From positions 1 through 64,000 of the forward strand of contig LVLI01000308.1 in NCBI GenBank assembly GCA_001687465.1: a stretch of 64,000 nt of DNA, read 5' to 3'. Each line of letters starts with the position of its first letter. Position 1 is the stretch's first letter. The stretch is from Halocafeteria seosinensis (lineage: Eukaryota > Sar > Bigyra > Bicosoecida). This document shows positions 1 to 64,000 of this stretch, piece after piece. The notes below the pieces were generated by a model. The model was not told the origin of the DNA, did not search any database, and worked only from the letters and a program-made list of their open reading frames with translations. A program made the translations under genes and the position numbers.

Positions 1-74
1 CAATGTCAGAGGTACNGTNNNAGGCTCAGGGTCTTCTCCTGCCAGACTGAGCCTTGTCGGTACCTCTGACATTG
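1..74. repeat. nested inverted repeat (hairpin) with ambiguous bases
   Basis: Bases 1-15 are the exact reverse complement of 60-74. Inside them, 22-29 (aggctcag) pairs with 47-54 (ctgagcct). The two stems are nested, so the segment could fold as one long hairpin with an internal break around the N bases at 16 and 19-21. The Ns fall on the 5' arm, where a strong hairpin would disturb sequencing. No tRNA-like boxes are seen. It could be the end of a mobile element lying to the left of the window, or a sequencing fold-back artefact. Confidence 0.6.
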
Positions 75-199
75 TGGGCGCAGGCATGGCTCCTCCCCCG
101 ATGCCTCCTGAGCTTAACCAGTGTTGTGTTCCCCCACGGCGCATGTCAGCAAGGCTGCAGGAACAGCGGGCCCGTCGCTGCTTAACGCGGGCGCTTACC

Positions 200-264
200 G
201 CTCCTCGTTAAGAGGATGTGGTCAACTTCCCGGCCGGTGGGCTATCTGTCACATTTGTGTGTGT
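200..264 (+). mobile_element. 65-bp interspersed repeat, (GT)n-tailed short mobile sequence
   Basis: These 65 bases recur exactly at 57691-57755. Their last 34 bases recur in inverted orientation at 933-966. All copies share the same right end, which runs into a GT-dinucleotide tail. The other two copies are flanked by target-site duplications, so the sequence moves. At this copy no clear duplication is visible, and the element may extend further left than the shared 65 bases. The common 3' end and variable 5' end resemble copies made by LINE machinery (a SINE or a 5'-truncated LINE); this is inference. Confidence 0.65.
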
Positions 265-277
265 GTTTGTGGATACA

Positions 278-316
278 ATAGAAAATGATTTCTCTGTCTG
301 GTACATCATTTTCTAT
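278..316. repeat. perfect 12-bp inverted repeat
   Basis: Bases 278-289 (atagaaaatgat) and 305-316 (atcattttctat) are exact reverse complements around a 15-nt spacer. The hairpin lies just downstream of the 65-bp repeat. It might be a terminator-like or element-end structure; nothing in the sequence decides this. Confidence 0.55.
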
Positions 317-570
317 GCTATTACCTTAGGCTTATAGTGAGGGGGTTTTATTATTATTACACTGTACAGTATTATTACCTTACAGTAGAGACATCTCTGG
401 AAGGGTTTAGGACCATTTCCTTTATCCTGAAGCGCGGTGTATCGACTAAGTGTGCATTTACAAGGTTGCAAAGTATTGTGGTAATCAGATGTCTTCGAGC
501 CGTGACAGAGCCAATTCTTCCGAGGAAGACAGCGATGACGACAATTATACAATGTGAATCCCGATCACGT
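317..570. other. non-coding stretch
   Basis: Short overlapping open frames exist on both strands here, but none has a recognisable domain or convincing composition. No RNA gene or repeat was seen. Confidence 0.5.
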
Positions 571-1075
571 TTAACCACGCTCCTCCGGAGTGGGCTCGCT
601 ATTCGCCACCAGGCCTTCATCTTCTGCGGTTGCCTCGTCAGTCTCTCCCGTTCCTGGTGTTGTTGCTCTGCTCCTAAAGTCCTGCATGTGCTTCTCGAAC
701 CCTACAACCCCAAAGTCCAGCCGTAGATCATCCGCCGCGTGCCAAGTGAAGTCTTCGCTGCTCAGGTTTCCCTCCCACTCTACAAGGCACAAATCGTTCT
801 CCTCGTCGAAGTGGACAAGTCGCTTGGCCTTCCTGCTCCTATACTCCTGCATGTATTGCTCGAATCCTTCAACCCCAAAGTCCAGACGTACTGTAGGCCC
901 TCCGCGGACTGCCATGTGAAGTCTACGCTGATACACACACAAATGTGACAGATAGCCCACCGGCCGCTACGCTGATCGGGTGTCCCACCCATTCGACAAG
1001 ACATTCGTCGTTCTCCACGTCAACTTCCACGATCCTCCTCACCGGAAGCGTGTAGAACATAAATCCAGCAGCCAT
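571..1075 (-). pseudogene. broken gene with two chromodomain-like modules
   Basis: An ATG at 1075 opens a frame with a first module around ENDECLVEWVGHP. A second module follows around ENDLCLVEWEGN. Each is followed by an FTW..A..L segment and then by LDFGV.GFE...Q..RSR, so the unit is present twice in tandem. The pattern of an acidic strand, LVEWxG and then TW resembles the chromodomain core (known: chromodomains bind methylated histone tails and also occur in retrotransposon integrases). A 34-bp insertion at 933-966 brings in a stop. A separate difference of about 5 nt near 888-893 shifts the frame between the first FTW segment and its LDFGV segment. The frame ends with TAA at 571-573. The chromodomain assignment is by eye and tentative. 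Confidence 0.5.
923..976 (-). mobile_element. 34-bp insertion with 10-bp target-site duplication
   Basis: The 10-mer ctacgctgat stands at 923-932 and again at 967-976. Between them, 933-966 is the reverse complement of the last 34 bases of the repeat at 200-264. Removing the insert and one 10-mer (44 bp) reconnects the HPIS and DFTW halves of the first chromo-like module, so the empty site can be inferred. Because only the GT-tailed end of the element is present, this looks like a 5'-truncated copy. Confidence 0.8.
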
Positions 1076-1101
1076 AGTCTCATTATTATTATCATGGCTT
1101 T

Positions 1102-1650
1102 TTGACGTTCAGAATCTTCTCCAAAGCAAGTCTGCATACCGTGGACTACTACACTGTAAATCCCCGTCCCCGTCTATTTAACGCGAAACGATGCGAACCA
1201 TGCGCTGCCCACAAGTGCCGAATACTCCTCAATCTGCGATACCATGCCAGTCTTTGTGACAGCATAACCACACTGGGTCTTTCGCTCGCGGCGTACAACT
1301 CCGTATTACAGAAACAGAAAGATACATCCAGGTTGGAAAGTGTCTGCAACGGCATCGAATGGCTGCGCGCCCGATGGAGTCTGCTGCACAAACTCGACAT
1401 AGATCAGCAGAGATTTTCATCAGGAGAGATGAATGTCCTGGAGTTTGAAGCTATACAGGCATATGAACGAAAGGTTGAGCAACTTATTTCAGCCCCACTC
1501 CACTGTTACAGGTCCAAAAGGAAAGGAGGCATGGGACGCAATGCTCTTAATCTATTGCCTTTACCCCGTACGGTGACCGAAGTGGATACCCAAAGAACGG
1601 AACTCCGACGTCGACGACAGAACTTAGAAATGGGTTCCTTGGTGGAGTGA
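1102..1650 (+). CDS. unrecognised open frame, possible terminal exon
   Basis: About 182 codons are open here, ending at TGA 1648-1650, but the first codon is TTG and the first ATG in frame is only near 1429. A real product would therefore need an upstream exon or a non-ATG start. The translation is basic and mostly helical-looking, with a stretch rich in Lys, Glu and Leu around residues 70-130, and it matches no family I know. It faces the minus-strand gene that ends at 1756. It could equally be a leftover of the broken element to its left. Confidence 0.25.
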   Translation: MTFRIFSKASLHTVDYYTVNPRPRLFNAKRCEPCAAHKCRILLNLRYHASLCDSITTLGLSLAAYNSVLQKQKDTSRLESVCNGIEWLRARWSLLHKLDIDQQRFSSGEMNVLEFEAIQAYERKVEQLISAPLHCYRSKRKGGMGRNALNLLPLPRTVTEVDTQRTELRRRRQNLEMGSLVE

Positions 1651-1755
1651 TCCCTCGGAAGTAGTATGCCGAAACACCGGCTTGCTACAGTCCCCGAGCA
1701 GATTTTAATCTGCTCCCACACAATGCCACATGCATTAAGTTTTAATTATAACCCA

Positions 1756-3045
1756 TCATACGGTTTCTTCACACGGTAAATAGGAGCATATTCCTCGAGT
1801 TAACTGAAGCGTGGTTTTTTCTTGGTCATCCATTAGTAATGCGTTTCCTACTTGTGCAAGATAACTCTCGTTCGTGAGCCTCCGCTCCAAGTAGTCGGTC
1901 TGCGGTAAGTTTCTAAAATTGTACGAAGCATCTAGCCCACTATAGTGCCTAGGAAGCCGAAGTTTCCACAATTGCTTGTTTCCAAACAAGGATAGCAATG
2001 CAATGGCAGCACTTTGAACGAGGCTTGAGCTGAGCAAGAGCGAGGCTAAGTGATTGACAGGCTCGTCCAATGGTGCCGCTTTCCCCTGTTTTCGACGCTC
2101 AACAATTGTGCATAGCTGAGCCACCATACTCTCCTCGCTAATTCTCGGATACAATTGTGGATTCTGCCTGCGTACTGCATAAGCCAGCGAGAACGAGAGT
2201 AAGGGAGGCATAAGTCGTTCCGGTGAATCGCCGTCTAGTAGCATTCCAGAGCTAAAGTCCAACGGGAAATCGCCAACGGTGTCTGCTCTTATCCATCGAC
2301 ACGATGCGAGAACATTCCAAAGTCGGTTTGCTAGTACTTCGGCCGTCTTCGAAGAATGGAAATTGTGCACATCTGTTCCAATTTGGAATGTATTCATCAC
2401 CGGCTCAACTGAAGCGGCCAGATTTCGGTCCATCATGCTACGAAGGCACGCTACCACATTACATAAGTATTCCACATTAGTTCCATTTCGGCTCAAAATC
2501 GACAGCGGGATAATCGCTGAGCCATCACGAGTCTGAGAGTAAGTTTCCGCCGAAACTTGCCCCGAATAGAATAGCCGACCCATCTCTTCATTGCCAGCGG
2601 CACCAGGCGAAATTTGCTCGGCTTCGCTTATATCGTACATCTCCCGAGCTTCTTCGATCTCGGAAAAGAGGAGACATAATTTCTTGAAAGCGTTTTCGGA
2701 CAAGTCTACAAGCCTTCCTCGAGAGTTACTGCATAGTTTACCAATCCCCAATTCCGTACCAGAGTATTCCTGGAAGCACACAAACCTAACGGCTGCAACA
2801 ATGTGATGGTATTCCTTCCCACCAAGAATGTTGTTAAGCATGTTGACTTTTTCCACAAACGCATCGTCATCGTCGCTTCCCGTAGGATCGCCTTCTCCTT
2901 TCTTTCGTTTCTTCTTACTGGAAGGGTGACATGATGCATCAGGCTTCAAAACACAATTAAGGATGCTCTCTTGGGTGCAGACGATGCGTCCTTTAGAGTT
3001 ACTCTCAAACAATACGGTCATTAGTTCCACGTCGGCAGCAATCAT
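1756..3045 (-). CDS. hypothetical protein with nuclear-localisation-like basic/acidic segment
   Basis: Uninterrupted 429-codon frame with an ATG at 3045. I do not recognise the family. Near residues 44-62 a run of Lys/Arg (KKKRKKGEG) is followed by DDDD, a usual look for a nuclear localisation signal next to a CK2-type acidic patch. The rest is predicted mainly helical, with many Leu/Ala-rich segments and no transmembrane stretch or signal peptide. It might be a helical-repeat protein in the nucleus; this is inference from composition only. It lies 171 bp downstream of the EFHB-like gene on the same strand and shows no splice signals. Confidence 0.7.
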   Translation of the reverse strand: MIAADVELMTVLFESNSKGRIVCTQESILNCVLKPDASCHPSSKKKRKKGEGDPTGSDDDDAFVEKVNMLNNILGGKEYHHIVAAVRFVCFQEYSGTELGIGKLCSNSRGRLVDLSENAFKKLCLLFSEIEEAREMYDISEAEQISPGAAGNEEMGRLFYSGQVSAETYSQTRDGSAIIPLSILSRNGTNVEYLCNVVACLRSMMDRNLAASVEPVMNTFQIGTDVHNFHSSKTAEVLANRLWNVLASCRWIRADTVGDFPLDFSSGMLLDGDSPERLMPPLLSFSLAYAVRRQNPQLYPRISEESMVAQLCTIVERRKQGKAAPLDEPVNHLASLLLSSSLVQSAAIALLSLFGNKQLWKLRLPRHYSGLDASYNFRNLPQTDYLERRLTNESYLAQVGNALLMDDQEKTTLQLTRGICSYLPCEETV

Positions 3046-3216
3046 CTGGTGGGTTCACAAAGTTTTGTACCAGTCATGGATACGTTCCTGTGTGAAGATG
3101 GAGGTTCCATGAGGGAACTACAAGCATGAAAGAATCCCGCCAACGATGTCAGTACTATTTGATTTCCGTAAACTAGGTTGTTGCTATACTCAGAACGCTA
3201 CGTTAGGATGATTCAG

Positions 3217-4720
3217 TTAGTTTTCGCTCGGGCCTTCCCACCATTCGGGCAAAGTGCCAACGTCTTGAGCTTCCAGGTACTCATTTAAGCAACGACGGAA
3301 TTCTTCCAATGAAACTTTCCCTTGCTGCAGCACAACGTTTGAGAAATTGGTAATGCATGTATCTAAGTGACGTTTGTATACATCAGAAACACCTACCTCT
3401 GTAAACGTCGTCGTGGACGCTGCACGGTTCCAAATGTTGTCGATTTCTTCCTGAGTGAGCTGGTACCCAATCTTATTAAATATGTCCGTTATCTCCTCTT
3501 TCGATTTACACCGTAAGAAATCCTCGTGCTCTACATTTCTGTCTACGTAGGCAGCAGGCGCTATAAGATCGACAGCAGAGAAATCACGAAGGTCAGCTCC
3601 TTTATTCTGTGGCAGATCGTATCGGACACTGGGAACACCGAACCGCCGATCGGGGTCTTTCGCCACATTTCTATATCCCGGTCGAGTTGACTTGCCAAGG
3701 TCTGTGTCGGGAAGTTGCTCTTCAGCTGTAAAGTCACCGCGTATACAATCTCCTGCTCCCCACTCGTCTAGTTCTGAAGGTGGTCTACCGAACCTCTCAG
3801 GATAGTTGGACGGCCTTCCAGCACTGCAAGAAGAAATAAACACAATAACTCAAACTAACACTTAAAGGGAAATTAAATGAAAACAATGTAAGTTCCATCA
3901 CGTACCCTGTATATCGAGAATGCCCCAGCTCTGCTTGTTTATAATGGCGGCAGTCTTCCGACGACGCCGGTACAACGCGTGATTTCGGCTGCTGGGGATC
4001 AATGGTCGGATTTAGAACCATAGCAATTTCATTTGCGGACTTCTGTTTTGGTTTCTTGCCAAACCTATGCGTATTAGGGTCTATTCGAGCTTTGGACCAG
4101 TCAAACTCGTGATTCTTCCTAACACCAATGGGCATGTCTTTATGTGAGATTGGATATAGTTTCTGCTCCTTCTCCATATCCTCTGCGAGGTTTGGGTTTT
4201 CAGGAAATATTGATTCTTTGGCTCTGATCGCACTTAAATCTGTGGTTTGTCCAAACTTGTATTCCCCATGATCATGCTTCTCCTTGATATGTTTGGGCAC
4301 TTCGCTTCTTGGGGCACTCTTTCCCAAGGGTTTCTGTTTTGTGGAGTGATAAATCTGTTCTCCTCTCCACTCCATGTATTCATCTAAAGGTTTCTTCCGT
4401 TGATCTAGGAGGTGGTTTGTGTGGACCTCTTCTCCCATATTCACACTACCATGGACCTTGTCTTCTCCTCGAGGGTCCTCTCTCATGGGGCCCATTGGAC
4501 GGACACGTACTCCTGGTTCTTTGATATCGCGGTAAAGAGAGTCCTTGCGCGGAGTAGATCCGGGTATATTCTGGTTGGTGTTGAAGTCTAAACATTCTTT
4601 TGTGCCCTCTTCAGCAGCAAACCGTCGTAAACCAGCAGCTCGTACGCGCTGTCGTCCACCACCCGTGGTCTGTAACTGAGAGCCGCGGGTGCTCCCGAAT
4701 GGCTCCGTTGAGCTCATCAT
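3217..4720 (-). CDS. EFHB: EF-hand domain-containing family member B-like ciliary protein
   Basis: Two exons: 4720-3906 and 3823-3217. The intron 3905-3824 (82 nt) has GTACGT at the donor and TTGCAG at the acceptor, and the join keeps the frame, giving 473 residues. The sequence carries the EFHB-type phrase DRRFGVPSVRYDLP. After it come two helix-loop-helix segments (IFNKIGYQLTQEEIDNIW and a later one around VSLEEFRRCLNEYL) that look like degenerate EF-hands. Known: EFHB (CFAP21) is a microtubule inner protein of ciliary doublets. The human protein is longer (over 800 residues), so this is a shorter version. The assignment rests on motif recall, not on a search. The gene is divergent from CPT2, with about 500 bp between the two starts. 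Confidence 0.75.
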
Positions 4721-5226
4721 CGTTCGCCCTTTTCTCCTGGCTGTCCACCTCCGTTGCTAATCGACCAAGGCCGTGTGAATAGAGCCTGTTGCTCAAGTAC
4801 GTTTGTAGCAGTCAGTTAGGTCGCAGGATCAACCGACATGTGTAAGCCAACAGCACAATCTCTTTCTCACAGTCCCAGACGGTACTCCTGCTACCAATCT
4901 ATCCCAATACTTGCATCCAGGACAATCATTTCAATATCATCTCCTGTAGTCACAACCTGAGCAATCGAGGTGCTTCCAGCCTGCGCGCCAAAAAAAAGCC
5001 CGTAACGCTTGGATTCCTTATCCACCTTCACAGCTGACCACTTCACAAAACAAAAAGGTGGTGGTCGGCTTGCCCCGCCCCTGGTGCGGCAGGGGGCGGT
5101 GATATACACGAGGTTTATACAAGGTGTTTGATGGGTTTTTCTGCCACACAAGACCGGATACATGCTCCCAAATCGGTTCTCTTTGGTTCCTGTCAGTTTA
5201 CGGTTCCCTTTCCCCCAACAACAACA
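4721..5226. promoter_or_regulatory. intergenic region between divergent EFHB-like and CPT2 genes
   Basis: About 500 bp separate the two start codons, so this stretch must hold both promoters and both 5' untranslated regions. Open frames that overlap it are extensions of the flanking genes in other frames. I see no clear TATA box or other named element. Confidence 0.45.
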
Positions 5227-7778
5227 ATGCTTACACAACGCTTGTCTTCCCGCGGTGCTGGCGGAGCATTTCGAGGATTTTCGGCAGGGAAATCCCCTGT
5301 TTTGTCTTTCCATAAGTCGTTTGCTCGTCCCTTTCCACATCTCGAAGCGTTCGCACGTGCCTTCACTGCGACTACCCCGGCCGCAACAGTCCCCTCTGGG
5401 GGAACAGGTGGACGCACGCCGGAACCCTCTGAATATCTTCATGACAGCGTAATTCCCACGCTACACTTCCAGGATTCTCTTCCACGACTTCCCATTCCGG
5501 AATTGGACACAACTTTGGACAAGTAAGTGGAGTCTGCACCCCATACAGCTGCCCACGGGATCCACTTTGCGTTTTGTCTTTCCGTTTGTGGGGGATGCAG
5601 GTATCTCTACTTCGTGAAGCCTCTGGTCAGCGAAGCTACCTATCAGGAGACGGTCAAGAATGTGGAACACTTTAGGGAGAATGAAGGACCCGGACTTCAG
5701 AAAGAGCTCGTGGAGACAGACTCTCAGAATAAGCACACCAGCTATATCTCGGCCATGTGGTACGACATGTACTTGGAGAATCGAGCCTCGCTCCCACTTA
5801 ACATCACTCCCCAAATTACTTGGGCTCAAGATCCGGTTCCTGCAAAGAATGAGCAGCCAGTTAAAACTGCAAACATAATTTCTAGCGCGCTGAGATATTA
5901 CCGATCTCTTCGGGATCAGAAGCTGAACCCAGAGGTCTTTGTGCTCAAGGAAGGATTGTACAACCAGAGCTGGTACAAACGCCTTTTGGCTACCCTCCCA
6001 CGATCGGTATGATATGAGCCTGAATCCTCTGGGCACATTCGTGTTGATAGATGAGATTTGCTAAATCAATTCAGGTTGCATGGTATGGAGCTTATGCTGT
6101 AAACGCTTTTCCTTTGGATATGTATCAGTATGATCGTTTGTTTAGTTCTACCCGGATACCAAAGGTGAGTCAGCAAACAATCAAAAAATCACCGGCAGTC
6201 CACAGTGTCCAACTTATCCTTCTTGCACAGAAAGGAAAAGATGAATTGGTGTCTTTCGACGGAAGTAAGCACATCATCGTCATCAAGGGGTCCCAATTTT
6301 ACAAAGTTGATGTAATTGGAGAAGATGGGATCCCTTTGGATCATTCTACAATCGAGGCCCAGATCCGAGGCATAACAGAGGCCAAAGACGACACGTCTGG
6401 ACCATGTAGGCACACTCTTTTGTTAACACTACTGTAGTGAATTGTTTGAATAAACCGTTTTATTCGTTGCTTTGCCCGCAGCTGTAGGAGCGTTAACTGG
6501 GTGGACCAGAGATGAGTGGGCCAACGCACGTGCTGAATTAGAATCAGATCCCAAGAACAAGGAGTTATTAGAAGTGGTTGATAGTGCTTTGTTTGCAATC
6601 ACGCTTGATGAAACCAAACCTGAAACTCACAAAGAAGTCAACCAGGTAATGCTCCATGGCGATTGCCGTGACAGATGGTTTGATAAGAGCTTCAATATTG
6701 TGGTTTGCGCTAACGGTCGTGCTGGTAGGTGGAATCGGAAAAATAACATATTGTTACGTAAATGACAAATTTTGATATTTTTGGGCAGGCATTACGTGGG
6801 AACATGCATGGGGAGATGGGGTTGCCGTTTTGAGTTTTTTCAATGAATGCTTTGACGAAATCACTTCGCTACCTGAAAGGGAGAAATCGAACCCACTTCC
6901 TGTAGGTTCGAGTGATCGATACGCCCCCAAGAAGTTGGAGTGGAACCTTGGTAGCAAAGCAGTTGATTTGATTGAACGAGCAACGAACTATAATAAGGAT
7001 AAAATTTCGAAATTGGATCTCAATATTTATGAAAGCGAAAGCCTGAGCAGGAACGATATCAAGAATGCAAAACTAAGTCCAGATGGAGTTATGCAAATGT
7101 TCGTAAATTGCGAATTTCAGAGGAAAATTGCTTACCATCAATATCGGTTTCTTGCGCAGGGTACTCCAACTCGCTCATCGTAGAGCTCACGGCTATACAC
7201 CATCTACGTATGAGTCGGCTAGCACTGCAGGGTTTAAGCGGGGTAGGACAGAGACCATCCGGTCGGCTACCCCTGAGGCCCTTGAAATGTGCAAAGCATT
7301 CGACAGTAAAGACGTCGTACGTTGTTGTTTTCTTGACTTCATCAAAGTTTGACTAGGGTGATATACTTAAGTGTTTCGTAGTATACAGGATAAGGAAACC
7401 AAGCTCAAGCGATTGCAAGAGGCAGCCAGTAACCACTCGAAAATATCTACGGACTGCAAATTAGGGAAAGGAGTTGATCGCCACCTATATGCGCTGAATA
7501 AATACGCTGAGAACCATCAAATGTCTCCTGCAATGTTTGCCGATGAGGCTTGGAAGGTTATGCAGGATATTAGGCTGTCGACGTCTACTCTATCGTCACC
7601 TGCCCTGGATGGCGGAGGGTTTGGTCCGGTCAGCGAGACTGCATACTCTGTCGGTTATGGCACGGCAGATCGGGGAGTACATTTCGCAGTAAGTTCCTAT
7701 GGATTGGGCAACGACAAATTTGTCAAAGAAATCGAGGGGGCTCTGAGGGATATCAAGAATGTAGCTTCCAATAAGTAG
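5227..7778 (+). CDS. CPT2: carnitine O-palmitoyltransferase 2, mitochondrial
   Basis: Eight exons: 5227-5522, 5601-6006, 6075-6164, 6231-6405, 6482-6724, 6789-7098, 7160-7316 and 7389-7778. All joins keep the frame and give 688 residues (human CPT2 has 658). Known role: transfers the acyl group from carnitine to CoA on the matrix side of the inner mitochondrial membrane, the entry step for fatty-acid beta-oxidation. The start at 5227 gives a basic, Ser/Arg/Phe-rich N-terminus suited to mitochondrial import. Family marks are [14 protein letters not shown] near the start, [10 protein letters not shown]-like and WYGAY segments, the catalytic His in [11 protein letters not shown] (about residue 409), [14 protein letters not shown], and the carnitine-binding STSTLSSPA near residue 623. 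The donor of intron 6 (7099) is GTTCGT, weaker than the GTAAGT/GTACGT type used elsewhere, but it is the only one that restores the family alignment. Confidence 0.96.
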
Positions 7779-7821
7779 AATCTGTCGCGCTTCTGAGACA
7801 TTGTCGTTTAGTGAAATAGAG

Positions 7822-10800
7822 CTAGTCGTTCCTATACACTGTTTGAAAGACCCTTTCCATGGCATCCTGTACAAAATGGGATGCTTCGATATTCCTTTTG
7901 GTGGAATGCCTGGGTTTCACCGTGCTTGTGAGCGTTGGTTGTAAGCGAAGGTCTCTCGGGGGTGCAAATAGTTTAGATACAGCTTGCAATGCAAATTCTC
8001 CTACGCCTTCAATTCTGTTGTGTGATGATATGTTTTCTCCGCCATACCCATACTTCTGTTGCTGGTTGGCAACCCACTTTGCCAGCACATGTAACCGATG
8101 GGTGCAATCTGGGACCGATAAGGGCAGCCTCCCATTGAGGGAAAACGACCGATGCTGTTGCACATCCGCCAATCGCGCTTCTAGTGTTTGAATAGCGAGG
8201 ACAAAGTTTCTGAGTTCCTGATTTTCCAACGATAAAAGTCCGTTATCTACAAAATTCTCGTGCACGTTCCTATCAAAGACACCAGATCGTAACGCCGCAC
8301 GAGCCCAGCCGGGCATCGACGACAATATTGCCATGGCGCCCACAGCATCCGCTATTCCTTCGTCCTCTGTCGTATTTTCCAAAGTTCTCTGGATAGTAAG
8401 ATAGGCAGATGACTGTTCATTGCAGTTCAAGTTTAGTCCTAATCCATAACCCCTTCCAAAGTGATCCCGCATCATGGTGTTTCCGCTACTGCCATTGTCA
8501 GAGAGAAACGGACTGAAACAATGAGCAGCAACAGCAGTCAGAGTACGATTGCATATTATATCGCACAGGTATTGTATTCCGATAAGCTGCGCTTCCGGAC
8601 TCTTCTCCGATGTAGAGCGGATGAGCCAGGTTAGCAATCGCTGGATGCTTGTAACCTCGAAGTGGTTGATGAATTTCATCAAGTCTAGGAACCCATCCTG
8701 GCCTGGCAGCTCTCCGAGCAACTCGGCAAGGCTTTGATATTCCGTGGAATCCACGTCCACCCATTGAATTATTGAGCTAAAAACCTTCAAAACAATCCTC
8801 GAAGATTCCTTGAAGAGGACATCTCCCTCATATAGTGGTGCGAGTGAAGGCACACTTTGTATCATGAGTGATAGAAGCTCAGCTACTTCCACAGAATGAC
8901 CGCATGCGGTAAACCGCGTACCTTGATCGGGGGCCAGAGAACTCGAGGCATATAAATTGTCGAATCGGAAATTTCTAGGTGGGGAAGACGGAGATTTCCA
9001 CGATCCCTGAACAACTCCGCGACCCGCGGATGATACTCTATAAAATCCCTTCGGCTGTTTCACACTCACCGACCGCGCAGACTTTGACGGCTGCATTTCG
9101 CCATCTACGACTTTCTGTTTGCGTTCGAAAAGATGATTAGCAGGTAAAACACAGTCAGTAGGGTCAAATGCGTCGCTACCAATAGGGTAGATAAGGGGTT
9201 CCCAACACGACCGATCTTGAAGCAACGCATCGTTTAAAGAGTGTGCAATGTCTACATACATCTGATACTCTAGTCCACCAGAAAGACTACGTAGCAGGAT
9301 TAAGTATTCAGACATAGCTCTTAGCCATTCGGATCCTAACAGCGGCTGACCTCCATGCCAAGTCGTAACAAAAGATCGCCAAGGAAGATTTTCTGAGACC
9401 AGTAATAACAGGGTCTTCCGCGCAACTTCTTCCGCTGAGCGCTTGCTGTGAGAGGGGTCTTTTGACGTTTCTCTAGGCGGTGCCATTCCAACTGGGAGGA
9501 ACAGATTGGAAAAACGAATACTGGAATCTGCATGAACACGTTGTTCAAAACCTTTGAGAGGGCTACTGAAGCCCTCAAACATTTGCCTTCTTGTCGGAGT
9601 GCCCTCATCAGATCTCTGGAATCCCTGGCAAATAGTTTCTACTGCATTTAGTAATTGAATTATATCTTGCGGACTGCATTCACTACTGAATATTTGGGAA
9701 AGCTTCGTTGAAAATGGGGGAAATGAGTCATTGCTCACGATTGAGGAAGCTGCCGATGACATTTGCCGGACGCTCTGCCCTGAGAGTAGACTTTTTGCCT
9801 TTGTAGCTGAAGATATTGCTGAGACAGGCTGTAAGTGAGAATGAGGCCGCAGATGTCCGGACGGGCCACCCCTCAAGGCAGTATAAAGCAAAGAACACAC
9901 TGCTTGTAACTCACCAATATGTCGAGCAATAACTGGCAAAGCATTGTGAGCGCGAGGATTCTGACCCTCATTAGCTCCTGGCGGGTAACTATTGCTGATT
10001 CCATGCTTCAGAAGTAGAGTGCGTGTACGAGATAGTGTTTTCGCTAGTCTCAAAGCATTTTGGGACTGAATACCTTGCTGAGCAGCCCGATCCAAGGCCT
10101 CTCCCGGTAGATTGGTTGTAAAATGTTGGAGTTGGCTAATCACTTTATTGTATCGTTTGTGCTTGTCCTGTCGTAGAACCCGTGGTCTATCGTCACTCAA
10201 GCCCAGAGCCGGTATACACACGGCTTCGATTTTTTTTACCACTGAATCTATCGACTTCGCCAACGTGAAAGGGATGGGTAAATTCTCGTTCTGTCCACCA
10301 AAAAGGCGGTCCACAACATCCGATTGGGCCTCCAGTAGTGTCCAACACAATGCTAGTTCCGATTCCGTTTCCAACGTAAAGGTTTCGTCGAAACGATGGC
10401 CTAATTTGCCGAACAATGCTACGACCATCTTGCTATTCAAAACACGATGGATGTCAGTCCCACGTCCGTCCACGTTATCCGTTGTAAACTGCAGATTGAT
10501 TTGTTCGAGCATTCGCCTAAAATCTGCCAACGATGATGTCACAACTTTCCACTTGTTTGATGCTGAAGCATCCTCAGATTCCATCGTATCCATAATTTGA
10601 AAATAGTCAGCTTGAGCTCGGATAAGGAGCTCGGCAATGCTCATCCGACACTCTCCATTCATGCCAGGCGTTTGGGTAAGCACTTTACCGAAGCGTTTCT
10701 CATCCTTTAACAGAAAGCGTAGTCTATCATCGTCACCAACGTTGCAGTTATACGTTCTCTCGAGCAACCGAACGAGCGGAAGGGAGGACTTTTGTATTCG

Positions 10801-11586
10801 TTCACGGAGAGCGTTGAGTCGACACTGGTTAGATGTTTGCCCTCCATCATCAATGTAGGTTGATCCTCCTTGACTCGAATGAGATCCTTGGCGATCGGTC
10901 GATGAGTTTGCTTCCGAGGGAATAATACGCGATGCTTCACAGTGACTGTCATTGACAATCTGAAGTTGACACGGTAAGGTCACGTTAGCTTGGTGATACA
11001 GTTTAACTATTCGCTCCTGTATTTCCATGATAGATTCACCATTCTCCCCATTTCTGTCTTGGGGAAGGCTTCCCTTCTTCCCGGAATGTACGGATATGTC
11101 GTCCAGCACTGCTTCCAATGCGTCCAAGACATTGGTCAATGAACTCACTGTGGCCCCTCGGTGTTGCTGATGTTCGGCCAGTTGGGTCAGATAGCCCAAA
11201 ATGCGAAATTTGCAGTTCTCATCCTGCGTATCTGCAGCGGTGTAAATCATGGAGAAAGTTTGCAAAAACTCTTGAAAAACTTGATTCTCGAACAATTCCG
11301 TGGTCAGAGTGGAATTGTCGCGTGATACGGCGGTCTTCAGCACCTCCTCCATGAGGGGAATCGCCTCATTTGGCTCATCCAACTGCTTCAGTTTTTCCAT
11401 ATATTGTTGCACATGTTCCATCGAAGGTATCCATCCGGAATTGCCACTGTACACTCTATATTGAGTGGTATACGGCCCTATAATGGTCCATTTCGTGACG
11501 GAGGGGGTCGTACACATGGACGAAGATGAAGTCGCAGGAAGCGCACACACCTTTCCCAAGACCCTTCCACATCGTATCCGCTTCAT
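7822..11586 (-). CDS. large unrecognised intronless protein, 1254 residues
   Basis: Open frame from ATG 11586 to TAG 7822-7824. I do not recognise it. The first 25 residues are basic and hydroxylated (MKRIRCGRVLGKV...) and could be a mitochondrial or other targeting peptide. The remainder looks mainly helical, with many Leu-rich and Ala-rich stretches, a Ser-rich low-complexity part near residues 600-690, and no convincing transmembrane segment. A helical-solenoid scaffold is possible, but nothing proves it. It is convergent with CPT2, leaving only 43 bp between the two stop codons, so the 3' ends of the transcripts probably overlap. The lack of introns contrasts with the 8-exon CPT2 next to it. 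Confidence 0.8.
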   Translation of the reverse strand: MKRIRCGRVLGKVCALPATSSSSMCTTPSVTKWTIIGPYTTQYRVYSGNSGWIPSMEHVQQYMEKLKQLDEPNEAIPLMEEVLKTAVSRDNSTLTTELFENQVFQEFLQTFSMIYTAADTQDENCKFRILGYLTQLAEHQQHRGATVSSLTNVLDALEAVLDDISVHSGKKGSLPQDRNGENGESIMEIQERIVKLYHQANVTLPCQLQIVNDSHCEASRIIPSEANSSTDRQGSHSSQGGSTYIDDGGQTSNQCRLNALRERIQKSSLPLVRLLERTYNCNVGDDDRLRFLLKDEKRFGKVLTQTPGMNGECRMSIAELLIRAQADYFQIMDTMESEDASASNKWKVVTSSLADFRRMLEQINLQFTTDNVDGRGTDIHRVLNSKMVVALFGKLGHRFDETFTLETESELALCWTLLEAQSDVVDRLFGGQNENLPIPFTLAKSIDSVVKKIEAVCIPALGLSDDRPRVLRQDKHKRYNKVISQLQHFTTNLPGEALDRAAQQGIQSQNALRLAKTLSRTRTLLLKHGISNSYPPGANEGQNPRAHNALPVIARHIGELQAVCSLLYTALRGGPSGHLRPHSHLQPVSAISSATKAKSLLSGQSVRQMSSAASSIVSNDSFPPFSTKLSQIFSSECSPQDIIQLLNAVETICQGFQRSDEGTPTRRQMFEGFSSPLKGFEQRVHADSSIRFSNLFLPVGMAPPRETSKDPSHSKRSAEEVARKTLLLLVSENLPWRSFVTTWHGGQPLLGSEWLRAMSEYLILLRSLSGGLEYQMYVDIAHSLNDALLQDRSCWEPLIYPIGSDAFDPTDCVLPANHLFERKQKVVDGEMQPSKSARSVSVKQPKGFYRVSSAGRGVVQGSWKSPSSPPRNFRFDNLYASSSLAPDQGTRFTACGHSVEVAELLSLMIQSVPSLAPLYEGDVLFKESSRIVLKVFSSIIQWVDVDSTEYQSLAELLGELPGQDGFLDLMKFINHFEVTSIQRLLTWLIRSTSEKSPEAQLIGIQYLCDIICNRTLTAVAAHCFSPFLSDNGSSGNTMMRDHFGRGYGLGLNLNCNEQSSAYLTIQRTLENTTEDEGIADAVGAMAILSSMPGWARAALRSGVFDRNVHENFVDNGLLSLENQELRNFVLAIQTLEARLADVQQHRSFSLNGRLPLSVPDCTHRLHVLAKWVANQQQKYGYGGENISSHNRIEGVGEFALQAVSKLFAPPRDLRLQPTLTSTVKPRHSTKRNIEASHFVQDAMERVFQTVYRND

Positions 11587-12197
11587 GACCTGATGAAGAC
11601 TCCATCCAACTCGAAAAACACGCGCACTACGCTGTTAAACCATCGTGTACAGCCGCTGAAGGGTCTGACGCAATCAGCTGAAGCGGCAACTTCACAACTC
11701 GCCATATAGTTTGTTCGGTTCAGTTCCAAAAGTTCAGAACTTTGTTTGGATGCACCAAGCAGCATAGGTAGGTCATGAGTGATGTGACAGAGAACGCGAA
11801 AGGTGTAGCAGTGTGATGATGTATGTTTGCACAGTGGCATTCGTTCGGTTGAATACCACGGATTGCTTTGAATTGACGGGCACATGGAAGGTTGCAACAC
11901 TTCCATTTCTGAGATGCCAAAGCTCTCTCTATACATAGATAGCAGGCACGCAACTAAGCTTTTGCCAAAGATTGTTTCCTCCTTACCTTAGTAGTTGTAT
12001 TTCAGTTGCCAGCTCATACCTAGAAACACGCTTGTGGTGAGGTAACGATTCCCGACCAACTTCACAAGGCTTGTGAAGTTCCCATCGTGCGAAGAATTTT
12101 TCTCAGTCACTTGCAAGTGATATAAAGGGTTTGCATCGTTCGAAAATACATGTAGTCGTCCTAATTTGCTTGTCTTTGACCTTTCGGTTTCTTTGTC
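11587..12197. promoter_or_regulatory. divergent intergenic region; probable 5' exon of the sirtuin not resolved
   Basis: This stretch lies between the start of the minus-strand orphan and the sirtuin frame. It must contain the sirtuin promoter and probably its first exon. A pyrimidine-rich run just before 12198 would fit a splice acceptor. Several ATGs occur (for example 11914), but none leads into the sirtuin frame without an intron I can justify. Confidence 0.4.
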
Positions 12198-13142
12198 TTG
12201 GTGGATAGAACTGAAGCAGACGACTTCCGACGAATTGTTGGTGAAGACCGAACCAAGAAACTAATCAAGTTGGAGTTGGATGATGGATCTACCGTATGGA
12301 TTGAGCGAAAAGCGCTGAAAGGAGAGCCGGCATTGGAAGAGTGGGATGACTTGGAGGATCCCGAACAGGAAACGGAGTGCTCGCAAGAGGAATTGAACGC
12401 CTCGGTGAAGAAAATTGCAGAATGGATGCAGGAAGCGAAGCATCGAGGAATTGTCTTCCACGCCGGAGCAGGGATTTCTACTTTAAGTGGTATCCCTGAT
12501 TTTCGAGGTCCTAATGGTCTTTGGACCAAAGCGAGATCCGACATCACCGAGTTTGACCTCAACAAGGTCAAGCCTTCATATACTCACTGGGCTCTTTCGG
12601 CTCTAGAGAAGGAGCACTTTATCGACGGGATCATAACTCAAAATTATGACGGCCTCTTTAAGCATGCTGGATTTCCCCAAGCGAAGATGGCAGAAGTCCA
12701 CGGCAATATCTTTATTGAATATTGCCCTACCTGCGAACGTGAGTACCACCGCAATTTCACTGTGCCCCGAGAGGACGATGCACCACCTCTACCGGAAGAC
12801 AATCGACTCAAAGGCAAGCCTTTTGATCATCGTACGGGAAGGAAGTGCGACTGTGGAGATTTTCTTCATGACCATATCGTGCACTTTACAGAGGACTTAA
12901 ACCATATTGAAAAAGCAGAGAAACTGGCCAGGGAAGCGTACCTATCGATAGTAGTTGGGACCAAGTTGCAAGTAACTCCATCTAGTGAATGGCCGTTCCT
13001 AGCGAAGAAAAGGGTGATCGTCAATTTACAAAAAACGGGAAAGGAGAGAAAAGCTCATGCCGTAGTGTTTGCACGCTCAGATAGGTTCTTCGAGGCCCTG
13101 ATGAGGGAGTTAGGCATTGAGGTGCAGGTGCCTCCTTCCTAG
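12198..13142 (+). CDS. SIRT7-like sirtuin (NAD-dependent protein deacylase), 5' end unresolved
   Basis: The frame is open from 12198 and ends at TAG 13140-13142, about 314 codons. Sirtuins remove acyl groups from lysine using NAD. Motifs in order: GAGISTLSGIPDFRGPNGLW (NAD-binding), TQNYDGLFKHAGFP, the catalytic His in VHGN, a zinc site CPTC ... CDCG, then HDHIVHF, VVGTKLQVTP and IVNLQ. IVHF, IVNLQ and the ELG ending are closest to SIRT7-type class IV enzymes as I know them. Oddities: the second zinc pair is CxC rather than CxxC; the usual GTS/GSS serine is Lys (GTK); and Tyr replaces the usual Val/Ile in TQNxDGL. No ATG opens the frame: the first codon is TTG and the first in-frame ATG, at 12426, lies just before the NAD motif. 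A short upstream exon is therefore likely. Confidence 0.88.
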   Translation: MVDRTEADDFRRIVGEDRTKKLIKLELDDGSTVWIERKALKGEPALEEWDDLEDPEQETECSQEELNASVKKIAEWMQEAKHRGIVFHAGAGISTLSGIPDFRGPNGLWTKARSDITEFDLNKVKPSYTHWALSALEKEHFIDGIITQNYDGLFKHAGFPQAKMAEVHGNIFIEYCPTCEREYHRNFTVPREDDAPPLPEDNRLKGKPFDHRTGRKCDCGDFLHDHIVHFTEDLNHIEKAEKLAREAYLSIVVGTKLQVTPSSEWPFLAKKRVIVNLQKTGKERKAHAVVFARSDRFFEALMRELGIEVQVPPS

Positions 13143-13359
13143 GGAGGAGTCAAAGAAAATTGTGCTTCCTGTCTGTAGAAGTGTTCGTCACTCTACTGGT
13201 ACTTTTTTGTGCACGAACAGATGCTGGTGACGCCGCTGATTGCACAAATCCGAAACCCAAGTGAGGTGACTAGAACTGATATAGCACCACTACAGTAAGA
13301 GTATTCGGAGCCTATGCAGTCCATTCCTCCACCTATCATCAATATAGAGCTCCAGTTGT
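13143..13359. other. intergenic, nothing recognised
   Basis: This short stretch downstream of the sirtuin stop holds only overlapping minor frames. It presumably contains the sirtuin 3' untranslated region. Confidence 0.4.
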
Positions 13360-13781
13360 CTAGCCTTCGACACTGTTGTTTACGTCGCATAGTCGTTCGA
13401 TTTCCCAGAGAAACCGATTTGCACATGAATGGAAACTTTCAGTTCCAGTCCACCCGGTATACGTGTCCTTGCCTCCCCCAACTTGGTAATCGCTAATTCC
13501 GCGAGCAGTTACAGTACTCCCCTCATTCATTGCTGCACCTTCAAACAACGCCATACTTTGCAGAGACTGAGGCTTGGAGATTAAATGCACCCCAGCCCTG
13601 GGTTGGCCCTTCACTGTGCTACCAGAGCGTGAGTGAAAGCGGAAGTACTCACGTTGACCATTCTGACAGGTCCGGAACATTACCTGGTATTCTGTGCCGT
13701 TAGATCAATTTCGAAGCCCTGGCCATCGGGGACTTCCACTTTGTCACTCTTTAGAGTGATGTAGCTACATATTTCTGCCAT
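13360..13781 (-). pseudogene. possible small gene broken by a one-base shift
   Basis: An ATG at 13781 opens 33 codons (beginning MAEICSYITLKSDK) that end in TAA at 13682-13680. A frame offset by one base continues at once for 106 codons to 13360. The junction is protein-like in both frames, as if a single base had been gained or lost. The only GT...AG pair at the junction would make a 21-nt intron, far shorter than any other intron here (61-110 nt). I do not recognise the product. It may be a real gene with an unusual structure, a pseudogene, or a sequencing error. Confidence 0.3.
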
Positions 13782-13989
13782 TCCTTTTGTCTTTCGTCCA
13801 AGTTAAACGACTGCGCCACGTTTCACCATCATCTACTCGAATGGGTTCAGTGTTTTCGCCGATATCTCCGCGTAGATCTCTTGTTCGTGTAGTGAGAAAC
13901 AGAAATATCATACTGGTATGGTTAATGGCGGGGCTACTAGTACTCGAGCAACGGTTAAGTCCAAAGAACAAGCTGCGACTGGAGTGTTG

Positions 13990-14345
13990 GTGCAGTTTCC
14001 CTCTGTGTATTAGTACTGCTCCTACCGGAAGACGTGTAGGCTACAGGCTACCCTACGCTTTGTGCGGGGTGAACCTCGCCCGGAACGCTCCAGCATCTTC
14101 ACGTTGTGGCGCATCACCGCGACAGAGAGTTTGGCCGTCATCAGGTTTCGAAAGTTCCTCATCTCCCTTGTTCGGTGCTTTCCTGGCAATTATCTTGAGG
14201 AACTTGATCGCGTCTTCTCCGAAGCCGTCCTTCGCCTCTATTACGAACGGGATAATTTCCGTGTGGTGGTCCCTCAAATATCCTGAATATCCGTATTTGG
14301 TCCGCTTCATCTGCGATGGTGCACCCTGTTGCGCGGGTGATACAA
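13990..14345 (-). mobile_element. LINE (non-LTR retrotransposon) 3' fragment
   Basis: Minus-strand translation contains MKRTKYG...LRDHHTEIIPF, GFGEDAIKFLKIIARK and, in another frame, AKLSVAVMRHN. The same phrases occur on the plus strand near 59140-59330. Known: such a segment downstream of reverse transcriptase is usual in the C-terminal region of LINE-type ORFs. Nucleotide similarity continues to a shared 3' end around gagcagtactaatacac (read on the minus strand) and then stops. Only the tail of the element is present and its frames are shifted, so it is dead and 5'-truncated. Confidence 0.65.
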
Positions 14346-15738
14346 GGGAGGAGGAATATACCATGGTATTAGGGCAGCAGCAGGAGACATGCATTCAATC
14401 ACGGTATGCAATCTTCCGTCGTTGTCATTTGAGGGAAGGTTTCCTCCAGCAAGCAAGAACAAGCTGCGGAACTGCACCTAGTTTGCGTGGAGTCACGAGG
14501 AGGATGAAAGCGCAAATCAGAGTTTATTAGAGCCTGACAAGGCATTCAACCGGTTACATAGAATGCACATGCAGCTTAAGAAACGCATCGACCTCAAAAA
14601 TGGTCTCTGCCCGGCAGGCATGATGATGAATGTTGCGAGCTCTGTTTGTTCGATCGTCTCCAACCCATCTAGAAGACACTGATAGTCAGTGATAGAAGGG
14701 AAATCCTGTTATCCCCAGCTTGTCTGGTTCGGCGACACTGGTCATTCATAAGCGCTCCCCGGGGTTGAAATCCAGTGAACCTCTGTGACGTATTGCAGCA
14801 AAACGAACAACGCGACTGTTGGTTCCTTTAGAGTCCCGGGTTCTATGTGCGTTTTTCTATCCTCTGAGTTATCTGTGTACAGTTAGACTAAAGTGAGCTC
14901 TCATGCTTAGTCACAACAGCCAATTTAGAACGCAGCAATTTTGACGTCGAATTGCGTATCCCCCGTCGCATCATGGCCAAGCTGGTTTCCCTGGAAGGTG
15001 GTAAACTCGAGCTGACCCAAGTAATGGACCAATACACATGAATACACTGAAGATGAGAAGGTAAACCGAGCCAACAGACAAATCGATACTCCACCAGTGG
15101 AGGCCGTGAAAACTCGTTTGTTTCAATATGGAACTATCGGGAACTGATAATGGCCAAGCGGTCTATAACGTTGATGGGCCACAACGTGGGCGATACCCGT
15201 GAGATTGCCGCCCTAGCGGTCCGGAATTCCAGTGGCCTTGACATCTTACTCAATAGCTGAAAGCAACCGACCACCCTGACTGCTGGATGTCCTACCCACT
15301 AACTGGCTGCGAACGAGTCTGCTACCAAGTCTGAAACTAAGCTGGATAAGCCAAGGCTTTGCAGCTCAGGTTGGTAAATCGACAGGAGGAACACAGGAGC
15401 AAACCTTGTTTGGAAGGTTTGAACCCGGTGAATGACGAAGTTCCCCCCCCCCCCNGGCGCCGCGAGACAGCACGGAGTTCAACAAGGTGCGGCGTCAGGG
15501 TCGTACCGACTCGTATAGAGCTTCCACACCATTCAGTGTTGGTTATTTTCGTATTTTCGCAATGAGGGTGGCTAGATACGGAACAAATGAGTGACGTCAG
15601 TGAATAGTGCTGTTTGTATGTATGTATTGAGAGGGACGCGCGCAAGCACCCCCCCCGGTCCAATATCCCGCGGACAGCCCTAGGTCTGGCTTCTTTCAAG
15701 GCTCTCCACGACATATAGAGACAGCTGGCACCCTTACG
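14346..15738. other. gene-poor stretch with poly-C tract
   Basis: No convincing gene was found. Bases 15442-15454 are a run of C followed by an N at 15455, and a second C-rich run lies near 15650. The open frames across them on both strands are short and low in coding quality. The last part upstream of 15739 must hold the promoter of the CD36-family gene. Confidence 0.45.
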
Positions 15739-18135
15739 ATGAATGGGAAATTACCCCAAGGCTACGGTCCCAAGGGACCGCAGAGCCTGAATGACCCACA
15801 GCCGGTGAATGAACTCACATACCCTCCTCAGGATCTGGACGATGACAGCCGTAAAGCCCTATTAGGCAAGCAAATGACCTCCAAGAAGAAAGAGTGTCTG
15901 TACACTCTTTCCTTTATTCTCCTCTTTTGTGGACTGGGCATGATCCTCGCGTCCGTATTTGTGCCGCCGTACATCCATAAACAAATTAAAGAGGGAGTAA
16001 GGAAAGCGGTGGTCCTGGATGGCCCCAATTCCGAGGGATACTCGTCCTGGGCTTCCTCAGAGGACAAGGACTCCCCCGTGATTAGCTATTATGTGTAAGT
16101 TGTCATTCTCGAAGTTCCAAACAACACGGCTGGCTGTTAGATACTGTTCTTATTCCTCCCAGATACTTGTTTAATGTCACTAACCCGGAGGAAGTGACCC
16201 ACAACGCGAGTAAGCCTATCCTAGAAGAAGTGGGTCCTATTAAATTGCGATATCGCTATCGCAAATATAACGTCAAATTTATGAATGACAACGAGATTGC
16301 AAGGTAAACGATAATTGGTTACATTGAAGTCAGAGTTGCCGCTTGGTACAAGCCTCTCTCTTCTCTATCTTACAGGTTTATGCTCTGGGAATTCTACACC
16401 ATTGATGACGATGAACCGACTCGTGATCTCTTGTTACAAAACGTGACTACAGTAAATGTACCGTTCTTAGTTACTCAGGGATTCGCCCATGACATACTAG
16501 AGTATCTTGCTTGCCGCGTACAACCGGGATTCAAGGAGGCACTCAAGGAGGCACAGTCGAAGTTGTTGGAGTCAAGAACGATTCATGTACGTGAAGTTAT
16601 TGTGGTAAATTCTTTGGAGATACTATCCGTATATTTCTGACTGTACGCTTCTTCCAGGAATTACTGTTTGGTTTCCAAAACCCGTTGATAGGCAACTTTA
16701 GTGGTAAGAGAGAGTAACACGTTCATGGCCTCGTACTTTGGGCCGCTTGACTATTTGCCTGCATTTTTGGCCATCCAGGATTATTAGGCAATGAGTCTCA
16801 AAATGCCAATAAAAACAAGGAGGAATACATTGAAATCGATACTGGTAAGTAAATGAGTTTTCTCCGTTGCAGCGTTCTGGGTCTCAGTTGAAAGATTCTT
16901 GTCTTACGCTTCAGGAAAAGCCAACGTCGACAATGCCCACCAATACCGTATTTGGAACAACTATCCCAGTATAAAATGTCTCCCTGGACGACTCACCCCA
17001 CTTGGAGGGATTTCGGGAACAACTCCCGTTTCTGCATGGGATAATTCTCTGCCATCCACAGGATGGAAAGTCATGGGGACGAGTGGTACTCAATTCAAGC
17101 CAGGATTCACCAAGGATGATTCACCGACTGTATTCGGTAAGGGCATGTTTTTAGTTTAATTGTGTGTAGGGAACATTTTGCACACAACGGAAGAGAACTT
17201 GCTTGCAGAGGATACTATGTACCGTCACTTTACTTTGAAGTATGGAAATGTTGATCCCGAAATTAAGGGAATCACCACGTATCGCTTTCGATTGCCTCAG
17301 TCAGCAGTCCTGAATGCCTCTGCTAATCCTGATAACAGCGTTGTACGTGTATATAACATGCGCTATGGTATAATGCAGTTTGGGTTGATCGAATTGTTCT
17401 CCTTCTTTGCATTGGCAGTATTTTGCTGATGGACCCTCCGGGCTGTTGAACGTCAGTCGTTGTGAGCACAATATGTAAGGATGCCATGGTTTTCATTGGT
17501 TCCAATGTTGGGAACTGTTGATTAATGGTGGTTATTGCAGGCCTCTATTCTTTTCTCAACCATACTTTTATCAGGGGGATCCGGGGCTACGAACCAACGT
17601 CAGTTTGGACGCTTCCCCGCCCAATATGAAAGAGAAATACGACACGTGAGTGCCGTCCGATCTGATATTTTTTTGACGTTTGTTTTAACGTATGTTTCCT
17701 GGGGTGGATACGCGCTTTATTTGCAGATATCTAGATATTGAACCCCACAGTGGAACCCCGTTTCGAGTTTCTGAGAGACTGCAACTCAATGCAAAAATCT
17801 CGCATGGACTCTGCTACGATTGTGGCTCTGGGAAGACCTACACGTGCTTCCCGAACACACTGAATGGGACATATTTGCCTTTGATGTGGCTATGGAAGCA
17901 TGGAGAAATCCCTGATCATTTAGCAAACAAGTTCAAAGACGGGGTATACAGGAACCAGAAGATTGCTACTGGAGTCCTCTATGGTGGCTACAGCGCCGGA
18001 GGCTTGCTCTGTGTCATAGCATTTCTGGTCATATGGTGTGTTTCCCGTCATCGTACTATATCTCCATCCAGCACCTCTAAGAAGTGGGAGGAGTCTTTAT
18101 ACAATGATGGCGCACTTTGTCAATCTCTGCTCTAA
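15739..18135 (+). CDS. CD36/LIMP-2 family scavenger receptor-like membrane protein
   Basis: Ten exons: 15739-16094, 16163-16303, 16376-16586, 16658-16703, 16779-16844, 16915-17136, 17170-17342, 17419-17474, 17541-17645 and 17727-18135. Every join keeps the frame, giving 594 residues. Known: the family has an N- and a C-terminal membrane helix around a large lumenal or extracellular domain that binds lipids, lipoproteins or lysosomal enzymes. Helices are seen at about residues 53-75 and 540-564. Family marks are YLFNVTNPEEV, KPILEEVGP, ELLFGFQNP, GITTYRF.LP and the FFSQPYFYQGDP segment, with many N-glycosylation sequons. The cytosolic N-terminus (about 52 residues, Pro/Gln-rich) is far longer than the few residues of animal CD36, and the cytosolic tail has about 30 residues. 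It could act in phagocytic or lysosomal lipid uptake, which would fit a cell with CPT2-based fatty-acid oxidation; that link is inference. Confidence 0.93.
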
Positions 18136-18352
18136 CGAGACACTTCTGGTGCGGGAAGTTACAAGTGCCACTCCCCTAGTTATTACTTGTAGGGTTGGTT
18201 TGGTGTTTTGAAAATAAAAATACATGTCTGACTTTCTGCATGCATGTATGGATGCTGAGAGCAAACCCACCGAATAAGGTTACATAACATGATTGATCTC
18301 TCTGGGATAGTTCGCTAACCTACCTACCTACAACGGAGGAAGTACTGTAGTT

Positions 18353-19043
18353 ATGGCAAGCCCCAGTGGCGATGTATCTTCCCGTCCCCCGGCAGCCTCT
18401 CCCTTTTTAGGAAGCCATCGTAAAGCTTCCTCGAGCCAACATGGCGTGGAACTGCATCCCACCGTGGCGCCTTCGGCTAGTACCATGAACACGACCTCCT
18501 CTTCCACCAGGGACCGACGCAGCTCTTCGTCAGCCATATTACAAGGCTCTTCTCGAGGCAAACACGGCGAGGACAGCAACATCATACATACTAATGGTGC
18601 TAGTAGTGGGGGTGAAAAATTACCAGAGACGACGACAGCTTCCTCCTCGGGAGGAGACGTGGAAGACAGTGTGATTCTGACTTATATACACGGCGATAGC
18701 AAGGACAAACAGCAAGACGATAGGCAGACTTCTTCCTCCACGCCGGAAGGCGCCGCCTCCTCCGGAGGCAGCGCTCTTCAACACCATGCCCAGTTTGTGA
18801 GCAATCGGACGGGAGACAGCAAGGAAGACTACTCGACACAGCACCACAGGAAGAGGCGCATTCTGCAGAAGTATGCGCAGTCCAAGAAAGGAACGGCAAA
18901 GCAGGAGTTCCAGAGCTCAGACGCCCTGGCAGATGCACAAGTCCCCTCGCGCCTGAATTATCGACCTCTTGGAGAACGAACAGCCGTGCTGAATGTACGT
19001 AGGAGGCACATATGCACGAAGTTGACAGATGGATTATTTATTG

Positions 19044-19094
<51 letters not shown>

Positions 19095-20333
19095 GCTGTG
19101 GGCCCACAACACGATTCTACTGTGAGTCGTCCAAATTATGAGGATGTCTTGAAACGAGTCAGTATTGTTATCTACCAGCATATACGACGAGGTGAACAGC
19201 AGTGTTCGGGACAGGCTCCATGGGACGCATCCCCAGCACTGAGTTCCTCTGGAGACTACGCTTCATCATCAGCCAAGAAAGCCTCACAGTCGCGGCAGCA
19301 GTACCAGCCTCCTGCGTTTGGCGATGATGATCAATGTATGACTGCGTTAGATATTGGAGAAGGAACCTCTGAGTATGATGAGGATACGTATCAGGGAGAC
19401 GAAGATTCCGACTCAGATACCAGCTCGATCGATCCACTAGATCCATGGGATGATCTTGCAGAACTCTACTACAACATATCGGCTCCTCCTACAAATGGCT
19501 TGAATGAAGCGACACTAATTTTTGATGAAGCTAAATATTTGGAATCGCAAATGTATGTAATGTCTTCCCATTATCCGCAGGTGACGTCTGCTTGGAATGT
19601 TGGAGCTCTGGTAAGAAGAATCGCCGGTATTTCGTTTTGTTATCTGGCGTAACATCTTTTTAATGCGACTTCGTATGTTTTGCTTTATTCGACAGATTGG
19701 AAGTCATATATATGTTACTCCAACTGGCAATGATATTTATGACTTCGCCTATCGCATCTTCTCTCGCGCGCATCTAACACCGGAATGTAGCATCGTTTGC
19801 CTGATATATATTGAACGGTTAATGTTTGAATGTGATGTTATCCTTCTCTCCAGAAACTGGCGACCTATTGTCATATGTGGACTGCTGCTGGCAAGCAAGG
19901 TTTGGCAAGATATTGGGGCGCTGAATCGCGAATTCTCTGACGCGTTCCCTGAGTTCCCTCTGGCGTCTATAAGTTGGATGGAGCAGGAGTTTGTTCGATT
20001 GCTGAAGTTCGACCTCTGCATCTCCGGCAGCGTTTACGCCAAATACTACTTTGCTCTGCGAGCTCTCCCAGAGAAACGAAACTTCCGTCGACGATATGTC
20101 AACCTGTTTGCCAATTACGCTCCTGGACAAAACGCAATCGAGGAGAAAAGCATGAATCTGGAGGCTCTGTATTCTAAGAGCATGTAAATGACTGTAATGC
20201 AGTTGCCAAACCATAATATACATTGTATTGCTACGTTTCTTCCTCCTTCAACAGGTCTGATGAAGTTACTCCGGACTTTACATGTTGCCTTTATGGAATC
20301 TACAACGTACACTGCCTTAGAGGATCATTTTGA
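18353..20333 (+). CDS. cyclin Y family protein
   Basis: Four exons: 18353-18994, 19095-19610, 19696-20183 and 20255-20333, giving 574 residues (human CCNY has 341). Known: cyclin Y binds CDK14/CDK16 and in animals brings the kinase to the plasma membrane. Conserved parts are KYAQSKKGTAKQ, the DSTVSRPNYEDVLK segment before the cyclin box, and the box itself: ECSIVCLIYIERL, NWRPIVICGLLLASKVW.D and SVYAKYYFALRAL. The first ~200 residues are Ser-rich and disordered-looking. An acidic insert (DEDTYQGDEDSDSD) separates the VSIVIYQHI helix from the rest of the box. The N-terminus MASPSG lacks the MG needed for N-myristoylation. The last exon adds 26 residues; without that splice the frame would stop at the TAA at 20185-20187, so the C-terminus is uncertain. 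Confidence 0.93.
19043..19092 (+). repeat. (TA)n(TG)n microsatellite in cyclin Y intron 1
   Basis: About 19 bases of TA repeats followed by about 30 bases of TG repeats run directly into the splice acceptor at 19093-19094 (GCAG). The usual pyrimidine tract of the 3' splice site is replaced by the TG array. Confidence 0.9.
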
Positions 20334-20930
20334 AACAGTTTTGAACTTCGCACAATGAAAATGCCATGTTCGAAGTACTCTGGTGCATCGTACGTGTTAC
20401 AAGGATGGACCGTTCCGGCTTGTTGCGGGAGCTGGTTTTGCCGGTCATGTCCCATCTGGATGGAAGTTCCCGGCTTGTGCGGGATCTGGTCATGCCCCGC
20501 GGAGACTGTCTGGTCTGACGCCGTGCCTTTCACCATCCGCGAACTGGTGTTCACCACAAGTCATGAATTCTCTAGATTGTTTTCCTGCTGGAACTTAACT
20601 TGGTAATGAGTAATCTGCACTCTTTTCCTATACCTTGGTACAGAGTGTATACCGTGTTTAGTCCCTCCTGTTGTCCTCTTGGCGTTGGGTAACGCCTATC
20701 GCACTACTTTTACTTTTGGAAAATCCCCCATTTCTTCCCTTTTATACATTTGTTCTGCATATTTAAGCGATAATATTCACTAGCGATTTTGTTAGCACTC
20801 TTTGGTCTGGGTTGTCCGCAGAAGCATACCTGCAGCGGACAGCAAGAGTGAGTTGTCGAAATTGGCTACCACCGCAACAATTATTATAAGCTATCCGCAG
20901 GACCAGAACCGCTGTCCCTTAGCAAACGGG
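20334..20930. other. intergenic region with two-copy imperfect direct repeat
   Basis: Bases 20404-20457 and 20458-20507 are imperfect copies of about 50-54 bp; both begin ggatgg and contain cggcttg, gcggga, ctggt and catg. They lie downstream of the cyclin Y stop, probably in its 3' untranslated region. The rest must hold the promoter of the next gene; no RNA gene was seen. Confidence 0.45.
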
Positions 20931-21596
20931 ATGACGTTGCTCCTATACAGACGAAGACCCTTCGAAGCACAGACAGTGTTCTTGCTAGCCGTCTTAATGG
21001 TAGCACTTGTTCGCTGTCACTGTGTACGACTTGATGGACTGGCGGACGTAGCAACGGACTTTCGCCATGGGAAAGCGGACCGTGCCGGTGACATGTACGG
21101 GGCTGAAACAAGGGCTACCGACTACAGTGATAGGTATTGCGGCATTGATGCTAATGATTGCTGTAGTTTTAAGTAAGTCTGATTCTTGAAAAAATGTCAC
21201 TTGTGCTCTCGGAATGACTTAGATGGCGGTATGTACTTCGCCTGATTCTTGCAGTGCTTTGTCGGAAGGTAACACAGCTAGGAGCGAGATGGGTGTTTCC
21301 CATAGCAAACCACCCGATAGTGAACAAGGTATTGATCCCTGCGACACTGGACCTACGTACCGGTATGCCAAACGCTGGGTCGGCATCGATCTAAGACCGC
21401 CCAAGGAATCAGTGAATATGTTGGGAACTAGTGTTATTGATGATGCGGAACTCTTCGAAAACTTGTAAGTTTCTCATTACAGGAAAGTCAAAGTGACAGT
21501 TTACTACGTGAGCACTGTGACCCAGACTCTTAGACAACAATTATCAGGTTAGCACTAACAAATTCCACCTGGAGTCCAGGAACCTTGAAGGGGTAG
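20931..21596 (+). CDS. short secreted LRR-like protein, related to the 5' end of the giant gene
   Basis: Proposed exons: 20931-21172, 21255-21464 and 21548-21596, giving 166 residues. The first exon encodes a signal peptide (hydrophobic core VFLLAVLMVALV) and then a Cys-containing segment (CGIDANDCCSF). The second ends in VGIDLRPPKESVNML and DDAELFENL, which aligns by eye with IDFSDHNLTAIEENAFDDI of the neighbouring giant gene. Both use a phase-2 intron. The third exon is the weakest part: the acceptor is ordinary and the frame closes after 16 codons at TAG 21594-21596. Alternatives are that these exons splice into the giant gene, or that this is a truncated duplicate of its 5' end. Confidence 0.4.
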
Positions 21597-21766
21597 CTCA
21601 AACTGGCTGCTCATTAGGGGATAGCATCCCTAGTGTATGCAGTTGGGTGTACATGCAATCCCCAACGCCAACGAAGAAATATTCGCGGTACTCGAGAAAG
21701 CAATTTTCTAACACTCTTAGGGATGCTTCGAGGGCGAAACGAGCACACCTGCCGCTTTGCTCCATT

Positions 21767-24700
21767 ATGTTGTTTAGGTTTTTCTTGTTAAACCCGACAA
21801 TTTCACCAACAACGCGACTTTTGTTCACTCCTTCTAGCAGAAAGTCAACAAAGTCGTTCTTTATCCTTATATTGCTGGTTGCCTCATTTAGTGCTTTGGT
21901 AGGAGTTGAAGGGGTGACCGAACTAAATATAAGCACATGCTGCGAGTGCAAGAAAGAGTCAGATGGGAGCGATATTGATTGTGATGAAGTCGGGACTCCC
22001 AAGATTCTGATACATTGCAATTGCGATACTGGTGATAGTAATACGAACAGCATGTAAGTTCTAATTAGTTCAGTTGCATTTCAGGAGATTTTTTGCATGT
22101 CTATAGTGGTTCATGCTTTGTCTGTTACAGCGATTTTAGTGACCACAACCTAACTGCGATTGAGGAGAATGCTTTCGACGACATCCAATGTGATGGAAGT
22201 TCTTGTAACATAGAAGTGATGTATGTGCCGGTGCCGATGCAGGACCGACCAATTCCCGGTATTATTTAGTTTCATGATTGTGCCTGCTGCAGTCATCTTG
22301 AGGGTAACAGTCTAAGGACACTGCCTGACGATCTATTTAAGAAGTTGTTGGATTCGTTGGTCGAATTGTACGCTTATTGCGCCGTCCTCGTTTGTGGCTA
22401 TGACATTTTTACCATACACTGGCACCGCAGACGGCTAAATTCGAATAACTTGGAAAACATACCCAGGGATAGCTTTATTACAGACAGTGGTAATCTTCAA
22501 TGCTTCGACATTCTGTAAGTGTTGCTTGATTTTGATAACTAAAGACCCAGAATGTTCACAAGTTTTCCGTTGTTCAGCCATTTGGATGAAAACCCTGGAT
22601 ATGACCAATCAAACTGTGGACAATCCTTCACGGAATTTGAAGTGGTTGCTGAAACTGACAGTAGTGGTTGCACATCAGTAGAATTTTGTGCTTACGTAGC
22701 CACCCCAACTCCTTCTCCAACGGGCACACCAACCAGTTCTCAGTCCTCGACTGGGACGCCTTCCAACACAGGTACTCCCACGCAGACATCAACTCCTTCG
22801 TCCACAGTCACGCCTACTGGTTCCAGCACGTCAACTCCAAGTGAGACACCTACCACAAGCAACACAGGCACTCCTTCACAAACTGGAACTCCTTCCGTTA
22901 CTGGAACTCCGTCTCAGACTGGGACTCCGACTCCTTCGGAGACCATGACTGGCACACCGTCTGTAACGGCAACGTCCTCGGAGACTCCATCGACTACTAC
23001 GACTGCTACTATTTCTCCGGGGTTTCTCATACCCTGTAACTTTTTACTCGATTTGCCCCAGCATGAACCTAACCACGGGCGTGAGTGTAGTTTTGACGAC
23101 CGATTTCTGTTAGTACCTGAAGGTGAAAGCTGCTACTTGGAAGAGGGTGTGTATGAGACAGATATTATGTGTATTGCCGGCAATCTCACAATTCTAGGGA
23201 ATGCCACTATTCGGGCGCAACGCCATATGCATGTTCTGGAAGGGGGGATTATTGATGGGTTAGGCCGCGGACGGGAGGCAGGAACTTACGATCCTCTTTG
23301 TGCTCCTGTAATCTCTGATGAGTCATGTGGTGGAGGAAATGGAGGAGATGGAGCTGGCGGCTGCCATGAGGGATGCGGAGATTTTATGTATCCGCGTCAT
23401 CCTGGCAACGGTGGTTTTGGGAGTTCCGCTGGTGCCGGCGGAGCAGCGTTGACCCTCCAAGCTAATGAGACCGAGGAAACATTTATCCAGATCGATGGAG
23501 ACGTTACAATGGATGGTTCTGCTGCTCTCACTGGGAAGAGTGGTGGAGGTGCTGGAGGTTCTTTTCTTGCGATTACCTCTAGGTTCGAGGGAATGGGGAC
23601 AGTGAGTGCGAACGGAGGTGATGGTGGTCCGGATGATGGAAGTGGTGGAGGCGGTGGCGGTCGAATCTCTGTCTTTACCCTAGACTATCCCTTTTCCGGG
23701 GCTCTACGTGCACGTGGAGGAAATACAGGTGTTGCTGGTGCGCCGGGAACTATTTTCTTACAGAACATATCAATGTCAAGTTTGGCACTTGGAGTGCGGC
23801 ACGAAGGTACACCATCCGGGCTGTTTACCCGAATCGTTTCGGCTAGCGGGGGAGTGAGGTATATAGATCATATGTCGTTGGGGGAGGATGGAAGAGTGTC
23901 GTTTGACGATGCCTTGAATGAGGAGCCGTCTCATGTAGTAGTTGACGTGTTGACTTGGTTCCCTAATGAACCAGCGCTCGTTCGCGCTGGACGCAACAGT
24001 ACTGCAACGTTCCTAGCTGATGGTATTGGGGGAGAGTCCAGTTGCTTTAACGCCTCTAACCTAAGCCTCCTTATAGCAGAGGAAGGCTCTTGCTCACTAC
24101 CGGTGTGCGTTCTAGCTGACAACGTTGAATGGACCGTCAACGGAACCCTCAAAGGGGTGTCAGTGTTGAGTCTAGACACCAGTGATCTGTATCTATCCTC
24201 CTCGGGTCAAGCCTTTGCGAGTGATGGTGCCGCGGCACCGGGATATTATTTGTTTGAGGAGATACACAGTGCAGCATCAACTATTCATTCTTTATCTTCA
24301 GGCATTGTAGTGGAAGCAACGGAAGACATCGTGCACTTATCACATGCATCTAGAATCCTTTTCAATGGGATCCTTCGGATTATAGCAGCCGGTACCTTCA
24401 GACTTGATGATGGGAGTGAGGTGAATGGGGCAGGCACAGGAAAGAGCGCGTCGAAAGCAATTTCCGATTGCACGGTTGCCGTTTGGCCTCAGGGTGGCGC
24501 TTATGGGGGATTTGAGGGTAATGGTACTCATGGCTCCTGTGGTTCCCTTGTGTGGCCCGTTCTACCCGGCAATGGTGGTGCTGGTGTCGACGAGGGAGGA
24601 AGCGGGGGAGGTTCTCTCCAAATCGAAGCTTTTGAGGTGATAATTGACGGCATCCTAAATTCGAATGGAGACGAGGGTTTATCTGACGAGTCGGACTGTA

Positions 24701-27700
24701 CCTCATCTGGTAGCGGCGGATCCGGAGGAAGCATTTTGATACAGACGGAAAACCTCAGCGGCAGCGGATATATGTCTGTGAATGGAGGTGATTCGGCAGC
24801 TTGCCCGTCTTCCTTCGGGTTTGTTCCAGCTGCTGGTTCTGGCGGAAGAATCGCCGTTTATACAATGAATGATTCGTTTGCGGGAATGATGCGTTCGTTG
24901 GGTGGTCACTCCAGAGGTAGCAGTGGATTGCCTGCGGCGGGCGCCGCAGGCACAGTCTATATGGTCCTTGCCGACGATTCGGAGAGTTTCAACAAAGTAA
25001 CCTCTGTTCAGAACCCGCGAGAATGTAGCATTTGTAACATGACTATCCGCTTGACAATTGACAATGACCATCGCTTTACTTGGGATGCCGATACAGGAGT
25101 TGTCACAGACCTGAAGAATGCTCCTGGAAAGCACCTCTCATTTGATCGCTTGAGCATCATGGGAGGGGCCCATGTCTCTTTGGAATCCACCGGGATTAGA
25201 AAATCTTCCTTTGGAGTTGCTGAGCTCAGCGGAGATCGTACGGGAAGCATCTCTGTGCGTAACGTATCACAACTGGTCTTCACGGCTCCACGTCAGCGCT
25301 TCGAGCGTTTCACGACAAATATCACCCGAAAGTTTGCTGACGGAGTGTTCTCCCATACACTAACACAATCGCTGCTGATACTTGAGTCAGTACTTGATCT
25401 CAGTGAGGCTCCTATGATATTTGTCCGCTCTGGTGGTAGCATTCACTTTCCTGCCATGACAGTGTTTTCTAGGCCAGTATTAACCCTTGAAAGGGATACG
25501 ATCGTGGATTTTCAGGATGTGGTGTCTACGGGAAACTTCTCTTTGACTCTTGACCAGTTTAGTCGGAGCAGTAATCTAGGACAGGGTGAGTACTCCTTGG
25601 GTGAAGTGCAGCTGATGGACTACACTCGAATATATCTGAGCGAGGTCGAAAAAGTGAAGGCTACGTCTTGGGAAATGCTGGACTACACTACTGTTTTGTT
25701 CGACAACCATTTTTCTCCCTATTTGCAGCTGGATATCTTGCGATCCGTCAGTTTAAGCGAGAATGCCTCATTTCTTGGTATTGGAGGTGGTATGTTGAGC
25801 AATGAGAGCGAACCATTTGACTCTTGCGGAGACTCAACGCAACCGCAAGGATCGGGTGGCATTCATGCTGGGTTCGGTGGGAAATCACGTATAGATACCA
25901 CTGTTGCTTGCGGTCACTACGAGCGCCCGTCTAATAGAGGAAGCGGTGGAAGATCAATTGCTGACGCAAATGGAGGCGCCGGAGGTGGCAGTCTACTGCT
26001 TTTTGCCAATGGAACAAGAGGTTCATCTGTTGTGGTTGACGGGGTGTTGGATGTTAGTGGTGAGGACGGGCTGATTGCTTCAAGTGGTGATCATGGCAGC
26101 GGCGGAGGAGCAGGGGGTAGCTTATTCCTCGTTACCTATTTGCTGGGAGGAAGTGGCGTCATATCGGGAAACGGGGGAATAGGAGCAGAAGCCGACGCAA
26201 GCGGCGGAAGTGGCTCTGGAGGCCGAATATCACTAGTTGCCAGTGAACATTCAGCGTTCGAAGGGACTCTGGAAGCAATAGGAGGAGGAGGTGCACATCC
26301 TGGCGGCGCAGGAACAATTTACGCTGAAGTTAATTCTACGGAAACTGTCACAAGAACCCTCCTTCTAGATAATGGAGGTAAGACCCGGGCAGACATCGAT
26401 GAGCTGAGTAGCGTGTCTACTCTTGGTATTGCAGACTCGGTCGAGCTGACTATCGACAAAGTAGAAACAAAGGGTGGGTCTCATTTTGCGCCGTCGCTGC
26501 CTCGACACCCTTTAGATGTGATTAATGTGCTGGTTGGATCTTTCGACGGAGATGGGATAAGCCGGCTCTCTGTGTTCAACGGCTCTCAGATGTTTGTCTT
26601 CGGAGTCGACAAGGAGGGAGCCATTGATGGCCCTCTGTGGCCTGCAGAAGTAGAAATAGAAACAGGATCTGCATTTCGAACACTACGTCTGGAACGAAGT
26701 TTTGCTACATCTGGTCTTCACGTGGACGACCTGGATGTCTTTGTTGAGCGCGACGGGGCCCTTACTCTACCGGAAAATAGCACGTTCGAAGACAATTTCG
26801 TTGACATCAATGGGAAGATTTCTGGTACCACAAACCTTCATTTGGCTCATAATACTGTGTTGACGCTTGAAGGGTCTTCGTCGTATGGCTTTGGTGATGT
26901 GCTACTGACTGGAAATGCAACGCTAGTATTACATAATATCAGGAGTGTGAGCGCTCGCTCGTTCGACTTACGAGATCTCAGTACTATCAAAATTGTTAAC
27001 AATGAGTCAGAAGGCATAACGTTTGAGAGTGCCAAATTCTTCAAGGTGGGTGCAGGCGCAGCTGTTGTTGCTGATGGAGGTGGTATGGCTGCCGACACTG
27101 TGGATCCCAATTCAGACTGCGAGGCTGCATCCTCCGGCAATGTATACGCCACACGGGGTGCTGGAGGGTCACTTGCAGGTCGCGGTGGACTATCACTTAG
27201 TGGATCCTGTGGTATCTTCAACAATTCGGATCTTCGGGGCAGTGGAGGAGAGAGCATTTTTTCAGTCCGAGGAGGTCGGGGTGGTGGGTCTATATCCATT
27301 GTTGCTGGTTCTGCCGATGGTCTGGTTCAGGTCAACGGGGTAGTCTCATGCGAGGGAGAAGCAGGCTCTTCTAATGGCACGGTATCCAGCGGAGGAGGCA
27401 GCGGTGGTAGCATCGTTGTAGTGGCTCATAGAGTCATCGGTAGCGGTAACATGAGTGTCAGAGGTGGCGCCGGGGGTGGTGCAGGTGACGTTATTGGTGG
27501 CTCAGGTTCTGGTGGCCGAATTAGTGTTTACAGCAACATAACTGATTTCGAAGGAGAATTGATAGCGTTATCCGATGGAGTTCATCCTGCCTCTCCTGGG
27601 GTGATATTTGTCGAACAAGGGATACTTGGTACTGGGACCTTGACGACCTCTGGGCAATCTTGTACTAGCGACGATTGCTTACACGAAGTGTCTTTGGACA

Positions 27701-30700
27701 GCACGTCTTATTACGGAAGACCTATATCCACGATGAACGTTAGCGTCGCTCTGCTGAAGCTGTTACCTTCTGTGGAGGAGGATCTCTCTCCTTACGCCCT
27801 TGTAGCCACTGACACTGATGTGCGGCTATTGTGCGAAGATTGCTCTGCTTCCTCTTTCACAAGTTTGGAGTTAAGGGGCGTATCGACACTCAAGTTTGTC
27901 CCGACTTTAGACGAAATTCTGACTATGAGTCTTACTTTCTCTGATTTCATTGTGGTGGATGATGAAAGTGTAATCGATGTATCAGGGCAAGGATTCCTCA
28001 GCGAAGAGGCGGACGCGGAATGTGGCGTAAGCTCTGATGGTAGTGGTGGTAGCTATGGGGGCCAGGGGGGCGAATCCTCGCCGGCACCTTGCGGCAATCT
28101 GTCCCATCCTATCATAGCTGGTACAGGCGGCGGAGGTGGATTTAATGGAAAAGCAGGTGGTCGAGGTGGTGGCGCTCTAGTGTTGAACGGAAACTCTTCC
28201 ATGACACGTGTAACGCTGAACGGTCAGATCCTTGCTAATGGCGCTAATGGTACAGTTGTCAGCAATGCCTCGGAAGCCGGAGGGGGTGGAAGTGGGGGTA
28301 GCATATTGGTTCTCACTCACACTCTTCAGGGACACGGGAACTTCCACGTTGACGGGGGAAATGGTGTATCGAACAGTGGAATGCTCTTTGCTGGTTCTTC
28401 CGGAGGAGCTGGTGGCCGAATAGCTTTGTACTCAGATAATTCTGTAGACTTCTCTGGTAACGGTTCCAGCAAGGGAGGTAGCGGAGACGGCATCGACAAG
28501 ATTGGCACAGCGGGTACGGTCTTGCTTGCCTCTCGGAACTCCTCATGGGGTGGCTCCGTTGAGAATCAGCGCTTGTTTCGCCTAGAGGTTGATAACTCTC
28601 GAGCATCTTATGGGAGCAGTTTTCTTACTTTACTTCCGAATGATACTGTTGAGTATTTGTTCGACCAGCTGTATCTTGCAGGAGGGAGCAGATTTGGTAT
28701 CATGCCACCCGTTCGGCTACCGTATCAGCCAACCGGTATAGCTTTGACTCTTAGAGAATTCTCTGGAGATGGAAGTGGCCGTCTTGAAGTGGGGAAGGAT
28801 ATTGATATCAGTATTCTTGGACCCGACGATAGTAACGTAACCGCACATCACCCTTACACACGGATATCGACTGAAGGTTCCGAACGTTCATGGCGCCTGA
28901 GTCGCACTACAAGTAAATGGATTGCCCATTCATTTCAGTTAGACTTTGCTGATGTATTAGTAGAAGAAGAGGGGTCCCTGTTTTTGCCTCAAAATACTAC
29001 TTTGCTGCGGCATCGAATGGATATATTTGGTCATATCGGCAATTCCGAAAACTTGCGAATAGGGACCGGTGGTTGTGTAAAACTTTCGGGGAAAGGTGGT
29101 TTTGACCGAGATCATATAGGCACATACGTATTTGACGAGTTACTGCTGTACGGAGATGGGGAACTACATTTGGATGGCGTTCACAGTATCAATAGTTCGT
29201 CTGTGGAGCTAGAAGGTGGTACTTCAGTCGTCAGTGAGAACTGGGATACGTTTGGTGTCCAGATTTTTATCGATGAGTACTTCATTATTCGGGAGGGTGC
29301 AGAATGGAGTGCAATTGGATTTAATGAGTCGTTTGACCAGCTAATTGAAGACTGTTCACTGCCGTCTCCAGGAAGCGGTGGCACGTATGGTGGCACCGGT
29401 GGGCTAGCCAATGCTCCACCCTGTGGCGAATTTGATGCTCCGTTTAGATTAGGTGTACCAGGAGGCTCGGTTGGACGCAACGGTACACGCGGCGGTGGTG
29501 GAATCTTCATCTTGGGATTTGACGACGATACAGATCTTAGTATAGTCGTTGATGGAATAGTTGACGTGAGTGGGGAGGCTGAATCCCTGGATGGTCAATC
29601 AGGGGGTGGAAGTGGAGGAAGTGTCTACCTGTCCGGTAAGTCTGTATCCGGAAGTGGTGTGATTGAAGCATGCGGAGGGGACTCGCGAAGCTTTGGAGCG
29701 GGCAGCGGTGGAAGAATTGCCATTAGAGGCCGCGATAGCGTTTCTTTTGACGGTACCATATCGGCGTTTGGAGGGGACTCTCCTGTTGCACCAGGCTCTG
29801 CTGGTACTATACTAACTGAGATTACGGCAACCGGAACGGCGAAAGTAGTCATCGACAACAAAAATATCATATCCGCGAATAACAGCTTAACTGCTTTGAG
29901 TCGCTCGCTTCGCACCGAGTACAGCATATCTGAGCTAAGTTTGGTGAATAACTCCCGTTTGCAATGGAGTCTTCGTGAGTATGTTCCTTCGGTGCTCGTC
30001 AAGGGCTCTCTAACAGTTTCCTCTGGAAGCATTCTGGATGTTGAAGCGAATGGCGATTTTGTTGGTGAATTAGAGTTCACTGGAGACGTTTTCATTCGCT
30101 CTTCCCTGAACTTGCAGAACGTCAGTCGGGTAACCTCCCAAAGTTTGGAAATTTGTGGATCAAATGGGCGCGTTTTTGTGTCTTCACCTTCGTCAGTGCT
30201 CACACTTGAAGCCTCTGCCATGGTTAAAGTGTGCGAAAATGCTTCAATTGAAGGCACTGGAGGAGGCAGTAGTTTTAATGCTCTTGGCGACTGCTCCGTT
30301 AGTCCTCCTGGAATTGGGGGAAGTTACGGTGGACGTTCACTGAATGGAACCTCACCCTGCGGTGATTTCACTCTTGAGGAGGTAATCCCTGGTATTGGCG
30401 GAGGCTCTTATCCTATCGATGCTATGTCTAATGGCGGTCGAGGCGGGGCTGCTCTTCGAATCGTTGCGAATGTTACTGGTATGTCGACAGTTATTGTCGA
30501 CGGGAGCATAAACTTACAGGGTACCGGTGGGAACAATGGAGGAGGGAGTGGCTCAGGTGGTAGCCTTTCGGTCGATTGCGATATATTTACGGGAAGTGCA
30601 ACTGGCTTCATCACAGCAGAAGGAGGTGTAGGTCAGTTTTCGGGGGGAGCAGGAAGCGGAGGACGACTGGCGTTTTATGCAAAGAAGGAAAACAATTTCG

Positions 30701-33700
30701 AAGGGGCGGTTCGCAGTTATGGGGGTAATGACGAACATGGCATGCAAGCCGCTGCAGGAACAGTGTATTGGCATGTTGGCCCGCGCGATGTCTTTAACCA
30801 GTCTACCGTTATAGTTGACAACAACATTTTGTTCGATGCTCCGGACTTCGATGATCCTAGGTACACGTGGCTCTCTGGAACATGTTATCCCGTATTTTCA
30901 GTGAACGAGGTAATTGTGAGGAATTCAGGCAGACTCGAGTTCGGCGATTTGCTTGACATGGATTGTGAAAGTGATGTACTTCTTACTGGTTCTGTTTCGT
31001 TTTTGGACCACTCCCAAGGGAGATGGCTTTTGAACGGTACCAACGGTAGAAATAGGTTTGAACTGGAAGGAGACCTGCTAGTGTCATCAGAGTCGTCAAT
31101 CTTGCTTCATGATATGGACGTTTTCAGGGGTAACAACGCAACAATAAGCGACGATAGCCATGTGTTCATTTCCAATGTTGGAACCAGGGGAACTCGGTTT
31201 TCGTTTAACTCGGGCTTCAAGGTTGATTTGACGTCTTCCGTACGAGGCGACGGATTCGGCTTTCCAGGAGGCAGCTCTAACCGCATTGCAGGGTGCTCAC
31301 TTGGGTCAATGAAAGGAAGCGGGGGTAGTTTTGGAGGGCGCGGAGGCCGTGGAGGAAGTTTCGGATGCGGTGCTGTGGACGATACCTTCTTGAGAGGTAG
31401 TGGGGGACGCGATGGTTCTAATTCGGCCGTCTCGGGTGGTGCGGGAGGTAATGGTATCGGAATTTCTGTAGACCTCAGCAAGGGTGTAATGGAAATTGAT
31501 GGTGTCATTAGTATGGATGGTCTTAATGGATTGGACTCTGTTGGTGTTGCTGTGGCTGGAGGTGGTGGAAGTGGAGGGAGTATCACTCTTGTTGGTGCCT
31601 ACCTCCGAGGCTCTGGCCGCCTATCCTCGTCTGGTGGTGATGGAGGAGCAAACACTGATAACGTTGAGCTAAGTGGTGGAGGTGGAAGCGGAGGACGTGT
31701 ACATCTCCGCGTAGTTGATGCTGGAGATTTTAATGGACGTGTGGAAACGATTGGAGGATACGTTGATGCGGGCAATGCTCCTAGATTTCTTCTAGGCGCT
31801 GCGGGAACTTCCTTTTGGGAAACCGGGGAGATAATAGTCGGCAGTGTTGATTTGGATGAAGTCCCCGCAGGGGAGTATCGGAAGGTTGTGATAGACAACG
31901 GGGACCAAATAACTTTTCGTGTGGATGATTTTTCTGAAGAGGAATGGAATCCTTCCCGGTTAAGTTATCCGGAAGCCCAGTCGTATTCTTTGAATTCTAC
32001 AGTTATCAAAGGCACATCACGTCTGTTCATAGATGCATCAGCAAGTGGAGTCTTGGTCGGCCGAGACATTACAGTTGAGAACGGGTCTCGTTTGGATATT
32101 ACAGGCTCTCCGGACTTTGCTATCGGTAACATTTCAATTACGGGGGAGCTTACGTTCCACCCAACGAGCTCTGCCTCTTTGAGAGATGTACGCAGTGTGA
32201 GTGTAGGATCAATGACTATCGGGAAGGGCTCTATCGTTCGAGCTTTGAACCACCACTCACCGGGTTTGGAAGTGTTCACGACGGATACTTTCCGATTGGA
32301 CCAAGAGGCGGTCCTTGATGGTAGTGGTGGTGGTGTGATGGAGGATATAAGATTTATCGGTGATTGTAATGTGTTAGATAACTCCAGTGCTGGGGCAAGC
32401 TATGGGGGAGTAGGCGGTGGAGCTGCGGCGGTGCCATGTGGGCGTTTCGACAGTGCTTTGCTTCGTGGAATCCGGGGCGGATCAACGGGCCTGAGCAAAG
32501 GTGGAGCCGGCGGCAATCACATATCCATTACAGTGGAAACAGCCGTAGTCAACGGAAATATTAACGTGAATGGATACCCGGGTCAGGAAGATGCCACTGG
32601 AGGGAGTGGTGGTGGCAGTGGAGGGAGTGTAGTTTTGGATGCTTGGGAGATTTCAGGGTCTGGTAAGGTTCTTGCTGATGGAGGTGGTAGTGGCGGATGT
32701 AGTGAGGGATCTTGCGAGCTTGAGGCCGGTAGTGGCAGTGGTGGACGTATTGTTTTAAAATCCGCGATTCTGAGTGACAGTTTTGCCAGTTCTGCGGTGG
32801 GTGGAAGCACAGGCATTCCTGGAAGCGCCGGTACACTGATGTATTGTAGTTTGCCGTCCTGCAGCAATCGCAGAACTATTATCAACAATTCTGATAATAA
32901 GGCGCCCGGTCATACTGCACTTTCAGGGCAACGCGACTCCTCATACTCAGTCGGGCAGTTGAGCGTTTCGCACGGCAAGCTACGAATTGAGCCTCCAAGG
33001 GGTGGCGCTCGTCTTGTAGGTAGCGTAGATGTGCACTCCCGAGGAAATCTGGAGCTAACGAGTGAAAGGCAAGTAGACATAGATGGGGAGTTCGATATCA
33101 CCGAATCTTTAACTGTTGACGGCACTGGCAGTGTAGTCATACTGCGGGAAATCGTATCGCTCGCTGTTGGATCTTCTATTGGTATAACGGAAGGAGCTGT
33201 AGGCACTTTTTCGAATCATCGCTCTTCCGGATTAACTGTCTCAGCAAACGATTCTATAACTGTAGACGGTATGAGTTTCGTGAGTGGAGATGGAGGAGGG
33301 TTCATGGCTGGCCTCGCCGATGGCAATGCCGGATGCGGTTCTGCTTCAGATGGTAGTGGAGGCAGTCATGGAGGCTCATCGGCCAATGGTCCTCGTCCTT
33401 GTGGATCGTTTGATAACCCATTGCTCCGAGGCTCCGGTGGTGCTGGCGTGGGTTCAAATGGACTTGGGGGCGCAGGAGGCGGGGCATTAGTCTTGAACTC
33501 TTCAGTGGGAATACACGTGGAGGGAAACATCACGTGCGATGGAAATGATTCCCTACTAAGCGGTGGAGGGGGTGCTGGTGGAAGTATCCTTGTCAAGTGC
33601 AATAGCTTGTCGGGCAGTGGCGTCCTCAGTGCCAACGGTGGTATAGGACAAGAAAGTGGTTCTGCTGGGGGTGGTGGTCGCATTGGAATAATCACAAGTG

Positions 33701-36700
33701 AGTCGTCGTTCGATGGTATGGTCACAACACATGGAGGCAGGTCTCCACAAGCGGGTGCGGCCGGAACAATATGGTGGAATCTCGCTGATGAGTTGAGGAC
33801 TGTAGCTGTAGACAACGGTGGCCTGGACACTGGCGGTGTGTTTGATGACCGATATACATGGATAGCCGCGACATTACGCCCTGTATATGAGATTGATAGC
33901 ATCGAAGTACTTAGAAATGGAAAACTGAAGGCTCATACAGCCACAGGTGACGGGAGTAGTACAGCGTACCTCGGCAACATTACAGTCTCCGACAACTCGC
34001 TTCTGTTTGTTGAACCATTTGGGATTTCTGAGAACTCTTTCGGAACTGTTGCTATTGAAGGGCTGCTAGGTGCTCGGGATTCAGCTACCATCTATTCACA
34101 AAATATCCGGATGTTGGAGGCAGACTCCGTCAAGCTTGCCGATACGAGTAAGATGGTCGTCTTGTCAACGCTGGGCCAGCCTTTACCGCTTGCACTGGAA
34201 GTTGGCAGCACGTTGCTGGTCTCACCCGGTGCAGGCATTGATGGCAAGGGAGCTGGTTATGAAGGAAATGTTTCAAATAACGAAGCTGGATGCTCTCGGG
34301 GCATGAGAGCTGGGAGTGGTGCAAGCTTTGCCGGGCTTGGCGGTAAGGTGGACGTAAACGAGTTGCATACGACATGCGGTGCTTATGATGATGTTCTTAT
34401 TGTTGGTAGTGGAGGTAACTCCGCCGAGGGCAGTGATATGAATGGGGGAAGTGGCGGTCTCGGGATGTCAATTAGAACCCGGAANACTGCAAGCTTTGTT
34501 CAGGTCGATGGGTTTATCAACATGAATGGCAACGATGGAGTTGCTGGAGGTGGTGGAGGCTCTGGCGGTGGACTTCTCCTGAGCACTCCCTGGTTCTTTG
34601 GTACTGGATTGATATCATGCAACGGAGGATCCGGGGGCTCTGGGGATGGTGGCGGTGGATCTGGTGGTCGTATTTTAGCTGAGGTGAATCAAAGTGACTT
34701 CGAAGGTCAGGTAGAGGCCTACGGAGGCGGTACCTCAGTCAGTTTACGGGGAGCTGCGGGGACAATCGCGTGGATTTTTACAAGCGATCGCGATTCTTTC
34801 CCACCTCCTACTATTCTCTCAGCTGTTGATTATGTTTCCGTTAACAATGGTGATGATCATCCTGGGAAATCGTTCACCGTGTTATCTGCCCCGGGGCGAA
34901 AAGTGTACAACATAACACAGCTCGATGTCAGCGATGGTGCTGCGGTTTTCACGGAGGTTCCCTCCGATGTTTTGTTCCAGGGAAGTATTGATGTATCTAT
35001 TAGCGCGAGGATAGACCTAAACGGTAGTGGAGTACTTTCCTCCGCGAGTCGTGTGAGTTTCGAGGGCTCGGTGAACGTAGTTCATAGATCTACTGTGAAC
35101 ATAGTGAACGTGGCTGAGTTTCACTCCATTGAAGGGTCCGTTACCGTAGGTCATAGATCTACTATGAACATAGTGAACGTGAGTGAGTTTCACTCCATTG
35201 AGGGCTCGGTGACAGTGGGTGATAGATCTATTATGAACATAGTGAACGTGGTCGAGTTTCACTCTAAGGAAACGCAAGTGCTTTCAGGTGGAAGCTTAGT
35301 TGCGGCCAATCCGCACTCATCGGGTATTCGGCTAAAAGTTGACGAAACATTTGCTGTGGAAGTTAACGGACTGGTTTCAGGTAATGGGGGTGGTATACTC
35401 CCAGGAGCTGATACCCTAGATGGAGATTGCGTTATCGAGAAATCTGCGAGTGCTGTTAGTGGAGGAAGTCACGGGGGAAAAGGCGGATTTGGTTCGCCCC
35501 CATGTGGTTATTTTAATGCGACGACATTGCGAGGTGCGCCAGGAGAATCCAGTTCGGGGTTGCTTGGGGGTCAAGGTGGTAACTTCATGTATATTGAAGC
35601 CCAATACGGCGTAATAATTGTGAATGGCAGTTTTTCCGTTGGTGGGGAAGATGGAAAAGCTGGAGCAACGTCAGCAAGCGGTGGAGGAGCTGGTGGCTCT
35701 GTCTCATTGTTGGCGGAAGAACTGTCAGGTACAGGAGAAATTGTAGCCAATGGTGGAGATGGGACCAAAGTGTCCAACGCGGTTGTTTCTGGTAGTGGTG
35801 GTGGTGGCCGTATTGCCATCCGTGTTGAAAGAGATACATTTTCTGGAACTTTAGAGGCGTTTGGCGGGATAGGGGGTAAGGTTGGATCGCCTGGTACTGT
35901 TTACTTTGAACACCTTGATACCCTGAAAAAGACTGTGGAAGTTAACCATGCCAATAGGGATGATGATGATTCCATGGTGACCCAACTTTCTGGGCCACCT
36001 CTGGAAACCTACGATGTCGACGTTCTGCGTGTGCTGGGTGGGTCGAGGCTGAGGATCCCCCCTCATGCTGATGGTAACGTTACCATTGATGGCGCACTTG
36101 CTGTTAGTGACAGTTATGTGACGTTAAGTTGTGACGGCGGAAGTATTGACTTCGCGGACAAGGTTTCTTTGCTGGGCAAAACTGTCGCGAAGATTCAAGG
36201 GTGTTCTGCCACAGAGGCGGAGCGGCTCATTATGATGGAAGGTGCTGAAATTGATGTTCTTCAAGGCTTTCAGGAATATGCATTTCGTAGCCGTAGCGAC
36301 ATTTCTGTTGACCAAAATAGTATCATAGACGGAACTGGAAAAGGGATGCCTGCAGGTGAGGCGGATGTGGGTTGCTCCCCTACGAAACAGCTCGACGAAG
36401 AAGGGCTAGGTGGTAGTTTTGCTGGTCGTTCTCTCAATGGACCACCACCCTGTGGTAAGTTCGATACAACAGGAATCCGAGGAAGCGGAGGTAGTGGCAG
36501 TGGGGAGGATGCTGGTGGAGCTGGTGGAGGTGCCCTCTCTCTCTTTGCCAGCAACAGAATTGATGTGAATGGAACGGTTGAGTGCAATGGGGCTAATGGA
36601 GAAGGCGCTGCCGGGGGTGGTTCTGGAGGTAGCTTGCTCATTGTGAGTGAGACTCTCAGCGGTAGTGGAGTACTTAGCGTAAATGGTGGAGAGGGTGGAC

Positions 36701-39700
36701 ACGCTGGAGGTGGAGGCCGCTTGGTACTGGTTACAAGAAGCGGATCGGAAGGATTCGAAGGTACCGCTGCTGCTTTTGGGGGAATTTCGGACAAAGCAGC
36801 AGCTGCAGGGACTGTCTATTGGGACGGAAGTATGTGGGAAACTGGGGAGACGTTGCTCGTGGTCGATAATAACGGTGCCAGCACAGGCGATGTCGATGAT
36901 CACCGATATACTCCCGTTTTTAAGGAGTCACAGGAAATATTTAACGTGTCTCGATTGGATATCAGGGGCAAGAGCAAAGTACTTATAGAGCCTCTAATCG
37001 ATCATAGGGAGGTGCACGCTTCGGGGGGATTGCTTATTAGGGATAATTCCCTTGTTCTGTTGAGAAATTTGGAAGCCGACTCCAAACCTAAATTTTCCGT
37101 GTCGTTCTCAGAGAGCATGCAAGTGACGTCTGGCAGCAGTCTGTATATTCGCGATGTTGAACGATTGCGTGGGAAGAGCATGTCGTTAGATGGTGCAAGT
37201 CGAATGCGAGTGGAAGGAGACTTCTTGCCTGCTTTCAGTATGGATGTGGTGGACTCACTGTTTGTCTCTAGTGGCTCATATATTGATGCTATCTATTTGG
37301 AAGACAACGGGGATTCCAAAGGGTGTTCTCCTCCTGCAGATAGGTTAATCTTCGCTTCTCCGGGTGGAGGAGCTGGCTATGGGGGTGACGGGGGTGGTCG
37401 TGTAAGTAGCAAACCAACTGCGGCTTGTGGTTCGTTTGTGGATCCGCGATACCCTGGTAGCGAAGGGGTTGGTGTCCGTGTAGATCAATTGCGGACATGG
37501 GGAGGAAAAGGGGGGTTGGCGCTGTTTCTGCGAGTCCTGTCCTTGGAGGGTGTGGCTAAAGTTTCAGGCGAAATTCGCGTAAATGGGCGTAAAGGTGAGG
37601 ATGATCTGTCAACTGAAAATGGATTTGGGGCAGGTGGCGGTAGCGGCGGAAGCGTTGTATTGAGCACGAGGTACCTCGTTGGCAACGGCAAAATCCTTGC
37701 GAGAGGTGGAAATGGTGGTGAAGGTATTACTGAAGGAGATGACGGTGGTGGGGGTGGTGGAGGCCGTATTCGAATTAATTCGTTCAATGATTCGTCCTTC
37801 ACAGGCGAAGTTTCTAGCCGAGGTGGGTTCAGCCCAAGGCAGCAAAAACTAAATGGGGCTTCAGGTACTGCAATATGGTGCAGCGTCGCCGCAATGTCCA
37901 ACGTAACGTTAGAGCCCCAGTGTGTGGACATGAAAGTGGTGGTCGACAATGAGCAGAGTTTGTTACAAAATTCAGACACTCGACTGGCCTGGACGGCTTT
38001 GACGGAACAAACAACTGTGGAATTTGATATTGACACTCTGATGGTGTCGGGAGGAGGCCGCTTGCGTTACTCGTTTGGTTCAGACCTTCCGTCATTGAAG
38101 TTCCGAGGGGATGTTGCTATACACGGTTCCTACATAGAATTTACAAGAGATCCTGAAGATCCGATTGATCCGATACTTGTTTCCATAGAGGGCGAGTTGT
38201 CTTTAAGAGACCAATCCACGATTTTGCTGGTGGACATTTCGGATATAAAAACTGGGTCCACTGTACTACATGAGAGCAATATCACAGCGCAAAATCCGTT
38301 TACGCGTGGTGGCATTCGCTTTGTGGTGGATGACGAAATGTCGATACACGAGGATTCTGTAGTTTATGGTGATGGAGGTGGAATATTTCAACGTGGTGTA
38401 GCTGATGGCGACTGCGACTTTCTGCCGCAGCTCGCTGTTTTAGGAGGCGCCGCTGGTGGATCGCACGGTGGCATCGGCGGTGCCGGTAATTTTAATGGCG
38501 ACCAGCAGGTTCGTCCTCCGTGTGGAACCTTTGATGGAATGTGTGGTATATTTGAGGGTGGGAGGTGTCCAAGAGGGGTCGCTGGTGGCTGGTCAAACAA
38601 CAAGGCTGGTGGTGCAGGAGGCAATTCAATCGAAATTTCACTTAACAAGCAAAGCAGCTTGCTGCATATCGATGGCCTGGTAACTGTTGACGGATTAACT
38701 GGCAAGAATGATGCTGCAAACCCCGGAGGTGGGGGCGCTGGCGGATCATTGGTAGTACGCGCTGGCACCGTGAGCGGGAATGGACGACTCTCGGCCAATG
38801 GCGGTAAAGGTGGTTCTTCATCGAGTGGCGCAGGAGGAAGTGGTGGTGGTGGACGCGTGTCCATCTTTGCCAATGATCTGACATTTAGCGGCCCGATCAC
38901 TGTTATGGGTGGAGACAAAGCTGCTGTAGATGGCCACAGGGGTTCTGTTGGGACTGTACTGCAAGAGTTCAACGTATCTTCATCCCGGCGAGAGCGAGTT
39001 GTAATCATCGACAATGCTGACCACCAAGACAGTATGGAAGGGCTTACATTACTTACTGGGGAGGCGCGTTCATTTTATAACGTTGGAACACTGCAGCTGA
39101 AGAACGGTGCTCGGACCGTTTTCCGTTATCCGTCATCGGAACAGAAGATCAACTTCGAGGGGTCTATTTATACGGAGGACAGCCTCCTGGAGCTTGGATT
39201 AAGTGCGTCCTCGGGAAGTGATGATGATTTTGGCTCTATTGCATTAACACAGAATGTTGAAATTATAGGAACCAGCATCGTCTCTCTCGACTACGTCGAT
39301 TCATTGGCTGGAAAGAACCTCGCCGTCCGGGACCGGGGTACCATCGAGTTTGCTCAGAACATTATTCCGCTCGTAACCTTCAATTTCGTGGATTCCGTCG
39401 AAGTAGAAACGTTTGGAAAGATTAATGCGGCTGGGAAAGGATTTGCTGCCGGGGAAGCTGAATTAAGCAGCGGATGCTTTCCGTCGGTCGACTTTGGAGC
39501 GGGTATCGGGGGAAGCTACGGCGGGAACTCGTTCGAAGGCCCACCACCTTGTGGCACTTACGACCGTGGGGGAATCCGAGGCGGTGGAGGCAGTGATGAC
39601 AATAATGGTAACTCAGGAGGTGCTGGTGGTGGAGCAGTGATCATTGAGACTAGTAGTGGTCCCCAGTCCTTTATTGAAATCGACGGCTTAGTGAGCTGTA

Positions 39701-42700
39701 ACGGTCTTTCTGGAACTGGCAAAGCGGGAGGGGGGAGTGGAGGCAGTGTAACAATCAAAACCAGTATGCTGAAAGGGAACGGTAGCGTTCAGGCGAACGG
39801 AGGAGGCAGTTGGGGCGCTGGCAGTGGGGGTAGAGTCATTGTAAACACTACCTTTACCCCCTCGTTAGGTACCGTTACGGCTTACGGTGGCAGTGGAGAG
39901 TATCCTGGAAGTGCAGGGACTGTACTCGTCCTGACCTCAAACCAACATTATGTGCTTGTTGACAACGATGGTCTTGATACCGGGGACGTCTCTACAGAGC
40001 AGTTCACCCGGCTCGCTCCCTCTTCTAGGAAGGCTTTTGACCTAGATAGGGTTGTCATAACGGAGCATGCGAAACTTGTCGTTGATAGTGATCAAATTAA
40101 TCAGGAAGTAAGTTTCCTAGGAAATCTGGAAATGGATGAAGCCTTCCTACTTCTCAATCGCAGCAGCTTCGCGTTTGGTGGTAATGTTACTCTACGGGGG
40201 AGTCGAGTTAAACTATCAGATGTCTCTGGAATATCGTCGGCAAGGATGGCTCTTAATGATGTGTCTCAAGTTACTTTTTCAAATCCGTCGACTGAAGGCC
40301 TCACTCTTACAATAGGAGTGACATTTACGATCTCCTCGACATCGACATTCGTTGGTGATGGACGAGGTTTTGCTGGTACCGACCATAACGTGGATTTAGG
40401 CTGTCCCTTGTCCGTGGATGGTTCTGGAGGGAGTTACGGAGGACAAGGTGGTTTGGATGGCTCTACCCCGTGTGGTTCTTTTGACAATGTCTTGGAGAAG
40501 GGCAATCCAGGAGGTAGTTCGCCTACCTCCGATGGTGGCTCCGGAGGGAACAGTCTGCTGGTGAAAGTGACGAGCCGTATGGGCCTCGCTTCAGTGTCGG
40601 GACGAATCAGTGTCGATGGCGCGACGGGTAACTACGACGTTGAAAACGGCGGAACAGGTGGAGGAAGCGGTGGTAGTATGACCATTGTTGCAGCACGCTT
40701 AGAGAACCAAGGTGTCATATCAGCTTCCGGCGGTGATGGCGGAGGTAAAGATACGGCTAAGCCAGGTGGTGGAGGAGGTGGAGGCCGGATTACAATTTCG
40801 ACAGCCTCAGAGACTGTAAATGGCACAATTGAAGCTTTGGGAGGTCGGGGTTCTAGTACTAGACATGTTGGAGGTGCTGGTACCGTGACCTACCGTCGGT
40901 TAAGTACTGACCAGTTCGAAGATCCACTAACCGCCCTACCGGAGGCGATTTGGCAAACAATCCAGATTGATAACGCACTGGAAGGCTCGGCTGAACCATT
41001 TGACCAAACGGATGTTGCCATCTCGCGTCTGAGTGTTCCTGAACATTTAACTTATCAGGTGTCCGCTATTAAGGTCACAGGTTCCTCTCACCTGGAGATT
41101 GTGAGCGACCACAGCGAGGTGGGTGGCGATCTAATCGTCGAGCCTATATCGTTTTTACGTTTAGAAGGCGAGAAAAACGGTTCAATCATTTTTAATGGTA
41201 CTGTGAGTTTATTTGATCAGTCTTTCACGCAGCTGATTGACATTGATACGTTGAATGCGCTCTCCTTCATGATGCAAGGCTCTGCACAGGTACAGATAAT
41301 CAACAGCGACGGAGCTCATGTCTCCATCCGAGCTGAGGACACGATTGAAGTTTCAAAGTATTCGGTTATGAATGGATCCGAAAAAGGGTTTGCAGAGGAA
41401 CGAGATTCAGACTGTTTAGTACTGGATACAACGGAATCGGTGTTGTTTGCTGGGGCCAGCAACGGAGGACGTGGTGGTGGCAGCATAGTGTCTGCTTGTG
41501 GGAGCTTTGATCGACCTACCCGCTCTGGTAATGGAATCATAACCGGCGGCAGAGGTGGCGGAGCGATACACCTCGTTTCTGGTTCCTCGATTATTGTTGA
41601 TGGGGTGATAGATGTCAATGGCGGAAACGGGAAATCCAGTGGCGGTGGAGGCGCAGGAGGAAGTATTTTCCTGGAAACAACAGTGTTTAATGGGTCTGGG
41701 ACCCTTAAAGCGGAAGGGGGGGATGGACTAGATGATATAGCTGGTGCTGGTGGCGGTGGGCGCGTAGCAACATCTGCTACTTTCGATTGGTTCAGTGGTA
41801 CAATTCTGGTTTTTGGCGGCTCCGGGCGTGCGCCCGGCGCTGTTGGTACAATTGCTAAGGACTTGGTACTACAAGAAGGTCTTCAGAGGACCGTCATCAT
41901 CGACAACGGGTACCGGGGTTCAGCAGACGTCCCAGCGACGCTGCTGACTGGTATACCAAGAGATCGCTACCTTGTAGGCAATCTTATTGTCGAGAACCGC
42001 GGTAGCCTTACTATCCCTACTGTCGCTGGAACAACGTTTCAAGTGGTTGTCGATGGCTCTGTGATGGTTTCCGAGAACAGCTCCATGCACTTAGGAATTG
42101 CAGGTCACGACCAGCAGAAACATGGAACAGTGCATTTCTATGGCAACGTAACAATAGGAAATTCAAGTCTAGTACTCTTCAATGCTCCTGTGGATCTTAC
42201 GGGTGATAATTTGAAACTGCTTCCTTCGGCTCTGCTCACAGTAGGGCGGCTTTTGCTTGGACCCAGGATGGTATTTTCTTCTTCAGTTATCATCCGAACG
42301 GGAGCTCACATTGACTTAGATGGGAAAGGCTTTGCGGCAGGAGAAGCTGATGTGCTCGAAGGTTGTCATCCCGCAGAAGCAGTTGGCAGGGGTGGACAAG
42401 GCGGGAGTTACGGAGGTCGTTCACTGAATGGCCCGCCCGCATGTGGAAGTTTTGACGAGGCCAATATTTTTGGTGCTGGAGGGGCTAGTTTTCAAACGAA
42501 CAGCGGAGGCAATGGTGGTGGTCTAATTAGCGTAGTGTCCAATGAAACCGCGTCATCGTTCATCCAAGTTGACGGTTTGATTACCTGTGATGGCCAGCCG
42601 GGGGAAGCTAACACTGGTGGCGGGTCGGGTGGAAGCATGCACTTGATAGCGCGCAGTTTGCGCGGTAGTGGCATGCTAACAGCCAACGGGGGCCGCGGAT

Positions 42701-45700
42701 TCTATGCTGGAAGTGGAGGACGTGTTGTGATTGACAGTTTGTCGACCGAAGAGTTTGTAGGAGCTATCTCTACCTTTGGAGGTGGCGGTGACGCTGCAGG
42801 CAGCGCTGGCACCGTTTTTGTTGTCAATGGGTCGAGTCGGGTGTCGATAATCGATAACAATGGCCTGTCTACCGGAGACGTCAATGACCGAAGATTTTCT
42901 TCCCTTGGACCGTCTACGCGAACTGGTTTCAATACTGATGTAGTTGTTCAGAATTCGGGGAAATTTGGTTTACTTAAGTTGCAAACGGAAGTTTATAGTC
43001 TGGGTAGCCTGACTGTCCTGGACGAGTCAATCACTCTGTTGTCTTCGAATTCATCTTCCGAAGTATCATTCGGGGGAAGCGTCTCAATTCGCAATTCTGG
43101 GTTGCTACAACTCAAGGATATCACCACACTTGGAGGGAAGTCTTTGAGTCTTTCGGGGGAAGCACGAACCCGGTTTGATAACCCGTCCAGTGTGGGGACC
43201 TTCATTCACGTGGATGATGACATCGAAGTGAGCCGGTCGGCATCAATAGATGGCACCGGTGCAGGGTTCCCTGGCGGAGGAGCCAATTTGTTACAGCAAT
43301 GCTCTGCTGCTGCAAGTGGCAACGCTGGTGCTGGAGGGAGTTTTGGAGGAACTGGAGGAATAGGAGGTTCGGAAGCCTGTGGCCGTTTTGATGAAGCGTT
43401 CGCTAAGGGAAACGGTGGAGCAGTCTCTTCCTCCGGAGGTAGTGGTGGAGGCGGTATGAAACTAGTTGCGGAAATCGCAAAGATATATGGGTCCATTTTG
43501 GTTGATGGTACACCCGGCGTGAACAGCAACGACAGTATTGGTGATGGCGGTGGTGGTGGAAGTGGAGGCGGCATCGAGTGGTCGTGCACTACTTTGGAAG
43601 GACATGGTACCTTCTCCGCTTCCGGAGGCCGCGGGGGCATCTCCGCGGACCTAGAACTTAGCGGTGGTGGTGGTGGTGGTGGACGTATTGTTCTTAGTGT
43701 GGCAAACAGGGATGGCTTCAATGGTTCCGTTCGTGCGTTTGGGGGTGGTTCTGAGACGGAGATGGGTTATGGCGCGGCAGGCACTATTACATGGCAAACC
43801 TTGTCCTTGTCCGAGGTTCATATTAGCAACAATGCTACGTTCATGCCTCCTTTGGTGAATTCACATGTGGCACACACTCGATTGGCAGCTCCGGATGCCC
43901 CCTTCTATGATGTCAGTTTGATAGAGGTTGCAAGTAACGCTCGCCTAAAAGTGCTGTTCGAAGGTTTAGACAATGTGAATGTGACTGGAACATTCAAAAT
44001 CTCGCGAAATTCCTTGGTTGAAGTGGATTGCGCAAACTGCTCTCACAAAACACCTGCTCTGCTGTCACTGGGTCGAGATATTATCGTTGATCCAACCGGG
44101 CACCTTCATTTATCTGAGGTTTCTCAGCTGATGTCTAGAAACCTGATAGTTGAGGAAGAAGGGTTACTCACCACAACCAATGCGTTCACAGAAAAACTCC
44201 GCATAGTTCTTCAAGACTCTGCCTCCATCGCCGAAGGTGGTACAATTGATGCTAGCGGACGTTTTGCTACATCTATACCTCCGGTTAATGGTTGCGATGT
44301 GGCGGGGGAATTCAGTGGTGGCAGTCACGGAGGCTATGGTGGTCTGAGCTCCTCCGCTCCCTGTGGTGACTTTAGAAGACCGTCCTTCCGCGGAGCAAGC
44401 GGTGGCCCTGACAATACTTCCAATTTTGGTGCTCCCGGTGGTCATTCGATTGAGATAGTGGGTGACTCGATATTATTGGATGGCCAACTGACAGCTAATG
44501 GTCATGCTGCCACCGGAAACTCCTCTGCTGGAGGTGGAGCTGGAGGGAGCATTATACTAAGAGCACACTTACTCAGTGGCTCAGGGAGTATAACAGCTAA
44601 TGGAGGCAAAGGTGGTAAGATGTTTCCGGCTTCATTGTCTGGTGGCTCAGGTTCAGGAGGCCGGATAGGTATATTTGCTGACAGTTTCATGACTTACGCT
44701 GGAACTCTTCGTGCAGTTGGTGGCTCTGGAGCTTTTCCGGGAGCAGCCGGCACTGTTTTCCTGGAGTATATTGTTGAGCAGGAGAGTGTTCTTGAATCGC
44801 GTTTGCTCGTGGACAACGAATTCATTGCGGAAAGTAGCTTAGCGAAACCCTTCCGAACTGTCGCATTTGTAGACGAGGGTCCTGAGTTTTCTCACCTGGA
44901 TGTACTCAAGATAACGGGAGGTAGTACTTTCTCGTTTGCTCCCCAAGATTTTATTGATGCGTTTGTTCAAGCCACAGTATCCACCGTTCTGTCGGACGGC
45001 TCTTCGATCTTTTTCATACAGAACTATACGAGCGTATCAGTCACCGGGGGACAGCCTTTTAATCTCAGCCACCCTGGATTTGAATTCGAAGTCCTTAACG
45101 ATCCCTTATCTGTCTGGACTGTGAATCAATGGCAGCTCCGCTGGTTTGCTCCTAGTGCTCTACTAGAACATCTGAACATAATTGCTGATGGAAATTCTAT
45201 ACTGTCGCTTCCTTCGAATGTGACGCTATCCTCCTCGGAGCTGATGATCAGCGGATCACTTGGGGGCGTGAACACGCTAATCTTGACAAATTCTACTCGC
45301 TTTGTATTTTCGGACCACTCACAAACCCTGTCCCTAAAACCCCGTCATTACAAAGTCCCAAGTCTTATTTTGACGGACGCAGCCTCACTGGTGTTCCATT
45401 CCATGGATGAACTGGATTCTGATTTCTTGTACTTGTTAGATGCTTCCAGCATTCGAGTAATGGGAACTGCTATCAGGCCACATGTTTCGTTAGCCCGACA
45501 TATGTTTGTGACTCAGGGCTCAGCACTGATTGTAGACGGAGGCGGATATCCGCAGGGCTCTGCAGATCCCTTCAGTGACTGCTCAGTGGCCGCTCTGCAA
45601 AACGGAATTCCAGCTGGTGGCACGTATGGCGGTGTAGGCGGATTTGCAGACGCGTTACCATGTGGAAGCTTCCGGCATCCTTTCCTCCCTGGAGCTGGGG

Positions 45701-48700
45701 GAGCATCGGGCAACATTACTGGTGGCTTCGGAGGTGGTTCCTTGTCCATTACATCAAGGAAGGACGACGAAATAATATCGCTATTGGAAGTAGATGGGTC
45801 CATTACGTGTGATGGACAGAGTGGGAGCAATAGTTCGTTTGGTGCCGGAGGTGGTGGTGCCGGGGGCACTGTTTTTATCTCAACGTCCATGGTTACGGGG
45901 AGTGGAATTATTTCTGCCGCTGGTGGAGATGCTGGTGCTGGGGCCGTCGCTGGTGGTGGTGGTGGTGGTAGAATTGCGCTGCACACAGATACCCGTCACT
46001 ATCATGGGTCATTGAATGTCCGAGGCGGTATGGGCGTAGAATCCGGTGGCACGGGAACTGTCTTCAAAACCGGATTTCTGTCTGATGAAAACGATGAGCT
46101 TATATTCAATGGAATGACGGGGTCCGGTACTCGCTCTGTGTTTACCAGAAGTATTGCGGATCTTTTGCACCTTAGTAGAATATCAGTACAGAACAATGCT
46201 GTCTTGTATGTAGATGTTCCCTTACGAGACAACAGTTTGGTACTGAGATCGTTAAGGGTAGTCAATGATTCCACACTGGTGTTTCGTCGGCAGACGGAAA
46301 ATGCAGAAGGAATCCGAGTGAAGCTAAACGGTAGTCTGCATGTTTCTCGTGCATCTAAGGTCTCACTGGAAGAAGTTACTTCTCTAGAGTCTTACAGTGT
46401 TACTATCAGTGACTCAAGCTCGATTATCTTCCGAAATGACCTGACGGAGGGTTTGCACTTATTTGCTGAACAGGATTTGCGCCTGGATTCGTCGTCTGTA
46501 TTGGAAGGTGTACCTACATCCCGCCAGTTTTTACCGGAGACTATATGTGCATCGCCAATGCGCTCTGAAGTAAATGCGGCCTGCAATCAAATTGGTGGAA
46601 GTCATGGCGGTGTCGGTGGTTGCTCGCGAATAGCTTTCGGTTCGCCGTACCGGCCTGTTTCTCAAGGTCAAGGCTCAAGCAATGCTAGCTCCCAAAGCGG
46701 TGGCCGCGGCGGGAATGCATTTAAGGCGAGCGTGCATAGAACAGTCGTCAACGGAGTCTTGAAGTGTACCGGAGAGCCGTCGCAGACGTTCGGAGGTGGA
46801 GCCGGTGGCTCCATATGGATTGAGGCAGAGTCTATAATGGGTACTGGCGTTATAAGTGTCCAAGGTGGCGATGCGTCTAGTATCTTTGGTGCTAGCGGTG
46901 CTGGTGGCAGAATATCTCTGAATGCAAACACCCGTTTACCTCTGTCTCGCCTAATTACTAGCGGTGGGTCAGGAACTTATCCGGGAGCTGGCGGTACCGT
47001 CTTTGTGTCTCGTCGAGATCTCTCGAACGGAGTTGTACATGTTGCCGAGACCGTGGCGACTGAGTCTGAAGTGTGTGCGGAGGCGTTTACATTAGTTACT
47101 GCGCCAGAGTTTGATATTGAGGCGAAAGTGAACGTTCAAGGTTCCCCAGTCGTGCGAATTGTAAGCAGCCCTTGTCTTCCAGGCTTTCTGTCTGATGTGG
47201 CTTCTCACGGATCCTCGCAACTCATATGGACGTCGGATTCCGAAGATGCCCACGATTCATTCCTTCATGCGGGGTCGGTATCTCTTTCGGGTAACTCGTC
47301 TCTAAGGCTTCTTGAAATGTCATTCTTCCGTATAGAGCAACTTGCCCTATCCGATTCCTCGCTTCTCGAGTTTCGTGGGGTTAGGAAAGAGTTGTTTGAC
47401 CTTCAGGTGAACATTCTGAGAATTTCTCGTGGCAGTCGCATCCTCGGAGGGGGAAGAAGTTACAAGAGCCCCACCTTCCCGAAAATCTCTGATTGCATTT
47501 ACGAACCTGTGGAAAAGGCTGGAGGCTCCTATGGAGGCTATGGAGGCAACTCGCCGAACACGCCCTGCGGTTCCTTCATTGAGCCGACCATTCCTGGCAC
47601 CCCGATATCCGATAGCAAGGATATTCCAGTTGGAGGCATGGCTTTAGTGATATTTGGAGTTGGGCCCCACATCGAATACCAAGTGGATGGTTTGATAACC
47701 GTTGCTGGGGAAAGTGCCTTCCCAGGAGGCGCTTTTGGTGGCGGATCAGGGGGAAGTCTGTTACTAAACTCAACTCGATTGTCTGGGAAGGGAGCTATCA
47801 GCGCTGATGGCGGTGACTCCAATGAGCCGTTATCCGGAGGTGGGTCTGGTGGACGTGTTTCCATCCTTACGCACAACCTTACTGACTATAGTGGGAACAT
47901 CACTGCACACGGAGGGGCTGCCGAATCCCCTGGAGCTCCGGGGACGATTTATTATCAACTCTCTCAAAATGATGCTTTGTTTGCGGAGGCTTTGACGTCG
48001 CCCATGGTGATAAGCAATTCCACAAGGCGCGCCGAGAATTTCCTGGTGATTGATCAACCGTGTCCTGAGGGCGTATGTTCAGAGTCAACTCCAGCAACCT
48101 GGTTGAATTCCCCGTCCTCAGAGATAAAGGCTGAGCTTCTCGTTAAAGGAGGCGCATGGGTGCAAATCGGAAATTCCTCCAGAGAACTTATGTGTGATGA
48201 AATCATCGTCAATGGATCAGTCTTTGTTAGCGGGTATAGCACACTGTCGTTAGGTTCTTCAGCTGTGGATGGTGAATTCCCTGCGTACCGGATAACAGAT
48301 GGAATGAGTGTTTCGGAAACCGCCCAGGTAGTGCTGACTAAACTTCACCGGCTGCGTGTCTCGGATTTGTTCTTGACAGATACCAGTACCCTGTTCATCG
48401 AGAATGGGAACATACCTACCTTCCTCCTTGTGAATAATGCTGCTGAAATCGGGCTTAGTGCTGTTATGAGTTCAATCGGATATGGAGCAGGAGAAGCCGA
48501 GTTCGGTGAAGGCTGCGTCGCCGGTATTCCAGGAGACTTCGTTGAAGGGACTGGAGGTAGTTTTGGAGGTGCACCTTGTGGGAGCCCGACGTGGCCAACC
48601 ATCCGCGGTAGTGGTGGCGGAAGTACACATAACGGTACTGTCTCTGGGGGCACTGGGGGGGGTCAGATTGTGTTTGCTGTGAATGGCTCGGATACCTCCC

Positions 48701-51700
48701 GGTTGGTGGTTCACGGAAGCATTTCCGCTGATGGGATTAGTGGAGGTAGCGGAACCTTTGGTGGCGGCGGGGGCAGTGGCGGTAGCATCATTGTTGTCAC
48801 GCCGAATATTAGTGGATCTAAATCGGCGTCTATAACCGCAAACGGCGGAGACGGAGGGATAGGTACTGTTAAGAATGGGCGAGGAGGATCAGGGGGACGA
48901 ATGGCTGTGTATGTCGATTCCCTGGCTGGGTTCGAAGGGAGGTTTAGTTCTGCAGGGGGATTTTCGAACTCTGGTCCTGGGGTCTCCGGTACAAAGTTCT
49001 TTAACGTTAAAAGCTTGATCGGTGCTCCGCAGAGTGTAAGCGACTTCCAGTCCACCAGTGGTCGTCATGTGTCCTCCTGGGTAACCGTTAGCGATCCATC
49101 TCGGCAAGCTTCTAATGCGGAGCGGCATACTTGGTTGGGAAAGCCGACCCGTGGTTTCGCTATTGACCTTGTACATTTGGAGCAAAATGCTTCTGTCGTA
49201 GCAACAGAACCACAATGGACGCTTGAGAGAAACCCAGTGGTAACACTGCGCTCGGTGATGCTGGAGGATGAAGCATCGTTCATTCTCCAACCGTTCTGGA
49301 GAGGTGACTCGCGGAACATTTCGTTCCATTTCGAGGGAGACTTGCAGGCATTTGACGATTCGTCTATACATCTCGATAATATCCGCACATGGAAGGTCGA
49401 TAGTGCCATGTTAGACGATCAGAGTTTCATTCGAGTTACTGGAGATCCGCATCTTCCATTCCTTATGAATGTGACCCGAAACCTGCGAATTGAACGCGTA
49501 GCCCGCATAGATGCCTCCGGAACTGGACATATGAGCAATTTAGCTGCGCGCGCGGAGGGTTGCGCCCCTGTTGCCCCTCAATCCGAGGCCGGAGCAGGCG
49601 GGAGCTACGGGGGCTTTGGTGGTTTGTCACTTGGGATGCCGTGCGGAGACTTTCGTGCTCCGACGGTCTTTGGTAGTGGGGGCGGCAGTGGTAACAGAGG
49701 TAATGCTGAGGGTGGGACAGGTGGGGGAGCGCTTCGAATAACTGTGAAAGGAAGTGCAAACATAGATGGCAACATTACTGTGAATGGGCTGTCGGGCGAA
49801 GCAAGCGCTTATGGTGGTGGCGGTGGAAGTGGAGGGAGTATCATCCTTCAAGCTGTCTCTATCGAAGGACAAGGCCTAATAAACGCTAATGGTGGCAGTG
49901 GTGGTGAAGGCCTCCGACGAGACGGTGCTGGGGGATCCGCGGGTAGAATCGCACTCTTTACGCAGAGAGTCTCTCCAGAATTGGGTGTAGTTGCACACGG
50001 AGGGACTGGGTCAGCCAATGGAGCTGCTGGTACCGTGTTTTTCTCGGATGAATTTTACGCTACCAATGCAACCAGGAAGTTGTTCGTAGACAATATGGGT
50101 ATTGACAGTCCAAGCACCACGCTCCTAGAAATATCGTCAACGGGTGGCGTTGTTAGTGTTGAGCAGATGTCAATATTTGGTTACGCCAGTGCCGTCATTG
50201 CACCTGCCGCGGACAGTAGCTTACTTGTGCTAGGTAGTTTTGTCGGTGACGGCTCCGGGGAAGTATCAGTAAACAGAGGTATCACAGTTGCAGTCGCAAC
50301 GCATGCTTTACAAAGGGATCCCAGCGACAGACGTATAAGTTTTGGGAACGGAATATTTAGTTCAGTGGCGTATATGTCTTCAAACTATGCCCTGGAGAAT
50401 CTCAAGCTTACCGTAGAAGATGGATCCTCGATGCTATTCCCCGATGAGCTCAGTATGCGGAAATCAATGATGATAGTCGATGGGATTATTAGGGGGATGT
50501 ATCAACCCTCCATCGGGGCCCAGGCGTCACTGGTTTGTTCGGACAGGGGATCCGTGAACAGCGTCATAGGAGGGGTGTATAACTTTTCTGCGGTGACAGT
50601 ATTTGGCTATGGGTCGCTTGGGTTCGTTGGTGTATCTGAAGTATTCGTCGACCGGCTGTTCGTGTTTTCTACTGCAATGATGCGTGTGGAGCACTCTAGC
50701 CGTGCTCCTACCCGGATCATGGTTACCAAGAGAGTCTCTATCTCCGCAGGGGGTGTACTAAATGCTTCAGCCGGGGCAGACATCGAGGCACTTGCAGCTG
50801 ATAATCTTATATCCTCTGGAGGTACACACGCGGCTATCGGTGGAGCTTCAAGCGCTCCCGCTTTTGGTGATGCTTTCATGCCCCTTGCTCAAGGAGGTAA
50901 TGCGTTTAATGCTACGAAGTCTACAGGCAGAGGTGGTGGGGCGATACACATCAGGGGGATAGGCATGGCAACGTTGCTTGTTGACGGTCAAATTGTTGCA
51001 GACGGGTCAGTTGGTATAGATGACGTGGGGGGTGGAGCTGGAGGATCAGTGCTGTTGGAGCTGGCGTCGGTGTCAGGAGCTGGTTCTGTGTCTGCCAACG
51101 GGGGTTCTGCTGAAGACGCCGGTGCAGGGTCCGGGGGCCGTATTGCACTTTTAACCTCACAAAATGCGTTCGCTGGCTCTCTTACTGCATTCGCTGGTGC
51201 GGCGGCGAGTGGCAGGCGAAGTGGAGCAGGTACTGTGTATATTGAAGCGTTGAACGCGACAGAATACCGAAAGATGGCAGTGGTCTCGGATGAGTTTTCA
51301 GAAGCTGATACTTACGTATTTTTGAATACTCATGTATGGAGGCGCTTTGATGTTTTAGAGACAAAAAATGGCGGTTNTCTGCTTTTCGCATCAAACGATC
51401 CGTTTGGACGGGACTTTGTAATCTCCGTGGATGAATTGGATGGAGATATGAGTGGTAGTGTGAAAGTATCGTCCGATGTGACCCTCGCAGTGGAGGATAA
51501 AGACTCAACGAGACAGAGGAACTCTTCTGCAATCACTCGCTTGGATAGTACGTCAACGCACACAATTGTATATCAAGAAGAAGTTGTGGCTTTCAATCGG
51601 CGAATAAACTCGACAAATATCTTCGTCGGTGCAAACGCGACGCTGACATTACCGAAAGTTTTGCACCTGTGTAACGTCACCGTTGAGAGCGACGGGGTAG

Positions 51701-54700
51701 TGGAAGGGGTCCATGAGTTGGTCGCTTGCGAAAGCGCCACGTTCGAGGGTAATATTTTCGGATGCACGCTACCTTCTGCAGAAAACTTCAATCCCTTAGC
51801 AAATGTCGACGACGAAACATGCGGTCCTAGTCTTCCTCAAGGCTGCACCTATCCAATAGCGGTGAATTTTGATCCAAGCGCTAAAGGGAATGACGGCTCA
51901 TGCTTGCTAGCATCTAACCATAGATTGGGTTGTACTTGTCCAACATCGCGCAATTTTGATCTCGCGGCGACATTGGACGATGGTAACTGCGTCCCTTTAA
52001 CAACCGGTTGTACATATCAAAATGCAAACGTAAGTTTCATCGGTGTGTTTTGTGTGTGTGTGATCTGTAAAGTGTATCTATTGTCTACCTCGCAGAACTT
52101 TGAGCTTTTTGCGGAGAGAGATGACGGTAGCTGTGAATTCTTGGGCGCAAATGCCTCCACTGTGAGTTTGGCAGCTCATAGATCCGTCGTGCTTGATTTT
52201 GAACAATTCCGGGAACGAGCCGACCTTCGGAGACGCATTGCTGCTGAACTGACAAATGAAACCAATGTTCTCCTTGCACGAGATCCTGGATTTGTTCCCG
52301 ATGAAGGTATAGAATGTGACTTCGAGGAAGCCTGTATTTCAGGTTTTTGCGAGAACGGATACTGTGCTTCTCCATCGTGTTCTGATGGTATCCTCAATTT
52401 TGCCTTTGAGACCGATATAGATTGTGGCGGTGCTCTTTGTCCCGAACAATGCTCTCCGGGCAATCAGTGCCTGATTGATAGGGATTGTGCTTTCAACGGA
52501 TCTTGTGAAAACTCAACTTGCAAGGTAGGATTTGGCTTCCCTTGTCACTTCGATTCGCACTGTCTCTCGGAACATTGCGATCCCGATCCTCTAACATGTA
52601 CATACATTAAGAGCTGCTTCGATGCGGTGCATAATGGAAACGAAACCGATGTTGATTGCGGTGGTATCGATTGTGCTCCGTGCCCTATTGGAAAGGACTG
52701 CATGTTTGACACGGATTGTCTCAGCGGAGAGTGCTTATTCGGCACTTGCGTCCAAGCTACTCCGACTCCAACCCCAACTTCATCTGTAACTGCCACCCCT
52801 TCGGTGACTGCTTCGACTACTACTACGGCAACTGTCGGTACTTCTCCAACTCCAACCTCCAGCGTGACTCCCACTCTCACTCCTAGTGGGACCCCTTCAA
52901 GGACACCGGGGGCTACTATCAAGCTATCATTTTTCGCCCCCAAATTCCCTGCCTTCCACAATGGTATTTCAGGATCCTCTCCGTTTATTGTCATGGCAAT
53001 TTTTAATGTGGAAATAACTAACCCGGAACTGGGTCCAGATGATTTTGATTCTACGTGCATAGATATATTCGATGACACTTGGATCGAAGTCAGAGCCAAC
53101 CTAACGTTTTCTTTCACCGCGCAAATTCAGAAGGACTGCCCTCGTGATGCCACCCTTACCCTACCGAGATTCGCAGCCGGCTCCACGCATGATGTTTCAG
53201 ATGTGTTGAGGTCGCGCTTTACGGGGGAGATATCTCCATCCCCAACCCCTACGGCATCTGTCACTGCCAACTCTACTACGACACCAACTGTTTCTCCGAC
53301 TCCGACTTCGTCCATGACCCCGTTGGAAGTGAATCTGGTCGCCATAGGAAACTCCCAAAGTGCACCGTTGAATGCTGATCCTCTGTCTTTCGTTCTTACA
53401 TCAAACTATGAATTGGTGAACCTCAATCCATCTTCGTTTAAGGTAAGCGTAGATGGCTCCTCGACTGGTGAAGAACGAGTATCGCAGGTCTTACCAATGC
53501 AAAGCGAGAACACCTGGCTTGTGAAGCTTGATCATCTAGAAGCAGGCATCGTAATACTAACGCTACCAGCTTCTTCAGTTGAGGATACTCGAGGTCTCAC
53601 GTTGACGAAGGATGTTACAGCCTCAGCCTGGTACAATGCTGTGAATCCGCAAATTCAGCTATTCGCTCCAATCGGTGAGAACGAGGGATGGAAGGATCAG
53701 ATCTTCGATGTGATACTCAACGTATCTAAACCCGTCAAACTCACAGTGGATTCAGTCAAGCGTGACTTCCCTGGGCGGTTTCTAGACCACAACGATCCTG
53801 CTTTTGATTTCCAGAATGCAGAACTATCATGGATTGCTCCTCTGCTCTCCACTTCGTCAGGGGCAACGTATGCGGATGGCTCTCCTGTCGTTTTCGATAG
53901 TGTGTCCCTTAGAAAAACTGTGTCATCTCCATTTCCGGACGGGACTATGTTCCACGTACGGGCGGACGTGTCTCAGCAAAGGGAAGGTCCCGTTTCTTTG
54001 AAGTTTCTTCCGCCGCTTTTCTCGGATGTATCGGGGAATCGATTAGCTGAAAGCAAAACGTTTGAGTTCATCAGGGACGTTGAAGGACCTCGGATAAATG
54101 CAACGTTACACTCCATTGAATTTCCGTTGATCAAGATCGTATTGTCAGGTCATGAACCAATGAAGTTTACGAACGGAACTGCTGTAGAATACCGTGGTTG
54201 CGATGAAGGTGACACTTGCTCGCAAGATTCTATCATTGATATGCAGGGCTACGATGAGCTTGCCCCACTCCCCATAAGGAACCAGCATATCTTGGAAGCG
54301 GACGTTAGTGAAAGGCCCAACGACTACAGCATGGGCGTGTTTATTGTTGGTGGAGTCTTACAAGATCGCTTCGAAAACCCCAGTGAGCAATCATCTTTCC
54401 CCGGTATGTTGAATCTGGAGAAGTGGCCGCTATCCTTCTTTGGTAACGAGGGTGGATTCTCGAGCTACGTAGTCTTTACCGTCGCGCTAGGGCGTACCAC
54501 GCTCGACGATCTCGCTGCTCCGACCCTGGGACAGGTGGTTGATATTACTGCTTCTGGAAGTGTGTTGCTTTCCCGAGGTCGATTAGCAGTAAAAGATCTT
54601 ACTGAGCGTGCCAGCAAGCTCCATCCTACTTCCACAATTACGTTTGTTCACCGCGATGTTTCCGTTTCTTCCCTCAGGCAACTTGACGAGGTCAGCGAAG

Positions 54701-55290
54701 TACCGCTTGAAGAGAAGACCAAATCCAATATTGAAACAAGGCTTCTCAGGGATCTTCGCGCCTTCCTTCCGACTCAACTCACCGCAGCGGGTATCGCCAA
54801 TGGTAGTGATCTGGTGACGGTGGAGGATGTGATGGCCGTAGGGTTTCCGGACGCTATTCCACCTGCGGCTGCCACCAAAGAAACAGCCAGCACCAGTATG
54901 GTTGCATCTACTTCTGCCCTTGGTGCCGCGCTACTCTTTGTCATAGCTGCGGCTCTAGCTATGTATGTCATACGGAAAAAGAGGGCGTCGAAATTGCGAC
55001 AGAATTATTTTACTCAGGATAATTTAGCGTTTGACCGGCCAGGTATAGCTGGAAAGGTGACCAGAGTGATCGACGACACCGTCCCTGTGAGCGATAATAA
55101 AGATCACGGGAGCGCTCTAAAGGATGATATCAGCGAAGAATCCGATGAAGCTGCGGAAAGGGATGTATATGATGAAGATTTCGAATGCAATCTGCGCGAA
55201 GAGGTTTCTGAAGAAGAGGAAGAGGCGGAAGGCGTACCGGAAGTGAAGACGTCGGACAAAAACCATGCTAGAGTCCGTCCCTTGGAGTAA
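21767..55290 (+). CDS. giant modular surface protein, about 11,060 residues
   Basis: Proposed exons: 21767-22053, 22131-22220, 22293-22367, 22431-22514, 22578-52029 and 52096-55290; all joins keep the frame. An earlier in-frame ATG at 21653 would add 38 residues. I chose 21767 because it puts the hydrophobic core (SFFILILLVASFSALVG) nearer the N-terminus. Order: signal peptide, Cys-rich cap, leucine-rich repeats, Thr/Pro/Ser stalk, about 27 Gly-rich units (residues ~330-9900), four DDGSC-type motifs, ETD.DCGG Cys modules, PT-rich linkers, Ig-like domains, one transmembrane helix (about 10938-10958) and an acidic cytoplasmic tail of about 100 residues. Sequons NxS/T are numerous. I do not recognise a named family for the whole. 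A long extracellular adhesin or coat protein is the likely role (inference). Ns at 34485 and 51377 leave two residues unknown. A paralogue lies tail to tail at 60381. Confidence 0.88.
22131..22620 (+). other. leucine-rich repeat exons, one repeat per exon
   Basis: Exons 22131-22220, 22293-22367 and 22431-22514 and the start of the exon at 22578 each begin with the same repeat position: IDFSDHNLTAIEENAF, IHLEGNSLRTLPDDLF, LRLNSNNLENIPRDSF and LHLDENPGYDQSN. All the introns between them are phase 2 and 62-77 nt long. Such symmetrical exons can be duplicated or skipped without changing the frame. In the protein this forms a small LRR cap beyond the stalk, a usual protein-binding module. Confidence 0.85.
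22700..23022 (+). repeat. Thr/Pro/Ser-rich stalk
   Basis: About 107 codons made almost only of Thr, Pro, Ser and Gly, with repeated TPS, GTPS and TPT triplets (for example SQTGTPSVTGTPSQTGTP). Such stretches are usually heavily O-glycosylated and extended. Similar short PT-rich linkers recur at 52756-52905 and 53235-53320 and in the paralogue. Confidence 0.9.
30240..45500 (+). repeat. three-unit higher-order repeat inside the array
   Basis: Units 7, 10, 13, 16 and 19 (type A) share an (R/N/S)S.NG..PCG turn in place of GGxGG, mostly GKGFAAGEA-like lead-ins, and a following VDNNGL.TGDV.D.R(Y/F)T segment. Units 9, 12, 15 and 18 (type C) share a following NADxxDxxxxxLTG segment. Units 8, 11, 14, 17 and 20 (type B) have longer spacers at the same place. 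First-Cys distances between A units are 3042, 3039, 3102 and 2889 bp. This period-3 order points to amplification of a block of three units, about five times. Confidence 0.75.
35062..35268 (+). repeat. three tandem 69-bp repeats inside the giant exon
   Basis: Copies at 35062-35130, 35131-35199 and 35200-35268 encode 23-residue units of the pattern EGSVTVGHRSTMNIVNVSEF plus HSI. They are far more alike in DNA than the large units, so this expansion is recent. It lies in the strand-rich part between units 11 and 12, and explains why that spacing (1137 bp) is 138 bp longer than expected. Confidence 0.92.
51760..52140 (+). other. four DDGSC-type Cys motifs with an in-frame 66-nt intron
   Basis: Four successive motifs of the form GCT...A.NF(D/N)P.A..DD.(S/T)C: GCTLPSAENFNPLANVDDET, GCTYPIAVNFDPSAK, GCTCPTSRNFDLAATLDDGN and GCTYQNAN + NFELFAERDDGSC. 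The last is split by an intron, 52030-52095, with donor GTAAGT and acceptor CGCAG. The intron is 66 nt and has no stop, so the frame looks uninterrupted. The paralogue has an intron at exactly this point (63561-63630, 70 nt). Known: this short motif is widespread in extracellular proteins of algae, other protists and marine bacteria. Confidence 0.88.
52300..54860 (+). other. juxtamembrane extracellular region: DCGG modules and Ig-like domains
   Basis: After a helical segment, two Cys modules of the form C.DG..N..ETD.DCGG..C...C..G..C....DC (near 52378-52510 and 52615-52750) are followed by PT-rich linkers. Three or four beta-rich domains come next. Segments such as VSLKFLPPLFSDVSGNRLAE resemble the ending of bacterial-type Ig-like domains (D..GN pattern). 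A last, helical part (SNIETRLLRDLRAFLP) comes before the membrane helix. All have counterparts in the paralogue. Confidence 0.7.
54904..55290 (+). other. transmembrane helix and acidic cytoplasmic tail
   Basis: The helix LGAALLFVIAAALAMYVI is followed by RKKR, the usual positive-inside stop-transfer. The tail of about 100 residues contains RVIDDTVPV and many Glu/Asp runs (EEEEEAEG). The paralogue has RIIDDTVLV at the same distance from the membrane and then AL.D...EE. This shared short motif is a candidate binding site for a cytoplasmic partner. Confidence 0.85.
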
Positions 55291-56918
55291 CGGATTCAAT
55301 ATTTACACAAATCATTTCGCTGTGTCTTTTTTTGTTGTTCTAAGGTAGAACTTTTATACTCGTATTGCTGTATCGATTAAATGATGTATCAGTTTGTTTA
55401 TCGCATCTACTCTCTATCTACACGCTCCGTTTATTTTCATTGCAATTTTCAATGTGAAATTGAATACCGGTGGTGAAAATGTCCTTCGCTCATTTTTGGC
55501 TCGTGGTGAGCATCGCACCCAACGAGTGCACAAATATATTCACTAATTGAAGACGTATCTGGGGAATATTTCATGCGCTTCCGGAAGTTGCAATGAAGGG
55601 TGTACGACGATGAACAAACTGCTAAGTTAGTGGATTTTTTGAATGTTCACCGGGACCATTAGTGCAAGAAAAAAGATTTGAAACTAACCGTGTAGATCGA
55701 ATTTAACAGAATTCCATAATCCGGGACTGGGAGTAAATACTCCAACTACGCTTACTGTAAGACAGCCTGTGGTGGTTGTGACACACTCGGCATCCTGGAG
55801 GACCTGGACTCGCTATGAGCTGTGACAAGGGCTAAAAAATGCGGTGGTAAGCGTCATTAAGTTAGTCCCACTTGATCGTATATCATACCGTAGCCACTTT
55901 CACTCACGGAAGTTAACTAGGAGTAGCGCGGCCAACTTTCCGTAGTCTTACCAAACAAGGGTATTTTTACTTTTTGCGGAATAGTTGTCAGCAATCCTTC
56001 CATAAGGGTAAGGTTGTTTTACCATATAGACGGCACCATAACGCATATGGGAAGAATGATCTGGATACGCTTTCTGGGCAACCTCCAGGAATTTTAGCCT
56101 ACAATTTGTAGGTTATGGATGTTAACACTAGGCATTTCTTTGATACAGATGAGTGGCTCAACAGGGAATGTGTGCTGGTGTAGCCCTTGTTTAGTATTTG
56201 CGCAGATATCGGATCCAATGCTCATTCAACAATTCCTGAAGGCGCGTCTGGCATTGGGAAATCTGGCAAATTATACAGGTACTACAGAGGACGGATGTTG
56301 TATGTCCGTTACATCTGAGAGGAATAAAACGCTTCAGCCATTGTCGCTCGAAGATTCTAGATCGATAGCGGTGTTGTACACATGTACCTTCGTCTCCGAC
56401 AACTTCTCGCTGCGTGTTCTCTCATTGTAGCGCAGATTTTTCACGCGACTATAGCATAGCAGTCGGGGCTAGTTTGACTTTCCCCGGCCAATTAGTTGCA
56501 GTGCTCCAGCAAGGCGGTTCGCTGCAGTGAAATGACGAATGGGAGCAAACCGGTGGGCCACGGTCTGCTGTTTTTGGGTCAGCGAGTGTGACAGGCATAC
56601 TAACAGGCTCAGCAGGCTGGGTTCTTCACCTCACAGATTATCGAAGACCAATTATGCTTCTATCGCTCTTAGCATAAGTGGAGTATCCAAGGTAGGCATT
56701 ACCATACTCGTAGGTGAAGATAGTATGTGCGCGTCGTATTCTATTGATTCATAGGTTTTGGTAAACTACTTATCCAAGACGAAAGCCGAGCCCCGGGGAC
56801 GCGAGAGTCTAGACTCCTGCGTCTTCATTCTTCAAAGTGAATAGATGTTCCTTCTAGTTCTGACCTGACTCATTCAACGACATTGAAGCATCACTCCACG
56901 CAGTGACATACCATTCTC
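55291..56918. other. intergenic, nothing convincing
   Basis: This stretch follows the giant gene stop. Its first part should be the 3' untranslated region. An ATG frame at 56119-56430 (103 codons) has no recognisable features. No RNA gene or repeat copy was identified. Confidence 0.4.
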
Positions 56919-57569
56919 TTACAATTCCCAAGGAGAAATTACGAAAACAAAGAGTATAAGGATGACAAGCTGGGCGAGGGCAAGGATCGCAAGTAAGTTC
57001 CCCGGTAAGGATACATTGTCCATCATCCAATCCTCCTCATAAAGCATTACTCTACACTGTGTTTTGTTGGATCGAATCGCTCGGGCAGCCAAAAAGTTCC
57101 GCTGTTCAACACTCACTATCGATAGTTCTTGAGTATCGTTTATCGAAATAGAGAAGAACCGGTTGGCGTAGTTTCCGGAAAGCTCGGGAACTTTGATCAA
57201 CGGCAGACACTTATCCCCCAATCTGCTGAGTTTGCACCGATTGTATATCGTTACAAAAAGCGTATCTAGTGAAGAAAGCGTCGCAATGCTCAGCAGTGAT
57301 ATACGAACGATCTTAAATGTCCCCTCGCTATTAAGTAACGCTATTATGCAAGCAACTACGAGGTTCACCAGAAGGAGGTCATTGAGAGCGTTGTCAGGGA
57401 TATACGGGGCGATCTTCGTTTTGTAGGTTCTGCCGCAGCTTGCAACCCTCAATCGAGTGAGCCACAAGCAGAAGAAGGGGGAGTCGGTGTCGGTTTTGTC
57501 GTTAAGAGTGGACCGATCCAGCTCGTTCAAATACCGCAAAGGAGTTTGATATCCTATTTGCCCATCCAA
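56919..57569 (-). CDS. hydrophobic open frame, possible terminal exon of a membrane protein
   Basis: About 216 codons, ending at TAA 56921-56919, with no ATG near the start (the frame begins at TTG). The translation has a hydrophobic stretch in the middle (LLLVNLVVACIIALL) and another at the C-terminus (LLAILALAQLVILILFVFVI). Between them is a mixed region with an NDT sequon. The length and two membrane-like segments argue against chance, and an upstream exon would be needed. I do not recognise a family. It could also be an old transposon-carried gene. Confidence 0.35.
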   Translation of the reverse strand: MDGQIGYQTPLRYLNELDRSTLNDKTDTDSPFFCLWLTRLRVASCGRTYKTKIAPYIPDNALNDLLLVNLVVACIIALLNSEGTFKIVRISLLSIATLSSLDTLFVTIYNRCKLSRLGDKCLPLIKVPELSGNYANRFFSISINDTQELSIVSVEQRNFLAARAIRSNKTQCRVMLYEEDWMMDNVSLPGNLLAILALAQLVILILFVFVISPWEL

Positions 57570-57682
57570 ATGCCTCCAGGCAGCTACGCTGATAGCCTAT
57601 GTGCTCGACAGACGTCCGTGTGCCTGCTTTCTCCTCTGCCAGAAGCAGGTCCTGATTGGTGTCTGAGTCCTGAACCTTAACT

Positions 57683-57763
57683 ACTCAAAGGCTCCTCGTT
57701 AAGAGGATGTGGTCAACTTCCCGGCCGGTGGGCTATCTGTCACATTTGTGTGTGTACTCAAAG
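57683..57763 (+). mobile_element. 65-bp repeat copy with 8-bp target-site duplication
   Basis: Bases 57691-57755 are identical to 200-264. The copy is bracketed by actcaaag at 57683-57690 and 57756-57763 (9 bp if the last T of the element is counted). Identity over 65 bases more than 57 kb apart, with a duplication at the ends, shows recent movement. Confidence 0.82.
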
Positions 57764-58630
57764 ATGTCACCGACACCTAAATACCACTCGCATTTATTTA
57801 ATACAATCGACTTACATTGGGCATTTTTCGTTGCCGTGTCGATCAATGTGTATCCAAGATCCGTCAATAGTGAGCTGCTGTAGTGATTCACAACACACTC
57901 CCCTACAAGTTGTATACAACCACAGTGTCAAGGCAGCCATTTCGCGCCCCTGTGCCCTCTCCAATACGTTGAGGTGGGAGCGAAGAGTCTAAGGTGTATG
58001 GAGACGTTTTCACCTTTAACCCTCTCAATAGCGATCGAAATGCTTTATTCGTATCCAAGACGCTCTGAAAGGATACGTGTGAAGAACCACATACTCACAA
58101 AGAGTCCGAGTGTTGGTGAGCGCAGGGGTAGGCAATGCAGGAGGGCCCTGGGAAGATCTTCGACGGCGTGAAGATCCCCCAACTACATTTCCACTTAGCC
58201 GGTAGGCCATAAATAATACATACTACTACTATCGAAATAGGCTACTTAGGTTCATTTTACATTACTTCTGAGTTTTGCCAATCTGGCCACACGGGGTGTC
58301 GTGCAGTGTACCGGCACGGTGTGTCCCAACACTGTACAACCGGTAGAAGATCATCCCGTTGTGTATGTTGCTGGCCCCAAATCGATGTTTCGGGATGGAA
58401 ATGGTACCACCTCGGTCTTCAATTTTCTTAAATGCAAGAAATTATAGACAACACGGATTAACAATGCGTTGTTAATTCCTCGCCGAACCCCGGGACAAAC
58501 TGTGATGGAGGCGAATGGAGCCCTATCACCTCACCGCAAAACATAGCACGACCATCGGACGGCACAGGTATCGTATTCCTGGGAAACCTGTAAGGCAATG
58601 AACAATTTCAGGAAAACAGACCCACACTTG
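57764..58630. other. intergenic, nothing recognised
   Basis: Short frames on both strands without features. Part of this may be older LINE sequence too decayed to see. Confidence 0.35.
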
Positions 58631-58639
58631 ATAACCCCA

Positions 58640-59430
58640 AATTGGCGGCATTAAAAGAAGCATGGACAGTAGTAGTCCTACAGCCCACGGGGCCAGAGCA
58701 GCTGCGTGGCTATACGCAGCACCAGGAAAGGATTTATACAACCGACGCCGAGTACATGGTAGCACTGTGTCGACGCCAAGCGCTCCCCCAAACTAGCTGT
58801 TTATGGGGTCATCCGGTGAATGCTGTGGAGAAGGGCCGATCGACGAGCTGCTGCACCACGCACTGGGATGCGGCAAAGAAGGGAACGCCACGCAAAGGAT
58901 CCGCCGTCATGACAGGATAGCAGTGGAACTGGAGAACTACATCCGCATGAGTCAAATGCCAGTGGAGAGAGAGGTGCTCGTAGACCCACGAAACGAAGGA
59001 GAAGCGAGGCCAGTTATGGACCTGGTAGCAAAAGGCCCAACGAGCACAGTTTATGTCGGTGTGACAGTGCCAAACCCACTCACAAGAGACAGACTAGCCA
59101 GGACAGCGGGGGAAGACCCCTCACCATCGCGGCAGAATCGAAGATGAAACGGACAAAATACGGACATCTGAGGGATCACCACACGGAAATTATTCCGTTC
59201 ACGAGAGAGGCGACGGGCGGCTTCGGGGAAGACGCGATCAAATTTTTCAAGAGAATTGCCAGGAAAGCACCGGTCCCCGGTGCTTTCGGGGAACAAGCGA
59301 GATGCGGAACTTTCGAAAGCTGATGGCAAACAAACTGTCTGTCACGTTGTGAAGATGTTGGAGCGGTTCCGCCTAGCATAGCCTCTAGACTACACGTCTT
59401 CCTGTAGGAGCAATACTAATACACACAACT
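58640..59430 (+). mobile_element. decayed LINE (non-LTR retrotransposon), C-terminal part
   Basis: Plus-strand frames in order give HGARAAAWLYAAPGK, then in a second frame YTTDAEYMVALCRRQALP, then ELLHHALGCGKEGN and RIRRHDRIAVELE, VYVGVTVPNPLTRDR, and finally KYGHLRDHHTEIIPF and GGFGEDAIKFFKRIARK. The AWL.A.P, HALGC and RRH.R series is what I know from the region after the reverse transcriptase of LINE-type ORFs, including the Cys/His segment. The reading frame changes at least three times and stops interrupt it, so it is inactive. The reverse transcriptase itself is not visible, so the copy is 5'-truncated or too decayed. The tail near 59390-59427 matches the other fragment at 13990-14345. 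Confidence 0.7.
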
Positions 59431-60380
59431 GTGACTAGAGCTTCTAGTCTTCTAGCATTTCCCCGAGTGGTGAGCCACTGTGTGACTTCCTGTTCCCCAT
59501 AGTGGGCTTCCTTGCGAGACCCGGGCGGTATTCTGTGGCAAAGTTACCGTACAACATAAAAATCGTGGTCTCTCTGATTGCTAAGCCGAGTCCTCAAAGC
59601 AAGCAATGGGGGCACAGGTCCATGTTGTGTGGGTACCCCAGTACAAAACGCGACTAGTGTACAGTAGATAGGCTGTACTTATAGAGTCACTGGGAAATTG
59701 CCGTCCCGAACTGGAGATGTTCTCCCCATCTCCCACGGAAATTCCTGTAAGGACAGGAACATTCAGATAATTCCAGGCTATTGGGGGAAACTACCAGTCC
59801 TGGTTTTGTGACACCCTTCCAAATTTGTGTTCTCAATCAGTGACCGGTTCCATGCTAGATTGAATGGAAGAAGAATTGCTATTTGACACGGAGTCTCTGA
59901 AATATTTTAATGACTTCGCCCCGATATTCCTACCACAGGGCATCCCCAGGTCGTCGTCTGTCCACACGTGGGTATATGGGGACCAGAGAGGCTGTTGGAA
60001 CCATCCTAATAGGACAGGGCACTTTCCAATGGCTACGGAGTGGAGAACTAGATATATGAAAAACTGCCGGAAAGTAATGATGACTAAGTTGTCTATACCA
60101 TTGATACACCAGGTTTCTTCCGGTACAAATAATTCGCGCAGTTTTCGAAATTGCTTCAAGACATCCAAAACAATTATTGCACAATTTTCTGATGCCTGGA
60201 TTGATCGGCAGAGGCAGAAACTCGAGAGGTAGTACATGTATGTTATACATTGTAATTGTACCGTCTTAGAAAACGGGTGTAAGATATTCTGATGGTTTTA
60301 TGGGTTGGTTACATCCGTTTTTCACTAACAAAGGATACAAAAGGCATTGACACATAAGAATTATTTTAACAAGCTAGAAT
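59431..60380. other. intergenic with an ambiguous 122-codon frame
   Basis: An ATG frame at 59864-60232 on the plus strand (122 codons, ending QRQKLER) lies over an equally long ATG frame on the minus strand (59833-60237). Neither has a recognisable domain, and I cannot choose between them. The last ~140 bp before 60381 should be the 3' untranslated region of the minus-strand paralogue. Confidence 0.3.
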
Positions 60381-63300
60381 TTATACAGTGTTGTCTCGTT
60401 CCGAAGGAAAGGGATCTCCTCTCCGAACGTTGTTGTTTCCGCTAGTTGGGAAGGCAAAATATTGATAAATGTTTCTCTGAGGCACCACGTCCTCATCGGA
60501 CTCATTATCGAGATCCCTGAGGGCAGGCTCGTTCTCTCTTAGGCCATCGGAAGGGAACACATCTTCATCCGATTCAGTGTCGAACCGCAACGTACCACCT
60601 AAGAAGCCATGGTCCTCATCATGATCCGAACTTTCTTCTTCCGAGCTAGTTAGAGGTTCATCATTTAGTGCATGAGCGTAGCCAGTGGCTTCATCTACGA
60701 GGACTGTGTCATCGATGATACGGTTCCCTGAGCCATGTAACGGATTGAACTGTTGCTTGAGACGACGCTGCCTTTCTTCCTTCCCTTTCCGCTGATACCA
60801 ATAGTAGCAAAGCCACACCAAAATGCAAATTAACAAAAATGCGAATGCACCGAGGGAGAAAAACATTGGCGATAAAGCCGAGGTACCACCGATAAGAGAA
60901 GATGAACTTCTTCCGAACCCGACCACTCTAATATCTGTGATCGTGACGTCGTCAGTGCTGTTTACTATGTTGTTGTGGAGTAACAGTTCGGGGAGTGTAA
61001 GGCGCAAATCGTTCTCCAACATATCTTTGATTGAGTCATCTTCCAAATGCCGTTGAGACGAAGTCAGCTCTCTGCGGTTCCTCGCCAGTCCTTCATGAAT
61101 CAACTGCAAGGAAACAATTTGATGAGGCGTGTGCGTCTCCGTAACTTCCTCAACAAAAAGATTAGAGTCAGCAAACAAGGAACTGGCGGAGGTCACTGAG
61201 TTGAGAAGCCCCGCTAACTGAGGGTATCGGAGCTGAAGAATGAGGGTATTGTTCAGCTTTAGAGAGATCTCTACATATTCCGACACCGATAGGCTCTCCC
61301 GATTTGAAAAGAATTTTACCGGCCAATCTTCGAAAGAGAAGACGGGACTTAAAGTGACATTTGGAATCATGTTATCAAACCTGTCTACTACAGCTCCCTC
61401 GTCCAGAGCAAGCGCTATTGCTTGCGCGTCAATGGGTGGGCCAATGTTAAAGCTCATTTCTCGTTGCGGCTTGAAGTCGCTAAGATCGAATGTGCGAAGC
61501 GTCTGAAGACGTTGGTGTCGCGAGCAAGCAGTGCCGTTCCTGCAAGAATACGTCCAGACAGAGACAGAGTCCACGGATCCTGCGAACGAGAATGATTCAT
61601 GCGCTAATAGGATAAAATGTACACGAGGGAACCGGATTGAATCCAGTTGCGTCGAGAGCTGAGGTGGAAAGATATCCCGCATGAAATGAAAGTAGTAGTT
61701 TTTATCAAGAGTATTGCCTGCTTTGTCAAAGAACGCTCTCTTTGGGATCTCTAATGACACTCTGCCCTCCATAGTACCGGAAACATCTACAGCAAGCAAG
61801 TATACAGAGTCTGCTCCAGTGAAATTGGCCGGCAATCTAGAAAGAGTTTTCTCATTAATCACTGCAGCCTCTCCGTCGTCGTACGAAAATCCTGGGTCAT
61901 CAAATACAATACGACGAAGACTGTCTACTGATGCACCGGAAACTAGTATTGAGGCTTCTTCGTGAGCTAGTCCTCGCGCTCCCTGTGCTGGCTCCGTAGG
62001 GATATCGTTAGGCGTAACAACTTTGTTGAACAGTAGAATTATCTCCATACGCGACGCCTTCCAGTTTTCTCCTTCACCGATAGGTGTGACAACTTCTACC
62101 TGAGGTGGTACTCCATCGAACCAGGTGGCAGCGCGGACTTCCGCCTTTAAGACAACTCCCCGAGTATCCATGAGGAAATTAGGACGGATAGCAAGTTCTA
62201 CTCGGCCGCGTCTAAGGTGGTCCAGTCTTATCAGCCACATATGCTCATCGCTACTCAATCGGGAGATGGAAGCGATGCCCTCTGCACCGGTGCTTTCCCC
62301 CTCCACATTGATACAAAACGCATTGCTGGAAAAGTTTGCAAGGGCATGACTTGATACCAGTAAGAATGTTAATAGATCTGAGCTAGGTCGGGAATCTTTC
62401 AAAGTCTCCTGTGCATACAGAGAAACTTCCAGTGGAGGTAAAGAAGGAGATGGGGAGGCTGTAATCGTTACCGTTGGGGAAGGCGTCGGCGTGAACATGC
62501 CACTAAATCTTGACACTAACGTCTGCGAGGAAACATGAGTAGCGGCCACCGTGAAAGGCGGTAAAGTTATCGTCGCATCAGCAAAACAGTTCTCAACGAC
62601 TCTCGCCGTAAACGAATATGTTAGATTTGCTTGAACTTCCATCCATGTCTCCGAGAATAATTCAATACAATCTACATCGAACTCGGTGGTGCTGAGAGGG
62701 TACGCAATCTCTCGGTTGAACGCTGCGATTACCACAAACCTCGAGGAGCCGCTGAAACCGTTATGGAACTCCGGAAGGAGAGGAGCGTTGAGGGATAGGT
62801 GAATAGAGGGTCCTGGAGTGCGACTCACGCTGGATGTGGGACTCACGGTAGCTGTCACACTAGGAGTAGAGGAAGGTGATGTACCTACAGTAGAAGTCGG
62901 AGTGATGCTTGCTGAGGGAGTCGCGGTAGGTGTGGGCCTGACGCATATGTTGTCCAGACATGTCTTCGACTCACAGTCATTTCCAGTCACGCACTCCTTT
63001 CCAAACAGGCACGGCGGGCAATTGAGCCCACCACAATCCACATCGGTTTCGTTATTGTCTTCTTTTCCGTCGAAACAACTATGGGGATATATGCACACCA
63101 AGGTGTCAGCATCACAATGGTTTGTTAAGCAGTGTAGATCCTGTCTGCAAGGCTTCTCTAGGGAGACACGACATTTTTGTTCTACACACTTTCCATCAAA
63201 CGCGCAGTCTTGATTTAAGACACATTCAGCACCCGGAGGACAAGTTTCGGGACAAAGAGTACCTCCACAGTCAGTGTCAGTCTCGAAACCGAAATTAAGC

Positions 63301-64000
63301 GTGCCATCAGTACAAGATGGACGGCTACAACTACCATTTAGACACATCCCAGAAATGCACGAAGCATTCCACTCACAGACCTGAGTAGCGTCTGGTACAT
63401 AGTCCGGACTACGCCCGAGGAGAGTGTTCGTCTGATTTACTTGCACAGCAGCAAGCGTGGATAGTTCCTCTATCTGAAGTCTCAAACTGGGGACCAAAGT
63501 GTTATTTGTCCCCTCGAAGACGCAACTACCGTCATCTACTTGTGCTTGTGGATTGTAATTCTGCGAGGTATTTCAACATAAATAAAATGACAGTAACGTA
63601 TACCTCGCTAGAAACTGCAGCGGGACGTACCTTTGCCAAAGGGTATGTGCAACCAGTTTGGAACATCTCGCAAGTTCCGTCATCCAATGTAGCGTCTGGA
63701 TCGTAGTTTTGCGACGTGGGGCAAGTACATCCTACGACGTGGCCGGACGGCAGTATACAGGTGCCATCGTTAGATCGTGCTCTTGGGTCATAGTTCACAG
63801 CGATTGGATAAGTACATCCTCTTGGTAAAAGAAAATCGCAAGAGCGATCATTGACCGTGGCTAAGGGGTTAAAATTTATCGCAGTCAAATTCGTGCAGCC
63901 ATGAATATCACCGATGAATTTGGAAGCGTTGCACTTGATAAGGTTTGATACTCCCGAAACGGTTCCATTGCTGATGATGCCCACGTTGCACAAGTACACA
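60381..64000 (-). CDS. second giant surface protein paralogue, C-terminal part (runs off window)
   Basis: Two exons are visible: 64000-63631 (continues beyond the window) and 63560-60381, at least 1182 residues. The 70-nt intron, 63630-63561 (GTACGT...CGCAG), stands at the same point inside the fourth DDGSC-type motif as in the plus-strand gene. The order is the same: end of a Gly-rich unit (YLCNVGIISNGTV, matching HLCNVTVESDGVV), four GCT...DDG.C motifs, a helical segment, DCGG modules, a PT-rich linker, Ig-like domains, a transmembrane helix (FFSLGAFAFLLICILVWLCYYW) and an acidic tail of about 130 residues with RIIDDTVLV and Ser/Glu runs. The upstream part is likely a repeat array too, but that lies outside the window. 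The two genes are convergent, about 5 kb apart. Confidence 0.9.

Follow-up and report, generated by a model that had tools for sequence, protein, structure and literature searches.

A giant gene of Halocafeteria seosinensis encoding a predicted single-pass surface protein with an array of beta-solenoid units

The window, i.e., the whole 64,000-nt stretch of DNA that was analysed, contains a giant gene on the forward strand, designated gene A, and the end of a related gene, paralog B, on the opposite strand. The following features were assigned:

21767..22053 (+): exon 1 of gene A; ATG at 21767, donor GTAAGT at 22054
within exon 1, 21767..22053 (+): putative signal peptide, a hydrophobic stretch judged by eye
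22131–22220, 22293–22355 and 22431–22514 (+): exons 2–4, short leucine-rich repeat (LRR) region; frame kept across GT-AG introns
22578..52029 (+): giant exon 5, 29,452 nt (open frame, splice model)
22702..23016 (+): distal mucin-like Thr/Ser/Pro linker (translation)
23200..51240 (+): 27 Gly-rich units in an array, one per ~350 residues on average (iterative HMM, alignment)
35062..35271 (+): 69-nt (23-residue) in-frame triplication within unit 12 (repeat scan, unit-length comparison)
51760..52140 (+): GCT..NFD..DDGSC Cys modules (translation), the last one split by the intron 52030–52095
52030..52095 (+): last intron, 66 nt, in frame by chance; position common to paralogs B and C
52096..55290 (+): exon 6, from the end of the Cys modules through the stop (six-exon model)
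52315..52755 (+): Cys-rich ETD.DCGG region (alignment); matches to Dumpy DPY sub-threshold only
52906..54888 (+): juxtamembrane ectodomain (structure model)
54916..54972 (+): core of the single membrane-spanning helix (hydropathy)
54976..55287 (+): predicted cytoplasmic tail (alignment)
60381..63560 (−): last exon of paralog B (Cys-rich, mucin-like, juxtamembrane, helix, tail), convergent to gene A
63631..64000 (−): 3′ end of the paralog B array exon with Cys modules, as far as it lies within the window

The frame of gene A runs from stop to stop at 22543–55290 (+), with 10,915 open codons, two of them with a single ambiguous base, and one terminal stop. The length of this frame is not a product of chance (~1e-227 as a rough estimate, with ~3/64 stops per codon). 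The first-pass annotation had reported a stretch without stops at 22578–52029 (29.5 kb), which was borne out but understated, as it is contained in the longer frame: the 66-nt intron at 52030–52095 is itself in frame, and the open stretch continues to 55290. The gene model consists of six exons and five GT-AG introns (63–77 nt) and encodes 11,056 residues (1.128 MDa), close to the ~11,060 residues and ~1.1 MDa estimated earlier, and the single giant coding exon proposed then is exon 5. Two acceptors are available for this exon, after 22577 or after 22550, and the frame is kept with either. The encoded protein begins with a leader, followed by the LRR part and the mucin-like linker; the 27 Gly-rich units then lead on to the Cys modules, the juxtamembrane region, a membrane helix and a tail. 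Exon 6 contains, in order, the end of the Cys modules, the Cys-rich region, a mucin-like linker, the juxtamembrane region, the membrane helix, the tail and the stop.

The iterative HMM search gave 28 matches in the array, and 27 units were kept after a 69-residue partial match overlapping its neighbour was dropped, in agreement with the earlier count of about 27. Alignment showed 24–39% identity of the other 26 units to the reference unit. The invariant positions of the unit alignment are 15 Gly and one Arg, and a Cys pair is kept in at least 90% of the units. Units of gene A are most alike at a spacing of three. With a 12-base seed, only five families of DNA repeats (39–72 nt) were found in the frame. 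Unit 12, which contains the triplication, has 379 residues, while its partners in paralogs C and B have 321–322; we read the triplication as a recent event in which one solenoid coil was copied. Misassembly of the array, a possibility raised in the first-pass annotation, is disfavoured by the divergence of the copies at the DNA level and by the unit order, which recurs in paralog B as well as on a second contig. Since the units are divergent and DNA repeats are few, sequencing reads should map uniquely. No Pfam family was found at E ≤ 1 for the part of the array at 22570–34000 or at E ≤ 0.1 for 45001–55290, and the sole row at E ≤ 1 for 34000–45000 was a chance-level match to allene oxide cyclase (E 0.19).

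Modeling of two neighbouring units using AlphaFold2, which had been proposed earlier, led to a beta-solenoid with a pLDDT of 91.3. The nearest structures found for this model in a structure search were bacterial and yeast adhesins, the best rows being adhesin secretion domains. Sequence searches of the PDB gave no match at E ≤ 1 with a 1,500-residue query and three insignificant rows (E 0.08–0.87) with a two-unit profile. Among the 323 fold-search rows at E ≤ 1e-3, four came from viruses, namely one algal virus, one phage and two giant viruses; their TM-scores did not exceed 0.28.

At the N-terminal end, exons 2–4 matched Pfam LRR_8 with an E-value of 3.8e-4, which is under the curated cut-off, and PDB LRR chains with E-values down to 4.2e-10. 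The LRRs annotated earlier hold for gene A as LRR-like 5′ exons. The N-terminal ends of the paralogs seem to have none: in the other two such ends (C108 and C126_1), the leader passes directly into the mucin-like stretch (judged by eye). We infer that the LRR exons belong to gene A, which may be the only copy with an LRR part. The mucin-like stalk described earlier exists as a mucin-like stretch, but not as a stalk at the membrane, as the main stretch is distal, between the LRR part and the rod. A second, shorter one is located near the membrane.

In the C-terminal part, the Cys modules were found as annotated, and Pfam searches of the C-terminal parts gave nothing beyond sub-threshold matches. 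Modeling of this region for two sequences resulted in a mean pLDDT of 44. An all-beta stretch at ~53386–53625 of the juxtamembrane ectodomain reached 65–85 and the remainder was modelled poorly, so that the Ig-like domains proposed earlier were not confirmed. The single membrane helix of the first-pass annotation is supported by the top hydropathy peak of the protein (2.54 at residue 10792), which occurs at the corresponding place in paralogs B and C. A second helix at residue 9830 was considered and rejected, since the second hydropathy peak falls inside the 66-nt intron. The tail is acid-leaning (29 D/E versus 17 K/R), as noted before, and contains the motif R.IDD[TA] ... AL at 55063–55128, in which R, IDD and AL are identical in 6/6 sequences.

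Sequence comparison showed that gene A belongs to a family of giant genes with at least three members in this genome. The frame of paralog B extends beyond the window to the contig end (C220:81387), and a third member, C, is located on another contig. The last intron has the same position in A, B and C and is 70 nt long in B. Two further C-terminal ends contain the array, Cys modules, a mucin-like stretch, the membrane helix and the tail, and two further N-terminal ends contain a leader, a mucin-like stretch and the array. Among the genome contigs, no complete paralog was seen on a single contig, and several joins of contig ends into whole genes B and C are possible. C108 represents a separate gene end because its DNA is 72–73% identical to C126_1 in two stretches and 71% identical to C126_3 in one. 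Changes are commonest at third codon positions in both frame comparisons made, with differences at positions 1/2/3 of 0.27/0.22/0.58 for C108 versus C126_1 (726 codons) and 0.52/0.41/0.72 for gene A versus C126_2 (5,491 codons). The units of the paralogs align in order with those of gene A, which indicates that the order of the array is older than the gene duplication.

Outside the genome, three metagenomic proteins matched the C-terminal part in the same order, one of them being 70% identical to gene A. Thus, of the earlier statement that no named family has the whole order, the absence of a Pfam family over the array stands, but the view of gene A as a lone protein does not, given paralogs B and C and the metagenomic proteins. 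A search with the C-terminal part of paralog B among length-limited candidates revealed no animal protein with a full-length match; the animal rows listed were from Adineta, with 13–17% coverage. The unit profile matched 49/49 relatives and 0/196 shuffled or reversed versions; the relatives comprised 19 proteins from the animal-and-bacterial search and the first 30 of 120 listed by a second search, and matching was expected as they were picked as hits. On this comparison, the match goes beyond composition. Searches of viral contigs with a unit query and of genome contigs with a C-terminal query confirmed no relative, a weak negative result as the queries were single divergent proteins.

The giant Gly-rich animal proteins that share the unit include, by their database names, Tenascin-X of Potamilus, a TENX-like protein of Mya and LOC100369350 of Saccoglossus. 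The match covers up to 322 of the 331 positions of the full-period profile, and seven animal records of 5,706–7,530 residues contain 11–18 unit matches each. Some carry additional domains, PF00754 and PF07974, which we take to be discoidin and EGF. Three records look end-cut (by eye), and a membrane end or the shared C-terminal part was not seen in them. The tenascin name of record P0123 is unsupported because no Pfam domain is listed for it. The domains of Tenascin-X are EGF, FN3 and fibrinogen, and these were absent in gene A (Pfam at E ≤ 1 for 22570–45000 and at E ≤ 0.1 for 45001–55290). Bacterial multidomain proteins (Planctomycetota, Verrucomicrobiota, Thermoanaerobaculia and others) share the unit as well: the 30 scanned records, most of them unnamed, have 6–8 matches each. 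Pfam analysis of P0001, P0003 and P0020 revealed no LRR, and two of these contain other domains (e.g., CarboxypepD_reg, dockerin).

With a modest preference, we regard gene A as one gene, encoding a single-pass surface protein of type I that forms a rod for contact or adhesion. By stacking of their beta-solenoids, the 27 units would build a rod with a maximum length of ~200 nm, as calculated from 0.48 nm per coil and ~15–16 coils per unit. Gly stacking and the conserved Cys pair would support this rod, which is probably glycosylated. It would hold the LRR tip away from the cell on a mucin-like hinge, the Cys-rich and juxtamembrane region would connect it to the one membrane helix, and the conserved tail motif may couple it to the cell inside. 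The most likely role would be a contact or adhesion rod toward prey, partner cells or substrate, and paralogs B and C could have a comparable role, with tips of another kind.

An unlikely, though serious, alternative is a structural or barrier coat, in which the rods would pack as a glycocalyx or as a layer of scales or hair-like appendages and specific binding would not be needed. The rod length, the mucin-like stretches, an excess of glycosylation sequons and the coexistence of at least three paralogs in the genome are consistent with it, as is the barrier role given for MUC16, a membrane mucin of similar reach, in the available text of PMC4072602. However, the array is modelled as a folded solenoid, unlike mucin repeats, and recognition and coupling are suggested by the LRR tip and by the motif conserved in the tail. 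It is improbable that the rod binds or acts on polysaccharides, with beta-helix glycan enzymes, degenerate or still active, as units for the capture or processing of matrix: the best structural rows, adhesin secretion domains, would suit such a rod poorly, as would the invariant positions, and no Pfam glycan enzyme or Beta_helix was found over the array (E ≤ 1 for 22570–45000, E ≤ 0.1 beyond). Least probable is a coding frame split in transcription or by cleavage into several products, with the LRR exons from another gene, which the apparent lack of LRRs at C108 and C126_1 and a 17-unit C126 frame with its own signal-peptide-like start after a 3.2-kb gap would favour, but the 29.5-kb exon without a stop, the unit order kept among paralogs and the absence of a further signal-peptide-like start beside the mucin-like stretch of gene A (by eye) argue against.

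The predicted rod with its conserved tail is a candidate for cell contact at long range, in a single-celled eukaryote whose genome is also rich in cadherin domains. Somewhat more tentatively, gene A may represent an old, undescribed eukaryotic class of membrane-anchored beta-solenoid rods of ~200 nm, with growth in blocks of three units, an order frozen before the paralogs and the lineages represented in the metagenomes diverged, a coupling tail and a Pfam-less unit occurring in animals, bacteria and this protist. The three-unit period and the order-frozen arrays offer a clear record of how a megadalton repeat protein grew and then halted. Giant animal proteins annotated as tenascin-like share their building block, for which the Pfam scans gave no hit in the array, with a protist family and bacteria. 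Judging by titles and abstract openings, no published description of this rod family was found, which is no proof of absence.

Among known surface proteins, a likeness to LRR receptors would rest on the putative LRR exons and their matches given above. Cadherin repeats gave no Pfam row in gene A. In the genome, there were 45 cadherin matches (33 above the cut-off) and one SH2 match, and no chlorophyll-binding match. The cadherins suggested a choanoflagellate source, but choanoflagellates are rich in SH2 domains, and the lone SH2 match speaks against it. Cadherins occur in oomycetes too (PMC2926784), so that a heterotrophic stramenopile is possible. MUC16 is described in the part of PMC4072602 available as membrane-anchored, with mucin repeats and SEA modules, an ectodomain of ~22,000 residues and a reach of 250–300 nm. 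Gene A shares a single membrane helix and a short tail with mucins of this kind (hydropathy, alignment), but its ectodomain is mostly the Gly-rich array (Gly 16%, Thr 6.4%), unlike mucin repeats, and SEA modules gave no Pfam row. Dumpy contains EGF/DPY repeats; DPY matches were sub-threshold and found in 2/6 C-terminal parts, and the zona pellucida domain gave no row at E ≤ 1. In Drosophila, Dumpy is a 2.5 MDa matrix protein with a zona pellucida domain (PMC7266619, text seen in excerpt), and the earlier ranking of gene A among the largest such proteins was corrected, as MUC16 and Dumpy are about twice its size. Bacterial adhesins such as HMW1, EtpA, IcsA and Fap2 have the beta-solenoid fold in common with the predicted two-unit model. 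These adhesins leave the bacterial cell through outer-membrane secretion systems. In gene A, no Pfam row for a TPS or autotransporter barrel was found, and the gene is spliced, with a leader-like start and a C-terminal membrane helix. The giant proteins of Apilactobacillus kunkeei differ in being bacterial and in having the solenoid at the N-terminus. They are surface proteins of 3,000–8,000 residues encoded by a cluster of consecutive giant genes, Giant1–5, and Giant1–4 contain beta-solenoid parts, like the predicted array of gene A (PMC12863079).

The plus-strand frame of gene A, the giant surface-protein gene of the window (22543–55290), contains 10,915 codons without a stop and passes mechanically through the final intron (66 nt), which is in frame. 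The six-exon model gives a product of 11,056 residues and 1.128 MDa, nearly exactly as estimated in the first-pass annotation (~11,060 residues, ~1.1 MDa). The following features were located in the window:

21767–22053, 22131–22220, 22293–22355, 22431–22514, 22578–52029 and 52096–55290, plus strand: six exons of gene A
60381–63572, minus strand: C-terminal frame (1,063 residues) of paralog B, a convergent copy
7822–11634, minus strand: 1,270-codon frame, no significant Pfam family
12180–13142: SIR2-family frame (Pfam E 4.8e-27)

Short upstream exons with GT-AG borders contribute the start of gene A together with LRR-like sequence and a hydrophobic leader, which was read by eye only as a putative signal peptide. 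An intron at the position of the last one was also found in paralog B (70 nt) and in paralog C, the third copy, located on contig C126. In five comparisons between family members, codon-position differences were 0.58–0.72 at third and 0.22–0.41 at second positions. Only five repeat families of 39–72 nt were found in the array DNA using a 12-base seed; an assembly error by repeat collapse is thus implausible, because the copies are too divergent.

The number of Gly-rich units (about 27) noted previously was reproduced using an iterative profile search, which gave 28 matches, one of which was dropped as a 69-residue partial match overlapping the next unit; the mean spacing of the 27 units is 350 residues. 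Of the columns in their alignment, 16 are invariant (15 Gly, one Arg), and at least 90% of the units carry a Cys pair. Pfam revealed no family at E ≤ 1 in window 22570–34000, one chance-level row only (E 0.19) at E ≤ 1 in 34000–45000 and no family at E ≤ 0.1 beyond 45000; NCBIfam revealed none in the array piece scanned. One of the five repeat families is a recent in-frame 69-nt triplication within unit 12. This unit is 379 residues long, versus 321–322 for the partner units in C and B, a difference consistent with single solenoid coils of 23 residues having been copied.

Structure prediction of two neighbouring units, proposed in the first-pass annotation, was performed using AlphaFold2 with an alignment of 25 window-derived pairs and led to a confident model (pLDDT 91.3, pTM 0.89). 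No PDB chain was found by Foldseek at E ≤ 1e-3. VIA-align applied to the Foldseek list gave EtpA (15.9), HMW1 (15.4), Awp1 (14.4), IcsA (13.4) and Fap2 (11.2), after which came numerous beta-helix enzymes and tailspikes with scores of 8–10. Because of these matches, the modeled units are read as a beta-solenoid, with adhesin rods as the nearest solved shapes; the solenoid is presumably right-handed, like its matches. The best rows span one unit (model residues 1–370) and the two-unit rows have a large rmsd, so continuity of the solenoid across unit junctions is only a possibility. Assuming 0.48 nm and 22–23 residues per coil, the 27 units would form a rod of about 200 nm at most.

The C-terminal frame of paralog B is 39% identical to the corresponding part of gene A and 41% to the copy on C126. 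Paralog B remains open after removal of its 70-nt intron and continues beyond the window in a 5,951-codon frame to the end of contig C220 (81,387). Contig C126 contains frames of 7,277, 3,158 and 2,316 codons, the latter two cut by contig ends, and the frame of about 4,670 codons on C108 is also cut. A single-unit query gave 78 matches in the genome, including one each on C419 and C463. Three distinct C-terminal (A, B, C) and three distinct N-terminal ends (A, C108 and the member C126_1) were found; therefore, the genome contains at least three giant genes of this family. Joining of gene halves by unit numbers has more than one solution. By eye, the N-terminal ends at C126:6801–9000 and C108:65501–69000 (stretch L043) run from a signal-peptide-like leader into a mucin stretch, without LRR.

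To compare unit order, the best ordered chain was fitted to the scores of each paralog unit against all 27 units of gene A, after row and column means had been corrected. C126_1 matched units 1–5 in order (5/5), C126_2 fitted units 11–27 and B fitted 8–16 and then 20–27, lacking units 17–19 by the chain; the chain partner was the single best for 14 of 17 units in both C126_2 and B. The chain score was equalled in 0/2000 unit shuffles for C126_2 and for B, 20/2000 for the short C126_1 and 84/2000 for C126_3. The conserved order among paralogs indicates that the array was laid down before gene duplication. The best partners of C126_3 (8, 9, 7, 5, 6, 7, 8, 9, 10) reveal an internal duplication, which C108 seemingly shares. 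Units were most alike at three-unit spacing in gene A (0/2000 shuffles), C126_2 (0/2000) and B (1/2000). The peak of gene A exceeded the largest value over lags 1–9 in all shuffles, and those of C126_2 and B exceeded the 95% point, not the maximum. Growth of the array seems to have proceeded in blocks of three units.

Units 10 and 11 of the C126 array are separated by a stretch of ~3.2 kb without a 300-codon frame (C126:36301–39542, L010), possibly a mobile-element insertion. It contains an inverted AT-rich repeat, and the frame after it opens with its own signal-peptide-like stretch.

The C-terminal hydrophobic helix was the strongest in gene A, the last exon of B and the C126_2 frame. All six tails contain R.IDD[TA], with an AL pair further on; since invariant columns make up 20% of the 30-column motif stretch, 8.6% of the whole tail and 17% of the ectodomain, this motif is distinctive only relative to the remaining tail. 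Conservation is high in the Cys-rich part. The Ig-like domains suggested earlier were not confirmed. N-glycosylation sequons numbered 139, compared to 86.9 after shuffling (s.d. 8.4, 200 shuffles).

A query of four complete units plus a partial fifth matched 473 proteins among the 7,999 best-sharing candidates. Most of the 120 of these 473 matches listed were unnamed, and the named ones belonged to Planctomycetota or Verrucomicrobiota. The whole giant as a query gave 19 proteins of 5,565–7,661 residues, seven of them from animals (Potamilus, Saccoglossus, Actinostola, Owenia, Mactra, Mya and Amphiura), some labelled Tenascin-X or TENX-like. The unit profile matched all 49 relatives tested, a set selected from the hits, and none of 196 controls (shuffled or reversed sequences). 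With the full-period profile the match takes in the linker as well; its coverage reached 322 of 331 positions in animals and at most 321 in some other relatives. The C-terminal part of B matched 73 proteins among 8,000 candidates; three unnamed metagenomic proteins (P0142–P0144) covered 89–92% and the other 70 covered 10–19%. P0144 (70% identical to gene A) and P0143 (48%) group with A, and P0142 groups with C, which suggests that A and C diverged before these lineages separated.

The host assembly (30.6 Mb, 605 contigs) gave one SH2 match, no chlorophyll-binding match and 45 cadherin matches, 33 of them over the cut-off. An 8,524-codon frame on C250 (L044, L045) with seven cadherin matches is another giant surface gene; therefore, very long coding exons seem habitual in this genome. 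A smaller protein on C463 (L047:1860–6998) contains two units, ephrin-receptor-like Cys repeats, a mucin-like stretch and, by eye, a membrane helix with a long part on its far side; the unit thus also occurs in a different kind of surface protein. In the window, an identical 65-bp dispersed repeat pair (200–264 and 57691–57755) and an inverted 111-bp pair (14173–14283 and 59162–59272, 86%) were found. A further dispersed repeat, window 58694–59324, is 88% identical over 638 bp to C126:12319–12946, downstream of the stop of paralog C. The 7822–11634 frame had no relatives in the genome besides its own place.

Gene A and its paralogs form a coding family whose giant arrays have a conserved unit order and whose proteins end in a membrane helix; the solenoid fold of these arrays is predicted. 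Judging from fold and anatomy, the rod may hold the N-terminal tip off the cell and could act in contact or adhesion; a coat or barrier role is the main alternative. Long repeat-built surface proteins are already known, namely MUC16 (about 22,000 residues, 250–300 nm; PMC4072602), Dumpy (2.5 MDa; PMC7266619) and Giant1–5, a bacterial cluster of giant surface-protein genes (PMC12863079). Compared with these, the novelty appears to lie in the building block, in the fixed unit order and in the membrane-anchored form in a eukaryote.
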